A DNA stretch of 56,001 bases. Origin: Halomonadaceae bacterium T82-2. Its GTDB lineage: Bacteria; Pseudomonadota; Gammaproteobacteria; Pseudomonadales; Halomonadaceae. Positions 1-56,001 of the stretch are shown in pieces (positions within the stretch are counted from its first letter, which is position 1; each line of letters opens with the position of its first letter). Location of the stretch: the NCBI GenBank assembly GCA_001577635.1, contig LSBP01000030.1, positions 1-56,001 of the forward strand, read 5' to 3'. The notes below the pieces were generated by a model. It made no database searches. It worked only from the letters and a program-made list of their open reading frames with translations, and was not told the origin of the DNA. Made by a program: the position numbers and the translations under genes.

Positions 1-131
1 GCTTCGCCTTGTCCCCGGCGCCCACCATTGCTGGAGTTTGGAGGAGATGAGCTCTAAGCGGTGCTAGCGCAACCCACGCAGGACCCCGACGGGACGGCCG
101 AGGCCGTCCCGTCGCTGGTTCAGGGGGCGTC
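1..131. repeat. Left arm of window-terminal inverted repeat
   Basis: Positions 1-99 are the exact reverse complement of 55903-56001. Similarity continues to about 131 with two changes in a hairpin loop, one substitution and one single-base indel. The arm contains a 12-bp perfect hairpin (88-99 with 102-113) lying just downstream of the stress-protein stop codon. A reading frame open from base 1 ends in TAA at 55-57 and could be the last 18 codons of an inward-pointing gene, but this is too short to judge. The arm could be the edge of a multicopy element, or the ends of a contig that stopped in a repeat. Confidence 0.85.
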
Positions 132-138
132 GCCCGCG

Positions 139-564
139 TCAGTCCTGCCGGGGGCGCACCAGGAACACCGAGGCGCGGGTATGGGTGGCGACCTTGCCGC
201 CGTGAGAGGGGATCACCACATCCAGATGCTTCGGCGGGTGCGTCGGCATGATCACCAGGTCGGCCCCGTATTCGTCGATCGCGTCGATCAGCCGGTCATC
301 CAGGTCGGCGATGGGGTCCGGGCAGATGATGAGCCGGGTGGTGACCGGCTGGCCATGCACCTCGGCGCGCTTCTGGGCAAAGGCGTCGAGTTTCTGCTGA
401 TGCTCCTCGGGAGTGCGCGCCACGGCCCCCGGGGTGTTGGCGGCGACCGCCACGTAACAGACCTCCGCATCGTAGAACTTGGCCTGGTCGGCAACCACCT
501 GCAGCGAGGGCTCGATCACGTCGAAATGGGCGAGATCCACTGGCACCAGGATCTTCTTGAACAT
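139..564 (-). CDS. Universal stress protein (UspA family)
   Basis: A 141-residue single-domain UspA-fold protein. The N-terminus (MFKKILVPVDL) is the usual first beta strand with the Asp that contacts nucleotide, and the last strand (ASVFLVRP) is the usual C-terminal one. In ATP-binding members a G-2x-G-9x-G(S/T) loop precedes the last helix; here the region reads THPPKHLDVVIPSHGGK, so the first glycines are missing and nucleotide binding may be altered. Members act in the cytoplasm in stress resistance or modulate partner proteins, including TRAP transporters in halophiles. It is separated from the upstream AEC permease by about 110 bp and is probably its own unit. The family call is firm; the role is unknown. 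Confidence 0.88.
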   Translation of the reverse strand: MFKKILVPVDLAHFDVIEPSLQVVADQAKFYDAEVCYVAVAANTPGAVARTPEEHQQKLDAFAQKRAEVHGQPVTTRLIICPDPIADLDDRLIDAIDEYGADLVIMPTHPPKHLDVVIPSHGGKVATHTRASVFLVRPRQD

Positions 565-677
565 GCCTGTGCTCCTTGCGGCTTGCGAGAGTATCCACGA
601 ATGACCCTCTCAGTGTGGCTGCTGGATGAGGAATCGGGCAATCGCCTTTTCAACGCAAGCCGGCGGCCGGGCCGCTC

Positions 678-1625
678 TCAGATCAGGCCGGCGGCCTTGA
701 GCAGGAAGACCCCCGCGCTGATGGTGAACAATGACACGAAGGTGGTGATGACGATGACGTTGGCGGCGAGCTGGGCGTTGCCGTTCACCGCCTTGGCCAT
801 CACGAAGCTGGCGGCGGCGCCGGGGCTGCCCAGGAACAGGAACAGGATGCCCAGCTCGGCGTCACGAAAGCCCAGGGCCAGGGCACCGAGCACGCCGAGC
901 AGGGGGATCCACACGATCTTCCAGAGGCTGGCGTCCAGCGCCAGGCGGCTGCTGCGCTTGACCGACGTGAACGACAGGGTGCCGCCGATGCAGACCAGGG
1001 CCAGGGGCAGGGACATGGCGCCGAAGTAGTCGCCGGAGGTCATCAGCCAGGAGGGCAGATCGATGCCGAAATAGGCGAAGGGGATGGCCAGCAGCACGCT
1101 CAGGATCAACGGGTTTCTGGCGATGTGCTTGAGTATCGAGCCGATCCCGGATTTCGCGCTGGCGCTGTAGTAGGCGAGAATCGCCGCCGCCAGCACGTTG
1201 TAGACGATGATGATGCCGCCGGCAAGGATACCGCCCAGCGACAGGCCATAGTCGCCGTACTGGCTGGCGGCGAGCGCCAGGCCGACGATGCCGCAGTTGC
1301 CGCGGAAGGCGCCCTGGGCGAACACGCCGCGATCGGCGAACGGGCAGCGCAGGATGGCCCAGCCCCAGGCCAGAAAGAAGCTGAACGCCGAGAACCCCAG
1401 AAAATAGAGGATCACGTCCGGCTTGAAGGCGACATCCAGGTCGGCGCGGACAATACTCAAAAAGATCAGCGTCGGCATGGTGGCCTTGAACACCAGCGTC
1501 GAGGCGGTGGAGACGAACTGGGCGTCGATCCAGCCGATGCGCTTGAACAGCACACCCAGGAAGACCATGGCGAAGACCGGCAGGGTGACATCGAGGGTGT
1601 GCAGGAAGACCCCGAGAAGATTCAT
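678..1625 (-). CDS. AEC family permease (auxin efflux carrier-like)
   Basis: A 315-residue, very hydrophobic protein with about ten predicted membrane spans, split into two halves as in the AEC/BASS-like fold. The N-terminal span followed by FLGVLFKRIGW, and the C-terminal GSPGAAASFVMAK segment, are typical of bacterial AEC permeases, which move organic anions such as malate or malonate across the inner membrane. The start ATG has a good Shine-Dalgarno (GGAG) that overlaps the stop codon of a tiny upstream frame (1637-1732), suggesting translational coupling. The substrate cannot be read from the sequence. Confidence 0.87.
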   Translation of the reverse strand: MNLLGVFLHTLDVTLPVFAMVFLGVLFKRIGWIDAQFVSTASTLVFKATMPTLIFLSIVRADLDVAFKPDVILYFLGFSAFSFFLAWGWAILRCPFADRGVFAQGAFRGNCGIVGLALAASQYGDYGLSLGGILAGGIIIVYNVLAAAILAYYSASAKSGIGSILKHIARNPLILSVLLAIPFAYFGIDLPSWLMTSGDYFGAMSLPLALVCIGGTLSFTSVKRSSRLALDASLWKIVWIPLLGVLGALALGFRDAELGILFLFLGSPGAAASFVMAKAVNGNAQLAANVIVITTFVSLFTISAGVFLLKAAGLI

Positions 1626-1636
1626 CGAGTCGTCTC

Positions 1637-1732
1637 CTAGCGAACCAGCCAGAAGCCGACGATCAGCGCCGCCGCGACGGTGGCGATGAACAGGGTATTG
1701 CGTAGGCGGGTGGGGCGGGGGGCTCGGGGCAC
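1637..1732 (-). CDS. Small predicted single-span membrane protein (31 aa)
   Basis: A 31-codon frame starting with GTG and preceded by AGGAG at six-base spacing. The N-terminus is basic (several Arg and Pro) and is followed by one strongly hydrophobic stretch (TLFIATVAAALIVGFWLV), ending one residue later. This is the profile of a small inner-membrane protein with its N-terminus inside. Its stop codon TAG is embedded in the Shine-Dalgarno of the AEC permease, 11 bp before that start, so the two are probably co-translated. It could be a leader peptide or a subunit of the permease. No family is recognised. Confidence 0.5.
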   Translation of the reverse strand: MPRAPRPTRLRNTLFIATVAAALIVGFWLVR

Positions 1733-1888
1733 GAGGAGCTCCTGGGTGGGTTTGGAAACAGTGAGGCCGATGCTGGCATGGCCATGATAAACCCGATAGC
1801 CTGCTAAACCCAGCTGTTGCCCGTCACTGTGCCATCGAGCACCGTGCCGTGGCGCCGGCGATTTCATACAGTCGTTTGAGGAAGAGCC

Positions 1889-2755
1889 ATGATCTGCGAG
1901 GAACTGAGTCTGGCCGACGGCCGGCTGGCGGCGTTGAGCTGGGGGCACGACGGTGCGCCCGTGTGGCTGGCCCTGCACGGCTGGCTGGACAATGCCGCCA
2001 GCTTCACGCGGCTCGCCCCGCGCCTGGCCGAAGCGCTGGATATCCGGCTCGTCGCCCTCGACTTCTCCGGGCACGGCCGCTCCCGCCATCACCCGGCGGG
2101 GAACGACTATGCCATCTGGGACTACCTGCACGATGTGCTCGATGCCATGGCCGATCTGTCGCTCGAGTCCGCCGTGCTGATCGGGCATTCCATGGGGGCC
2201 GGAGTCGCCGGGCTGATGGCGGCGGCCCTGCCCGAGAAGGTGACGCGACTGGTCCTGCTCGATGGCATTGGAACCCTGACCACGCCGGACGAGGCCACCG
2301 CCGACCAGCTGCGTCGCGGGCTGCTGGGGCATCGCAGGCCGCCCCGGGGCGTGCCCACCTACGCCGGGCTCGACGAGGCGGTGGCGGCGCGGGTCGCCGG
2401 TGGCGTGACCCCCATCGACGCGGCGACGGCGCAGCCGCTGGTCGCGCGCAATCTGGCGCCGCTGACCGAGGGCGGCTATCGGCTGCGCACCGATTCACGG
2501 CTGATGCGCCCCTCGCTGGTGCGCTTCAGTCCCGGGCAAGCGCTGGGGCTGCTGGCAAGCATCGAGGCGCCGGTGCTGCTGATCGAGGGCGATCGCGGCA
2601 TACTGGCGGAGCGGGCCTTCGCGCGTCGGGCGCGGGAGGCCGTGACGAACCTGACACAGTGCGTGATGCCGGGCGGCCATCACCTGCACCTGGAGCCGGA
2701 GCGAGTCGATGCCGTCGCCGCGGCTATCATCGATTCGGTGGCAGCGTCGCCCTGA
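1889..2755 (+). CDS. Alpha/beta hydrolase
   Basis: A 288-residue alpha/beta-hydrolase fold enzyme. Visible elements are the oxyanion-hole HG near residue 30, DFSGHGRS near 58-65, the nucleophile elbow GHSMGAG with Ser101, the strand carrying the likely catalytic Asp (LLIEGDRG, near 233), and the C-terminal His in GGHHLHLE near 265. Related proteins include MEST-like and epoxide-hydrolase-like esterases; the substrate is unknown. The start ATG has GAGGAAG seven bases upstream. The gene precedes a patatin lipase by 20 bp on the same strand, so the two are probably one transcript. Confidence 0.87.
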   Translation: MICEELSLADGRLAALSWGHDGAPVWLALHGWLDNAASFTRLAPRLAEALDIRLVALDFSGHGRSRHHPAGNDYAIWDYLHDVLDAMADLSLESAVLIGHSMGAGVAGLMAAALPEKVTRLVLLDGIGTLTTPDEATADQLRRGLLGHRRPPRGVPTYAGLDEAVAARVAGGVTPIDAATAQPLVARNLAPLTEGGYRLRTDSRLMRPSLVRFSPGQALGLLASIEAPVLLIEGDRGILAERAFARRAREAVTNLTQCVMPGGHHLHLEPERVDAVAAAIIDSVAASP

Positions 2756-2775
2756 GCAGCTGGCAGGAGGCGGTC

Positions 2776-3774
2776 ATGAGCAAGCGAGTTGCGCTGGTAT
2801 TGGGCAGCGGGGGCGCCCGAGGCTATGCGCATATCGGCGTCATCGACGAGCTGGAGCGGCGTGGCTACGAGATCGTGGCCATCGCCGGGTGCTCGATGGG
2901 TGCGGTGATCGGTGGCGTCCATGCGGCCGGTCAGCTGGAAGGGTACCGGGAGTGGGTCACGCAGCTGGATTATTTCGACGTGCTGCGCCTGGTGGACGTG
3001 ACCTGGAGTCCGATGGGCGCGATGCGGGCCAGCAAGGTCATGGCCCGCCTGGCCGGCCTGATCGGTGAGCAGCAGATCGAGAGCCTGCCGATTCCCTTCA
3101 CCGCGGTGGCCACAGACCTGAAGCGCCAGCGCGAGGTCTGGTTCCAGACCGGCTCGCTGCTGCGGGCGATCCGTGCCTCCATGGCCGTGCCCGGCCTGAT
3201 CACCCCCGTGCACCAGGGCGACCAGGTGCTGGTCGACGGCGGGCTGCTCAATCCGTTGCCGATCATTCCCACCGTGGCGGCGCATGCCGACCTGATCCTG
3301 GCGGTCAACGCCACGGCGCAGACCCACCAGCCTGTCACGCTCGAGGAGCTGCTGCCCGACGCCGAGGCGGCCGAGGAGCGTGAGCGCGAGGCGCGGCTGG
3401 AGGCCGAGGGTCGGGGTCTCGGCGAGTGGTTCAACGGCGTGCGCGATCGTGCCCAGAAGATGTTCGGCAATGGCAGTGACAACGGCAACGAAGCGGGCTG
3501 GAGAGAGGAGAAGGCGCCGCCGGGGCGCGACAGCGTGCGAGCCTGGGGCAAGCTCGATATCATGCTCACCTCCTTCGAGATCACCCAGGCGGCCCTGGCC
3601 AAGTACAAGGTGGCCGGCTACCCGCCGGACGTGCTGGTGGAGATTCCCAAGACGGTGTGCGGCGCCTACGAGTTTCATCGCGCCAATGCCCTGATCTGTC
3701 TGGGTCGGCATCTGGCCGCCCAGGCACTGGATCGCTACGAAAGCCTCGGTCGCGGGCGTGCCGAGGGCGGGTAA
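2776..3774 (+). CDS. Patatin-like phospholipase (RssA/YchK type)
   Basis: A 332-residue protein with all patatin elements: the glycine-rich oxyanion hole GSGGARG at 10-16, the nucleophile motif GCSMG with Ser40, and the Asp of the Ser-Asp dyad in VDGGLLNP (Asp154). Patatins hydrolyse acyl esters of phospholipids or lysolipids. There is no signal peptide, so it is cytoplasmic or peripheral at the membrane. Residues about 175-240 form an acidic and charged insertion before the conserved C-terminal part. AGGAG precedes the ATG by six bases. The open frame runs upstream to 1849, but that part is a shadow of the hydrolase gene and is excluded. Confidence 0.9.
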   Translation: MSKRVALVLGSGGARGYAHIGVIDELERRGYEIVAIAGCSMGAVIGGVHAAGQLEGYREWVTQLDYFDVLRLVDVTWSPMGAMRASKVMARLAGLIGEQQIESLPIPFTAVATDLKRQREVWFQTGSLLRAIRASMAVPGLITPVHQGDQVLVDGGLLNPLPIIPTVAAHADLILAVNATAQTHQPVTLEELLPDAEAAEEREREARLEAEGRGLGEWFNGVRDRAQKMFGNGSDNGNEAGWREEKAPPGRDSVRAWGKLDIMLTSFEITQAALAKYKVAGYPPDVLVEIPKTVCGAYEFHRANALICLGRHLAAQALDRYESLGRGRAEGG

Positions 3775-3822
3775 GTGATGGTCAGCGAGCCGGCCACCGG
3801 CAAGCCGGCCAACTGACGGCGG

Positions 3823-4395
3823 TCACTCGCCGCCGCGGCGACGCAGCAGGACATAGACCGCGCCGGTGCCGCCGTCGGCATCGGTGGCCGAGCAGAACGC
3901 CAGCACGCTCGGCCATTCGCGCAGCCAGGCGTTGACGTGGCTCTTGATCACCGGGTAGTCGGCCATCCCGGTCCAGGCCTTGCCGTGGACCACCAGCACG
4001 CAGCGCTGGCGCTGGTGACGGGCATCGTGGAGGAACTGCTCGAGCTGCTCGCGGGCCTCCTCGAGGGTGTAGCCGTGCAGGTCGAGCCCGGCCTCCCAGG
4101 CGATGCGGCCGCGCTTCAGGGCACTGTGGGTGCGATAGGGCAGGTCGGGCACGGCGAAGTCGAGCGGCGAGCTGGGACGAACCGGTTCCACGCGGCCGTC
4201 GCTGGTGCGGCTGGGGCCGGCATCGGTCGCGGCGGAGACGGCGGCATCGCGGCGCGCGGCCAGCCGTTTCGGGTCGTCACGGCGCGGCGTGCCGGGGTCG
4301 GCGCGATCGCTGAACAGGCGCTGGACGCCGGCGTCCTGCAGGGCCTGGCGGAACAGCGATACTTCGTCGTCTGGCGTGCCGCGTCGACGGCTCAT
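3823..4395 (-). CDS. Smr-domain endonuclease-like protein (SmrA/SmrB family)
   Basis: A 190-residue protein with an unstructured charged N-terminus and a C-terminal Smr domain. The domain shows LDLHGYTLEEA (residues 104-114), VVHGKA (135-140, where the family usually has HGxG) and GTGAVYVLLRR near the end. Smr proteins are RNA endonucleases; E. coli SmrB cuts mRNA at collided ribosomes. It lies divergent from prmB followed by aroC, the same arrangement as E. coli smrB-prmB-aroC, which supports an SmrB-like role. The GTGAVYVLL ending is also common in SmrA proteins, so no symbol is given. Confidence 0.85.
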   Translation of the reverse strand: MSRRRGTPDDEVSLFRQALQDAGVQRLFSDRADPGTPRRDDPKRLAARRDAAVSAATDAGPSRTSDGRVEPVRPSSPLDFAVPDLPYRTHSALKRGRIAWEAGLDLHGYTLEEAREQLEQFLHDARHQRQRCVLVVHGKAWTGMADYPVIKSHVNAWLREWPSVLAFCSATDADGGTGAVYVLLRRRGGE

Positions 4396-4531
4396 GCGAC
4401 CCTCTCTGTCCAGTCGGGGGAACGGTTGCTCGAACGGCGCCCCAGTATAGCGGCTGACGCGCGACTGTGAAGCGCGCCGGCGGCCGGTTACAATCGCCGT
4501 TCACTCTTGGCACCCCGACAGGTTCTATTCC

Positions 4532-5485
4532 GTGGATGTTTCCCCGCTTCCCGCCGCTTCCACCCTGACGCTGGACGACCAGCGCCTGGCCGACCAGCTG
4601 CTGACCCTGCGCGACTGCCTGCGCTGGGCGACCAGCGAGTTTCATGTCGGTCGGCTGCATTTCGGTCATGGCACGGCCAGCGCCTGGGACGAGGCGGTGG
4701 CGCTGGTGCTGGGCGCGCTGCACTTGCCCTGGGATGTCGATCCCGCGGTCCTCGATGCCCGCCTGCTGGACGTGGAGCGGGCGCGGATCGTGGCGCTGGT
4801 ACGTTCGCGCATCGAGACGCGCACGCCCTTGCCCTACCTGCTGGGCGAGGCGTTCTTCGCCGGTTACCCCTTCACGGTGGACGAGCGCGTGCTGATCCCG
4901 CGTTCGCCGATCGCCGAACTGATCGAACACGACTTTGCGGCCTGGTTCCCCGAGCGGCCGCCGGCACGAGTCCTGGACCTGTGCACCGGATCGGGCTGCA
5001 TCGGCATCGCTACCGCGCTGCACCTGCCGACCGCCGAGGTCGATCTGGCCGACATCAGCCCCGAGGCGCTGGCCGTGGCCAAGGCCAATATCACCCGCCA
5101 CGACGTCGGCGCGCGCGTGCGTGCCGTGGCTTCGGACCTGTTCGAGGGCCTGGCCGGGCAGCGCTATGACCTGATCGTCGCCAACCCTCCGTACGTGGAT
5201 GCCCGCGACCTGGCCACCATGCCCGCCGAGTTTCGCCATGAACCGACCCTGGCGCTGGGGGCCGGCGCGGATGGCCTGGATATCGTGCGCCGCCTGCTGC
5301 GCGAGGCGCGCGACTATCTCACCGACGAGGGTGTGCTGATCGTCGAGGTGGGCAACTCCGACTCCCATCTCGAGGCCGCCTATCCCGAGGTGCCGTTTCT
5401 GTGGCTGGAGTTCGAGCGTGGCGGGCATGGCGTGTTTGCGCTGACCGCCCGGGAACTCGACGACCACGCCGCCTGTTTCGTCTGA
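4532..5485 (+). CDS. prmB: 50S ribosomal protein L3 N5-glutamine methyltransferase
   Basis: A 317-residue class I SAM-dependent methyltransferase. It has an N-terminal helical substrate-binding domain (about 1-120), the SAM loop [10 protein letters not shown] (149-158) and the catalytic NPPY motif (218-221) that marks N-methylation of glutamine. PrmB methylates a Gln of ribosomal protein L3; length and the [12 protein letters not shown] segment near 37-48 favour PrmB over the release-factor enzyme PrmC. The start is GTG. It lies directly upstream of aroC (20-bp gap), as in other gammaproteobacteria. Confidence 0.93.
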
Positions 5486-5505
5486 TCGATAGCGAGGAAC
5501 GCTGA

Positions 5506-6591
5506 ATGTCCGGCAACACCTTCGGCAAGCTGTTTACCGTTACCACCTTCGGCGAGAGCCACGGCCCGGCGCTGGGCGCGATCGTCGACGGTTGCCCGCC
5601 GGGCCTGCCGCTCAGCGAGGCCGACCTGCAGCGCGATCTCGATCGCCGGCGGCCGGGCACGTCGCGCCACACCACCCAGCGTCGCGAGCCCGATCAGGTG
5701 CGTATTCTGTCCGGCGTCTTCGAGGGCGAGACCACCGGGACGGCGATCGGTCTGCTGATCGAGAACACCGACCAGCGCTCCAAGGACTACTCCGAGATCA
5801 AGGACCGCTTCCGGCCGGCCCACGCCGACTACACCTACCACCACAAGTACGGCCGGCGCGACTACCGGGGCGGCGGTCGCTCCAGCGCCCGCGAGACCGC
5901 GATGCGGGTGGCGGCCGGGGCCATCGCCAAGAAGTACCTGGCCAGCCAGGGCATCGTCGTGCGCGGCTACATGAGCCAGCTCGGCCCCCTCGCCATCGAC
6001 TTCAAGAGCTGGGAGGCCGTCGACGACAATGCCTTCTTCTGCCCGGACCCGGAACGGGTGCCCGAACTCGAGGCCTTCATGGACCAGCTTCGGCGTGACC
6101 AGGATTCGGTGGGTGCGCGGATCAGCGTGGTCGCCGAAGGGGTGCCGGTGGGACTCGGCGAGCCGGTGTTCGACCGCCTCGACGCGGAACTGGCTCACGG
6201 CCTGATGAGCATCAATGCGGTCAAGGGGGTCGAGTTCGGCGACGGGTTTGCGGCGATCACCCAGCGTGGCAGCGAGCATCGTGACGAGATGACCCCCGAG
6301 GGCTTCTTGTCCAACCATGCCGGAGGCGTGCTGGGTGGCATCAGCTCGGGGCAGACGCTGATCGCCCATCTCGCCCTCAAGCCCACCTCGAGCATCACTG
6401 TGCCCGGCCGTTCGATCGACGTCGACGGCAATCCCGTCGAGGTGGTCACCAAGGGGCGTCACGACCCCTGCGTGGGGATCCGCGCCACGCCGATCGCCGA
6501 GGCGATGATGGCACTGACGCTGATGGACCACCTGCTGCGTCATCGGGCCCAGAATCTCGACGTCGAGGTCGTCACTCCCCGCCTGCGTTGA
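5506..6591 (+). CDS. aroC: Chorismate synthase
   Basis: A 361-residue enzyme that removes phosphate from EPSP to give chorismate, the last step of the common aromatic pathway; it needs reduced FMN. Signature elements are GESHGPALG (residues 16-24, with His19), the Arg-rich [16 protein letters not shown] segment near 45-60, and the GRSSARET segment near residue 125. The length is normal. AGGAACGC precedes the ATG. It is probably co-transcribed with prmB; a strong hairpin at 6598-6627 follows the stop codon. Confidence 0.97.
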
Positions 6592-6597
6592 ACGCCG

Positions 6598-6627
6598 GCC
6601 GGGTCCGGTCGAGCGACCGGGCCCGGC
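6598..6627 (+). terminator. GC-rich hairpin after aroC
   Basis: A 13-bp stem (6598-6610 with 6615-6627, one T-G wobble) around a four-base loop lies six bases past the aroC stop. It lacks a T tract, so it may be a weak or Rho-assisted terminator, or an mRNA-stabilising end. Confidence 0.45.
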
Positions 6628-6724
6628 TCCCGCCCGACGTTCCTGCACACGCCTCCCGGTCACGCGCCATTCCCCGAAGCGAGCCTGCTACACTCAGGGC
6701 AACCCAAAGCGACCGAGTGCTGCC

Positions 6725-7084
6725 ATGAAAATCCATGTCGAATTCGATCTGACCCCCGCCGAGTTTCGTCAGGCGCTGGGGTTGCCCGATGTCGATGCCT
6801 TTCAGCGCGAGATGCTCGCGCGCATTCAGGAACAGATGGAAGCCGGGGTCGAAGGCTACGATCCCTGGAGCCTGATGCAGCCCTTCTTCCAGCAGGGCGT
6901 GACCCAGGGGATGAGCCATTTCGGCAACTATCAGCAGATGATGCTCGACCTGCTGCGTCGCGCCGGCACGGCGCGTCCCGCGTCCGATGATTCGTCGGGT
7001 GGCGGCGAGAGCAGCGCGTCATCCCGGGAGACGGAGAGCCGTGCCCGGGCCACATCGCGACAGTCGCGCCGCAGCAAGGAGTAA
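6725..7084 (+). CDS. DUF6489-like conserved protein upstream of phasin
   Basis: A 119-residue protein. Residues 1-80 form a compact conserved part starting MKIHVEFDLTPAEFRQ and containing LGLPDVDAFQREML, which I associate with the DUF6489 family. Residues 85-119 are a Ser/Arg-rich, low-complexity basic tail that could bind nucleic acid or granule surfaces. It lies upstream of a phasin and PHA synthase on the same strand, so a granule-associated role is plausible but not shown. The start ATG follows a weak purine-rich site. Confidence 0.7.
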   Translation: MKIHVEFDLTPAEFRQALGLPDVDAFQREMLARIQEQMEAGVEGYDPWSLMQPFFQQGVTQGMSHFGNYQQMMLDLLRRAGTARPASDDSSGGGESSASSRETESRARATSRQSRRSKE

Positions 7085-7137
7085 TCGAGGCGGTCGGTGC
7101 ATCCAGGGCCGGCGCCCGGACTTTTTCACCGCTGCCT

Positions 7138-7167
7138 TTTTGCACTGCAGCAAAAGTGCGCTATTGT
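7138..7167 (+). promoter_or_regulatory. Candidate phasin promoter with TGC-rich inverted repeat
   Basis: An inverted repeat TTTTGC-6-GCAAAA (7138-7155) encloses the TGCACTGCAGCA core. It overlaps a possible -35 (TTGCAC, 7140-7145), which is 16 bp from a possible -10 (TATTGT, 7162-7167). TGC-rich palindromes are the known targets of the PHA repressor PhaR in other proteobacteria, so this may be a PHA-responsive operator for the phasin gene. The -35 match is poor and no phaR is in the window. Confidence 0.4.
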
Positions 7168-7202
7168 CATGTTCACGCCGTTTCCAAAGGGAGGAATGCG
7201 TG

Positions 7203-7697
7203 ATGTCACAGGATCCGATGTTCGATGCCTTCACCGATCAGACACAGCGCCTGTTCGAGCCCATGCGCAAGCTCAACGGGCTGATGCTGAACAACCTGGA
7301 AAAGCTGACCCAGCACCAGCTCGAGTCCATGAAGCGCTATACCCAGATGGGCACCGAGCGCATGCGGGCGGCGGCGGACGTGCAGAACGCCGACGACATG
7401 CGTGATTTCGCCGCGCGTCAGGCCGAGCTGATGAATGAGCTGTCCCGGCAGATGATGGAGGACGCCCAGGCAATGACCGAGCTGAGTCTGGCCTTCCGTT
7501 CACAGCTCGAGTCCGCCTTCGGCGAGATGTCCGCGATGGCTACCGAATCGGCCGGCAAGGCCGCCGAGTCGGCCGGCAAGACTGCCGAGAAGGCGGCGCC
7601 CACTGCGGCGTCCGGCAGCAAGGACAAGGACAAGGAAAAGGACAGTGCCCAGCCGGCCCGATCCAGCAGCCAGGCGTCGCGTGGCAAGTCGAGCTGA
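7203..7697 (+). CDS. phaP: Phasin family protein (PHA granule-associated)
   Basis: A 164-residue protein. Residues 1-115 are amphipathic helix with repeated Gln/Glu/Met-rich heptad-like patterns (FDAFTDQTQRLFEPMRKLN, MNELSRQMMEDAQAMTEL), typical of phasins that coat polyhydroxyalkanoate granules. Residues 115-164 are a low-complexity Ala/Lys/Ser tail resembling PhaF-type or histone-like tails, with near-repeats of ESAGKAAE and KDKDKEKD. A strong Shine-Dalgarno (GGGAGGA) precedes the ATG. PHA synthase follows 129 bp downstream, giving a phaP-phaC pair. Confidence 0.88.
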   Translation: MSQDPMFDAFTDQTQRLFEPMRKLNGLMLNNLEKLTQHQLESMKRYTQMGTERMRAAADVQNADDMRDFAARQAELMNELSRQMMEDAQAMTELSLAFRSQLESAFGEMSAMATESAGKAAESAGKTAEKAAPTAASGSKDKDKEKDSAQPARSSSQASRGKSS

Positions 7698-7826
7698 TCG
7701 CGTCTCGGGGTATCAGGTGTAGCGCCCGGCCCCAGCGGGGCGGGTAGAAGAAGACGGGCGATTCGGGGGCCGCTCAGCGTGGCGTCCGGGTCGTCAGCGT
7801 GGGGTGAGGGTGTCGAAGGAGGGGCT

Positions 7827-9665
7827 ATGACCTCGGAGTTGCCCAACGATCTGGATGTGCCGGTCGACCCGGAACTGGCCGCACGGCTGGAGTCCATTGG
7901 ACAGGATTATCACAGTCTGCTGCAGGAGATGCTGACCCGGATCTGGCCGAGCGATGCGGCGGCCGCCGTGTACAGCGACATGCAACGCAGCCTGCTGGAA
8001 GGGATCGAGGCGCTGGCGCAGCGCCCGGATGCCCTGCAGAACACCCAGCAGCAATGGTTCCAGGATCAACTCAGGCTCTGGCAGCAGGCCGTGGGCGACA
8101 TGAGCGGCGAGCTGGGAGAGCCGGTGGTCCAGCCGGATGCCCGCGACCGTCGCTTTCGGGATGACGCCTGGCAGCGCGATCCCTACTATCGCCACCTCCT
8201 GCAGCAGTACCTGCTGTTCTCGCGCTATGTCGACCAGTTGCTGGACGCCGCCGACGGCCTGCCCGAGTCGCGCCGCCAGAACCTGGCCTTCTATGCGCGC
8301 CAGATCGTCAGTGCCCTGGCGCCGAGCAACTTCATCGCCACCAATCCCGAGGTGATGCGCCTGACCCAGGAAACCCGCGGTCAGAACCTGGCCGATGGGC
8401 TTTCCCGGCTGCGTGACGACCTGGCCAACTCGGCCGAGGGCATCAATGTGGCGATGACCGACCGGGAGGCGTTCGAGGTCGGTGGCAACATCGCCGTCAC
8501 GCCCGGCGAGGTGGTCTACGAGAATGAGCTGATCCAGCTCATCCAGTACGCGCCGACCACCGAGCAGGTGTTCAAGACGCCGCTGCTGGTGATTCCGCCC
8601 TGGATCAACAAGTACTACATTCTCGACCTGCGCAGCGACAACTCGATGATGAAGTGGCTGGTGGATCAGGGCCATACGGTGTTTTTGATCTCCTGGCGCA
8701 ACCCCGGCCCCGAACAGCGCGACCTGACCTGGGCCGACTACATGCAGTCGGGGCCGATCGCCGCCATGAGCGCGATCGAGCAGGCCTGCGGCGAGAAGTC
8801 GGTGAACCTGCTCAGCTACTGCGTGGGGGGCACGCTGGCCGCGACCACGGTGGCCTACCTGACCAGCACCCGGCGTGGCCGCAAGGTGCGCTCGGTGACC
8901 TACATGGCCACGCTGCAGGACTTCAGCGATCCCGGCGAGATCGGCGTTTTCATCAACGAGCCCGTGCTGGACGGCATCGAACGCCAGCTGGAGGCCGATG
9001 GCTACCTCGACGGCCGGGTGATGGCCTTCAGCTTCAACCTGCTGCGCGAAAATGACCTGTTCTGGTCCTTCTACGTCAACAACTACCTCAAGGGCGAGAC
9101 ACCGGCCGCCTTCGACCTGCTCTACTGGAACACCGACGGCACCAACCTGCCGGCGGCGACTCACGGCTGGTATCTGCGTCACATGTATCTGGACAATCGC
9201 CTGATCGAGCCCGGCGGCATTGAACTCGACGGAGTCCGGATCGATCTGCGCAAGATCGCCACGCCCAGCTATTTCGTGTCGGCGCGCGACGACCATATCG
9301 CCAAGTGGACCTCCACCTACTACGGCACCCGCTACCCCAAGGGGCCGGTGACCTTCGTCCTCGGCGGTTCCGGCCATATTGCCGGCATCGTCAACCCGCC
9401 GAGTCGCAACAAGTACGGTTACTGGACCAACGATTCCCTGCCGGACACGCCGGAAGAGTGGTTCGCGGGAGCCGAGGCGCAGGAAGGGTCCTGGTGGCCT
9501 CACTGGCAGGCCTGGATGACCGACAACAAGTTCGCGGACCCCGAGCGCATGGTGGCGGCCCGTCAGCCCGGCGAGGGTGAGCTCGCGCCCATCGAGCCGG
9601 CGCCCGGGCGCTACGTGAAGCAGAGCATCCCCGAGGTGCTGGCCGAGCAGGGCGTCGGCGACTGA
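7827..9665 (+). CDS. phaC: Class I poly(3-hydroxyalkanoate) synthase
   Basis: A 612-residue PHA polymerase, which builds polyester from (R)-3-hydroxyacyl-CoA at the granule surface. It has an N-terminal helical domain (about 1-220) and a C-terminal alpha/beta catalytic domain. The catalytic triad is visible as Cys332 in the lipase-like box SYCVGG, Asp489 in RDDHI and His517 in GSGHIAG. The box normally begins with Gly (GxCxG); here that Gly is Ser. The start ATG at 7827 has GGAGGGG upstream; the frame is open further upstream, but 7827 fits the ribosome site. phaA and phaB are not nearby. Confidence 0.95.
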   Translation: MTSELPNDLDVPVDPELAARLESIGQDYHSLLQEMLTRIWPSDAAAAVYSDMQRSLLEGIEALAQRPDALQNTQQQWFQDQLRLWQQAVGDMSGELGEPVVQPDARDRRFRDDAWQRDPYYRHLLQQYLLFSRYVDQLLDAADGLPESRRQNLAFYARQIVSALAPSNFIATNPEVMRLTQETRGQNLADGLSRLRDDLANSAEGINVAMTDREAFEVGGNIAVTPGEVVYENELIQLIQYAPTTEQVFKTPLLVIPPWINKYYILDLRSDNSMMKWLVDQGHTVFLISWRNPGPEQRDLTWADYMQSGPIAAMSAIEQACGEKSVNLLSYCVGGTLAATTVAYLTSTRRGRKVRSVTYMATLQDFSDPGEIGVFINEPVLDGIERQLEADGYLDGRVMAFSFNLLRENDLFWSFYVNNYLKGETPAAFDLLYWNTDGTNLPAATHGWYLRHMYLDNRLIEPGGIELDGVRIDLRKIATPSYFVSARDDHIAKWTSTYYGTRYPKGPVTFVLGGSGHIAGIVNPPSRNKYGYWTNDSLPDTPEEWFAGAEAQEGSWWPHWQAWMTDNKFADPERMVAARQPGEGELAPIEPAPGRYVKQSIPEVLAEQGVGD

Positions 9666-9685
9666 CGCCGAGGCTTGCGAGCACG

Positions 9686-9722
9686 CGACGCCCGCCCCCG
9701 TCATTGACGTCGGCGGGCGTCG
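9686..9722. terminator. Bidirectional hairpin between phaC and lysR
   Basis: An 11-bp perfect stem (9686-9696 with 9712-9722) lies between the convergent phaC and LysR genes; its right arm overlaps the last codons of the LysR gene. It probably ends transcripts from both sides. It has no T tract. Confidence 0.5.
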
Positions 9723-10594
9723 TGCGTTCGGGCCTCGTCGAGCATGGCGATCATCGAGCCCGCCGCGTTGGACAGGGTCCGGCTCTTGTGGAACAGGTAG
9801 CCCAGCGGCCGTTCGATGGGACGGTGCGGAATCGGCAGCACGTGCAGGTCGTCGTCGATCATCGAGGCCGGCAGCACGCTCCAGCCCAGGCCGATGGCGA
9901 CCATCATCTTCAGCGTTTCCAGATAGTTGGTCGACAGCGCCACGCGGACCTGCAGCCCCTCGCGGGCGAAGGTCTCGACGACGATGCCGCGGGTGAAAGT
10001 CAGCGGGCCCGGCAGCACGGCATCATGATCGGTGAGGGCGGTCAGCGGCAGCGAGGTGCGCTCGGCCAGAGGGTGATCCTTGCCGCAGACGAAGTGGAGC
10101 GTGTCGATCCACACCGGCACCACGGTCAGCCGCGGGTCGGGCGAGGGGGCCAGGGTCACCACGGCCAGCTCCAGCTCGCCGTCCAGCACGCCCTGGTAGG
10201 CCTGTTCCGAGTCCAGAAAGCGCAGGTCCAGGCGTACGTCCGGGTGGGCCCGGGTATAGGTCTTGAGTAGCGGCGGCAGGCGATGCAGCCCGATATGGTG
10301 ACTGGTGGCCAGCGTCAGGCTGCCGCCGATATCGCCGGACAGATTGGCCAGCGCCCGGCGGCTGTCGTCCACCATCACCAGAATCTCGCGGGCCCGGGGC
10401 AGCAACAGCCGACCGGCTTCTGTCAGGGTGACGCGCCGGCCGATGCGATCGAACAGCCGCGAGCCGACCTGATCCTCGAGGGCGGCGATGCGCTTGCTGA
10501 CCGCCGGTTGGGTGAGAAACAGGGATTCGGCCGCCAGCGAGAAGGATTCCCGGTCGGCGACGGCGACGAAGGCCTGCAGGCTTTGCGTATCCAT
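9701..10594 (-). CDS. LysR family transcriptional regulator divergent from leuC
   Basis: A 297-residue LysR-type regulator. The winged HTH spans residues 1-60 (LQAFVAVADRESFSLAAESLFLTQPAVSKRI), followed by a linker helix and an effector-binding domain (about 90-290) that begins SLTLATSHHIGLHRLPP, resembling CbbR/CysB-like domains. It is transcribed away from leuC, with two T-N11-A palindromes in the shared gap. LysR genes often regulate the divergent neighbour and themselves, so control of leuCD by an intermediate of leucine synthesis is a reasonable inference. Confidence 0.9.
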   Translation of the reverse strand: MDTQSLQAFVAVADRESFSLAAESLFLTQPAVSKRIAALEDQVGSRLFDRIGRRVTLTEAGRLLLPRAREILVMVDDSRRALANLSGDIGGSLTLATSHHIGLHRLPPLLKTYTRAHPDVRLDLRFLDSEQAYQGVLDGELELAVVTLAPSPDPRLTVVPVWIDTLHFVCGKDHPLAERTSLPLTALTDHDAVLPGPLTFTRGIVVETFAREGLQVRVALSTNYLETLKMMVAIGLGWSVLPASMIDDDLHVLPIPHRPIERPLGYLFHKSRTLSNAAGSMIAMLDEARTHDARRRQ

Positions 10595-10612
10595 GACGAC
10601 TCTCTTTTTCCT

Positions 10613-10627
10613 ATTCCGCTATGGAAT
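10613..10627. promoter_or_regulatory. LysR-type box 1 (ATTCC-N5-GGAAT)
   Basis: A perfect 15-bp palindrome fitting the T-N11-A rule of LysR regulators, 19 bp from the lysR start codon. Its centre is about 31 bp (three helical turns) from box 2. It is a likely recognition site for the adjacent LysR protein. Confidence 0.5.
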
Positions 10628-10642
10628 GCAAAGAATAAATAA

Positions 10643-10659
10643 CATGAATTGCTTTCATG
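10643..10659. promoter_or_regulatory. LysR-type box 2 (CATGAA-N5-TTCATG)
   Basis: A second perfect palindrome with T-N11-A spacing, nearer leuC. Paired boxes on one helix face are the usual recognition/activation arrangement in a divergent lysR-target promoter region. The half-site differs from that of box 1, so binding by the same protein is less certain. Confidence 0.4.
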
Positions 10660-10768
10660 CGGGCAACTTCTTAGTCTGTGAGCACAGACAAGGCATGCCG
10701 ACATGCCGCCGACGCCGGCCCGGCCGGCCCCGTGATGCAAGGCTCATCGAGCACGCTGGAGGAGATCC

Positions 10769-12208
10769 ATGGCAGGTCAGACCCTTTACGACAAATTGTG
10801 GTCGCAGCATCTGGTCAAACAGCGCGACGACGGCAGCGCGCTGATCTACATCGACCGTCACCTGCTGCACGAGGTGACCTCGCCGCAGGCTTTCGAGGGG
10901 CTGCGTCTGGCCGGTCGCAAGCCGTGGCGCCTCGACGCCAACCTGGCTACCCCGGACCACAACGTGCCGACCACCGTGCTCGAGCGCTCCGAGGGCAACG
11001 CCGGCATCAAGGACCCGGTGTCGCTGATCCAGGTCCAGACCCTCGACGACAACTGCGAGAGCTTCGGCATCGAGGAGTTCCGCATCAATGACGCCCGCCA
11101 GGGCATCGTCCACGTGGTCGGCCCCGAGCAGGGTGCCACGCTGCCCGGCATGACCGTGGTCTGCGGCGACTCGCACACCGCCACCCATGGCGCCTTCGCG
11201 GCGCTCGCCCACGGCATCGGCACCTCCGAGGTCGAGCACGTGCTGGCCACCCAGTGCCTGATCGCCCAGAAGATGAAGAACTTGCGCGTGCGCGTCGAGG
11301 GCGAACTGGGCGAGGGCGTCACTGCCAAGGATATCGTGCTGGCGGTGATCGGCCTCATCGGCACCGCCGGCGGCACCGGCTATGCCATCGAGTTCGCCGG
11401 CAGCGCGATCCGCGGCCTGTCGATGGAAGGGCGCATGACCCTGTGCAACATGGCCATCGAGGCCGGGGCCCGCGTCGGCCTGGTGGGCGTCGACGACACC
11501 ACCATCGAGTACCTGCGCGAGCGCCCCTTCGCCCCCGCCGCCGACATCTGGGATGCCGCCGTGGCCGACTGGCGCGAACTGGTCTCCGACGCGGATGCCG
11601 TGTTCGACAAGGAGGTGGTGCTCGACGCCGCGGAGATCGCCCCGCAGGTGACCTGGGGCACCAGCCCCGAGATGGTGGCGCCGGTGACCGGTGAAGTGCC
11701 CGACCCCGCCGCGGAGGGCGATGAAACCGTGCGCGGCGGCATTTCCCGGGCGCTGGAGTACATGGGCCTCGCGCCGCGTCAGAAGATCACCGACATCCGT
11801 CTCGACAAGGTGTTCATCGGCTCGTGCACCAACTCGCGCATCGAGGACCTGCGCGAGGCGGCCCGGGTGGCACGCGGCGGCAAGGTGGCCGACTCGGTCA
11901 AGCTGGCGATGGTGGTGCCGGGCTCGGGGCTGGTCAAGCGCCAGGCCGAGGCCGAGGGGCTCGACAAGGTCTTCATCGAGGCCGGCTTCGAATGGCGCGA
12001 GCCGGGCTGCTCGATGTGCCTGGCGATGAATGCCGACAAGCTGGAACCGGGCGAGCACTGTGCCTCGACCTCGAACCGCAACTTCGAGGGGCGCCAGGGC
12101 TACGGCGGTCGCACGCACCTGGTCAGCCCGGCGATGGCCGCCGCCGCCGCCCTGGCCGGGCACTTCGTCGATGTTCGTGAATTCAACCGTCAGCCCGAGG
12201 AGGCCTGA
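10769..12208 (+). CDS. leuC: 3-isopropylmalate dehydratase large subunit
   Basis: A 479-residue aconitase-family subunit that carries the [4Fe-4S] cluster and, with LeuD, isomerises 2- to 3-isopropylmalate in leucine synthesis. Visible signatures are [16 protein letters not shown], the first cluster cysteine in IGSCTNSR (near residue 352), and the last two in GCSMCLAMN (near 414-417). GGAGGAG precedes the ATG. leuD follows after three bases. Upstream is a divergent LysR gene with two candidate operators. Confidence 0.97.
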
Positions 12209-12211
12209 GCC

Positions 12212-12859
12212 ATGCACGCACTGAAACAGCACCAGGGCCTGGTGGCGCCGCTCGACCGGGCCAACGTCGACACCGACCTGATCATCCCCAAGCAGTTCCT
12301 GAAGTCGATCAAGCGCACCGGCTTCGGCCCCAACCTGTTCGACGAGCTGCGCTATCTCGACGAGGGCTACCCGGGGCAGGACGCCAGCCAGCGTCCGCTC
12401 AATCCCGATTTCGTCCTCAACCAGCCGCGCTATCAGGGCGCCAGCGTGCTGCTGGCCCGGCGCAACTTCGGCTGCGGCAGCTCCCGCGAGCATGCCCCCT
12501 GGGCGCTCGAGGACTTCGGCTTCCGGGTGGTCATCGCGCCCAGCTTCGCCGACATCTTCTACAACAACGCGTTCAAGAACGGCATCCTGCTGATCACCCT
12601 CGACGAGGCCACCGTCGAGCGGCTGTTCCAGGAGGTCGAGGCTACCGAGGGCTACCGGCTCGACGTCGACCTCGAGGCGCAGACCGTGACCACGCCGAGC
12701 GGCGAGGTGCTGTCCTTCGAGATCGACGCCTTCCGCAAGCACTGCCTGCTCAACGGTCTCGATGATATCGGGCTGACCCTGCAGCATGAGGACGCGATCC
12801 GCGAATTCGAGCAAACGCATCGGCAGAAGCGCCCTTGGCTGTTCCGCCAGGCTGGGTGA
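12212..12859 (+). CDS. leuD: 3-isopropylmalate dehydratase small subunit
   Basis: A 215-residue swivel-domain subunit of isopropylmalate isomerase. Conserved elements are [14 protein letters not shown] near 19-32 and [14 protein letters not shown] near 87-100, which places a Ser/Arg loop next to the LeuC cluster. It starts three bases after leuC with GAGGAG inside the leuC end, so the two are translationally coupled. Downstream is a 288-bp gap holding a structured repeat, then leuB. Confidence 0.97.
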
Positions 12860-12911
12860 TTCGGCTTGCGGACAACCGTAAGACGCAAGGGGGCGTCGAT
12901 GACAAGGTGAA

Positions 12912-12974
12912 GCGAGGGTCTTTTGCCAAGGATGGCAAAAGTAGCGCCCAAGGACGGGTTCATAGCGCCCTCGC
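12912..12974 (+). repeat. Structured extragenic repeat, copy 1 (leuD-leuB gap)
   Basis: An outer stem (12912-12918 with 12968-12974, 7 bp) encloses a perfect 9-bp hairpin (12920-12928 with 12933-12941, loop AGGA) and a small second hairpin showing AAGGA between CCC and GGG. A divergent copy with the same layout lies in the next intergenic gap (14288-14351). The stems of the two copies differ but stay paired, implying selection on structure. Both hairpins show A(A/T)GGA, the core of CsrA/RsmA sites. The rest of this 288-bp gap shows nothing else recognisable. Confidence 0.7.
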
Positions 12975-13147
12975 GAAACCTTGCCATCGAGAAAGCCCAC
13001 TTCAATTGCCGAGTCTGTAGCAGTGTTGACTAAATAACCACAACGCTGGACGCCAACAGGGACGCCGCCTTCGTGCGGCCGCGCAGGGACAGCGCCCCAT
13101 TCGCGACACTTCGGCCCGCCAGGGCCGACGCCACTCAGGAAACACGC

Positions 13148-14227
<1,080 letters not shown>

Positions 14228-14287
14228 TGGCGGCAGCGAGCAGGGCAATCGCCGTTGGCTCTGACGAGGGCGCCGGGGGCAGGTTGA

Positions 14288-14351
14288 AGAGGGGGGGCCT
14301 ACGCCATGGAGGGCGTAGGTAGCGCCTATGGAGGGGTTTACAGCGCCCTCT
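14288..14351 (+). repeat. Structured extragenic repeat, copy 2 (leuB-asd gap)
   Basis: This has the same layout as the copy at 12912-12974: an outer stem AGAGGG/CCCTCT (14288-14293 with 14346-14351), an 8-bp hairpin CCTACGCC/GGCGTAGG (14298-14305 with 14312-14319, loop beginning ATGGA), and a second small hairpin again showing ATGGA. The tract GTAGCGCC and the closing AGCGCCCTC are shared with copy 1. Several stem positions differ from copy 1 with compensating changes. The remainder of this 284-bp gap presumably holds the asd promoter, which I could not place with confidence. Confidence 0.65.
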
Positions 14352-14511
14352 CGCAAATCTGCCGACGGATCAGCTCGAGTCATGTTGCAGCTATCTGCAA
14401 TAGCCCTTCGGCAGCGAGTCGATCGCAAGCATAGCGAAAGATTATCTGTTACCATGCCTTTCACTTATCCCGGTTCACGGGGCAACCCCAGAACGTCAGG
14501 AGGACAGTTTC

Positions 14512-15627
14512 ATGTTGAAAGTCGGTTTTGTCGGATGGCGGGGCATGGTCGGTTCCGTGCTCATGCATCGCATGCGCGAGGCCAATGATTTCGCCGGTAT
14601 CGAGCCGATCTTCTTCACCACCTCCCAGGTCGGCCAGCCCGGCCCGGACGTGGGTGTCGAGGTGCCGCCGCTCAAGGACGCCTTCGACATCGAGGCGCTC
14701 AAGGCCCTCGACGTCGTCGTCACCTGCCAGGGCGGCGACTACACCGAGAAGGTCTACCAGCCGCTGCGCGAGTCCGGCTGGAAGGGCTACTGGCTGGACG
14801 CCGCCAGCACCCTGCGCATGAGCGACGACGCGACCATCGTGCTCGACCCGGTCAACCGCCACGTGATCGACGCCCAGCTGGCCCGGGGTACCAGGACCTT
14901 CGTCGGCGGCAACTGCACGGTCAGCCTGATGCTGATGGGCCTGGGCGGCCTGTTCGAGGCCGACCTGATCGAGTGGATGACCTCGATGACCTACCAGGCG
15001 GCCTCGGGCTCCGGCGCCAAGCACATGCGCGAGCTGCTCAACCAGATGGGCTCGCTGCGCGATGCCGTGGCCACCGAGCTTGCCGACCCGGCCAGCGCGA
15101 TCCTCGACATCGATCGCAAGGTCTCCGCGGCGATGCGCGGTGACGGCTTCCCGATCGACAACTTCGGGGCGCCGCTTGCCGGCGGGCTGCTGCCGTGGAT
15201 CGACAAGCCGATGGAGAACGGCCAGAGCAAGGAAGAGTGGAAGGGGGGCGTCGAGACCAACAAGATCCTGGGTCACGGCGACAACCCGATTCCCATCGAT
15301 GGGCTCTGCGTACGCATCGGCGCCATGCGCTCGCACAGCCAGGCCTTCACCATCAAGCTCAAGAAGGACGTGCCGATCGACGAGATCGAGGATCGCATCG
15401 CCCGGCACAACGACTGGGTCAAGGTGATTCCCAACGACAAGGAAGCCACCCTGCGCGAGCTCACGCCCGCTGCGGTGACCGGCACCATGAACGTGCCGGT
15501 GGGGCGCCTGCGCAAGCTGGCGATGGGCGGTGAGTACCTGACCGCCTTCTCGGTGGGCGACCAGCTGTTGTGGGGGGCTGCCGAGCCGCTCAAGCGCATG
15601 CTGGCGATCCTGCGCGAATCGCGGTGA
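14512..15627 (+). CDS. asd: Aspartate-semialdehyde dehydrogenase
   Basis: A 371-residue enzyme that reduces aspartyl phosphate to aspartate semialdehyde with NADPH, at the branch to lysine, threonine, methionine, diaminopimelate and ectoine. The N-terminal Rossmann loop is [12 protein letters not shown], and the catalytic Cys135 sits in [10 protein letters not shown]. Length and sequence style match the E. coli/Pseudomonas type. AGGAGGA precedes the ATG. In a halophile this step also feeds ectoine synthesis, although ect genes are not in the window. A UUCG-loop terminator follows. Confidence 0.96.
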
Positions 15628-15661
15628 AGCTGCCCGTTGCATCGGGCCGATGAACGCATCG

Positions 15662-15690
15662 AACGCCTCCTTCGGGAGGCGTTTGCGTTT
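15662..15690 (+). terminator. Intrinsic terminator after asd
   Basis: A 9-bp stem (15662-15670 with 15675-15683) capped by a TTCG tetraloop and followed by a T-rich run, 35 bp past the asd stop. This is a good intrinsic terminator separating asd from fimV. Confidence 0.7.
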
Positions 15691-15831
15691 CCGGAGAAGA
15701 AAATCGGCCGGTTTCCTGCGTTGTCGAGGCGTTTGCCGCGGCCGCGACATGATAATGATAAAGTGGCACAACGCTGATTCTCGATAATGACGTCGCTTCA
15801 TGCCGAAAGCGGCGCACCAGGCGTGGGGAAC

Positions 15832-18001
<2,170 letters not shown>

Positions 18002-18053
18002 TTCGGTCTGACGCGAGCAAGGCAGCCGGCGACGGGGGCAGTGAGCGAACACC

Positions 18054-19052
18054 ATGGCCCGCGAGCGAGCCCCGATGGGCGGGCTCCGGGTCGATGAATC
18101 ACGAGCCGTGGTGGACATGCCCCTTTTCGAGTTCCTCGACGAAAAACACCCGCTGACCGGCCGTCTCGCCATGGCGGTCGAATATGACGGGACCGGCTAC
18201 TGCGGCTGGCAGCGTCTCAAGCACGCCCCATCGGTGCAGGAGGCGCTGGAAACCGCGCTGGGCCGGGTGGCCAGCGCCCCGGTGCGGGTACTGTGCAGCG
18301 GTCGCACCGACTCCGGGGTGCATGCCACCCGGCAAATCGTGCACTTCGATTCGCCGGTACCCCGCAGCGAGAAGGCCTGGGTATTCGGTGCCAACGCCAA
18401 TCTGCCGCGTGATATCGCGGTGCGCTGGGTCAAGCCGGTGCCCGATGACTTCCACGCGCGCTTTCTGGCCCTGGCGCGGCGCTACCGCTACCTGATTCTC
18501 AACCAGCCCAGCCGCCCGGTGCTCGAGCGCGCCAACGCCACCTGGTGCCGCGAGCCGCTGGACGCGCCCCGCATGCACGCCGCCGCCCAGACGCTGGTCG
18601 GCGAGCATGACTTCTCCAGCTTTCGCGCGGCGGGGTGTCAGTCGAAATCGCCGACCCGCCATGTGCATTTCATCGAGGTCAACCGCTACGGGCCGCTGAT
18701 CGCCATCGACATTCAGGCCAATGCTTTCCTGCACCACATGATCCGCAACATCGCCGGGGCGCTGGTGTCGGTGGGGCGCGGTGACCGGGGCGAGGGCTAT
18801 CTCGCCGAGTTGCTGGCCATGCGCGACCGGGCACGCGGCGATGTCACCGCGCCGGGCTGCGGACTGCATTTCGTCGATTCCGTCTACGATGAGCGCTTCG
18901 ATCTGCCCCGGGAGCCGCTGGGTCCCAACCTGCTGGCCTTTCTCGGCGAGTGGACCGGCGAACGCCCCTTGCCGGACACGCCGATGGTCCGCTACCGCCG
19001 CGGCGAGGCCGGAGCCCGGCATCCGGCGGCGGTCGCCAACGGCGCCGGCTGA
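18054..19052 (+). CDS. truA: tRNA pseudouridine(38-40) synthase TruA
   Basis: A 332-residue pseudouridine synthase acting on U38-U40 of the tRNA anticodon stem. The catalytic Asp is in CSGRTDSGVHAT (Asp86 from this start). Other family segments are VEYDGTGYCGWQRL and AFLHHMIRNIAGAL. E. coli TruA is shorter (270 residues). The first 21 residues here (MARERAPMGGLRVDESRAVVD) are weakly protein-like, so a start at 18117 (MPLFEF) is possible. It follows fimV and precedes trpF by 29 bp, as in Pseudomonas. Confidence 0.94.
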   Translation: MARERAPMGGLRVDESRAVVDMPLFEFLDEKHPLTGRLAMAVEYDGTGYCGWQRLKHAPSVQEALETALGRVASAPVRVLCSGRTDSGVHATRQIVHFDSPVPRSEKAWVFGANANLPRDIAVRWVKPVPDDFHARFLALARRYRYLILNQPSRPVLERANATWCREPLDAPRMHAAAQTLVGEHDFSSFRAAGCQSKSPTRHVHFIEVNRYGPLIAIDIQANAFLHHMIRNIAGALVSVGRGDRGEGYLAELLAMRDRARGDVTAPGCGLHFVDSVYDERFDLPREPLGPNLLAFLGEWTGERPLPDTPMVRYRRGEAGARHPAAVANGAG

Positions 19053-19081
19053 CGCCGCTTACCCCAGCAAGGAGAGTCGAC

Positions 19082-19705
19082 ATGCCGCGAACCCGTATCA
19101 AGATCTGTGGTCTCACCCGCGAAGAGGACGTCGATGTCGCGGTCGACGCCGGCGCCGATGCCCTGGGCTTCGTGCTCTGGCCGGGCAGCTCGCGGGCCGT
19201 CGATATCGATCGCCTGGCCCATCTCGCGGCCCGGGTGCCGGCCTTCGTGACCCGAGTGGGGCTGTTTGTCGACCAGGACCCGGCGTTCGTCGAACGCTGC
19301 GCTCCCTGGCTGGATCTGATCCAGTATCACGGCGACGAGACGCCAGAGCAGTGCCGCCGCTCGCCGCGCGACTGGATCAAGGCGTTGCGCATGCGCGACG
19401 ATATCGACCTGCCGGCCGCCGCTGCGGCCTATCGCGAGGCTCGGGCGCTGCTGCTCGACGCCTACAAGCCGGGCGTGCCGGGCGGGACCGGCGAGGTCTT
19501 CGACTGGTCGCGGATCCCCGCAAGCCTGGCAAAACCTGTTATCCTCGCCGGAGGCCTCGGCCCGCACAATGTCGGCGAGGCGATACGCACGGTGCGCCCC
19601 TTTGCCGTCGACGTCTCGGGTGGCGTCGAGCGCGAGCGGGGCGCCAAGGATCCCGCCAAGCTTCGTGCGTTCATTCACCAAGTGACCCTGTCTCAAGACT
19701 CTTGA
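19082..19705 (+). CDS. trpF: Phosphoribosylanthranilate isomerase
   Basis: A 207-residue TIM-barrel enzyme converting phosphoribosylanthranilate to CdRP in tryptophan synthesis. The catalytic Cys9 is in RIKICGLT near the N-terminus, and the general acid Asp is in VDVSGGVE near the C-terminus. The phosphate loop GGLGPHNV is also clear. AAGGAGAG precedes the ATG. It lies at the head of a trpF-trpB-trpA cluster; other trp genes are elsewhere, the split arrangement seen in pseudomonads. Confidence 0.96.
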
Positions 19706-19733
19706 GCCCAAGCGACCCTGTGAGGTGTCTTTC

Positions 19734-20948
19734 GTGACCAAGTTCAGCGACCTGACCCGACTGCCCGATGCCCGCGGCCACTTCGGCCCGTACGGCGGCC
19801 GGTTCGTATCGGAGACCCTGAGCTTCGCGCTGGAAGAGCTGGAGAAGGCCTACCAGAGCCTTCGCGACGACCCGGACTTCCAGGCGGAATTCGACCGTGA
19901 CCTGGCGACCTACGTGGGCCGCCCGTCTCCGCTGTATCACGCTGAACGATGGTCCCGTCAGCTCGGTGGCGCGCAGATCTGGCTCAAGCGCGAGGATCTC
20001 AACCACACCGGCGCGCACAAGGTGAACAACACCATTGGTCAGGCGTTGCTGGCCAAGAAGAGCGGCAAGCCGCGGGTGATCGCCGAAACCGGCGCCGGCC
20101 AGCACGGCGTGGCCACCGCCACCGTCGCCGCGCGCCTGGGCCTGCAGTGCGACGTCTACATGGGCGCCGAGGATGTCGAGCGCCAGAAGCTCAACGTCTA
20201 CCGCATGCGCCTGCTCGGCGCCAACGTGATCCCCGTGGAGTCCGGCTCGCGGACCCTCAAGGACGCCATGAACGAGGCGCTGCGCGACTGGGTCACCAAC
20301 GTCGACGACACCTTCTACATCATCGGCACCGTGGCCGGGCCGCATCCCTACCCGATGCTGGTGCGTGACTTCAACGCCGTGGTCGGCCGCGAGGCGCGCG
20401 AGCAGTCTCTGGTGCAGATCGGGCGGTTGCCCGATGCCCTGGTGGCCTGTGTCGGCGGCGGCTCCAACGCCATGGGGCTGTTCTACCCGTTCGTCGAGGA
20501 CGAGGACGTGGTCATGTACGGCGTCGAGGCCGGTGGCGACGGGGTCGAGACCGGCCGCCACGCCGCACCGCTCACCGCCAATGCGCCGCGTGGGGTGCTG
20601 CACGGCAATCGCACCTATCTGATGTCCGACGAGGGCGGCCAGGTGACCGACACGCACTCCATCTCGGCCGGGCTCGACTACCCGGGAGTGGGCCCCGAGC
20701 ACGCCCTGTGGAAGGACGTCGGGCGCGTCCAGTACGTGGCCGCCAACGACGACAAGGTGCTCGAGGCATTCCGCGAGCTGACCCGGATGGAGGGCATCAT
20801 GCCCGCCCTGGAGTCGGCGCACGCCCTGGCGCATGCCAAGGTGCTGGCGCCCACGATGCGTCCCGACCAGCACATTGTCGTCAATCTCTCCGGGCGCGGC
20901 GACAAGGATATCCTGACCGTCGCCAAGATCGACGGCGTCGAATTCTGA
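19734..20948 (+). CDS. trpB: Tryptophan synthase beta chain
   Basis: A 404-residue PLP enzyme that condenses indole, delivered through a tunnel from TrpA, with serine. The PLP lysine is Lys96 in HTGAHKVNN, and the phosphate-binding loop is [10 protein letters not shown]. The start is taken as GTG at 19734 because TGAGGTG lies six bases upstream; an in-frame GTG at 19725 would add three residues. trpA follows after 10 bp, consistent with equal expression of the two subunits. Confidence 0.96.
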
Positions 20949-20958
20949 GAGGGTTAGC

Positions 20959-21762
20959 ATGAACCGTATCGACCAACGTTTTGCGGCCCTCAAGGAGCAG
21001 GGCCGTACCGCATTGATTCCCTACATCACCGCCGGCGATCCGGCGCCTGCGCACACCGCCGGGCTGATGCACGCCCTGGTCGAGTCCGGGGCCGACATCA
21101 TCGAGCTGGGCGTGCCGTTCTCGGACCCGATGGCCGACGGCCCGGTGATCCAGAAGGCCTGCGAGCGGGCGCTGCGTCACCATACGCGCCTGACCGATGT
21201 CTTCGAGATGGTGCGCGAGTTCCGGCGTGGCGACGCCGAGACGCCGGTGGTGCTGATGGGCTATCTCAATCCTGTCGAGCGTTTCGGTTATGAACGCTTT
21301 GCCGAGCAGGCCGCCGCCGCCGGAGTCGACGGGGTGCTGGCGGTGGACATGCCGCCCGAGGAGGCCGACGAGCTGGCGCCGCTGTTCAAGGCGCACGGCC
21401 TTCAGGCGATCTTCCTGGTCGCCCCTACCACCTCGCGTGCGCGTGCCGCTACAATATGCGACCACGGTGAAGGGTACCTGTACTACGTGTCCCTGAAAGG
21501 GGTCACCGGATCCGCCTCGCTGGATGTCGATGCCGTCAGCGAACAGCTCGACGGCCTGCGCGAGCTGACCGAACTGCCGCTGTGCGTGGGCTTCGGCATC
21601 CGTGACGGTGCCTCGGCCGCCGCGGTGGGCCGCATTGCCGACGGCGTGATCGTCGGCAGCGCACTGGTGTCGCGTATCGCCGAGCATGCCGAGCAGCCCG
21701 AGCAGATCCCCGATGCGCTGAAGCGCGTGCTTGGCGAGATGCGCCAGGCGCTGGACGCGTGA
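20959..21762 (+). CDS. trpA: Tryptophan synthase alpha chain
   Basis: A 267-residue TIM barrel that splits indole-3-glycerol phosphate. The two catalytic acids fall at Glu49 ([11 protein letters not shown]) and Asp60, the same numbers as in E. coli. The phosphate site is GFGIRDG near 213-219. GAGGGTTAGC precedes the ATG. It ends the trpFBA run; accD begins 83 bp downstream. Confidence 0.97.
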
Positions 21763-21845
21763 ACGCAGACCCTTCGTAACCAACTCGTCGGGCCCGGTAC
21801 GCCTGTCCGGGCCCTTGACCGCAGCAGAACGGATAACCTCTGACC

Positions 21846-22853
21846 ATGAGCTGGCTAGACAAGATCGTGCCGTCCATGGGACGCATTCAGCGCAAGGACC
21901 GGCGTACCAGCGTGCCGGACGGCCTGTGGCGCAAGTGTCCCAAGTGCGACGGGGTGCTCTATCTCCCCGAGCTGGAGAAACACCAGAACGTCTGCCCCAA
22001 GTGCGACCATCACCTGCGCCTCACGGCCCGCAAGCGTCTCGACTGGTTTCTCGATGACGAGGGACGTGAAGAGATCGCCGCCGACCTGCAGCCGGTCGAT
22101 CGTCTCAAGTTTCGCGATTCCAAGAAGTACAAGGATCGCCTGGCCGCGGCACAGAAGGCCACCGACGAGAACGACGCGCTGATCGCCATGCGCGGCCGGC
22201 TCGGCGGCCTGCCGGTGATCGCGGTGGCCTTCGAGTTCACCTTCATGGGCGGCTCGATGGGCGCCGTGGTCGGCGAGAAGTTCGTGCGTGCGGCGACCGC
22301 GGCCCTGGAGGAGGGGGTTCCGCTGGTCTGCTTCGCCGCCTCCGGCGGCGCGCGCATGCAGGAGGCCCTGTTCTCGCTGATGCAGATGGCCAAGACCTCG
22401 GCGGCGCTCGAAAAGCTCAAGCAGGCAGGGGTGCCCTACATTTCGGTACTCACCGATCCGGTGTTCGGCGGCGTATCGGCGTCACTGGCGATGCTCGGCG
22501 ATCTCAACGTGGCCGAACCCAATGCCCTGATCGGCTTTGCCGGGCCGCGGGTCATCGAGCAGACCGTGCGCGAGCAGCTGCCGGAAGGCTTCCAGCGCAG
22601 CGAGTTCCTGCTCGAGCACGGCACCGTCGACATGATCGTGCACCGTCACGACATGCGCGAGCGGCTCGGCGGCGTGCTGCGCAAGCTGACCGGCTGGCCG
22701 GTGGAAGGGGTGCCCGAGTCGGCGGCGGAGGTCGAAGCCGAAGAGCCCGTCGACGCCGAGCCGGCCACGGCGACGGAAGAGGACGAGATGGCGCCGGTGG
22801 CCGAGACCCCGGAAACCGCCAGCGACGACACGCCGCGGGACGACCAGCGCTGA
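21846..22853 (+). CDS. accD: Acetyl-CoA carboxylase carboxyltransferase beta subunit
   Basis: A 335-residue beta subunit of the carboxyltransferase that makes malonyl-CoA. The N-terminal zinc ribbon is formed by Cys31, Cys34, Cys50 and Cys53. The crotonase-like core (about 85-285) contains [12 protein letters not shown] and SGGARMQEA. Compared with the E. coli protein it has a long C-terminal extension (about 290-335) rich in Glu and Asp, in keeping with a halophile proteome. The last base of its stop codon is followed directly by the folC start. Confidence 0.97.
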
Positions 22854-24143
22854 ATGGACGCATCCGCTCGACTCAATGACTGGCTGAGCCGCCTCGAGCG
22901 CCAGCACCCGGTGAGCATCGATCTGGGACTCGAGCGCGTGGCGGTGGTGGCAGAACGCCTGGGGCTGACCGAGCGGCCGATCGCCGGCCGGGTCATCACC
23001 GTCGCCGGTACCAACGGTAAGGGCTCCACGGTGGCGATGGTCGAGGCGCTGGCGCGAGCTCACGGCCTGTCGACCGCGACCTATACCTCGCCGCACCTGC
23101 TGCGCTACAACGAGCGGCTGCGTTTCGACGGTAGCGAAGCCGAGGATGCCGTGCTCGTCGAGGGCTTCGAGCGCGTCGAGGCGGCCCGTCTGGCGCCGTC
23201 GGCGGTGAGCCTGACCTATTTCGAGGCGGGCACGCTGGCAGCGCTGTGGGCGATTGCCGAGCGCCATCCCGACGTGGCGGTTCTCGAGGTCGGGCTGGGT
23301 GGGCGGCTCGATGCCACCAACATCATCGACCCCGATGTCGCCGTCATCACCACCGTGGCCCTCGACCATGCCGATTTCCTGGGCAGCGATGTCGAGCTCA
23401 TCGGCCGCGAGAAGGCCGGTATCCTGCGCCCGGCGCGCCCGGCGGTGCTGGGCCGCGACCTGACCGACAGTGTCTTCCGGGTCGCCGATGAGCTGGGCTG
23501 CCCGACCTGGCGGCTGGGTGATGCGATCCGTCGCGGTGACACGGCGTCGGGCTGGCACTGGGAAGGACAGGGCCATCGGGGCGAAGAACTGTCTCTGGCG
23601 GCGCTGCCCGATCCGGGCCTGCCGCTCGACAATGCCGCTCTGGCCCTGCAGGCGGTCGCGCTGGCCGCTGTTGCGCTCGACGCCGATGCCTGCCGGCGCG
23701 GTCTGGAAAGCGTGTCATTGCCGGGGCGGATGCAGTGGCTGGGCCGCTGGTGTCTGGACGTGGCCCACAACCCCCATGCCGCCACGTATCTGGCGGCGCG
23801 CCTGGCCGCGCAGCCCCGCCCGCCGCGGCGCCTCGCCCTGCTGGGCATGCTGGCGGACAAGGATGCGCCGGGCGTGATCGAGGCGCTATCCTCGCAGGTG
23901 GATGCCTGGGTGGCCGTCGGCCTCGACGGGCCGCGTGGCCGCAATGGCAAGGAGCTGCGCACGCTGCTCGAGGCCTACGGGCAGACGGTGGTGCACGTGG
24001 CGGAGACGCCGCGGGAGGGCGCCGACTGGCTGTCGTCCCGGCTGGCTGCCGAGGAGCAGGCGCTGGTCTGCGGTTCCTTCCTGACTGTCGCCGATGTCCT
24101 GGCGTGGCACGAAGACCGGGGGCAGGGACGCTGCCCGTCATGA
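22854..24143 (+). CDS. folC: Bifunctional folylpolyglutamate/dihydrofolate synthase
   Basis: A 429-residue Mur-ligase-like enzyme that joins Glu to dihydropteroate and extends folate polyglutamate tails. The P-loop GTNGKGST (52-59) and the folate loop YTSPHLLRYNERLR are clear, followed by GLGGRLDATN. It starts immediately after accD, so it is read from the same transcript by coupled translation; the accD-folC order is conserved in gammaproteobacteria. The next genes are dedD and cvpA. Confidence 0.96.
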   Translation: MDASARLNDWLSRLERQHPVSIDLGLERVAVVAERLGLTERPIAGRVITVAGTNGKGSTVAMVEALARAHGLSTATYTSPHLLRYNERLRFDGSEAEDAVLVEGFERVEAARLAPSAVSLTYFEAGTLAALWAIAERHPDVAVLEVGLGGRLDATNIIDPDVAVITTVALDHADFLGSDVELIGREKAGILRPARPAVLGRDLTDSVFRVADELGCPTWRLGDAIRRGDTASGWHWEGQGHRGEELSLAALPDPGLPLDNAALALQAVALAAVALDADACRRGLESVSLPGRMQWLGRWCLDVAHNPHAATYLAARLAAQPRPPRRLALLGMLADKDAPGVIEALSSQVDAWVAVGLDGPRGRNGKELRTLLEAYGQTVVHVAETPREGADWLSSRLAAEEQALVCGSFLTVADVLAWHEDRGQGRCPS

Positions 24144-24178
24144 GGTGAGGCCCGCAACCGGGCCGCGAGGAGGGAGGC

Positions 24179-24835
24179 ATGAAGTACGGAATGCGCGAGC
24201 GTGTCAGCGGGGCCGTCATCCTGCTGGCACTGGGGGTCATCTTCATTCCGATGCTCTTCGATGAGCCACCGGCACGCGACCCGCGTCCGGAACCGGCCCT
24301 GTCCATCGAGCAGCCCGTCGAGGTCGAGCAGGCCCCGGTGGCCGAGCCGGCGCCGCCGTCGAGCCTGGGTCAGATCCAATCTCCGCAGGCCGGTGGCGAG
24401 CCGGCGCCAGCGCCGTCCACGGCCGCCGACAATGACAAGGCATCGCCGGCAAGCACCGGGGGTGAATCTGATGCCGGCGCCGGTAGCGGCGACAAGCCCG
24501 ACCCGATCGCCGAACTGGCGCGCAATGCCCAGGTTCACCAGCAACCGGCAGCCGGCGAGCCGGCTGCCGAACCCGAGAAGCGCGAGCCGGCGCCACGAGC
24601 CGGCGAGTGGGCGGTCCAGGTGGGCAGCTTCGGCGAGCCGGGCAACGCCGAGCGGCTCGAGAAGAAGCTCGATGCCCAGGGCTTCAACGCCTATCGCCGT
24701 CCGCGCGACAACAATCTGACTTCCGTGTATGTCGGCCCCTTCGCCACATCCGAGGCGGGTGAAAAGGCGCGCACCGAGCTCAAGGAGAAGGTCAATCTCC
24801 AGGGCCTGCTGATCCGCATCCAGGAGGATGAATGA
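24179..24835 (+). CDS. dedD: SPOR domain protein (DedD-like)
   Basis: A 218-residue division-associated membrane protein. A short cytoplasmic start (MKYGMRERVSG) leads to one span (AVILLALGVIFIPMLF), a long Pro/Ala/Glu-rich periplasmic linker (about 30-140) and a C-terminal SPOR domain (about 142-216: WAVQVGSFGEPGNAERLEKK, TSVYVGPFAT). SPOR domains bind denuded septal peptidoglycan. Its place between folC and cvpA is that of dedD in E. coli. GAGGAGGGAG precedes the ATG, and the stop overlaps the cvpA start by four bases. Confidence 0.92.
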   Translation: MKYGMRERVSGAVILLALGVIFIPMLFDEPPARDPRPEPALSIEQPVEVEQAPVAEPAPPSSLGQIQSPQAGGEPAPAPSTAADNDKASPASTGGESDAGAGSGDKPDPIAELARNAQVHQQPAAGEPAAEPEKREPAPRAGEWAVQVGSFGEPGNAERLEKKLDAQGFNAYRRPRDNNLTSVYVGPFATSEAGEKARTELKEKVNLQGLLIRIQEDE

Positions 24836-25443
24836 CCCTGACCTGGTTGGACTGGGTCTTTCTGGCGGTCCTCGGTGCCTCGATGCTGGCCGGCTTTTTG
24901 CGCGGGCTGGTGCGCGAGGCACTGGGGCTGGGGGCATGGGTCGCGGCGCTGCTGGCTTCCCGCTGGCTGGCGCCGCCGGTCGCCGAGCAGCTGGGCGGCT
25001 GGATCGATTCTCCGGATATCCGCCTGATCGTGGCCTTCGTGGTCGTGATCTTCGGCGTGGTCCTGGCCTGTGGCGTGGTCATCCGCGGCGTACAGGCGGC
25101 CGTCGAGTGGGTGGGCATGGGCTTTTTCAACCGTATCGCCGGGGCCGGTTTCGGCCTGCTGCGTGGCGGGGCGATCCTGGTGCTGGCGACGGTGCTGATC
25201 AGCCTGACGCCCCTGATGCAGCTGCAGGCCTGGCAGCAGGCGCGGTTGCGGCCCACCTTCGAGTCGTTGCGTGACCAGGCCATGGCGCGATTCAGCGACT
25301 GGCAGCAGCGCCACCCCCAAAAGCTGGATGAATGGCGGACGTTTTCCCTGCCGGAGGGGCTGTCCGGCGGCGCGACCCGCGCCGAATCACTGTTATCGAC
25401 CGGTGCCGGCGACGGCACCTCAAGTCCATCGCAAGCGAGGTAA
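24832..25443 (+). CDS. cvpA: CvpA family inner-membrane protein
   Basis: A 203-residue protein with about four membrane spans starting LTWLDWVFLAVLGASMLAGFLRGLVREAL, the conserved CvpA N-terminus, and a polar C-terminal tail from about 150. CvpA is needed for colicin V export in E. coli and for envelope stress resistance elsewhere; its molecular action is unclear. It overlaps dedD (ATGA) and is six bases from purF, the classic cvpA-purF pair. Confidence 0.93.
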   Translation: MTLTWLDWVFLAVLGASMLAGFLRGLVREALGLGAWVAALLASRWLAPPVAEQLGGWIDSPDIRLIVAFVVVIFGVVLACGVVIRGVQAAVEWVGMGFFNRIAGAGFGLLRGGAILVLATVLISLTPLMQLQAWQQARLRPTFESLRDQAMARFSDWQQRHPQKLDEWRTFSLPEGLSGGATRAESLLSTGAGDGTSSPSQAR

Positions 25444-25449
25444 GGCGGA

Positions 25450-26967
25450 ATGTGCGGTATTGTGGGCCTCATGGCCACTCAGCCGGTCAATCAGGCGCTC
25501 TATGATGCGTTGACGGTGCTCCAGCACCGGGGGCAGGACGCCGCCGGAATGATGACCTGGCACGAGGGACGCTTTCTGCTGCGCAAGAGCAATGGACTGG
25601 TGCGCGACGTCTTTCACACGCGTCACATGACGCGTCTCAAGGGCCACCTGGGCATCGGTCACGTGCGTTACCCCACGGCCGGCTCCGCCAGCGAGGCGGA
25701 GTCCCAGCCGTTCTACGTCAACTCTCCCTACGGGCTGGCGCTGGCGCACAATGGCAATCTCACCAACGCCGATCAGCTCAAGCAGGAGCTCTACTCCACC
25801 GACCTGCGCCACATCAACACCAGCTCGGACTCCGAGGTGCTGCTCAACGTCTTTGCTCACGAACTGGGCAAGCAGGGCCATCATCTCAACCCCGAGGACG
25901 TGTTCGATGCCGTGCGTCGTGTCCATCGGCGCTGCCGTGGCGGCTATGCGGCGGTGGCCATGATCAATGGCTTCGGCATGGTGGCGTTCCGTGATCCGCA
26001 CGGCATCCGTCCGGTGGTATTCGGTACCCGCGAGACGGTGACCGGCCAGGACGTGATGATCGCTTCCGAGTCGGTGGCGCTCGACGTCGGCGGCTTCGAG
26101 CTGACGCGTGACCTGGCGCCGGGCGAGGCGATCTTCGTCGATATGGACGGGGTGGTGCATACCCAGCAGTGCGCCGACCGGCCCTCGCTGGTGCCGTGCA
26201 TCTTCGAGCACGTCTATCTGGCGCGTCCGGACTCGATCCTCGACGGTGCCTACGTCTACGGCACGCGCATGCAGATGGGGCGCAAGCTCGGCGACCGGAT
26301 CCTTCGCGAGTGGCCGGAGCACGACATCGACGTGGTGATCCCGATCCCCGATACCTCTCGGACCTCGGCGCTGGAGCTCGCCCAGCACCTGGGCGTGACT
26401 TATCGCGAAGGCTTCATGAAGAACCGCTACATCGGGCGGACCTTCATCATGCCGGGCCAGACCCAGCGCAAGAAGTCGGTGCGCCAGAAGCTCAATGCCA
26501 TCGATATCGAGTTCGCCGGCAAGAACGTGCTGCTGGTCGACGACTCGATCGTGCGCGGCACAACCTGCAAGCAGATCATCCAGATGGCCCGCGAGGCCGG
26601 TGCCAACAAGGTGTACTTCGCCTCGGCCGCGCCGCCGGTGCGCTACCCCAACGTCTACGGCATCGACATGCCGGCGGCCGGCGAGCTGATCGCCCACGGA
26701 CGCAGCGAGGTGGAGGTCGGCGAGTTGATCGGCGCCGACCGGATCTTCTACCAGGACCTGGAGGATCTCAAGGCCGCCTGCCGCGAAGTCAATCCGGCAC
26801 TCGAGCGCTTCGACTGTTCAGTATTCGACGGGCAGTACGTGACCGGTGACATCGACGATGCCTACCTGGCCGCGCTCGAGGCCTCGCGCAACGATGCGGC
26901 CAAGACGCAGGATGGCAGCGTGCATGCGGTGGTCGACCTGCACAACGATGTCGAGGACTACGGCTGA
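25450..26967 (+). CDS. purF: Amidophosphoribosyltransferase
   Basis: A 505-residue enzyme making phosphoribosylamine from PRPP and glutamine, the first step of purine synthesis. After Met removal, Cys2 (MCGIVGLM) is the N-terminal glutaminase nucleophile. The PRPP motif [13 protein letters not shown] lies near 360-372. The length equals E. coli PurF. AAGGCGG precedes the ATG. It is grouped with cvpA upstream and metZ 15 bp downstream, the order found in Pseudomonas. Confidence 0.97.
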
Positions 26968-26981
26968 GAGGGCCCCACACC

Positions 26982-28178
26982 ATGCAGCAAGACGATTTTC
27001 ACGCCGACGCCCTGTCGCTGGAGACGCTGGCGGTACGTGCCGGTCACGTCCGCACCGCCGAGCAGGAGCATGGTGAGCCGATCTTCACCACCTCCAGCTT
27101 CGTTTATCGCAGCGCCGCCGAGGCGGCGCGCAAGTTCGGCGGCGAGGAGCCGGGCAACATCTACTCGCGCTTCACCAACCCTACGGTGCGGATCTTCGAA
27201 CAGCGTCTGGCGGCGCTCGAAGGTGGCGAGCGCTGCGTGGCCACCAGCTCGGGTATGGCGGCCATCCTTTCCACGGCCCTGGCGCTGCTGGAAGTGGGTG
27301 ACGAGATCGTCGCCTCGCGCTCGCTGTTCGGCTCCACGGTCAGCCTGTTCAGCAAGTATCTGGGCAAGTTCGGCATCACCACGCGCTACGTGGAGCTCGG
27401 CAATCTCGAGGAGTGGGAGGCGGCGATCACCCCGCGGACCAAGCTGCTGTTCGCCGAGACGCCGTCCAACCCGCTTTCCGAGCTGGTCGACATCGCCGCG
27501 CTGGCGGATATCGCCCATCATCACGGGGCCCTGCTGGCGATCGACAACTGCTTTTTGACGCCGGCACTGCAGCGTCCGCTGGCGCTGGGCGCCGATCTGG
27601 TGATCCATTCGGCCACCAAGTACCTGGACGGCCAGGGGCGGGCCATCGGCGGCGCCGTTGTCGGGCGCGACAAGGAGCTCGAGGAGGTGTTCGGCGTGGT
27701 GCGCACCTGCGGCCCCTGCCTGAGTCCCTTCAATGCCTGGATCTTTCTCAAGGGGCTCGAGACGCTCAGCCTGCGCATGCGCGCCCATTGCGACAACGCC
27801 CTGGCGCTGGCCCAGTGGCTCGAGGCGCATCCGGCGGTGGAGCGGGTCCACTACAGCGGCCTCGAGAGCCACCCGCAGTACGCGCTGGCCCGCCAGCAGC
27901 AGTCGGGCTTCGGTGCCGTGCTCGGCGTCGAGATTCATGGCGAGCGCGAAGGCGCCTGGGCGGTGATCGACGCCACTCAGCTGATGTCGATCACCGGCAA
28001 CCTGGGTGACGTGAAGACCACCATCACCCATCCGGCGACCACCACCCACGGGCGACTGTCCGACGAGCAGAAGGCGTCCGCCGGTATCCGCGAGGGGCTG
28101 GTCCGCATCGCCGTGGGGCTCGAGGCCCTCGACGATCTCAAGGCGGACCTGGCGCGCGGCCTCGATCGGCTGGTCTGA
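26982..28178 (+). CDS. metZ: O-succinylhomoserine sulfhydrylase
   Basis: A 398-residue Cys/Met-metabolism PLP enzyme. The PLP lysine is Lys213 in [12 protein letters not shown]; the YSRFTNPTV segment near 63-71 is typical of the MetZ/MetB group. MetZ turns O-succinylhomoserine and sulfide into homocysteine. The call of MetZ over cystathionine gamma-synthase rests on the purF-metZ neighbourhood seen in pseudomonads and on overall sequence style. It is the last gene of the long biosynthetic run. Confidence 0.92.
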
Positions 28179-28261
28179 TTACCGGTGCGCGCCTTGAAGT
28201 TGTCCGAAACGTCGCCATCTAGGGTGTGAAGTTGAATCCAACCGGATCTAAGGAGACCTCG

Positions 28262-28945
28262 ATGAAGATCCTGATGGTGCTGACGTCCCATGACCGCATG
28301 GGTGATACCGGCCACAAGACCGGATTCTGGCTCGAGGAATTCGCCGCGCCCTATTATGTGTTCAAGGATGCCGGCGTCGAGATCACGCTGGCGTCACCCG
28401 CTGGCGGCCAACCCCCCGTTGACCCCAACTCCACTCAGGAAGACGCCCTGACCGAGGCGACCCGTCGCTTCGAGGCGGATGAAGACGCGCGCGAGCAGCT
28501 GGCCAACACCCGGTCACTGGACTCGGTCAACGCCGAGGATTTCGATGCGGTCTTCTACCCGGGTGGCCACGGCCCGTTATGGGATCTGACCGACAATCCC
28601 GACTCCCAGCGCCTGATCCAGGCCTTCCTGGCCGCCGAGAAACCGGTGGCCACGGTCTGCCATGCGCCCACCGTGCTGCTGAACGTGCGCGACGAGGCGG
28701 GCAAGCCGATCGTCGAGGGGCGCCGGGTCACCGGTTTCACCAACAGCGAGGAAGCGGCCGTGGGCCTGACCGAGGTGGTGCCGCATCTGCTCGAGGAGGA
28801 GCTGGTCAAGCGTGGTGCCCGCTTCGAGCGTAGCGAGGGCGATTTCACCGCCTTTCAGCTGCGCGACGGCCTGCTGATCACCGGTCAGAACCCGGCCTCC
28901 AGCGCGCCCACCGCCGAGCTGTTGCTGCAGGTGTTGCGCGGCTGA
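28262..28945 (+). CDS. DJ-1/PfpI family protein (type 1 glutamine amidotransferase-like)
   Basis: A 227-residue DJ-1/PfpI-superfamily protein of the Hsp31/glyoxalase III-like group. The nucleophile elbow ATVCHAP gives Cys133 followed by His134; Glu25 or Glu26 in GFWLEEFAAPY is the conserved acid; the YPGGHGPLWDL loop is typical. Such proteins detoxify methylglyoxal or repair glycated proteins. AAGGAGACC precedes the ATG. It has its own 83-bp gap from metZ and a strong terminator downstream. Confidence 0.9.
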   Translation: MKILMVLTSHDRMGDTGHKTGFWLEEFAAPYYVFKDAGVEITLASPAGGQPPVDPNSTQEDALTEATRRFEADEDAREQLANTRSLDSVNAEDFDAVFYPGGHGPLWDLTDNPDSQRLIQAFLAAEKPVATVCHAPTVLLNVRDEAGKPIVEGRRVTGFTNSEEAAVGLTEVVPHLLEEELVKRGARFERSEGDFTAFQLRDGLLITGQNPASSAPTAELLLQVLRG

Positions 28946-28973
28946 CCGGTACCACCAGGCGCTGGCTTAGGAT

Positions 28974-29005
28974 CGGCCCCGGGAGTCAGGCTCCCGGGGC
29001 CGTTT
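28974..29005. terminator. Strong terminator between convergent genes
   Basis: A 12-bp perfect stem (28974-28985 with 28991-29002) with a five-base loop, followed by TTT on the plus strand. It serves the DJ-1-like gene and probably also the convergent FAD oxidoreductase. Confidence 0.75.
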
Positions 29006-29024
29006 CGTGTCGGGAGGTTGGGCC

Positions 29025-30161
29025 TCAGTCGATGGCGTCTTTCGTCCGGTAGGTCGCCATGAAACGATGGTCCAGATAGCGCTTGAGCCATAGTGCCGAG
29101 CGCCCCCGCCACCACAGGGGGCCGCGTAGCGCCAGTCCGCGGCCGTCGCCGAGATTGAGTATCGACAGGTAACGCTGCTGCGGATGAAAGGATTGCAGGG
29201 GCTCGCCGGTCAGCCGGGCCTCCAGGTTGGCCAGCAGCACCGGAGCCTGGCGCACGCCGAACACGCCGAGCTTGGGGTGGGGAGCTGACGTCAGCCAGGC
29301 GCAGTCGCCGACGGCGAAGAGACGCGGGTCGTCCGGTGAATGCAGGGTGGGCGTGATCGCCAGCCCCTGATGGGCATCCTGTGGCAGGTCCAGGGTACCG
29401 ATCAGGTCGGGCGCGACCAGCCCCGTGGCCAGCAGCAGCTGGTCAGCCGCGACCTGGCTGCCGTCGTCCAGATGCAGCGTGCCCGTCTCCCACGCCACGG
29501 CCGAGGCGGCCAGCTCCAGCCGGGCCCCGCGTCGCATCAGACGGCGGGCCACCCAGCGCCCGGCACCGCGTGGAGCGTCCGGCAGCAGGCGCTCCTCGCC
29601 CCCCACCAGAGTGACGCGTGGCGAGCGACCATAGCGTTCGAACAGGGCCAGCAGGTTGGCGGTGAGCTCGACGCCCGTGGGGCCGCCGCCGATGATCGCC
29701 AGCCGGGGCGCGGGGTCGGACGTCGCCAGGGTGCTTTCCAGCTGTTGGCGCAACTGCCAGAGGTGGTGGACCGGCTTGGCCGCCCAGACATCAGGGGCGC
29801 CCGACGGGGCGAGGCGTGACGGCCGGTAGACCTCGCTGCCTAGGTTGAGCGACAGCAGATCGTAGGCGAGCGGTTCGTGCCGGGCGAGGTGCAGTTGGCG
29901 CTGCCGGCGGTCGATGCGCACGACACGATCCTGCACAACGTCGCCGCCGTGGGCGTGCATCAGGGTCGTCGGGTCGAGGCGATCCTCGTCGTCGCGGTAG
30001 TCGCCGCCGAGCATGCCGCTGGCCATGCCCGAGTACCAGAAGGCGCCCGGCGACACGAGGGTAACGTGGGCGCCACGGGCGATGAGCCGGTCGGCGTTCG
30101 CCGCCAGATGCAGGTGGGCGTGACCGGCACCGACCAGCACCACTCGAGTGATCTCGTCCAT
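29025..30161 (-). CDS. FAD-dependent pyridine nucleotide-disulfide oxidoreductase family protein
   Basis: A 378-residue two-dinucleotide-domain flavoprotein. The N-terminal FAD loop is VVLVGAGHAHLHLA (7-20); the second, NAD(P)-binding loop is LAIIGGGPTGVEL near 154-166; the FAVGDCAWL motif near 297 closes the FAD site. The GAGHAHL form occurs in NDH-2-like proteins and in the oxidoreductase domain fused to some SelD proteins. There is no CxxxxC redox disulfide. It could be a type 2 NADH dehydrogenase-like or sulfide:quinone-type enzyme; the substrate is not determined. Confidence 0.82.
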   Translation of the reverse strand: MDEITRVVLVGAGHAHLHLAANADRLIARGAHVTLVSPGAFWYSGMASGMLGGDYRDDEDRLDPTTLMHAHGGDVVQDRVVRIDRRQRQLHLARHEPLAYDLLSLNLGSEVYRPSRLAPSGAPDVWAAKPVHHLWQLRQQLESTLATSDPAPRLAIIGGGPTGVELTANLLALFERYGRSPRVTLVGGEERLLPDAPRGAGRWVARRLMRRGARLELAASAVAWETGTLHLDDGSQVAADQLLLATGLVAPDLIGTLDLPQDAHQGLAITPTLHSPDDPRLFAVGDCAWLTSAPHPKLGVFGVRQAPVLLANLEARLTGEPLQSFHPQQRYLSILNLGDGRGLALRGPLWWRGRSALWLKRYLDHRFMATYRTKDAID

Positions 30162-30353
30162 CGGAATGTCCTCGCGGGAGCCTCGCCATCAACCTACCAT
30201 CCCCCGGCGGCGGGAGGGGATTTTCGTGAATCGAACGCGGAAAACATTGGTTAGAGGCCTAACGGGCTTGAAATGCCGGGTCGTCGGCCGCAGGACATGG
30301 ATCGGGTGGCCGCTTCCGGCGCGCCCCGATCCACGCAACGAAAGGAGTCCCGC

Positions 30354-31166
30354 ATGGCCTCGTCAATCATTCCGCAGCCGGGTATCGGAACCTTCCGACT
30401 CAAGGGACAGGATGTCATCGACTCGGTGACTTCGGCACTGGCGCTGGGCTACCGGCATGTCGACACGGCGCAGATGTACGACAACGAGGAGGCGGTCGGT
30501 GAAGCGATCCGCCGCAGCGGCGTGCCGCGCGACGAGCTGTTCGTGACCACCAAGGTGTGGTGGGATCGTCTGCAGCATGACGCGTTGATCGACAGTCTCG
30601 AGGAAAGTGTCCGCAAGCTGGGCGTCGACCATGTGGACCTGGCGCTGATCCACTGGCCGTCGCCCGGTGACGAGGTCGCCATGTCCGAGTATATCGGTGC
30701 CCTGGCCGAGGCCCGCGAGCGCGGTCTGACCCGGCACATCGGAGTGTCGAACTTCACGATTGCCCACCTCAACGAGGCCCTGTCGGTGCCCGGCGGTGAG
30801 CACATCGTCACCAACCAGATCGAGGTGCACCCCTTCCTGGCTAATCACAAGCTGGCCCGGCACTGCCAGGACAAGGGCCTTCAGGTGACCGGTTACATGC
30901 CGCTGGCGGTGGGCAAGGTCATGGACGATCCGGTGTTGCAGCAGATCGCCGCCAATCACGACGCCACGCCCGCCCAGATCGCGCTGGCCTGGGTGGCCGC
31001 CCGCGATATCGTGGTCATTCCCTCCTCGACACGCCGCGAGCACCAGCAGGCCAACCTGGCTGCGCTGGACATCACCCTCAGCGACGATGAGATGGCACGT
31101 ATCGAGACGCTGGATATCGGCGAACGGATCGCCAACCCCGATTTCGCACCCAAGTGGGATACTTGA
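30354..31166 (+). CDS. dkgB: Aldo/keto reductase (2,5-diketogluconate reductase B-like)
   Basis: A 270-residue NADPH-dependent (beta/alpha)8 reductase. The catalytic tetrad is Asp37, Tyr42, Lys67 and His100 (HVDTAQMYDNE, TTKVWW, LIHWP). GVSNFT near 137 and IPSSTRREH near 222 are the usual family loops. The length and N-terminus (IPQPGIGTFRL) match DkgB, which reduces 2,5-diketogluconate and methylglyoxal. AAAGGAG precedes the ATG. The frame is open upstream to 30273, but the site at 30354 is the one with a ribosome-binding sequence. Confidence 0.88.
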   Translation: MASSIIPQPGIGTFRLKGQDVIDSVTSALALGYRHVDTAQMYDNEEAVGEAIRRSGVPRDELFVTTKVWWDRLQHDALIDSLEESVRKLGVDHVDLALIHWPSPGDEVAMSEYIGALAEARERGLTRHIGVSNFTIAHLNEALSVPGGEHIVTNQIEVHPFLANHKLARHCQDKGLQVTGYMPLAVGKVMDDPVLQQIAANHDATPAQIALAWVAARDIVVIPSSTRREHQQANLAALDITLSDDEMARIETLDIGERIANPDFAPKWDT

Positions 31167-31193
31167 ACGCCTTTGCCGCGTCGGCATGACGAC

Positions 31194-31214
31194 GGGGTCG
31201 GCCGAGCCGGCCCC
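31194..31214 (+). terminator. Hairpin after aldo/keto reductase
   Basis: A 9-bp stem (31194-31202 with 31206-31214, one T-G wobble) and a three-base loop, 27 bp past the stop codon. There is no T tract, so it is a modest terminator candidate. Confidence 0.4.
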
Positions 31215-31294
31215 GCTGCGTGTCGCCTGCCGGTCGTGTTGGGTTGTGTCGATGGACATGACAGAATGCGCGCTTTTCCCGGATAGGAGAGGCC

Positions 31295-32629
31295 GTGTTG
31301 TCTCCACTGGCTCGTCAACTCTGGCGACAGACCTGGCCGATGGCGGTCGGGGTGCTGTCCCTGCTGGGCTTCCAACTGGTCGATAGTGCCTTCATCGCGC
31401 GGCTGGGCACGGCACCACTGGCAGCGCAGTCCTTCACCTTCCCGCTGTCGTTTCTGATCATCGGCGTTCAGGTCGGTATCGGCATCGCCATCGCCGCCCT
31501 GATCTCTCGTGCGCTGGGCGCCGGCGAATCGGAAAGGGCCCGGCGTCTGGGCGCGCTGGTGTTGCTCGGCGGAAGCGCCCTGATCGCCTGCCTGGTGGTG
31601 GGGTTGCATGTCGCCCAGACGCCGCTGTTCCGCCAGCTCGGTGCGCGCCCGGCGCTGCTGCCGCTGATTCGCGACTACTGGACCCCCCAGCTGCTGGCGG
31701 CCTGGTTGGGCGCCGTGCTGTATTTCGGCTACAGCCTGTTTCGGGCGCACGGCGATACCCGCCTGCCGGGCAAGCTGATGGTGCTGACCAGCCTGCTCAA
31801 CCTGCTGCTCGACCCCCTGCTGATCTTCGGTGTCGGCCCCTGGGCGGGGCTGGGGCTGCCCGGGGCGGCCTGGGCCACCAGCCTGGCCTTCGGCAGCGGG
31901 CTGGCCATCGTCGGCTGGCGCCTGGGCGGTTCCGGCTGGCTGACCGGCAAGGGGCTCGTGGCCGAGGCGCGCCAGTCGACGCGGCCCTTCCTGGCCATTG
32001 CCATGCCGGCCATGATCAGCCAGCTGATGCCGCCGCTGGCGGCCATGCTGGCCACGGCGGTGGTCGCCACGCTGGGCGAGGAGAGAGTCGCGGCCTGGGG
32101 GCTGGCCAGCCGGCTGGAGACCGTGTCGCTGATGGTGGTGCTGGCGCTGACCATGTCGCTGCCGCCCTGGCTCGGGCGCTGCTACGGGGCGGGGCACTGG
32201 CAGGAGATCCGCCGGCTGATGGCGCTGGCCTTCCGGGTCGTGGTGGTCTGGCAGCTGGCGCTGGGCGTAGTCATGGCGCTGCTGGCCCCGTGGTTGGCCG
32301 CCGTGCTGTCGGGCAATCCCGAGGTGCGCGACGGGCTTGAGGCGTTGATCCGGGCCCTGCTGCCCAGCTATGCGCTGCTCGGCGTATGCATGGTCGTGGT
32401 GTCCGCCGCCAATGCCCTGGGCTGGCCGCTGCGGGCCATGCTGATGTCGGCGGCTAGGCTGTTCGTCTGCTACCTGCCTTGCCTGTGGCTGGGCACGCAA
32501 TGGGGCGGCGACATCGTCGGCACGGCCTGGGGGGCGGCGTTGGGCAACCTGCTGGCAGGCGCGCTGGCCTATGCGCTGTTCCGGCACTCGCTGGGCGAGC
32601 GGGGAAAGGTAGTGGAAAGTGCTGTATAA
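31295..32629 (+). CDS. MATE family efflux transporter
   Basis: A 444-residue protein with twelve predicted spans in two similar halves. The first helix WPMAVGVLSLLGFQLVDSAFIARLG and the FPLSFLIIGVQVGIGIA segment are typical of MATE/NorM drug/cation antiporters in the inner membrane. The start is GTG with AGGAGAGG upstream. Substrates of this family vary (cationic drugs, flavins, toxins) and cannot be assigned here. It stands alone between the aldo/keto reductase and an AT-rich gap. Confidence 0.92.
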   Translation: MLSPLARQLWRQTWPMAVGVLSLLGFQLVDSAFIARLGTAPLAAQSFTFPLSFLIIGVQVGIGIAIAALISRALGAGESERARRLGALVLLGGSALIACLVVGLHVAQTPLFRQLGARPALLPLIRDYWTPQLLAAWLGAVLYFGYSLFRAHGDTRLPGKLMVLTSLLNLLLDPLLIFGVGPWAGLGLPGAAWATSLAFGSGLAIVGWRLGGSGWLTGKGLVAEARQSTRPFLAIAMPAMISQLMPPLAAMLATAVVATLGEERVAAWGLASRLETVSLMVVLALTMSLPPWLGRCYGAGHWQEIRRLMALAFRVVVVWQLALGVVMALLAPWLAAVLSGNPEVRDGLEALIRALLPSYALLGVCMVVVSAANALGWPLRAMLMSAARLFVCYLPCLWLGTQWGGDIVGTAWGAALGNLLAGALAYALFRHSLGERGKVVESAV

Positions 32630-32698
32630 AGACGTTTTGTTTTTATGTTCACCTGAAGTGGTGGTGAAAATTATTGCTATGAGCAATAAACAGGATAA

Positions 32699-32773
32699 TT
32701 TCCTAAGGGCTACAGCCTGACCGTGCCGGTCAACGACGACGGCAGGCTGGGCATTTCACACTACGCGGCCTGA
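32699..32773 (+). pseudogene. Possible gene remnant (C-terminal scrap)
   Basis: After an in-frame TAA, about 24 codons read like genuine protein (KGYSLTVPVNDDGRLGISHY) and end in TGA. The preceding 70 bases (32630-32698) are notably AT-rich against the rest of the window. There is no start codon or ribosome site. This may be the tail of a gene otherwise lost at this junction. The family is not recognised. Confidence 0.25.
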
Positions 32774-32795
32774 GATCGCCACTTGCCAGACTCAT

Positions 32796-32821
32796 GATGC
32801 CCCCGTTTTATCGGGGGCATC
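32796..32821. terminator. Perfect hairpin terminator candidate
   Basis: A 10-bp perfect stem (32796-32805 with 32812-32821) with a six-base loop, lying between the convergent MATE and LysE genes. The T content after the stem is low on both strands, but stem strength and position favour a shared terminator. Confidence 0.55.
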
Positions 32822-32840
32822 GTCGTTGGGGCGTGGAGAG

Positions 32841-33485
32841 TCAGGGGCGCTGGGCCAGTGCCAGCTTGACGCCGAACAGCACCAGCACCGAGCCGGTCAC
32901 GGCGTCGAGGGTGCGCGACAGCCAGCGCTTGGCCAGCCAGTGCCCGGCGCGCCCGACCATCAGGGCGATGCCGATCTGCCAGAGGTTGGCGATCACGAAG
33001 TGTACGCTCGCCAGCCACAGCGACTTCAGCAGCGCCGGGTCTCCGGGGGCGATGAACTGCGGCAGGAAGGCCATGTAGAAGACCACGGTCTTGGGGTTGA
33101 GCACGTTCGACAGCAGGCCTTCGCGGATCGGCTGCCAGAAGCCGACCCGGCGCTGCGCCCCGGTTACCCCGGCGACCGGCAGCGGGTTGCCGCGTCGTGC
33201 GCTGAGCAGGCTCTGGATGCCCAGCCAGACCAGATACGCGGCCCCGGCCAGCTTGAGCGCGCTGAACGCCCAGGCCGACTGCAGCAGGATCAGCGAGATA
33301 CCCAGTGCCGACACCGTGGCATGCACGAACAAGCCGCAGCAGATCGCCAGGCTGGTGAGAATCCCGTCGCGCACGCCGCCGCGGGCGGTATTGCGGATCA
33401 CCAGCAGGGTATCCACCCCCGGGGTGATGCTCAGCAGGGTGATGGCCAGCAAAAAGGGCAGGAACTGGGTATCGAACAGCATCAA
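32841..33485 (-). CDS. LysE/RhtB family amino-acid exporter
   Basis: A 214-residue inner-membrane protein with about six spans. The N-terminal SITPGVDTLLVIRNTARGG (PGPD-type loop) and FNVLNPKT-like GLLSNVLNPKTVVFYMAFLPQF are the LysE/RhtB signatures. Such proteins export amino acids such as lysine, threonine or homoserine lactone. In this family the proline-rich loop usually reads PGP; here it is PGV. It is followed by exoD on the same strand about 26 bp upstream in sequence, so the two may share a transcript. Confidence 0.92.
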   Translation of the reverse strand: MMLFDTQFLPFLLAITLLSITPGVDTLLVIRNTARGGVRDGILTSLAICCGLFVHATVSALGISLILLQSAWAFSALKLAGAAYLVWLGIQSLLSARRGNPLPVAGVTGAQRRVGFWQPIREGLLSNVLNPKTVVFYMAFLPQFIAPGDPALLKSLWLASVHFVIANLWQIGIALMVGRAGHWLAKRWLSRTLDAVTGSVLVLFGVKLALAQRP

Positions 33486-33511
33486 AACCTCGTTGTCGAC
33501 AAGCGTCAGGG

Positions 33512-34093
33512 TCAGGGCAGCAGCCAGCGCCAGATCACGAAGGCGCCGATCATCACCACCGCCAGGCCGAACAGCATCAGCAGGCCGTCCTCGGCGGCCA
33601 GCCCCAGCCCCATGAGCACGATGGCCAGCGCCGGCAGGGCGGCGGCGAAGGGCAGCAGCTCCAGGGGCATCATCGACAGGCCGAGAAGCACGGCCAGCAG
33701 GGCGATCAACCGCCGGGAAACCGGATTCACCAGTGCCCGGAGACGCACCTTGAGCAGCCGGTCGAAGCGCTGTGTCCAGGGACGCAGGCGCGTGACAACG
33801 GCGTGCAGGCGGTCATGGTCGATGCCGCGTTCGCGCAGCCGGCGCGGCAGCCAGGGGCTGCGCTTGTCGAGGGCCAGCTGGCCGGCCACGGTGGCGATGA
33901 ACAGGCCGCACAGCGTGGGCACGCCGGGGATGGCGCCGGTGGGCAGCGCCGCGATCAGTGCCGGGGCGACCAGCAGCGGGCCGAAGCCGCGGGAAGCGAA
34001 GGTGTCGATGATGTCCTGCAGGTGAATGGTGCGCCCGGCGTTGGCGTCGTCCATGCCGTCGAGCAGCTGGGTCAGGGTCATGCGTTCGGCCAT
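33512..34093 (-). CDS. ExoD family exopolysaccharide synthesis protein
   Basis: A 193-residue membrane protein with about four hydrophobic segments in its C-terminal two thirds. GFGPLLVAPALIAALPTGAIPGVPTLCGLFIATVAGQL is a clear ExoD hallmark (shown here only in part: ALIAALPTGAIPGVP). ExoD was found through rhizobial exopolysaccharide and alkali-tolerance mutants; its activity is unknown. GGAGG precedes the ATG. It may be co-transcribed with the LysE-type exporter downstream. Confidence 0.85.
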   Translation of the reverse strand: MAERMTLTQLLDGMDDANAGRTIHLQDIIDTFASRGFGPLLVAPALIAALPTGAIPGVPTLCGLFIATVAGQLALDKRSPWLPRRLRERGIDHDRLHAVVTRLRPWTQRFDRLLKVRLRALVNPVSRRLIALLAVLLGLSMMPLELLPFAAALPALAIVLMGLGLAAEDGLLMLFGLAVVMIGAFVIWRWLLP

Positions 34094-34148
34094 CGTGAAA
34101 CCTCCCTGGATGGATGGCGGGCAGCTCCGTTGCCCGTGCCGTGCGCGA

Positions 34149-34559
34149 TCAGAGACCGCGACGGGCGTTCTTGTAGGAGATCTGGTCGTTGAGCGTCCAG
34201 AAGTCGTAGAGAATGCCCACCAGGAACAGCCCGCCGGTGAGCAGGTAGAGCAGGCCGGTCAGCCATTTGCCCATGTACATGCGGTGGATGCCGAACACGC
34301 CGAGAAAGGTCAGCAGCACCCAGGCGACCGTGTAGTTGATCGGCCCGGCCCGGAAACGGATGTCGGCCTGGCGATCCATCAGCGGAATCAGGAACAGGTC
34401 GATCAGCCAGCCGATGCCCAGCAGGCCCAGGGTCAGAAACCAGATCGTCCCGGTGACCGGCTTGCCGTAATAGAAGCGGTGGGCGCCGGTGAAGCCGAAG
34501 AGCCACAGCAGGTAGCCGATGGCCTTGCTGTGAGTGTTCGAGGAGGCCAGTTGTGTCAC
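34149..34559 (-). CDS. Tandem TM2-domain membrane protein
   Basis: A 136-residue protein with two TM2 repeats, each a span, a GxHR-Y-GK turn and a second span. The turns are GAHRFYYGK (25-33) and GIHRMYMGK (90-98), each followed by WLIDLFLIP- or LYDFWTLND-type ends. The start is GTG at 34557-34559 with AGGAG upstream; the longer open frame beyond it is non-coding in character. TM2 proteins are membrane proteins of unclear role. Most carry one copy; this is an internal duplication. Confidence 0.85.
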   Translation of the reverse strand: MTQLASSNTHSKAIGYLLWLFGFTGAHRFYYGKPVTGTIWFLTLGLLGIGWLIDLFLIPLMDRQADIRFRAGPINYTVAWVLLTFLGVFGIHRMYMGKWLTGLLYLLTGGLFLVGILYDFWTLNDQISYKNARRGL

Positions 34560-34627
34560 GCCAACTCCTGTTGTCGTTTCGCGGTTTCGAGGGGCGAGCC
34601 CGCGGCGGCGTCGCCCGTGAATCGGGG

Positions 34628-35470
34628 TCACGACACCACGCCCAGTTCCCGCAGGCGCTCCTGCAGGTAGGCGTCGGCCGTGTATCGCTCGGACAATACC
34701 ACGTCCGGGCGCGGATGGAGGAACAGCGGCAGCGACAGACGCCCCCGATGGCGGCTGTCGTCGCCGGGGTTGATGACGCGGTGCGTGGTCGAGGGGAAAT
34801 AGCCGTGCGAGGCCTCCTGCAGCATGTCGCCGACATTGATGATCAGCTGCCCGGGGTCGCAGGGGATCGGGTGCCAGCCGCCGTGGCGGTCGCGAACCTC
34901 GAGGCCCGGCGCGTTGGCCGCGGGCAGCACGGTCAGCAGGTTGATGTCCTCGTGGGCGGCGGCACGCACCGCGCCCTCGGGCTCGTCGCCGGCCAGCGGC
35001 GGATAGTGCAGGACCCGCAGCAGCGTCTGCTCGCTGCCGTCGATCATCCGTGACAGGGGCTCGTGAAACCCCTCGGCGACCTCGGCCGGGGCCTCGCGCT
35101 CGATCCAGCCGAGCAGGGTCCGCGCCAGGCGCTCGGCACGGCGATAGTAGGCGAGGATGTCGTCGCGCAGGGGCTCGGGGAGACGCCCCCACGGGTAGAC
35201 ATGGTAGTACTCCTTGAGGTCGCGCTGGCCATGGCCCTTGGCGGTCTCCGAGATCTCGGGCGGGAAGTAGCCATCCTGGCGCTGCGGGTCGAAGTGCCAC
35301 CGGTACTTGTCGGGCGAGGCGAAGAAGGCTTCCCAGCGGGCGTAGATCGTTTCCACCTGCGAGAAGGGAATCGGGTGGTTGCGCAGCACCGCGAACCCCG
35401 TCTCCTTGAGCGATGTCATGAAACGCTGCGGCGCATCGGACGAGGTGTAATCGACATTCTGGACGTGCAT
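34628..35470 (-). CDS. Fe(II)/2-oxoglutarate-dependent oxygenase, isopenicillin N synthase family
   Basis: A 280-residue double-stranded beta-helix oxygenase. The iron triad is His173, Asp175 (HED) and His230, and the 2-oxoglutarate carboxylate site is Arg244-x-Ser246 (RLSLPLFLHP). The N-terminal half (DIOX_N-like) contains TGFAVLRNHPI. The start is set at 35470 because it begins a typical N-terminus (MHVQNVDY); the frame stays open upstream to 35584 without protein-like character. The substrate is unknown; relatives include ethylene-forming and plant-hormone-type dioxygenases. It is divergent from the cold-shock gene. Confidence 0.87.
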   Translation of the reverse strand: MHVQNVDYTSSDAPQRFMTSLKETGFAVLRNHPIPFSQVETIYARWEAFFASPDKYRWHFDPQRQDGYFPPEISETAKGHGQRDLKEYYHVYPWGRLPEPLRDDILAYYRRAERLARTLLGWIEREAPAEVAEGFHEPLSRMIDGSEQTLLRVLHYPPLAGDEPEGAVRAAAHEDINLLTVLPAANAPGLEVRDRHGGWHPIPCDPGQLIINVGDMLQEASHGYFPSTTHRVINPGDDSRHRGRLSLPLFLHPRPDVVLSERYTADAYLQERLRELGVVS

Positions 35471-35723
35471 GGTTTTTCCATCTATGTTGCGTATTGCGGA
35501 CGTCGCGTGATCGGCGAGATCCCGTTCAGCGTAGCTTGACACGGTTCGAAACGATGATGCATGATCCGCTGCGTAGGTTAGCAAGTTGAATGGCGTCGGT
35601 TGGTTGTCGATTCTCGAAACTCTTCAGTGCGCATTCCCCCCTTGTCTTACCACGCACTTCGGGCCCGAGGCGAGACGGTCTCGTCCACCCGGTATCATAT
35701 TTAGCTAGTTAAGGAAATCGACA

Positions 35724-35927
35724 ATGGCAACTGGCACTGTCAAGTGGTTCAACGACACCAAAGGCTACGGCTTCATCTCTCCGGACGACGGCGGTGACGA
35801 TCTGTTCGCTCACTTCTCCGAAATCCAGGCAGACGGATTCAAGAGCCTGCAGGACGGTCAAAAAGTCTCCTTCGAGGTGACTCAAGGCAAGAAAGGCCTT
35901 CAGGCTGCCAAGATCAAGGCTCTCTAA
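35724..35927 (+). CDS. Cold-shock protein (CspA family)
   Basis: A 67-residue OB-fold nucleic-acid chaperone. RNP1-like KGYGFIS and RNP2-like LFAHFS motifs are intact, with the standard start [17 protein letters not shown]. Csp proteins melt RNA structure; some are cold-induced, others constitutive. The ribosome site is AAGGAAATC. The 5' untranslated stretch before it has no long structured leader that I can recognise. Two hairpin terminators follow. Confidence 0.96.
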
Positions 35928-35939
35928 GTCTTGATGGCA

Positions 35940-35963
35940 GGGCCGACGAGTCGTCGTCGGCCC
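35940..35963 (+). terminator. First hairpin after the cold-shock gene
   Basis: A 10-bp perfect stem (35940-35949 with 35954-35963) with loop GTCG, 12 bp past the stop. It lacks T's and is backed up by the terminator at 35984. Confidence 0.55.
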
Positions 35964-35983
35964 AAGCGATCCAGAATCGCGAG

Positions 35984-36010
35984 ACCCCGGTCAATTGACC
36001 GGGGTTTTTT
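35984..36010 (+). terminator. Intrinsic terminator after the cold-shock gene
   Basis: A perfect 22-bp palindrome (35984-36005) flows directly into six T's, a textbook intrinsic terminator. It also insulates the convergent XylX-like gene. Confidence 0.9.
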
Positions 36011-36027
36011 CGTTTCAGCATGTCGTG

Positions 36028-37200
36028 TCAGCGCGACTGGGTTGTGGCCAGGTGACGATAGAGTTCGCGGATGCCGAAGGTCCAGGGCGGCAGGGCATCG
36101 CTGCGATCGACGCGATTGACCAGGGCGCCGAGGCTGGGCGTGGCGATGGTCACACGGTCACCGATGTGGTGAGTGAAGCCCTGGCCTTCGCCGTCACGGT
36201 CGAGAATCGGCGAGAACATCGTGCCCAGAAACAGCATGAACCCATCGGGATACTGATGGTGGGCGCCCAGCGTCTGTGCCACCAGGTCGAGCGGGTCGCG
36301 GCTGATCTGACGCATGTCGCTGGCATCCTCGAGCAGGAAGTCGTCATCGCTGCCCTCGATACGCAGGGACACCTGGGCCTCACGGACCGTGTCCATGGTG
36401 AAGTGCTCATCGAACAGTCGCACGAAGGGACCGATCGCGCAGGACGCGTTGTTGTCCTTCGCCTTGCCCAGCAGCAGCGCGCTGCGTCCCTCGATATCGC
36501 GGAGGTTGACGTCGTTGCCCAGGGTGGCGCCGCGGGCCTGCCCCTGGCTGTCGACGGCCAGCACCACTTCCGGTTCCGGGTTGTTCCACTGCGAGGCCGG
36601 ATGCAGCCCGACCCCGCGTCCGAAGCCGACCGCCGACAGCGGCTGTGACTTGGTGAAGACTTCCGCATCGGGCCCGATGCCCACTTCCATGTACTGCGAC
36701 CAGGCGCCCCGGGTCTGAAGCTCGCGTTTCAGCGCCTGGGCGTCAGGCGAGCCGGGGCGAATACGCGACAGGTCGGTGCCGATCAGTGACTGCAGCTCCT
36801 CGCGCAGGGCGTGGGCGCGCGAGGCGTCGCCGCCGGCCTGTTCCTCGATGACGCGCTCCAGCATCGACACGGCGAAGGTCACCCCGCAGGCCTTGATCGC
36901 CTGCACATCGCAGGGTGCCAGCAGATAAGGGGCGCTGGGCTCATCGGTCAGCGAGTTAGCCAGCAGCGTCTCCACGCTGCCGAGGACCTCGCCGTCGGCC
37001 CCGGCGACGAGTTCATGGGCCCCGGGGTGCTCCAGCAGGTCGGCGAGGGTGGCGACGTGGCCGGAAAGATCGACCACGTTTCCGTCGCGAACGGCGATGA
37101 CGACGGGGCCGGGGTGCGGAGTGTCGCGCCAGGCACGGCCGACCAGCAGGGCACGTGCGTGATCGGCGGGCAGATAGCGCTCGCTCAGGGGTGACGACAT
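36028..37200 (-). CDS. FAH-fold 2-keto-3-deoxypentonate dehydratase-like protein (XylX/AraD1 type)
   Basis: A 390-residue FAH-superfamily protein. Its length and segments (KACGVTFAVSMLERVIEE, WSQYMEVGIGPDAEVFTK, GNDVNLRDIEGRSALLL, AKDNNASCAIGPF) closely recall Caulobacter XylX, which dehydrates 2-keto-3-deoxy-D-xylonate to 2-oxoglutarate semialdehyde. It is therefore unlikely to be tyrosine-pathway fumarylacetoacetase. The start ATG at 37200 has AAAGGAGAC upstream. It is divergent from the SDR-pdxA2-kinase operon and shares with it a gap carrying the GTATGACA motif. The exact sugar acid is an inference; the needed semialdehyde dehydrogenase is not in the window. Confidence 0.82.
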   Translation of the reverse strand: MSSPLSERYLPADHARALLVGRAWRDTPHPGPVVIAVRDGNVVDLSGHVATLADLLEHPGAHELVAGADGEVLGSVETLLANSLTDEPSAPYLLAPCDVQAIKACGVTFAVSMLERVIEEQAGGDASRAHALREELQSLIGTDLSRIRPGSPDAQALKRELQTRGAWSQYMEVGIGPDAEVFTKSQPLSAVGFGRGVGLHPASQWNNPEPEVVLAVDSQGQARGATLGNDVNLRDIEGRSALLLGKAKDNNASCAIGPFVRLFDEHFTMDTVREAQVSLRIEGSDDDFLLEDASDMRQISRDPLDLVAQTLGAHHQYPDGFMLFLGTMFSPILDRDGEGQGFTHHIGDRVTIATPSLGALVNRVDRSDALPPWTFGIRELYRHLATTQSR

Positions 37201-37243
37201 GGAAAAGTCTCCTTTTCGGATGAGATGACCGACAAACGTCGCA

Positions 37244-37271
37244 CTGACGTGTCGAAACGATGGTCTATCAT
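37244..37271 (+). promoter_or_regulatory. Candidate promoter of the SDR-pdxA2-kinase operon
   Basis: A possible -35 (CTGACG, 37244-37249) lies 16 bp from a good -10 (TATCAT, 37266-37271). The candidate operator starts ten bases downstream of the -10, a position suited to repression. Confidence 0.4.
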
Positions 37272-37280
37272 TGTCAGCAT

Positions 37281-37293
37281 GTATGACAGGTAT
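37281..37293. promoter_or_regulatory. Candidate GntR operator 1 (GTATGACAGGTAT)
   Basis: The same 13-bp core occurs, with one or two changes, at 40314-40326 and 48778-48790, each time at a promoter of the sugar-acid island. The core holds TGT-N3-ACA, the palindromic half-site pattern of FadR-subfamily GntR proteins. The site lies in the divergent gap between the XylX-like gene and the SDR operon. Confidence 0.55.
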
Positions 37294-37361
37294 GCCAAGT
37301 GTGAGCCAATCCGCTTCCGCTGGCGACCCCTTCATCAGGAGCCTTTCAACAGGAGAGCGTC

Positions 37362-38126
37362 ATGTTCGAATCCATCGCGGGAAAACGCGTTCTGATCACC
37401 GGCGCCAGCCGGGGAATTGGCGCAGCCGTGGCCACCCGTCTGGGGGCGCTGGGCGCCCGGGTCGGCGTTCACTATCATGCCAGCGAGGCGGCGGCACGTC
37501 AGGTGGCCGAGGCCATCGAGGCCGCGGGCGGCGAGGCGCACCTGATCCGGGGGGATATCAGCCGCTCGGCCACGGCGGTGTCGGTGGTCGACCAGGCCGC
37601 CGAGGCGCTGGGTGGCCTGGACGTGCTGATCAACAATGCCGGTGACATGCTGGGGCGGGTATCGCTGGCCGATATGGACGACGACCAGTATGACCGGGTG
37701 ATGGATCTCAACGTGCGCTCGGTGGTGATGGCCAGCCGGGCTGCGGTGGCCCACTTCCGGCGTCAGGGCGGCGGCAACCTCGTGCACACCACATCTATCG
37801 CCGCGCGCAACGGGGGCGGGCCGGGCGTCGGCCTGTATGCCTCCGCCAAGGGCTGCGTGAGCACCCTGACCCGGGCCATGGCCAAGGAGCTGGCGGCCGA
37901 CAACATCCGGGTCAACGCCGTGGCGCCGGGCGTCATCGCCACCGATTTTCACGGGCGCTATTCAAGTGACGAGCAGCTCGAGGCGATGCGCGGGACCATC
38001 CCCATGGGGCGGTTGGGCACGGCCGAGGACTGCGTCGGCGCCTACCTGTTCCTGGTCAGCGATGCGCTCAGCGCCTACGTGACCGGCCAGGTGATCGAGG
38101 TCAACGGCGGGCAGCTGATGCCATGA
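37362..38126 (+). CDS. SDR family NAD(P)-dependent oxidoreductase
   Basis: A 254-residue classical short-chain dehydrogenase. The cofactor loop is TGASRGIG (13-20), NNAG is at 91-94, and the catalytic residues are Ser145, Tyr159 and Lys163. GGAGAG precedes the ATG. Its stop overlaps the pdxA2 start by four bases, so it is part of the SDR-pdxA2-kinase operon. It may oxidise or epimerise the sugar acid before phosphorylation; the substrate is unknown. Confidence 0.9.
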   Translation: MFESIAGKRVLITGASRGIGAAVATRLGALGARVGVHYHASEAAARQVAEAIEAAGGEAHLIRGDISRSATAVSVVDQAAEALGGLDVLINNAGDMLGRVSLADMDDDQYDRVMDLNVRSVVMASRAAVAHFRRQGGGNLVHTTSIAARNGGGPGVGLYASAKGCVSTLTRAMAKELAADNIRVNAVAPGVIATDFHGRYSSDEQLEAMRGTIPMGRLGTAEDCVGAYLFLVSDALSAYVTGQVIEVNGGQLMP

Positions 38127-39118
38127 CCGAGCCACGTCATTACCCCCTCGTCGTCACCATGGGTGACCCGGCCGGCATCGGCCCGGAGATCATCTGTCGT
38201 GCGCTGGTCGCGATGACGCCGGACCAGCGCCGCGAGACGCTGCTGGTCGGCGATATCCCCACCTTCGAACGTGCCGCCGACCTGATCGGCGCGCCGTTGC
38301 GCTTTGGTGAACTCGATACGTCAGGCGTTGACGATATCGTCGCCGTGGCCTCCATCGCGCGTCCCGCCGGCCCCATCATCGACGGCCGGGTCACGGCGGC
38401 GGCGGGGGAGACGGCCTTTCGCAGCGTCGCGCGGGCGGTGGAATGCGTGCAGGCCGGTCGTGCCGGGGTCATCGTCACCGCGCCACTCAACAAGGCAGCG
38501 CTCCATGCGGCACAGCGTTTCTATGACGGCCACACCGGCATGCTGGCCGCGCTGACCGGCGCGCCGTCCTCGTTCATGCTGCTGGCATCGGCCACGCTGT
38601 CGACGATTCATGTCTCGACCCATGTTTCCCTGGCCGAGGCCATCGAGCGTGTCACCGAGGCGCGCATCGTCGACACCGTACGGGCCGGGCATGCCCACCT
38701 CGAGGCGCTGGGCGTGGCGCATCCACGCATCGCCGTGGCCGGGCTCAATCCGCACTGCGGCGAGGGCGGCATCTTCGGCGATCAGGACGAGCGCATCATC
38801 CGGCCCGCCGTGAGCGCCCTGCAGCGGGAAGGCTACACGGTCCAGGGGCCGATCTCGGCCGACACCGTCTTCTACCGTGCCCATCGTGGCGAATTCGACC
38901 TGGTGGTCGCCCAGTACCACGACCAGGGGCATATCCCCGTCAAGCTCATTGCCTTCGATACCACCGTCAACGTCAGCCTGGGACTGCCGGTCCAGCGTAC
39001 CTCGGTCGACCACGGCACCGCCTTCGACATTGCCTGGCAGGGACGGGCCGATGCCACCAATCTGGAGGCGGCAATGGCCTACGCCCGGCGGCTGGCCGAG
39101 GGAGGCGGGCATGCGTGA
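38123..39118 (+). CDS. pdxA2: PdxA-family 4-phospho-sugar-acid dehydrogenase (PdxA2 type)
   Basis: A 331-residue PdxA-superfamily decarboxylating dehydrogenase. Family marks are MGDPAGIGPE near 13-22, the zinc-binding His residues in HTGML and QYHDQGHIPVKL, and the AGLNPHCGEGG segment. Canonical PdxA acts in vitamin B6 synthesis, but PdxA2 paralogues paired with DUF1537 kinases oxidise and decarboxylate 4-phospho-D-threonate or -erythronate to dihydroxyacetone phosphate. The neighbouring DUF1537 kinase, overlapping by eight bases, strongly favours the catabolic role. Confidence 0.9.
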   Translation: MTEPRHYPLVVTMGDPAGIGPEIICRALVAMTPDQRRETLLVGDIPTFERAADLIGAPLRFGELDTSGVDDIVAVASIARPAGPIIDGRVTAAAGETAFRSVARAVECVQAGRAGVIVTAPLNKAALHAAQRFYDGHTGMLAALTGAPSSFMLLASATLSTIHVSTHVSLAEAIERVTEARIVDTVRAGHAHLEALGVAHPRIAVAGLNPHCGEGGIFGDQDERIIRPAVSALQREGYTVQGPISADTVFYRAHRGEFDLVVAQYHDQGHIPVKLIAFDTTVNVSLGLPVQRTSVDHGTAFDIAWQGRADATNLEAAMAYARRLAEGGGHA

Positions 39119-40262
39119 ATGCCGGGTGGTGATCGTTGCCGATGACCTGACCGGTGCTCTCGATGCCGCGGCTCCGTTCGCCGGGCGGGGCGCGCGAACT
39201 CGAGTGGTGGTGTCGCCGACGGCGCTCGCTGCGGTGCTGGCCGACGCCGGCGACTGCGACGTGCTGGCGGTCAACACCGAGACGCGCCATGCCCCGGTCG
39301 CCGACGCGGCCGCACGGGTGGCCGAGGTGTTCAGCGCGCTGATGGCGCTGTCGCCGTCGCTGGTGATCAAGAAGGTCGACTCCACCCTGCGCGGCCATGT
39401 GGTGGCCGAGAGTCTGGCGGCGCGGCGCTCGCTCGGCCGTCCGCTCGTCGTGGCGCCGGCGGTGCCGGCACAGGGGCGTACCGTGCGACAGGGACGGGTG
39501 CTGGTGCATGGCCGCCCACTGGCCGAGAGCGATTTCGCGCGCGACGCCCGCTCGGCGCCGCCCGATGGAGCGCTGCCGGAACTGTTCGCGGCTGCCGGTT
39601 TGACGGTGGCCTGCCGCGGCGTGAACGACACGCGCCTGGAGGGCGACATCGTCTGGGATGCCGAGGACGAAGGGGCGCTCGATGCCCTGGTGCAGGCACT
39701 GGACAGCGCGCCTGCCGCCGGGATTGTGGTGGGTGCGGCGGGGGTGTGTCAGGCCCTGGCGAAGCGGCATTTCCGCGGGCGAGGGCCCACGCCCGAGCCG
39801 GGTGATAGCTGGCTGCTGGTGGTCGGGTCGCGTTGCGAGCAGGCCCGGCGTCAGATGGCGCGAGTGCGGGAACGGCCGACCGGCTGGCGAGAGGCCGAGG
39901 CGCCCGCGGCTCAGGCACCCCCGGTGGGCTGGCAGGGCGCCACACTGCTGCGGCCGGGGTGCGGTGTCGGCCCCGAGTGGACGGCGGATGACGTGGCCCG
40001 GGCGCTGGCGGTGCAGGCACAGGCCTGGCTGGTACGGGCGGCATCCCCGCCCTGGCTTTTCCTGACCGGCGGCGACACCGCCACGGCGTTGCTGCAGCAC
40101 CGAGGGGTGCGGACGATCGAGGTGGCCGGCGAGTGGGAGCCCGGCATCGCCTGGGGCTGGCTGGACGGCGAGCGTCGGCAGCCCGTGGTGACCAAGGCCG
40201 GCGGCTTCGGCGACGACGCCCTGCTGACGCGACTGCTGGACGCGTCTACGACCAGAGGATAA
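39111..40262 (+). CDS. DUF1537 four-carbon acid sugar kinase family protein
   Basis: A 383-residue kinase of the DUF1537 (DtnK/OtnK) family. The N-terminal sugar-binding domain starts VVIVADDLTGALDAAAPF and has KKVDSTLRGHV near 84-94; the C-terminal nucleotide domain has LTGGDTATALL near 321 and TKAGGFGDD near 363. Known members phosphorylate D-threonate, D-erythronate or related acids. It overlaps the pdxA2 end by eight bases (start ATG 39111). With pdxA2 it makes a two-step route from a four-carbon acid to dihydroxyacetone phosphate. At 383 residues it is shorter than many members (about 420). Confidence 0.87.
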   Translation: MRECRVVIVADDLTGALDAAAPFAGRGARTRVVVSPTALAAVLADAGDCDVLAVNTETRHAPVADAAARVAEVFSALMALSPSLVIKKVDSTLRGHVVAESLAARRSLGRPLVVAPAVPAQGRTVRQGRVLVHGRPLAESDFARDARSAPPDGALPELFAAAGLTVACRGVNDTRLEGDIVWDAEDEGALDALVQALDSAPAAGIVVGAAGVCQALAKRHFRGRGPTPEPGDSWLLVVGSRCEQARRQMARVRERPTGWREAEAPAAQAPPVGWQGATLLRPGCGVGPEWTADDVARALAVQAQAWLVRAASPPWLFLTGGDTATALLQHRGVRTIEVAGEWEPGIAWGWLDGERRQPVVTKAGGFGDDALLTRLLDASTTRG

Positions 40263-40306
40263 TACGCAAGCCGTTGCGTCATGGCGCGAGCACGGCTAGG
40301 TTTCCT

Positions 40307-40312
40307 TATGAT
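40307..40312 (+). promoter_or_regulatory. Candidate -10 element of the first TRAP operon
   Basis: TATGAT lies one base before the second GTATGACA site, 77 bp ahead of the dctP start. A convincing -35 was not found, which fits a promoter needing help or one that is weak. Confidence 0.3.
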
Positions 40313-40313
40313 G

Positions 40314-40326
40314 GTATGACACGTAT
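40314..40326. promoter_or_regulatory. Candidate GntR operator 2 (GTATGACACGTAT)
   Basis: Differs from operator 1 at one base. It directly follows a TATGAT -10-like hexamer and precedes the TRAP transporter genes, so a bound repressor would sit on the transcription start. Confidence 0.55.
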
Positions 40327-40389
40327 ACATTTGCGCCATCAAACCATACCGGGCAATGAGCTGCCCCATCTTTCAAGGGAGAACAATAA

Positions 40390-41388
40390 ATGGGCAACAC
40401 GCGCACCCGCCACACCCGCATCAACCGCTGGATCTCGACCGCCATGCTGCTGGCCGGCATCAGCGCGGCCGGCATGGCCAGTGCCGAGACACTGCGCTTC
40501 GCGCACGTCTACGAGACCTCCGAGCCGTACCACAAGTGGGCCGTGTGGGCCGGCGACCAGATCGAGAAGCGCACCGACGGGCGCTACACGGTCGAGGTGT
40601 ATCCGGCGTCATCGCTGGGCAAGGAGGCCGACATCAACGAGGGGCTGTCGCTGGGCACCATCGATCTGATCTTCACCGGCAACCAGTTCGCCGGCCGTTC
40701 CTACGGGCCCATCGGTATCGCCGGGGCGCCCTACATGTTCCGCGATTTCGAGCACTGGAAGGCCTACGCGCACAGCGACCTGTTCAAGGAGATCGCCAAG
40801 GGCTACCAGGATGCGACCGGCAACGTGCCGCTGGCGCTCAACTACTACGGCAAGCGTCACACCACGTCCAACAAGCCGATCAACACCCCCGAGGACATGA
40901 AGGGGCTGAAGATTCGCGTGCCCAACGCGCCGATGTACATGATGTTCCCGGAAGCCGTCGGCGCGAATCCGACGCCGATCGCCTTCTCGGAAGTCTATCT
41001 GGCGCTGCAGCAGGGCGTGGTGGATGCCCAGGAGAACCCGCTGCCGACCATCAAGGCCAAGAAGTTCTATGAGGTCCAGAACACCATCAACCTGACCGGC
41101 CACATCACCGACTCGCTGCTGACCATCGCCGGCGGGCCGCTGTGGAACCGGCTCTCCGACGAGGACAAGACGATCTTCCGCAATGTCTATCAGGAAGCCG
41201 CCGAGCACATCACCCAGGATGTCCGTCAGTCCGAGAAGGAGCTGGTGAGCTGGTTCGAGGACCAGGGCGTGACCGTCAACAAGGTGGATACCAAGCCCTT
41301 CCGCGAGGCCGTGATTCCCTATCACAACGGCGACGCTGCCACCTGGGACAAGGAAACCTACGACCGTCTGCAGGCGCTCGGCCAGTAA
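40390..41388 (+). CDS. TRAP transporter substrate-binding protein (DctP family), system 1
   Basis: A 332-residue periplasmic binding protein. Residues 1-32 are a signal peptide (Arg-rich start, hydrophobic core, cleavage after ASA). The family arginine that clamps the ligand carboxylate is Arg176 in LKIRVPNAP, followed by GANPTPIAFSEVYLALQQGVVDAQENP. TRAP systems import acidic substrates with a sodium gradient, which suits a halophile. AAGGGAG precedes the ATG. The genes for the Q and M membrane subunits follow. Context (kinase, PdxA2, GntR) suggests a sugar acid as ligand. Confidence 0.93.
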   Translation: MGNTRTRHTRINRWISTAMLLAGISAAGMASAETLRFAHVYETSEPYHKWAVWAGDQIEKRTDGRYTVEVYPASSLGKEADINEGLSLGTIDLIFTGNQFAGRSYGPIGIAGAPYMFRDFEHWKAYAHSDLFKEIAKGYQDATGNVPLALNYYGKRHTTSNKPINTPEDMKGLKIRVPNAPMYMMFPEAVGANPTPIAFSEVYLALQQGVVDAQENPLPTIKAKKFYEVQNTINLTGHITDSLLTIAGGPLWNRLSDEDKTIFRNVYQEAAEHITQDVRQSEKELVSWFEDQGVTVNKVDTKPFREAVIPYHNGDAATWDKETYDRLQALGQ

Positions 41389-41464
41389 CGCCGTCGTCTG
41401 AACGTCGATCCCACCTTTACCCGCCGCCCGGAGCATGGCCTCCGGGCGGCGTTCGGAGACCGCG

Positions 41465-42019
41465 ATGACGGAACAACCCCAGCCCCACGACAGCGAGGCG
41501 CTCGAGGCTCTGGCCGATCTCGACGAGGCCCCGTTCGACCCGCGCGACTATCGGTTCGAGGACTATGTCACCCTGGCCATCTTCTGGGTGCTCGCCCTCG
41601 ATGTCTTCCTGCAGTTCTTCAGCCGCTACGTCCTCGGCGACTCGGTCGCCTGGACCGAGGAAATGGCCCGCTACCTGCTGATTCTGGTCTGCTTCATCGG
41701 TGGTTCCATGGCGGTGCGCCGCAACTCGCACATCATGGTCGAGTTCTTCTACCGCTACATGCCGCCGGCGATGGGGCGACTGCTCTCGACGCTGGTCGAC
41801 CTGGCGCGGATCGTCTTCTTCGCCGCCGCCGCCTGGATCACCTACGGGCTTGCCGGTCGCACGCACTCGATGATGGTCTCGGTGGATATTCCCAAGAGCT
41901 ATCTCTACTACGCCGTCATGGTTGGCTTTTTGCTGATGCTGCTGCGGGCCGTGCAGGTGGCGATTCGTCACTGGCGGGACGGTACCAGCGAGCTGTTGAT
42001 TAACGACGACGACCGATAA
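41465..42019 (+). CDS. TRAP transporter small permease (DctQ), system 1
   Basis: A 184-residue membrane subunit with four predicted spans. A hydrophilic acidic N-terminus (about 1-35) precedes YVTLAIFWVLALDVFLQFFSRY; WTEEMARYLLI near 65 is the DctQ signature. The start ATG at 41465 follows GGAGACC; an upstream in-frame ATG at 41435 lacks such a site. It lies between the binding protein and the large permease, 21 bp before the latter. Confidence 0.92.
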   Translation: MTEQPQPHDSEALEALADLDEAPFDPRDYRFEDYVTLAIFWVLALDVFLQFFSRYVLGDSVAWTEEMARYLLILVCFIGGSMAVRRNSHIMVEFFYRYMPPAMGRLLSTLVDLARIVFFAAAAWITYGLAGRTHSMMVSVDIPKSYLYYAVMVGFLLMLLRAVQVAIRHWRDGTSELLINDDDR

Positions 42020-42040
42020 CCTTCCTGGAGCTGCGCGACA

Positions 42041-43420
42041 ATGTCCTCCACGCTGTCACTTCGCCACGGGCGATTCATGGTTCCCCCGGTCGTCGCCATT
42101 CTGGCGGTGGCCTTCTGTGTCGTGCTGGCCCTGCAGGGTCAGTACATCGGCTTTCTCTTCGCCACCCTGTTCACGCTGCTGGTGATGGGCGTGCCGATCG
42201 CCATCTGTCTGGCGGGCTCCTGCCTGCTTTATGTCTATCTCAGCGGTCAGGTGCCCGACATCATCGTCGCCCACCGCATGATCAACGGGGTGGACAGCTT
42301 TCCGCTGCTGGCCATTCCCTTCTTCATCCTGGCCGGCAACCTGATGAACAACGGCGGGATCACCAACCGCATCTTCGATTTCGCGCTGGCACTGATGGGC
42401 TGGATGCGCGGCGGCCTGGGCCACGTCAACGTCGGGGCGAGCATCGTCTTTTCCGGCATGTCCGGGGCGGCGGTGGCCGACGCCGGCGGGCTGGGCACCA
42501 TCGAGATCAAGGCCATGCGCGATGCCGGCTACGATCAGGAATTCGCGGTCGGCATCACCGCCGCCTCGTCGACCATCGGGCCGATCATTCCCCCCAGCCT
42601 GCCGATGGTGATCTACGGCGTCATGGCCGGTGCCTCGGTGGGGCAGCTGTTCGTGGCCGGCCTGGTGCCGGGGCTGCTGATGGGCGTGGTGCTGATGGTG
42701 ATGATCGCCATCCTGGCGCGTCGTCGCGGCTATCAGCGCGACACCACCTTCGCCCTGAAGACGCTGCGGGTCACCTTCGCCCGGGCCTTTCTCTCCCTGC
42801 TGACCCCGGTGATCATCGTCGGCGGCATCATTTCCGGCATGTTCACGCCCACCGAGGCGGCGATCGCGGCGGTGGTGTACGCGCTGTTCCTGGGCACCGT
42901 GGTCTATCGCACCCTGACCTGGCAGCGTCTCGTCAAGGTCAGCATGGAAACCATCGAGACCACCGCGATCATCCTGCTGATCGTCGCCGGCGCCTCGATC
43001 TTCGCCTGGATCCTGACCAGCAATCAGGTAACCCAGCAGGTCATGGCCCTGTTCGGCCCGATCGCCGACAGTCCGGTCGCCGTGCTGCTGCTGATCAACC
43101 TGGTGCTGATCATCGTCGGCTGCTTCATGGAAACCATCGCCGCCATCACCATTCTGGTGCCGGTTCTGCTGCCGGTGGCGGTCAACGCCGGCGTCGACCC
43201 CGTGCACTTCGGCGTGATCATGGTGCTCAACCTGATGATCGGCCTGCTCACGCCGCCGGTGGGCATGGTGATCTACGTGCTGTCGCGGGTGTCGAACATT
43301 CCCTTCGAGCGCTGCATGCGTGGCACGCTGCCGTTCCTGGTGCCGCTGTTCCTGGCACTGCTGCTGGTCACCTTCATCCCCGCGCTGTCCATGTGGCTGC
43401 CGACATTGATCTATCGCTAG
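42041..43420 (+). CDS. TRAP transporter large permease (DctM), system 1
   Basis: A 459-residue permease with about twelve spans plus an N-terminal extension of one extra span against the usual 427 residues. The signatures are GVDSFPLLAIPFFILAGNLM, SGMSGAAVADAGGLG and GPIIPPSLPMVIYG, with the second-half motif LTPPVGMVIYV. It forms the sodium-coupled channel with DctQ. CTGGAG precedes the ATG. Together with the P and Q subunits it completes a three-part TRAP transporter. Confidence 0.94.
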   Translation: MSSTLSLRHGRFMVPPVVAILAVAFCVVLALQGQYIGFLFATLFTLLVMGVPIAICLAGSCLLYVYLSGQVPDIIVAHRMINGVDSFPLLAIPFFILAGNLMNNGGITNRIFDFALALMGWMRGGLGHVNVGASIVFSGMSGAAVADAGGLGTIEIKAMRDAGYDQEFAVGITAASSTIGPIIPPSLPMVIYGVMAGASVGQLFVAGLVPGLLMGVVLMVMIAILARRRGYQRDTTFALKTLRVTFARAFLSLLTPVIIVGGIISGMFTPTEAAIAAVVYALFLGTVVYRTLTWQRLVKVSMETIETTAIILLIVAGASIFAWILTSNQVTQQVMALFGPIADSPVAVLLLINLVLIIVGCFMETIAAITILVPVLLPVAVNAGVDPVHFGVIMVLNLMIGLLTPPVGMVIYVLSRVSNIPFERCMRGTLPFLVPLFLALLLVTFIPALSMWLPTLIYR

Positions 43421-43433
43421 GAGAGCTTTGCTC

Positions 43434-44504
43434 ATGACCCAGGATATCGCCGCCCGCGTCCCCGCCGAGGAACTGCGCCGCTTCATGCACGAGGCACTGC
43501 TGCGCTGCGACGTCGACGACACCTCCGCCGAGGCGGTCGCCCGGGCCCTGCTGACCGCGTCCCGCATGGGAACCGACAGCCACGGGCTGCGTCTGCTGCC
43601 GCATTACATCCGGGCGCTGCAGGGCGGGCGCATCAAGGCCCGCCCGGCCATGCGCTTCACGCAGCGTCTGCCGGCGACGGGCTATCTGGACGCCGACGAC
43701 GGGCTCGGCCATCCGGCGGGGTATCAGGCCATCGACCGGGCGATCGCGATGGCCGAGGAGACCGGCATGGGGGCGGTGGCGGTGGGCAACTCGTCGCACT
43801 TCGGCGCTGCCGGCTGCTACGCGCTGGAAGCCGCGCGGCGGGGCTACATGGGAATGGCGTTCTGTACCGCCGACGCCCTGGTGAACCTGCACGACGGCAC
43901 CAATGCCTTCCATGGTACCAACCCCATCGCCTTCGCGGCGCCGGTGGCCTCGGGCCAGCCCTACCTGGTCGACATGGCGACCAGCTCGATCCCCTGGAAT
44001 CGCGTCCAGCAGTATCGCGCCATCGACCGGACTCTGCCGCCGAACGTGGTGGTCGATGAGCACGGCGGCCTGACCACCGACCCTCACACGGCCGCCTCGC
44101 TGCTGCCGCTGGGCGGCGCCGACTTCGGCTTCAAGGGCGCCGCCCTGGCCGGCATGGTCGAGGTACTCAGCGCCAGTCTGTCGGGCATGCTGCACGGGTT
44201 CCGCCTGCTGCCGATGATCGGCGAGGACATGCACACGCCGCGGGGCATCGGGCATTTCTTCCTGGTCATGAATCCCGGAGCCTTCGTGGAGCGCGAGGTC
44301 TACGAGCGGGCCATCGCGGCCTACCTCGAGGACCTGCGTGCCCAGCCCGCCGGCGAAGGCAGCGAGGTGCTGGCGCCGGGCGACCGTGAGTGGCGTTGCC
44401 AGGCGCAGCGGGACGCCGAGGGGATTCCGCTGGACTCGGCCAACGTCGCGGCCTATCGGCAACTGGCCGAGTCGCTGGGCGTGACGGCGTTGCCGCTGAC
44501 CTGA
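43434..44504 (+). CDS. Ldh family oxidoreductase (malate/L-lactate dehydrogenase type 2)
   Basis: A 356-residue NAD(P)-dependent dehydrogenase of the Ldh2/YiaK family, not related to classical lactate dehydrogenase. The active-site segment GTDSHGLRLLPHYI near 43-56 holds the catalytic His; GNSSHFGAAGCYA near 115 and GTNPIAFAAP near 157 are typical. Relatives reduce 2,3-diketogulonate, ureidoglycolate, ketopantoate or 2-oxoacids. The ATG at 43434 follows TAGGAG. It is 13 bp past dctM, so it is co-transcribed with the transporter and likely acts on its cargo or product. Confidence 0.9.
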   Translation: MTQDIAARVPAEELRRFMHEALLRCDVDDTSAEAVARALLTASRMGTDSHGLRLLPHYIRALQGGRIKARPAMRFTQRLPATGYLDADDGLGHPAGYQAIDRAIAMAEETGMGAVAVGNSSHFGAAGCYALEAARRGYMGMAFCTADALVNLHDGTNAFHGTNPIAFAAPVASGQPYLVDMATSSIPWNRVQQYRAIDRTLPPNVVVDEHGGLTTDPHTAASLLPLGGADFGFKGAALAGMVEVLSASLSGMLHGFRLLPMIGEDMHTPRGIGHFFLVMNPGAFVEREVYERAIAAYLEDLRAQPAGEGSEVLAPGDREWRCQAQRDAEGIPLDSANVAAYRQLAESLGVTALPLT

Positions 44505-44562
44505 CCGGGCGGCAATGCAGTACCATAGGGGCGCAGACACGGTTGGCGAGGAGTCGCAGCGA

Positions 44563-45285
44563 ATGACGAAATACAAGGTAGAGCGCAAGACGCTTTCCGA
44601 GCAGGTGGCCGAACAGCTCGAGAAGGACATTCTCGAGGGACGGCTCAAGGCGGACGATCAACTGCCCGCCGAGCGCGAGCTCATGGAGCAGTTCGGCGTC
44701 GGCCGACCGGCGGTGCGCGAGGCGCTGTTCTACCTGCAGCGGCTGGGGCTCATCGCCATCAACAGCGGCACGCGTGCCCGGGTCATTCGGCCCACCGCCG
44801 AGGCCGTGATGGCGCGGCTGTCCGGCGTGACCCGGCAGTTGCTTGCCCAGTCGGAAGGGCAGCAGTACTTCCAGGAGGCGCGTGCCATGTTCGAGATCTC
44901 CATGGCGCGTTATGCGGCACAGCATGCCAGCGCCGAGGATATCGCCAGCCTGCGCCGTGCCCTGGACGAGAACCGCGAGGCGCTCGACGACGATACCCGC
45001 TTCAAGCGCAGCGACAACGACTTCCACGGCGTGCTGGCCGCGATCGCCCGCAATCCGATCTTCAACGCCGTGCACGAGGCCCTGTCGGAATGGCTCGATG
45101 ACCGTCGGGCGCATGTATTGCAGCGCGAGGGCGAGGATCATGCCGCGCTGCAGGCGCATACCGAGATCGTCGAGGCCATCGCCTCCGGCGACCCGGATGC
45201 CGCCGAGGCGGCGATGCGTCGTCATCTCGATCGCCACTACGGCACCTATCGGCAGCTGAAGGAGCGCCTGTCCGACGAGGGCTGA
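44563..45285 (+). CDS. GntR family regulator, FCD (FadR) subfamily
   Basis: A 240-residue regulator. The GntR winged HTH is at about 8-75 (LSEQVAEQLEKDILEGRLK, QLPAERELMEQFGVGRPAVREAL) and the all-helical FCD effector domain at about 95-230, with the usual metal/ligand His residues (FHGVLAAIARN, HTEIVEAIASGDPDAAE, AMRRHLDRHY). FCD regulators are mostly repressors released by a sugar acid or its breakdown product. It ends the first half of the island. The three GTATGACA sites around it are the natural candidates for its operators. Confidence 0.93.
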   Translation: MTKYKVERKTLSEQVAEQLEKDILEGRLKADDQLPAERELMEQFGVGRPAVREALFYLQRLGLIAINSGTRARVIRPTAEAVMARLSGVTRQLLAQSEGQQYFQEARAMFEISMARYAAQHASAEDIASLRRALDENREALDDDTRFKRSDNDFHGVLAAIARNPIFNAVHEALSEWLDDRRAHVLQREGEDHAALQAHTEIVEAIASGDPDAAEAAMRRHLDRHYGTYRQLKERLSDEG

Positions 45286-45335
45286 TTCGGCGCTGCGCCG
45301 GCCAGAATCGCCGGTGCAGACGGCCTGGACACCAA

Positions 45336-45358
45336 GGGCGCCGATCGGCGCCCTTTTT
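45336..45358. terminator. Intrinsic terminator between convergent gntR and uxaA-like genes
   Basis: A perfect 18-bp palindrome (45336-45353) followed by five T's on the plus strand; 50 bp past the gntR stop. It probably also ends the opposing UxaA-like transcript. Confidence 0.85.
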
Positions 45359-45402
45359 CATGTCTCCACGCAGGTTCACGTCGCCGCGTGGCGGCGGTCC
45401 AT

Positions 45403-47043
45403 CTACAGCGAGACGCCGCGTTTCCACGGAATGAAGTCGTACTGTGCCAGGCGCACGGCCCGGGGCTGGTAGCGTCCGGATGCTGTGTCGATGCACAGCT
45501 GCAGCAGTTCCTCGGCCAGCTCGGCGATCTGGGCCTCGCCGCGGATGATGGGCCCGGCGTCGAAGTCGATGATGTCCGGCAGACGCTGTGCCATTTCGCT
45601 GTTGCTGGCGACCTTGAGCACCGGCGCGATGGGGTTGCCGGTGGGTGTGCCCAGACCGGTGGTGAACATCACCAGGTTCGCCCCGGAGCCGACCAGCGCG
45701 GTGGTGGATTCCACGTCGTTGCCCGGCGTGCACAGCAGGTTGAGCCCCTGGCGCACGCTCGGCTCGGTGTAGTCGAGCACGTCGACCACCGGGCTGTCGC
45801 CGCCCTTCTTCGCCGCACCGGCGGATTTCATGGCGTCGGTGATCAGTCCGTCACGGATGTTGCCGGGCGAGGGATTCATCGAGAAGTGGGCGCCGACGGC
45901 GGCGGCATGGCGCTGGTAGGCATCCATCAGTTCGCGGAAGCGCTCGGCGACACGGTCGTCGCGGCAGCGGGCGATGAGCTCGTGCTCCACGCCGCACAGC
46001 TCGGGGAATTCGCTGAGGATGCCGCTGCCTCCCAGGGTGACCAGGCGGTCGATGACCGCGCCCACCAGCGGGTTGGCCGACAGGCCCGAGAAGCCGTCGG
46101 AGCCGCCGCACTCCACGCCGATGGTCAGTGCCGACAGCGGCGCCGGCTGGCGCGTGACCCGGTCGGCTTCCTTCAGGCCGTCGAAGATGGTGGTCAGGGC
46201 CTCGCGGATCAGGGCGTCCTCGCCCTGGGCGGCCTGCTGCTCGAAGTAGTGCACCGGGCGCAGACCCTGCGGGTCGCGCTGTGCCACGACCTGCCGGAGC
46301 ATCTCGATCTGGGCCTTCTGGCAGCCCAGGCTGAGCACGGTGGCGCCGGCGACATTGGGGTGGCAGATGTAGCCGGCGAGCAGCTGGCACAGGGCCTGGG
46401 CGTCGTCGTCGGTACCGCCGCAGCCCAGGGTATGGGTCAGAAAACGCACGCCGTCGACGTTGGGAAAGAGTGCCCGCGAGGGCGCGGAGTCCGCGGCGGG
46501 GGACGCCTCGCCATGCAGCAGCTCGCGTGCCATGCGCTTGTAGTCGCGGTACGGGTCCTCGCCCAGTGCATCGGCGACGCACTGGCGCAGCACCTCGACG
46601 TTGCGGTTTTCGCAGAAGACCAGCGGCACCACCAGCCAGACGTTGCTGGTGCCGACCCGGCCGTCCGGACGGTGGTAGCCGTCGAAGGTGGCGCCGCTGA
46701 AGCGGGTCACGTCCGGGGCGCTCCAGCGGTCGCGGTGGGCCTGGGCGGGGTGGCTGTCGGTGGAATGTTCGGTGTTCTCGGTGGTGATCGCGGCGCCTTC
46801 GGCGATCGCCCGGGTGGCCCGACCCACGGTGACGCCGTACATGATGACCAGCTCGCCTTCCGCCAGCGGGGCGAGGGTGAACTTGTGCTTGTGGCGCACG
46901 GCCTCGGTCAGGCGGACGGTCCGTCCGTCGTCGTCGATCTCGGTGCCGGCCGGCAGGTCCTTGAGGGCGACATGCACGTTGTCGAGCGCATGGACGCGCA
47001 GGCTGGGACGCTGGAAGGTGTCGCTGATGATGGTCTGGCTCAT
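45403..47043 (-). CDS. UxaA-family (altronate/galactarate-type) sugar acid dehydratase
   Basis: A 546-residue dehydratase. The N-terminal SAF domain is at about 12-90 (VHALDNVHVALKDLPAGT), followed by the two UxaA/GarD catalytic domains with HTLGCGG near 205, LSLGCQ near 243 and ECGGSDGFSGLSANPLVG near 307. E. coli UxaA has 495 residues and GarD 523. The family acts on D-altronate, galactarate and, in at least one reported case that I recall, D-arabinonate, giving 2-keto-3-deoxy acids. It is the third gene of the SDR-FAH-UxaA operon, so its product probably feeds the SDR and hydrolase. Confidence 0.88.
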   Translation of the reverse strand: MSQTIISDTFQRPSLRVHALDNVHVALKDLPAGTEIDDDGRTVRLTEAVRHKHKFTLAPLAEGELVIMYGVTVGRATRAIAEGAAITTENTEHSTDSHPAQAHRDRWSAPDVTRFSGATFDGYHRPDGRVGTSNVWLVVPLVFCENRNVEVLRQCVADALGEDPYRDYKRMARELLHGEASPAADSAPSRALFPNVDGVRFLTHTLGCGGTDDDAQALCQLLAGYICHPNVAGATVLSLGCQKAQIEMLRQVVAQRDPQGLRPVHYFEQQAAQGEDALIREALTTIFDGLKEADRVTRQPAPLSALTIGVECGGSDGFSGLSANPLVGAVIDRLVTLGGSGILSEFPELCGVEHELIARCRDDRVAERFRELMDAYQRHAAAVGAHFSMNPSPGNIRDGLITDAMKSAGAAKKGGDSPVVDVLDYTEPSVRQGLNLLCTPGNDVESTTALVGSGANLVMFTTGLGTPTGNPIAPVLKVASNSEMAQRLPDIIDFDAGPIIRGEAQIAELAEELLQLCIDTASGRYQPRAVRLAQYDFIPWKRGVSL

Positions 47044-47095
47044 TGCAGGTTGCTCCGTCCCGGGGCGGTCATGGCGCCGCCCCGGGTAGTCTCGT

Positions 47096-47938
47096 TCAGT
47101 CGGCCACGACGCGCTGGCGCTGCTCGCCCAGGCCGTCGATGCCCAGGCGGATGGTCTGCCCGGCGCGCAGGTAGGTGGGCGGTGTCTGGCCCATGCCCAC
47201 GCCCGGAGGCGTGCCGGTGGAGATCACGTCACCCGGTTGCAGGCTCATGAAGCGGCTGAGATAGCTGATCAGGAAGGGCACCTTGTAGACCATGGTGCGT
47301 GTCGAGCCGTCCTGATAGCGCTTGCCGTCGACCTCGAGCCACAGGTTCAGGTCATGCGGGTCGGCGATCTCGTCGGGCGTCACCAGCCACGGGCCCAGCG
47401 GGCCGAAGGTGTCGCAGCCCTTGCCCTTGTCCCAGCTGCCGCAGCGCTCGAGCTGATACTCGCGTTCCGAGACGTCATTGACCACGCAGAAGCCGGCGAC
47501 ATGCGCCATGGCATCGGCCTCTTCGATGTAGCGTCCGCCCTTGCCGATCACCACGCCCAGCTCGACCTCCCAGTCGGTCTTCTGCGAGCCGCGCGGCAGG
47601 CGCACGTCGTCGTCGGGGCCGCAGACCGCGCTGGTCCACTTGTTGAAGACCACGGGTTCGGCGGGGACCTCGGAACCGCTTTCGGCGGCGTGGTCGGCGT
47701 AGTTGAGGCCGATGCAGATGAACTTGCCGATCCGGCCCACGCAGGGACCGATGCGGGTGTCGGTCTCGATCACCGGCAGGCTGTCGATCGGCAGTGCCGC
47801 CAGCTCGCGCAGTCGCGCGGCCGCCAGCACGTCGCCGGCGAGGTCGTCGATCTGCCCGGACAGGTCGCGAAGGGTGCCGTCCTCGGCGAGCAGGGCGGGT
47901 TTTTCCTGGCCCGAGGGGCCGACGCGCAGCAGTTTCAT
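47096..47938 (-). CDS. FAH-family hydrolase, 2,4-diketo-3-deoxy-sugar-acid type
   Basis: A 280-residue FAH-fold hydrolase. FICIGLNYADHAAESG (near 74-89), the metal carboxylates in DWEVELGVVIGKGG (near 121-134), and VVNDVSEREYQ (near 152) are family marks, and GDVISTGTPPGVGMGQ is at the C-terminal end. Close in style to the enzymes that split 2,4-diketo-3-deoxy-L-fuconate or -rhamnonate into pyruvate and L-lactate. It sits between an SDR and a UxaA-like dehydratase, which is the expected neighbourhood. A pentonate substrate would give pyruvate and glycolate instead. Confidence 0.88.
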   Translation of the reverse strand: MKLLRVGPSGQEKPALLAEDGTLRDLSGQIDDLAGDVLAAARLRELAALPIDSLPVIETDTRIGPCVGRIGKFICIGLNYADHAAESGSEVPAEPVVFNKWTSAVCGPDDDVRLPRGSQKTDWEVELGVVIGKGGRYIEEADAMAHVAGFCVVNDVSEREYQLERCGSWDKGKGCDTFGPLGPWLVTPDEIADPHDLNLWLEVDGKRYQDGSTRTMVYKVPFLISYLSRFMSLQPGDVISTGTPPGVGMGQTPPTYLRAGQTIRLGIDGLGEQRQRVVAD

Positions 47939-47989
47939 GCGTTGGGATTCCTTGTGGTCGAGCGTGTAGTCGAGAGAGGTCCAGCGGGA

Positions 47990-48739
47990 TCAGGCCAGCC
48001 AGCCGCCATCGATGACCGAGAAGGTGCCGGTGGTGTAGGCCGACTCGTCCGCGGCGAGGTAGGTGGCCAGCGCGGCGATCTCCTCCGGCGTGCCCAGGCG
48101 CCCCAGGGGCTGGCGCGCGATGAACTCGGCATGCACGTCGGCCTCGCTGCGCCCCTGCTCGGCGGCCTGGTCGGCAATGCGCTGCATCAGCGAGGGCGAG
48201 CTCACCGTGCCCGGGCAGATGGCGTTGCAGCGAATGCCCCGGGTCAAATAGTCCACCGCCACCGATTTCGTCAGGCCCAGCACGGCGGCCTTGGTGGTGC
48301 CGTAGGCGAAGCGGTTGGGCACGCCCTTCAGGCTCGAGGCCACCGAGGCCATGTTGATGATGCTGCCGTGCTCCCGGTCCAGCATGCCGGGCAGGAAGGC
48401 GCGGATCATCCGATACATGGCCGTGACGTTGAGCGACAGGGAGCGCTCCCAGGCGTCCTCGTCGCAGTCGAGCAGCGAACCGCTGGCGACATGGCCGGCA
48501 CAGTTGAACAGGATGTCGATCCCGGGCAGGGACCGGGCCAGTTGCGCGATGGCCCGGGCATCGAGCACGTCGAGCCGGTGGATCTCGATACCGGGCACGT
48601 CCGCCAGGCTTTCCAGCTTGTCGGTGGCAATGTCGGTGGCATGCACGCGGGCGCCCTCGGCCGCGAAGCGGCGCGCGGTCGCGTTGCCGATACCCTGACC
48701 GGCGGCGGTCACCAGGGCGGTCTTGTCTCGAAGTCGCAT
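47990..48739 (-). CDS. SDR oxidoreductase, probable 2-keto-3-deoxy-L-fuconate dehydrogenase
   Basis: A 249-residue classical SDR. The cofactor loop is TAAGQGIG (11-18), with NCAG at 79-82, Tyr146 and Lys150 in YGTTK. The NMASVASSLKG segment and NAICPGTVSSPSL are typical of the DHRS6/BDH2-like group that includes 2-keto-3-deoxy-L-fuconate 4-dehydrogenase. It is first in the operon SDR-FAH-UxaA. The third GTATGACA site lies 39 bp upstream of its start. The exact stereochemistry of the substrate is inferred from neighbours. Confidence 0.87.
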   Translation of the reverse strand: MRLRDKTALVTAAGQGIGNATARRFAAEGARVHATDIATDKLESLADVPGIEIHRLDVLDARAIAQLARSLPGIDILFNCAGHVASGSLLDCDEDAWERSLSLNVTAMYRMIRAFLPGMLDREHGSIINMASVASSLKGVPNRFAYGTTKAAVLGLTKSVAVDYLTRGIRCNAICPGTVSSPSLMQRIADQAAEQGRSEADVHAEFIARQPLGRLGTPEEIAALATYLAADESAYTTGTFSVIDGGWLA

Positions 48740-48777
48740 GGCGGCCTCATGGTGGCGGTGTCATTGGCTGACATATT

Positions 48778-48790
48778 GTATGACAGGTTA
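48778..48790. promoter_or_regulatory. Candidate GntR operator 3 (GTATGACAGGTTA)
   Basis: Shares its first eleven bases with operator 1. It lies 39 bp upstream of the minus-strand SDR-FAH-UxaA operon. A separate TGAC-N-GTCA-like inverted element (about 48796-48806) is next to it. The rest of the 223-bp gap (48740-48962) shows no gene. Confidence 0.55.
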
Positions 48791-48962
48791 ACAGCGTGAC
48801 TGTCATGTCGAGTATGGTACAGCCGGTGACGACTTGCCATACCCGGCGGTGCGGCGGGCATTGGCTTTTCGTCGAGGGGCGCGAAAACGAGGGGAAAGTG
48901 GGAGAAGAATGGGCGGCATGTCCCGGATGCCATGCCGGCACCCGGGAAGCCAGGTGAAGATT

Positions 48963-50390
48963 TCAGTGACGCCGGGGCAGGATGCGCCCGGGACTCATCA
49001 ATTCCTTGGGGTCGAACAGCTGCTTGATGCCCTCGAGCAGTTCACGCTCCACCGGGGCCAGGGCGGCCAGGTAGGGGACCTGCTTGACTCGGCCGATGCC
49101 GTGTTCGGCACTGATGCTGCCGTGGTAGACGTCGACCAGCGCGAACAGCTCGGTTTCCAGGTCGTGCAGCAGGGCCTTCTTGTCAGCCAGCTCGAGCTCG
49201 GCCGGCGGCAGCAGGTTGAAGTGCAGGTTGCCGTCGCCGATGTGGCCGTAGGCGATCACCGTGGTGTCCGGCGAGTGGTCGGCCATCAATTGGCTGGCGG
49301 CCGTGAAGAAGTCCGCCAGGGTCGAGATGGGCAGGGCGATGTCGGTGCGCAGGTGTTCCCCGCGCAGCTGCTGGCCCTCGACCATGCGCTCGCGGATCTG
49401 CCACAGGCGCTCGGCCTGGGTGTCGCTGCCGGCCAGCACGCCGTCGAGAATCTGTCCGGCCGCCATGCCGGTCTCGAAGAGATGTTCGATCATGGCGTCG
49501 AGATCCAGCGGGCCGCTGGCGGCGACCTCCAGCAGCACGTAGACGGGATAGGGGCTGTCCAGCGGATCGGGCAGCGAGGGATCGGCCTCGAAGGCGAGTT
49601 CCAGGCAGGCGCGCGGGATCAGCTCGAAGGCGCTGAGCAGGTCGCAGCAACTGCGTCGCGCCTGGCCGTAGAGGGCCATCGCCGCGTTCACGTCGGGCAC
49701 GGCCACCAGGGCGGTACGCGTGTTGTGCGTCCGGGGAGAGAGCTTGAGCACCGCACCGGTGACGATGCCCAGGGTGCCCTCCGCGCCGATGAACAGCTGC
49801 TTGAGGTCGTAGCCGCGGTTGTCCTTGTGCAGGGCGTGCATGGCGTTCCACACGCGGCCGTCGGGCAGCACCACCTCCAGGCCCAGCACCAGCTGGCGCA
49901 TCATGCCGTGGCGCAGCACGTTGAGGCCGCCGGCGTTGGTGGCGACGTTGCCGCCGATCTGGCAACTGCCCTGGGCGCCGAGGCTCAGCGGGAAGTCGCA
50001 GTCGTGCTCGGCGGCGGCGTCCTTGACCGTCTGCAGTACGCAGCCGGCGTCCACGCTCAGGGTGAAGTTGAGCGGGTCGATGGCGCGAATCCGGTTCAGC
50101 CGCTCGAGGCTGATCACCAGCTCAGGGCGTTCGGCGTCGGGAAGGGCGCCGCCCACCAGCCCGGAATGCCCGCCCTGGGGCACCATGGGGATGCCGTGGC
50201 GGTGGCAGTGGGCGACGACCGCCGCCACCTCGTCGGTGGTGCGTGGCCGGGCGACGAGCAGCGGTTCGCCACGTCGGTCACCGGCCCAGTCGGTGGTGTA
50301 GCGGGGCAGGTCGGCCGGGTCGTCGACCACCCCGGCATCGCCGATACGCTCGACGAGGAAGGCCTTCAGGGACGCGGGATCGAGGGGCAT
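48963..50390 (-). CDS. FAD-linked 2-hydroxyacid dehydrogenase (GlcD/D-lactate/D-2-hydroxyglutarate type)
   Basis: A 475-residue FAD-linked oxidase of the PCMH/VAO group. The FAD domain has MVPQGGHSGLVGGA near 69-82 and CQIGGNVATNAGGLNVLRHG near 143-162; the C-terminal cap has AYGHIGDGNLHFN, with its metal-binding His residues, and SAEHGIGRVK. The family oxidises D-lactate, glycolate or D-2-hydroxyglutarate and passes electrons to the respiratory chain. It follows the second TRAP permease by 19 bp. In this island it could oxidise the lactate or glycolate released by the FAH hydrolase; L-lactate would not be the expected stereoisomer. Confidence 0.88.
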   Translation of the reverse strand: MPLDPASLKAFLVERIGDAGVVDDPADLPRYTTDWAGDRRGEPLLVARPRTTDEVAAVVAHCHRHGIPMVPQGGHSGLVGGALPDAERPELVISLERLNRIRAIDPLNFTLSVDAGCVLQTVKDAAAEHDCDFPLSLGAQGSCQIGGNVATNAGGLNVLRHGMMRQLVLGLEVVLPDGRVWNAMHALHKDNRGYDLKQLFIGAEGTLGIVTGAVLKLSPRTHNTRTALVAVPDVNAAMALYGQARRSCCDLLSAFELIPRACLELAFEADPSLPDPLDSPYPVYVLLEVAASGPLDLDAMIEHLFETGMAAGQILDGVLAGSDTQAERLWQIRERMVEGQQLRGEHLRTDIALPISTLADFFTAASQLMADHSPDTTVIAYGHIGDGNLHFNLLPPAELELADKKALLHDLETELFALVDVYHGSISAEHGIGRVKQVPYLAALAPVERELLEGIKQLFDPKELMSPGRILPRRH

Positions 50391-50409
50391 GGCGGGCTCC
50401 TTTGCAGCG

Positions 50410-51666
50410 TTACCGATACCAGAGAATCAGGTCAGGGAAGATCAGGAAGGCGGCCAGCAGCAGCAACAGGGTCAGGTAGAAGGGCAGCAGGCTCTTGACC
50501 AGATGTTCCATGCCCACCTTGCCCACGCCGCAGCCGACGTAGAGCACCGTACCCACCGGCGGGGTGATCAGTCCCAGACCGAGGATGAACGACATCAGCA
50601 CGCCGAAGTACACCGGGTCGATGCCCAGCTTGACCACCACCGGCGTCATCAGCGGCGCCAGGATCACCATCGCCGGCGTCAGATCCATGAAGAAGCCCAC
50701 CACCAGCAGGAACAGCGACAGCAGCAGGAGCAGCAGCAGCTTGTTCTCGGTGATCGCCGACAGGCTGACGACCAGTTGCTGCGGAATCATGTTGGCGGTC
50801 AGCAGCCAGGCCAGCACGCTGGCGAAGGCCAGCAGCAGCATGACCACGCCGGTCAGCCGGCCGGTGGCGATGCACAGCTGGAAGAAGCGTTTCAGGGACA
50901 GGCTGCGGTAGATGAACATCGACACCGCGATGGCGTAGATCAGGGCGATCGCCGCACTCTCGGTGGGGGTGAACACCCCGGAGAGGATGCCGCCGACGAT
51001 GATCACCGGCAGCAGCAGCGCGAGCAGCGAATCCTTGAGTGCCAGCCACAGCTCGCGGAGCTCGAAGGGCTGGCCCTTGCCGGTCTTGCGGGCCTGCAGG
51101 AAGGTGGTGACTGCCAGCCCCAGGGTGATCAGCACGCCGGGCACGATGCCGGCCATGAACAGCTGCGAGATCGAGGTATTGGTGACCACCCCGAACAGGA
51201 TCATGGGGATCGACGGCGGAATGATGATGCCCACCACCGAGGCGGCGACCACGATCGCCGTGGCCAGCGGGCCGCTGTAGCGGTGCTGCTTCATCGGCTC
51301 GATCATCATGCTGCCCACCGCGGAGGCGTCGGCCACCGCCGAGCCGCTGATGCCGCCGAAGAACATCGAGGTCAGCACCGCCACCTGGCCCAGCCCGCCG
51401 GCGACGAAGCCCACCAGGGCGCTGGCCAGCCGTACCAGGCGCTGGGCGATGCCGCCCTGACTCATCACCTCGCCGACCAGGATGAACAGCGGAATCGCCA
51501 GCAGCGGAAAGGAGTCGAGCCCGTTGACCGCCTGGGCGACGATGGGTGACAGCGAGTAGTCGGCGGCGAAGAAGATGAACAGGCTGATGGCCGCCAGCCC
51601 GAACGAGATCGGTAGGCCGATGACGATGCAGATCGCCAGCCCGACGAGAATGCTCCAGAGAATCAT
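50410..51666 (-). CDS. TRAP transporter large permease (DctM), system 2
   Basis: A 418-residue permease, the standard length, with about twelve spans. The signatures are GLDSFPLLAIPLFILVGEVM, GGISGSAVADASAVG and GIIIPPSIPMILFG, with LITPPVGTVLYVG in the second half. Its start overlaps the end of the dctQ gene by four bases (ATGA). System 1's permease is clearly different in sequence, so the two sets are not a recent duplication. Confidence 0.94.
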   Translation of the reverse strand: MILWSILVGLAICIVIGLPISFGLAAISLFIFFAADYSLSPIVAQAVNGLDSFPLLAIPLFILVGEVMSQGGIAQRLVRLASALVGFVAGGLGQVAVLTSMFFGGISGSAVADASAVGSMMIEPMKQHRYSGPLATAIVVAASVVGIIIPPSIPMILFGVVTNTSISQLFMAGIVPGVLITLGLAVTTFLQARKTGKGQPFELRELWLALKDSLLALLLPVIIVGGILSGVFTPTESAAIALIYAIAVSMFIYRSLSLKRFFQLCIATGRLTGVVMLLLAFASVLAWLLTANMIPQQLVVSLSAITENKLLLLLLLSLFLLVVGFFMDLTPAMVILAPLMTPVVVKLGIDPVYFGVLMSFILGLGLITPPVGTVLYVGCGVGKVGMEHLVKSLLPFYLTLLLLLAAFLIFPDLILWYR

Positions 51667-52148
51667 GAGGCGGTCCCCCGCAACAGCTTGACGAGCGCCA
51701 GGGTATTGGCGATCAGGGTGAGCACGGCCATGACCGGCATGGCGCTGTAGAGCACGGTTCTGGGTATCTGCAGCATTGGCGTGGCGCTGGTGAAGCCCGA
51801 CAGCTGGTCACGGAAGCCGAGCAGGATGCACACGCAGACGATATAGATCACTGCGATGCACAGCAGGGCGAACAGCTTGCGCAACGGCGCCGGGGCCTTG
51901 TCCTGAAAGTAGGTGACCGCGACGTGCTCGCGGTCGATGCTGCCCAGTCCGGCGCCGAGCAGCACCAGCCAGATGAACAACACGCGGGAGAGTTCCTCGG
52001 CCCAGGCGTAGGAGTAGTTGAGCACGAAGCGGCCGAAGACGTTGGCCGCCACGCAGAACACCACGCCCAGTACCAGCAGGCCGACGGCGATTTCCAGGGT
52101 GGTCTTGAGCAGGGCGAGCGCACTGCGGGAAGAATGGGATGCGTTCAT
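51663..52148 (-). CDS. TRAP transporter small permease (DctQ), system 2
   Basis: A 161-residue four-span subunit with the DctQ segment YAWAEELSRVLFIWLVLLGAG near 40-60 and the basic/polar start MNASHSSRS. GGAGGGCGCC precedes the ATG. It pairs with the large permease through an overlapping stop/start. The binding-protein gene is 61 bp upstream. Confidence 0.92.
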   Translation of the reverse strand: MNASHSSRSALALLKTTLEIAVGLLVLGVVFCVAANVFGRFVLNYSYAWAEELSRVLFIWLVLLGAGLGSIDREHVAVTYFQDKAPAPLRKLFALLCIAVIYIVCVCILLGFRDQLSGFTSATPMLQIPRTVLYSAMPVMAVLTLIANTLALVKLLRGTAS

Positions 52149-52209
52149 GGCGCCCTCCGAATACGGCGCGTCGGGCGAGCGTCAGCGCCCGCCCGACGCC
52201 GGTCGGTGA

Positions 52210-53262
52210 TTACTGGGAGACCGCGCGGACCTTGTCGATCAGCTCGCCGCCGATCTTGTCGCGCCAGTCGTCGTAGACCGGGGCCACCGTCTCCTGGAAG
52301 GCCTTCATCTGCTCGGGAGTCAGCTCGGTGATCTGCATGCCCGAGTCGGCCAGCTCCTGCTTGATCTGGTCGTTCATGGAGCGGCTGACGTGGCGTTCGT
52401 AGTCGCCCATCTGCTTGGCGGCGTCACGCAGCAGCTGCTGGTACTCCGCCGGCAGCTTGTTCCAGAAGCGCTCCGACACCAGGGTGATGAACGGCGTGTA
52501 GACGTGGTTGGTCTCGGTGGCGTAGTCCTGCACCTCGTTGAACTTGGAGGACTGGATGGTGATCCAGGGGTTCTCCTGGCCGTCGACCACGCCCTGTTCC
52601 AGCGCGGTGAACAGCTCGGCGAAGGACATCGGCGTGGGGTTGGCCCCGAGGGTGCGCCAGATATCCAGGTGGATGGGGTTCTGCATGGTGCGGATCTTGA
52701 GGCCGTCGAGATCCGCCGGCGAGCTGACCGGGTGCTGGCTGTTGGTCAGCTGGCGATAGCCGTTCTCCGCCCAGCCGATCGCCACCAGGCCGTTGGTCGA
52801 GGCGTCCTCGAGCATCTGCTGGCCGATCTCGCCGTCCAGCACCTGGTCGGCTACCTCCGGGGTGGGGAACAGGAAGGGCAGGTCGAAGAGGGCGAACTTC
52901 GGGAACATGCTGACCAGCGGCGAGGTCGACGGCGCGGTCATCTCCAGGGTGCCGGACTGCAGGGCGCTGACCGCCTGCAGGTCATCGCCCAGCTGCGCGC
53001 CGGGGAACAGTTCGACCTTGATGTGGCCGTCGCTGCGTTTCTCGACGATCTTCTCGAAGTACTCGAGGCCGCGATACTGGGCGCCGGACTGGGTAGTGCC
53101 GATGCTGAACTTGATCTTGAAGTCGCCGTCGGCCTTGACGACGTCGCCCTTGACGTCGGGGATCGGCGGCATCTCGCTGGCGGCGCTGGCCTGCAGGGCG
53201 GTCAGGCCCAGCAGGGCGCCGCCGATCAGCGAAGTCACGCGGGTCATTGTGGTTGTTTTCAT
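52210..53262 (-). CDS. TRAP transporter substrate-binding protein (DctP family), system 2
   Basis: A 350-residue periplasmic protein. The signal peptide spans about 1-27 (MKTTTMTRVTSLIG, cleavage after ASA). The ligand-clamping arginine is Arg191 in LKIRTMQNP, followed by GANPTPMSFAELFTALEQGVVDGQENP. AAGGAGCC precedes the ATG; the frame extends upstream to 53328 without protein-like character. It heads the operon dctP-dctQ-dctM-FAD oxidase. The adjacent L-fuconate dehydratase suggests an aldonate ligand such as L-fuconate. Confidence 0.93.
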   Translation of the reverse strand: MKTTTMTRVTSLIGGALLGLTALQASAASEMPPIPDVKGDVVKADGDFKIKFSIGTTQSGAQYRGLEYFEKIVEKRSDGHIKVELFPGAQLGDDLQAVSALQSGTLEMTAPSTSPLVSMFPKFALFDLPFLFPTPEVADQVLDGEIGQQMLEDASTNGLVAIGWAENGYRQLTNSQHPVSSPADLDGLKIRTMQNPIHLDIWRTLGANPTPMSFAELFTALEQGVVDGQENPWITIQSSKFNEVQDYATETNHVYTPFITLVSERFWNKLPAEYQQLLRDAAKQMGDYERHVSRSMNDQIKQELADSGMQITELTPEQMKAFQETVAPVYDDWRDKIGGELIDKVRAVSQ

Positions 53263-53452
53263 GCTTGGCTCCTTGGAGTGGCTGACGTGTGCGAGACACG
53301 TGGCGTGTGCCGGGCGGGCCGGGCCCATCCCGGGCGGTCATGCGCAAACTATGTGGCTTAATGTCTGCTTCTTTTTTGTCTATGTTGAACCTACACGACT
53401 TTGGCGCTCGACGAGACTTGGCCGTTGGTCGAACATGGCCTGAGGGGAGCGC

Positions 53453-54757
53453 TCATGACTGCCAGGCTTCACCCTCGGGGAAGACATGGCGCTCGAGTGA
53501 CTCGGCGTGCATGGTGATGCTGTAGCCCGGGGCCTCGGGCAGCCGGTAGCGGCCGCGCTCGATGCGCACCGGATCGAGGAAGTGCTCGTGCAGGTGGTCG
53601 ACATACTCGAGCAGCCGCCCCTCCAGCGAGCCGGACACGGCGATGTAGTCGAAGGCCGAGATGTGCTGGGTGTACTCGCAGAGCCCCACACCGCCGCCGT
53701 GGGGGCAGACCGGCACGTCGTACTTGGCGGCCAGCAGCAGCACCACGATCACCTCGTTGAGGCCGCCGAGTCGCGCGGCATCGAGCTGGCAGTAGTCGAT
53801 CGCCCCGGCCTGCAGCAGCTGCTTGAACATCACCCGGTTGTGGCAGTGCTCGCCGGTGGCGACGCCGATGGCCGGCGCCAGGCGTTCGCGGATCTCGGCG
53901 TGGCCGAGGATGTCGTCCGGGCTGGTGGGCTCCTCGATCCACAGCGGATCGAACTCGGCCAGGTCGCGCATCTTGGCGATCGCCTCGTCGACGTCCCACA
54001 TCTGGTTGGCATCCATCATCAGGCTGCGCTGCCAGCCGATCTCCTCGCGCAGGATCTGCGCCCGGCGGCGGTCTTCCGCCAGGTCGCCGCCGACCTTCTG
54101 CTTGAAGTGCTCCCAGCCTTCCTCCAGGGCCTCGCGGGCCAGGCGGCGCATCTTGTCTTCCGAGTAGCCCAGCCAGCCGGCGGAGGTGGTGTAGCCTGGG
54201 TAGCCCGACTCGCGAAGGTGCGCGATCCGTTCGGCCTTGCCGGCCTCGTTGCGCTTGAGGATGGCCAGCGCCTCCTGGGGCGTGAGGGCGTCGCTGACGA
54301 AGCGGAAGTCCAGGCAGCGCACCAGCGCCTCGGGCGTCATGTCGGCCAGCAGCTGCCAGACCGGCTTGCCCTCGCGCTTGGCCCACAGGTCCCAGACGGC
54401 GTTGATGATCGCGGCGCTCGCCAGGTGGATCACGCCCTTCTCCGGGCCCAGCCAGCGCAGCTGGCTGTCGCCGCTGGTCAGCTCGCGCCAGAAGACGCCC
54501 ATGTCGGCGGTGATGGTTTCCAGACGCTGGCCGACGATCCGCGAGGCCAGCGAGCGCACGGCCGCCACGCACACCTCGTTGCCGCGGCCGATGGTGAAGG
54601 TCAGTCCGTGGCCTTCCAGGCCGTCGCCGGCATCGGTGGTGAGGATCACGTAGGTGGCCGAATAGTCCGGCGCCGCATTCATCGCGTCCGAGCCGTCCAG
54701 GTCGCGCGAGGTGGGGAATCGAATGTCGCGCACGTCGAGGTGGGTGATGGTGGTCAT
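53453..54757 (-). CDS. fucD: L-fuconate dehydratase (enolase superfamily)
   Basis: A 434-residue enolase-superfamily dehydratase converting L-fuconate to 2-keto-3-deoxy-L-fuconate. The N-terminal capping domain runs to about 140, and the barrel carries Lys219-x-Lys221, metal ligands Asp249, Glu275 and Glu303, and the Asp326-His353 pair (CPHGGGVGLCEY). This layout matches, within two or three residues, the Xanthomonas enzyme as I remember it. The start LDGSDAMNAAPDYS is also characteristic. It is divergent from a LysR gene and lies 190 bp from the second TRAP operon. The downstream SDR and FAH hydrolase would complete the pathway. Confidence 0.93.
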   Translation of the reverse strand: MTTITHLDVRDIRFPTSRDLDGSDAMNAAPDYSATYVILTTDAGDGLEGHGLTFTIGRGNEVCVAAVRSLASRIVGQRLETITADMGVFWRELTSGDSQLRWLGPEKGVIHLASAAIINAVWDLWAKREGKPVWQLLADMTPEALVRCLDFRFVSDALTPQEALAILKRNEAGKAERIAHLRESGYPGYTTSAGWLGYSEDKMRRLAREALEEGWEHFKQKVGGDLAEDRRRAQILREEIGWQRSLMMDANQMWDVDEAIAKMRDLAEFDPLWIEEPTSPDDILGHAEIRERLAPAIGVATGEHCHNRVMFKQLLQAGAIDYCQLDAARLGGLNEVIVVLLLAAKYDVPVCPHGGGVGLCEYTQHISAFDYIAVSGSLEGRLLEYVDHLHEHFLDPVRIERGRYRLPEAPGYSITMHAESLERHVFPEGEAWQS

Positions 54758-54826
54758 GCCTGCTCCTTGCCATGTTGCCGGTCGTCGCCGGGACTCAAGC
54801 CTCTTGGCAAGGTAAGCGGGAATTGC

Positions 54827-54874
54827 GATAACCTTCCAATCAAAATTTTGTTACTGCGATTTCTTCTGGTTATC
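54827..54874. promoter_or_regulatory. Inverted repeat in the fucD-lysR gap
   Basis: A perfect GATAACC/GGTTATC pair (54827-54833 and 54868-54874) flanks an AT-rich stretch with the palindrome CAAAATTTTG (54841-54850). Position and symmetry suit binding by the adjacent LysR regulator at a shared divergent promoter. There is no GTATGACA site here. Confidence 0.4.
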
Positions 54875-54910
54875 AAAAGGCGCGCCTTGCCGTGCCGGGG
54901 AGCGACGTCC

Positions 54911-55882
54911 ATGGACCCCCTGTCATCTACCCATCTTTTTGGCTGGCTGCGCTTCAAGCATCTGGTGCTGCTGACCACGCTGGATCGCAGCCGCAACCTG
55001 CATGCCGCGGCACGTGCCATGCACCTGAGCCAGCCGGCGGCGAGCAAGATGCTGCGCGACCTGGAAGGCTTCTTCGGCTTCGCGCTGTTCGAGCGGCTGC
55101 CGCGTGCCATGCTGCCCACCGAGCTGGGCGAGCCGGTGATCCGCCATGCCTGGCGGCTGCTCAACGAGGCGGACCGACTGGTCAGCGATATCAATGACCG
55201 GCGGGCGGGAGGCTACGGACGCCTGCTGATCGGCGCGATCGCGGCGGCGGCACCGGAGATCCTGCCGGCGGCGATCGCCCGCTTGAAGCGCGAGCGTCCG
55301 CGGCTTTCCGTCCACCTGCAGGAACAGACCAGCGACCGGCTGCTGGTCGAGCTCGAGTATCGGCGGCTCGACCTGGTCATCGGCCGTCTGACCCATGTCA
55401 GCCAGCACAACCAGTTCGACTTCGAGCCGCTGCGCGACGAGCCGCTGCGGGTCGTGGTTCGACGCGGCCACCCCCTGGCGGCGGGCGACGGCATGCCGGA
55501 TCTGGCAACGCTGAGCCGCTGGCCGTGGATCCTGCACCCGATGACCAGCCCGATGCGCGGCGTGTTCGAGGCGGCGCTGGCGGCCGAGGGCGTGACCTCG
55601 CCGGACAATGTGGTCGAGACCACCTCGATCCAGACCACGCTGCAGCTGCTGCTGGATTCGGACATGCTGGCGGTGCTGCCGCGTTCGGTGCTGCGGCGCC
55701 CGCTGGAAAGCGGTCAGTACGTGCTGCTCGAGCGCATCATCGGCAAGCCGCTCGATTATTACGGGATCATCACGCGACGTGACGAAGCGCTGCCTTCGGC
55801 GGCCCAGGCTCTGATCGATCATCTGCGGGAGCTGGCGGCGCGTCCCTTCGAGGGCGTGGCGGGGGAGGAGACGCCCCCCTGA
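54911..55882 (+). CDS. LysR family regulator (GbpR-like), divergent from fucD
   Basis: A 323-residue LysR regulator. The HTH is at about 12-72 (WLRFKHLVLLTTLDRSRNLHAAARAMHLSQPAASK), the sequence style of the GbpR group that controls sugar uptake and catabolism; the effector domain (about 100-305) begins GGYGRLLIGAIAAAAPEILP. It is transcribed away from the L-fuconate dehydratase gene, so it probably regulates that gene and perhaps the second TRAP operon in response to a sugar acid. A hairpin terminator (55889-55914) follows inside the terminal inverted repeat. Confidence 0.91.
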   Translation: MDPLSSTHLFGWLRFKHLVLLTTLDRSRNLHAAARAMHLSQPAASKMLRDLEGFFGFALFERLPRAMLPTELGEPVIRHAWRLLNEADRLVSDINDRRAGGYGRLLIGAIAAAAPEILPAAIARLKRERPRLSVHLQEQTSDRLLVELEYRRLDLVIGRLTHVSQHNQFDFEPLRDEPLRVVVRRGHPLAAGDGMPDLATLSRWPWILHPMTSPMRGVFEAALAAEGVTSPDNVVETTSIQTTLQLLLDSDMLAVLPRSVLRRPLESGQYVLLERIIGKPLDYYGIITRRDEALPSAAQALIDHLRELAARPFEGVAGEETPP

Positions 55883-56001
55883 AACAGCGACGGGACGGCC
55901 GTGGCCGTCCCGTCGGGGTCCTGCGTGGGTTGCGCTAGCACCGCTTAGAGCTCATCTCCTCCAAACTCCAGCAATGGTGGGCGCCGGGGACAAGGCGAAG
56001 C
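55870..56001. repeat. Right arm of window-terminal inverted repeat
   Basis: Reverse complement of the left arm, exact over 55903-56001. The less exact inner part reaches into the last codons of the LysR gene (from about 55870). It contains a 12-bp perfect hairpin (55889-55900 with 55903-55914, loop GT) seven bases past the LysR stop, a likely terminator although without T's. No gene is recognised beyond it. Confidence 0.85.

Follow-up and report, generated by a model that had tools for sequence, protein, structure and literature searches.

A contiguous 18-gene island of sugar-acid catabolic families in a Halomonadaceae bacterium, with a candidate GntR regulon

A DUF1537 kinase-PdxA2 pathway for D-threonate was reportedly described by Zhang et al. 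in 2016. Loci for L-fucose, L-fuconate and L-galactonate are described in Halomonas HL-48 and HL-93 and in C. salexigens (Csal_1738-1731) (PMC5507952). Herbaspirillum huttiense breaks down deoxyhexonates and pentonates by the non-phosphorylative Route II/III (PMC6336799). Among transporters, CxaPQM is the sugar-acid TRAP system of Advenella mimigardefordensis, and the reported ligands of CxaP are aldonates (cited in PMC12076931). The nearest published locus to the one analysed here is the Halomonas/C. salexigens L-fuconate/L-galactonate cluster; the first-pass annotation knew of no described cluster with exactly this content, a statement to be qualified now that this close relative is published (PMC5507952). 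Among the open-access papers listed by literature searches, none was recognised as describing the regulon proposed below.

Layout and gene content of the island

The window is a whole contig of 56,001 nucleotides from a salt-loving bacterium, in which 18 genes lie contiguously at 36031-55879. SDR1, PdxA, the DUF1537 kinase, DctP1, DctQ1, DctM1, Ldh2, GntR and LysR are encoded on the plus strand, and the XylX-like FAH protein, UxaA, the FAH hydrolase, SDR2, the FAD enzyme, DctM2, DctQ2, DctP2 and FucD on the minus strand. Between the convergent GntR and UxaA genes, a terminator-like hairpin with a T run (45336-45358, no strand) was recognised from sequence. Every gene of the first-pass list, including both DctPQM sets, was found, and all 18 occur in the same order in Modicisalibacter tunisiensis (L004) with 85-99% identity, so the island is not a product of chance; many Halomonadaceae carry partial versions. 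Because the contig stops 119 bp beyond LysR, and an ALDH-family gene follows the LysR position in M. tunisiensis, the island may continue past the contig end. Every enzyme in it is of a known kind.

The first half begins with the XylX-like FAH-superfamily protein (36031-37200, minus strand; the frame is open to 37335, but the codon model makes a start at 37200 likelier), whose PDB matches, 9kkt (FAH family protein, 5.8e-120) and the 2-keto-3-deoxy-D-arabinonate dehydratase 2q18 (5.2e-15), indicate that it is probably a 2-keto-3-deoxypentonate dehydratase. It is followed on the plus strand by the short-chain dehydrogenase SDR1 (37362-38126; NF005559 score 218.6, cut-off 215), the PdxA2 candidate (38123-39118; TIGR00557 336.7, cut-off 290.35) and the DUF1537 acid-sugar kinase (about 39111-40262; PF07005 126.2 and PF17042 57.8, both above the gathering score). 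The families given earlier for the last two are borne out, but neither passes the D-threonate models: PdxA scored 275 against D-threonate 4-phosphate dehydrogenase (NF002891, curated cut-off 583) and the kinase 187.2 against D-threonate kinase DtnK (NF047819, curated cut-off 450). TRAP transporter 1 (40390-43420, plus) consists of DctP1 (40390-41388), DctQ1 (41435-42019) and DctM1 (42041-43420), and exceeds the cut-offs of TIGR00787 (202.4) and TIGR00786 (467.9). As in DctP-type TRAP systems, DctP, DctQ and DctM occur together in both sets, with the DctP and DctM models passed; for the DctQ proteins, the only matches were weak ones to YiaM (35.9 and 52.2, cut-off 260). Next are the Ldh2-family NAD(P)-dependent 2-hydroxyacid dehydrogenase (43428-44504, plus; PDB 1z2i, 4.2e-107), which is below the cut-offs of the AllD, sulfolactate and malate/lactate models, and the GntR regulator (44515-45285, plus), which passes the NanR subfamily model NF003011 (274.3, cut-off 260). 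The closest PDB entries to TRAP1 are SiaP-type; a sialic-acid importer was considered and rejected, the likeness to SiaP and NanR being at subfamily level and none of the 18 genes being sialic-acid catabolic. In public annotation, alphaproteobacterial relatives of DctP1 are named sialic-acid importers.

The second half includes SDR2 (47990-48739, minus), of the L-2-keto-3-deoxyfuconate/D-2-keto-3-deoxypentonate 4-dehydrogenase type (PDB 8y4j, 8xwk and 8y11 at about 1e-96). Its top matches include 8y11/8y4b, from the L-2-keto-3-deoxyfuconate 4-dehydrogenase paper, and it has the Ser-Tyr-Lys triad, the arginine ligands R-T-R-R and the pocket residues of type 1 of that enzyme, with 12 of the 12 active-site residues checked conserved at a constant offset of 5 (PMC11199699). 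In the FAH-family 2,4-diketo-3-deoxy acid hydrolase (47096-47938, minus; PDB 8gsr, 3.5e-89), the catalytic His83 and Glu86 are conserved, and the score is 406.8 against the 2,4-didehydro-3-deoxy-L-rhamnonate hydrolase equivalog NF053535 (curated cut-off 500). These features of SDR2 and the hydrolase support the FucD-SDR-FAH hydrolase route of the first-pass annotation. The UxaA/GarD-superfamily acid-sugar dehydratase (45403-47043, minus; PF20629, PF04295 and PF08666) has 9 of its 11 cysteines conserved in all 72 orthologs. FucD, the L-fuconate dehydratase of the enolase superfamily (53453-54757, minus), matches PDB 4a35 (1.1e-178) and 2hne (6.4e-168, over residues 1-432); its catalytic motifs are present. 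The single-subunit FAD enzyme of the D-2-hydroxyacid dehydrogenase family (48963-50390, minus) is nearest to 3pm9 (oxidoreductase, 3.8e-106) and 6lpn (3.9e-94), the mitochondrial D-2-hydroxyglutarate dehydrogenase, which is its closest characterised PDB relative. With 233.9 against the glycolate oxidase GlcD model TIGR00387 (curated cut-off 567.9), the former label "GlcD-like" does not suit it. TRAP transporter 2 (50410-53328, minus) comprises DctM2 (50410-51666), DctQ2 (51663-52148) and DctP2 (52210-53328). The best PDB match of DctP2 is 4p47 and the second-best is 7bbr, the CxaP entry. The LysR-type regulator (about 54983-55882, plus; the codon model favors a start at 54911) is divergent from the FucD operon and is below the cut-off of TIGR02424 (169.9, cut-off 303.8).

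The operator-like motif and the extent of the regulon

The operator-like motif WKGTATGAYASGWWWRC, the presumed binding site of GntR, has three matches with at most one mismatch in the 3.42-Mb genome, all in the island, and the control gave none. Site 1 (37279-37295, plus), an exact match to the 17-mer in the divergent region of XylX-like FAH and SDR1, has a weight-matrix score of 14.1, the next match in the window being barely lower (13.9); site 2 (40312-40328, plus; score 33.8) is upstream of DctP1, and site 3 (48776-48792, plus) is upstream of SDR2. The sites precede, respectively, SDR1-PdxA-kinase together with the divergent XylX-like gene, TRAP1-Ldh2-GntR, and SDR2-FAH hydrolase-UxaA. That three gene groups share this control-like sequence suggests common switching of the two halves, which otherwise seem separate. 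The FucD-TRAP2-FAD dehydrogenase group has no motif of its own in this genome, and the LysR gene adjoins it.

GTAT-N7-ATAC is present in 69 of 70 DctP1-upstream regions. The core of the motif, which was defined after the sites had been seen, has 198 matches across fetched loci totalling 2.30 Mb, and 176 of them are upstream of SDR1, DctP1, SDR2, XylX or FucD. Among distinct regions before SDR2 in relatives, 48 of the 53 with this GntR contain the core (five do not), versus none of the 33 without it. The 15-mer was found in 44 of 45 Ldh2-positive family genomes versus 14 of 106 Ldh2-negative ones, and 88 of the 94 matches in the former are within 7.5 kb of Ldh2. A matrix made from the DctP1 sites alone exceeded the 99th percentile of shuffles in 44/47 SDR1, 3/85 SDR2, 4/40 XylX and 9/29 FucD regions, and a search for palindromes before XylX and FucD yielded no clear candidate. 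In three loci from which SDR2 has departed (L005, L006 and L008), the motif precedes the FAH hydrolase. The 15 alphaproteobacterial loci (L144-L158) contain three single core matches, one of them before DctP1 (L148, 15727), and a Halomonas plasmid (L159) contains two. Because the motif matches are confined to the island and the core before SDR2 occurs only together with this GntR, the branch with the kinase and the non-phosphorylative one probably constitute one GntR regulon, and the single non-phosphorylative route suggested earlier is therefore not upheld. For the whole island, we lean towards one sugar-acid catabolic regulon instead of two unrelated neighbors.

Convergent transcription and the second regulator, LysR, may leave room for two units. 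If the modules were independent, one would serve D-threonate/D-erythronate (TRAP1, kinase, PdxA, SDR1 and Ldh2) and the other L-fuconate (FucD, TRAP2, SDR2, FAH and UxaA), as the hairpin between the halves, the two regulators and five Chromohalobacter loci with the second module but no kinase module (L017, L030, L034, L035 and L042) would allow. The motif, however, is common to upstream regions of operons in both halves, and of the 151 genomes all 36 with the kinase, like all 72 with UxaA and all 45 with Ldh2, also have SDR2. The distance between kinase and UxaA is 6.2-15.6 kb in all 29 genomes with both, and in the other seven kinase-positive genomes the kinase shares its fetched stretch with SDR2 (six) or FucD (one). 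We therefore regard two independent modules as unlikely.

The proposal that TRAP1 imports C4 acids is not supported: 9 of the 45 Ldh2-positive genomes have no kinase ortholog, and alphaproteobacterial homologs of TRAP1-Ldh2 adjoin either L-idonate 5-dehydrogenase/UxuA or SDR2/UxaA/FAH homologs. In Paracoccus and rhizobia, homologs of Ldh2, GntR and DctPQM1 are beside L-idonate 5-dehydrogenase, some also with UxuA and a mannitol-dehydrogenase-family gene; together with the distant likeness of Ldh2 to YiaK, this would fit TRAP1-Ldh2 acting on L-hexonates or 2-keto-L-gulonate-type acids, with the kinase and PdxA on their breakdown products. However, L-idonate 5-dehydrogenase and UxuA are absent from the 18 genes, and the TRAP1-Ldh2 neighbors are of SDR2, FAH or UxaA type both in Halomonadaceae and in L153, L154 and L156; this reading, too, is unlikely.

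Proposed degradation of (2S,3R)-aldonates

The most likely function of the island as one regulon is the breakdown of (2S,3R)-aldonates (of the D-arabinonate, L-fuconate/L-galactonate and D-threonate types), a grouping that follows PMC10079672. TRAP1 and TRAP2 would import the acids; UxaA and FucD would convert the C5/C6 acids (D-arabinonate, L-fuconate and the L-galactonate type) to 2-keto-3-deoxy acids, SDR2 would oxidize these at C4 with NAD+, and the FAH hydrolase would cleave the diketo acid to pyruvate and glycolate, L-lactate or glycerate, by the non-phosphorylative chemistry of PMC6336799. Alternatively, the XylX-like enzyme would take 2-keto-3-deoxypentonate by dehydration towards alpha-ketoglutarate semialdehyde. 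The kinase and the PdxA protein would convert a C4 acid of the D-threonate type to triose phosphate, and Ldh2 and the FAD enzyme would oxidize 2-hydroxy acids. The characterised relatives of the FAD enzyme act on D-2-hydroxy acids, and L-fuconate would give L-lactate, so the route once called "closed" is unproven. A broader version, in which the regulon senses and degrades a stereochemical (2S,3R) series, with D-threonate passing through kinase/PdxA to triose phosphate, D-arabinonate, L-fuconate and L-galactonate through UxaA/FucD and Routes II/III, and Ldh2 and SDR1 as a C2-epimerising oxidation/reduction pair funnelling in the (2R,3R) epimers D-erythronate and D-ribonate, is offered tentatively and is rather improbable as a whole.

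No LgoD ortholog (best E-value 2.4e-29) and no UxaB match at 1e-40 were found in this genome, and the LgoD-UxaB pair of the LgoD-UxaB-UxaA L-galactonate pathway is thus missing from it. The established L-galactonate route therefore does not supply UxaA here, and UxaA probably dehydrates an imported acid directly. The earlier claim that sugar acids are imported directly, with no dehydrogenase or lactonase, agrees with the gene content in that lactonase, LgoD and UxaB are all missing from the 18 genes, while the import itself is a prediction. FucD is absent from 11 SDR2-positive genomes among the 151, 10 of which carry UxaA, and six FucD-positive genomes have no SDR2. That UxaA is an ordinary D-altronate dehydratase forming 2-keto-3-deoxygluconate, with D-altronate imported or made outside the LgoD/UxaB families and the SDR2-FAH adjacency historical, would accord with the type enzyme of the family, with the LgoD- and UxaB-like genes beside UxaA in many relatives and with LgoD in 47 of 72 UxaA-positive genomes, but is quite improbable, since the other 25, including this one, keep UxaA and SDR2 with neither LgoD nor UxaB, and UxaA is the sole dehydratase of the two in the 10 SDR2-positive genomes.

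A striking pattern, which we report as such and not as a claim, is that the 72 UxaA-positive genomes comprise 11 with LgoD and Ldh2, 36 with LgoD only, 25 with Ldh2 only and none with neither (p = 8e-11; the genomes compared are related, so that p-values throughout overstate significance). Evolutionary replacement of LgoD by Ldh2 was rejected: only three Ldh2 changes are found on the UxaA tree, and an independent-pairs test was not significant. Replacement of SDR2 by the FAD enzyme, suggested by L005, L006 and L008, where the FAD enzyme adjoins the FAH hydrolase, was ruled out by G110, G118 and G122, which have the same arrangement and identities, yet keep SDR2 elsewhere beside LgoD.

If true, one GntR regulon would place phosphorylative breakdown of C4 acids and non-phosphorylative breakdown of C5/C6 acids under a single regulator. 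Three defined candidate sites make it testable, in an island carried wholly or partly by many Halomonadaceae; UxaA is indicated as the dehydratase of FucD-less SDR2-FAH loci (10 of 151 genomes), and the naming of TRAP systems now annotated as sialic-acid importers would be aided.

Comparison with described systems

In the DUF1537-PdxA2 D-threonate pathway as here, the kinase adjoins a PdxA-family gene; here, however, both proteins are under the curated cut-offs and are set among Ldh2, SDR1 and TRAP1. A similar gene set to that of the island recurs on a Qingshengfaniella plasmid (L156). As in H. huttiense, the cluster combines a COG2721 UxaA-family dehydratase (a likeness at the family level), a COG3970 XylX-like dehydratase and an SDR2-type dehydrogenase, and the hydrolase products there are those proposed here, pyruvate and glycolate or lactate (PMC6336799). 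A kinase/PdxA branch or TRAP transporter is not known from the account of that system in PMC6336799, whereas both are in the island. The Halomonas and C. salexigens loci differ from the island in including lgoD and uxaB/uxaF, and the main text of PMC5507952 makes no mention of threonate or erythronate. They resemble it in that UxaA and a TRAP system share a locus with a COG0179 hydrolase and a COG1028 dehydrogenase (PMC5507952). Their FucR sites could overlap with the motif found here. The HL-48 locus (L021) itself carries the kinase, PdxA, TRAP1, Ldh2, GntR and three motif sites.

The island and its genes

The window is the complete contig C45 (56,001 bases) of a 3.42-Mb genome in 55 contigs, and all 18 genes reported by the first-pass annotation, a model judging the sequence alone, are present at 36031-55879. 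One half holds the XylX-like FAH protein, SDR1, PdxA, a DUF1537 kinase, TRAP1 (DctPQM1), Ldh2 and GntR, and the other UxaA, FAH hydrolase, SDR2, an FAD enzyme, TRAP2 (DctPQM2), FucD and LysR. When gene order was compared across Halomonadaceae, all 18 were found in the same order, at 85–99% identity, in Modicisalibacter tunisiensis (locus L004), the nearest genome among the named matches listed. The contig ends 119 bp past LysR (55882-56001). Because an aldehyde dehydrogenase (ALDH) family gene follows LysR in M. tunisiensis (L004, 2-1057), and the ALDH gene belonging to the cluster has the motif described below upstream in other loci, the island may extend past the contig end. Positions 1-35470 have a mostly housekeeping look among the 20 proteins scanned, which include chorismate synthase, PhaC-like, aconitase/isopropylmalate family, semialdehyde dehydrogenase, FimV, TruA, tryptophan synthase, carboxyltransferase, amidotransferase, MatE, ExoD and 2OG-Fe(II) oxygenase proteins.

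The top PDB matches of SDR2 are 8y4j, 8xwk and 8y11; 8Y11 and 8Y4B come from the paper on L-2-keto-3-deoxyfuconate (L-KDF) 4-dehydrogenase (PMC11199699), and all 12 residues checked from it are conserved at a constant offset of 5. The FAH hydrolase matches 8gsr (3.5e-89) and keeps His83 and Glu86 of the characterised enzyme, and L-fuconate dehydratase PDB entries align with FucD along its length. The first-pass interpretation, a possible closed non-phosphorylative route, is partly supported: these three identities agree with it, and what it has to give up concerns the kinase operon, which has the same operator-like motif upstream as the non-phosphorylative operon. Its remaining labels name real genes, but 'GlcD', the FAD enzyme, is closer to D-2-hydroxyglutarate dehydrogenase, and the kinase and PdxA do not reach the curated cut-offs of the D-threonate models. 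PDB entry 9kkt is matched by the XylX-like protein, which also shows a weak similarity to 2-keto-3-deoxy-D-arabinonate dehydratase; UxaA contains SAF and both GD_AH domains. SiaP-type proteins are the nearest PDB entries to DctP1, a likeness that leaves its ligand undecided; those nearest to DctP2 are 4p47 and 7bbr, the latter of which we take to be the aldonate binder CxaP. Ligands of CxaP are cited in PMC12076931.

A shared operator-like motif

Judging from sequence comparison, we lean slightly towards reading the island as one sugar-acid regulon, with one motif, one GntR and three operons. GntR would bind operator-like sites at 37279 (XylX-like/SDR1), 40312 (before DctP1) and 48776 (before SDR2-FAH hydrolase-UxaA). 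When upstream regions were searched for palindromes, 69 of 70 DctP1 regions contained GTAT-N7-ATAC. Across 32 distinct DctP1 sites, TGGTATGAYACGTATACA varies at one of its 18 positions; of the 17 invariant positions, eight are fixed by the search pattern itself. Conservation is limited to the motif site (40, 43 and 50 distinct sequences for SDR1, SDR2 and DctP1). A weight matrix built from the DctP1 sites ranked 40312 (33.8), 48776 (19.4) and 37279 (14.1) highest in the window, followed by 32675 (13.9); it exceeded the 99th percentile of shuffles in 44/47 SDR1, 3/85 SDR2, 4/40 XylX and 9/29 FucD regions.

The shorter core GTATGAYASG, picked post hoc once the sites were known, has exactly three matches in the whole window (37281, 40314 and 48778), against a mean of 0.07 and a maximum of 2 in 60 resamples of an order-1 Markov model. 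Genome-wide, the 17-mer WKGTATGAYASGWWWRC with at most one mismatch matched only the island's three sites, and its control matched nowhere in the genome. The core lies upstream of SDR2 in 48 of 53 distinct regions with GntR (all except L040, L184, L185, L212 and L216) versus none of 33 without it. The fetched loci (2.30 Mb, some species represented twice) hold 198 core matches, 176 of them upstream of SDR1, DctP1, SDR2, XylX or FucD. Among the other 22, the loci that lost SDR2 contribute three, located between the FAD enzyme and FAH hydrolase, and XylX-like genes account for seven; two precede an ALDH gene, and three more share their sequence at the place where ORF clustering puts that gene. 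The last seven have no assigned gene. Family-wide, the motif 15-mer occurs in 44/45 genomes with Ldh2 versus 14/106 without. In the former, 88 of the 94 matches are no more than 7.5 kb away from Ldh2. As a control, the reversed 15-mer gave 12 matches in total.

Distribution and gene neighbourhoods

Among 151 family genomes, with ortholog cut-offs placed at gaps in the match lists, UxaA was present in 72, SDR2 in 83, FucD in 78, LgoD in 51, kinase in 36, UxaB in 40 (1e-40) and Ldh2 in 45 (1e-80); the genomes share ancestry, so that p-values from such counts are overstated. SDR2 accompanies UxaA (72/72), kinase (36/36) and Ldh2 (45/45) without exception. LgoD is missing from 25 of the 72 UxaA genomes, including that of the window, and none of these 25 has UxaB at 1e-40; a tree test of LgoD versus Ldh2 gave no significance. 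Eleven genomes have SDR2 without FucD (ten of them with UxaA), and six the opposite. Kinase and UxaA lie 6.2–15.6 kb apart in all 29 genomes with both; of the seven with kinase but no UxaA, six carry SDR2 and FAH within the fetched stretch and the seventh (G033) FucD and XylX. A kinase ortholog is missing from nine of the 45 genomes with Ldh2. A second UxaA-like gene, 38–40% identical, lies within about 2 kb of FucD in G034, G059, G070, G074 and G064.

From a UxaA search of genome contigs the best 80 of 397 relatives were kept, and 55 (L004-L057 and L060) were used, all Halomonadaceae by title except L052, labelled just Gammaproteobacteria bacterium MFB021. ORF clustering of these loci plus the window, rough because contig ends cut some loci and the ORF caller is simple, counted UxaA 56, FAH hydrolase 55, SDR2 50, GntR 43, DctM1 43, Ldh2 42, DctQ1 42, DctP1 42, PdxA 35, kinase 32, SDR1 32, XylX-like 29, LgoD-like 20, FAD enzyme 17, FucD 16, UxaB-like 16 and DctP2 12. 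The names LgoD and UxaB follow PMC5507952 and the best family match, the scores being under curated cut-offs (201/376; 226/359). Five Chromohalobacter loci (L017, L030, L034, L035 and L042) read FucD-TRAP2-FAD enzyme-SDR2-FAH-LgoD-UxaA-UxaB-second TRAP, with the kinase module absent. In L206, the kinase operon and XylX-FucD-FAD enzyme are divergent. In L177 and L184, TRAP1-Ldh2-GntR still adjoins UxaA-FAH-SDR2, and no kinase, PdxA or SDR1 was seen. The remaining 25 relatives are mostly Bacteroidota; UxaA homologs of that phylum (L058-L083, 53–58% identity) in several cases adjoin TRAP genes, and in L070, L074 and L075 lie beside SDR2 and FAH hydrolase homologs.

Putative substrates and described loci

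The regulon substrates would be (2S,3R)-aldonates, C4 via kinase and PdxA, and C5/C6 via dehydration, a reading based on published enzyme chemistry (PMC6336799) and substrate grouping (PMC10079672). According to the former, 2-keto-3-deoxypentonate can take two routes: dehydration by COG3970 FAH enzymes, or oxidation by L-KDF dehydrogenase followed by hydrolysis, which yields pyruvate plus glycolate. The same paper describes a UxaA-superfamily D-arabinonate dehydratase whose activity is low with D-altronate, L-fuconate and L-galactonate. In PMC10079672, dehydratases of L-fuconate, D-arabinonate and D-altronate are placed in one group for the (2S,3R) configuration that their substrates share, and D-threonate activity was measured for two D-arabinonate dehydratases. 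Against the (2S,3R)-aldonate reading stand the missed D-threonate cut-offs and the setting of TRAP1-Ldh2 homologs among L-idonate/UxuA genes in Paracoccus and rhizobia. On plasmids of these bacteria (L144-L146, L148-L150, L152 and L158) DctPQM1 homologs adjoin L-idonate 5-dehydrogenase, often also Ldh2 and UxuA, and bear, where annotated, the doubtful name 'sialic acid TRAP'. A tie of Ldh2-TRAP1 to the non-phosphorylative Route III is favoured, because UxaA, Ldh2, TRAP1, FAD enzyme, FAH hydrolase and SDR2 homologs (35–66%) occur together in Qingshengfaniella (L156), and Ldh2 and SDR2 homologs are adjacent in G019 (L208) and Azospirillum argentinense (L153), with neither UxaA nor FucD near the latter two pairs. 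L156 is a plasmid of the alkaliphilic alphaproteobacterium Q. alkalisoli, which adds an enolase-family gene to the set (31–66% identity) and whose TRAP is SiaP-like.

In the literature searched we found no description of a regulon joining both chemistries, or of UxaA retained without LgoD and UxaB; the enzymes themselves are of known kinds. The closest described loci are those of PMC5507952, where FAH, SDR and UxaA with a TRAP system are assigned to L-fuconate/L-galactonate, and whose main text makes no mention of threonate or erythronate. Three motif sites were found here in its HL-48 locus (L021), and its FucR sites may overlap the motif.
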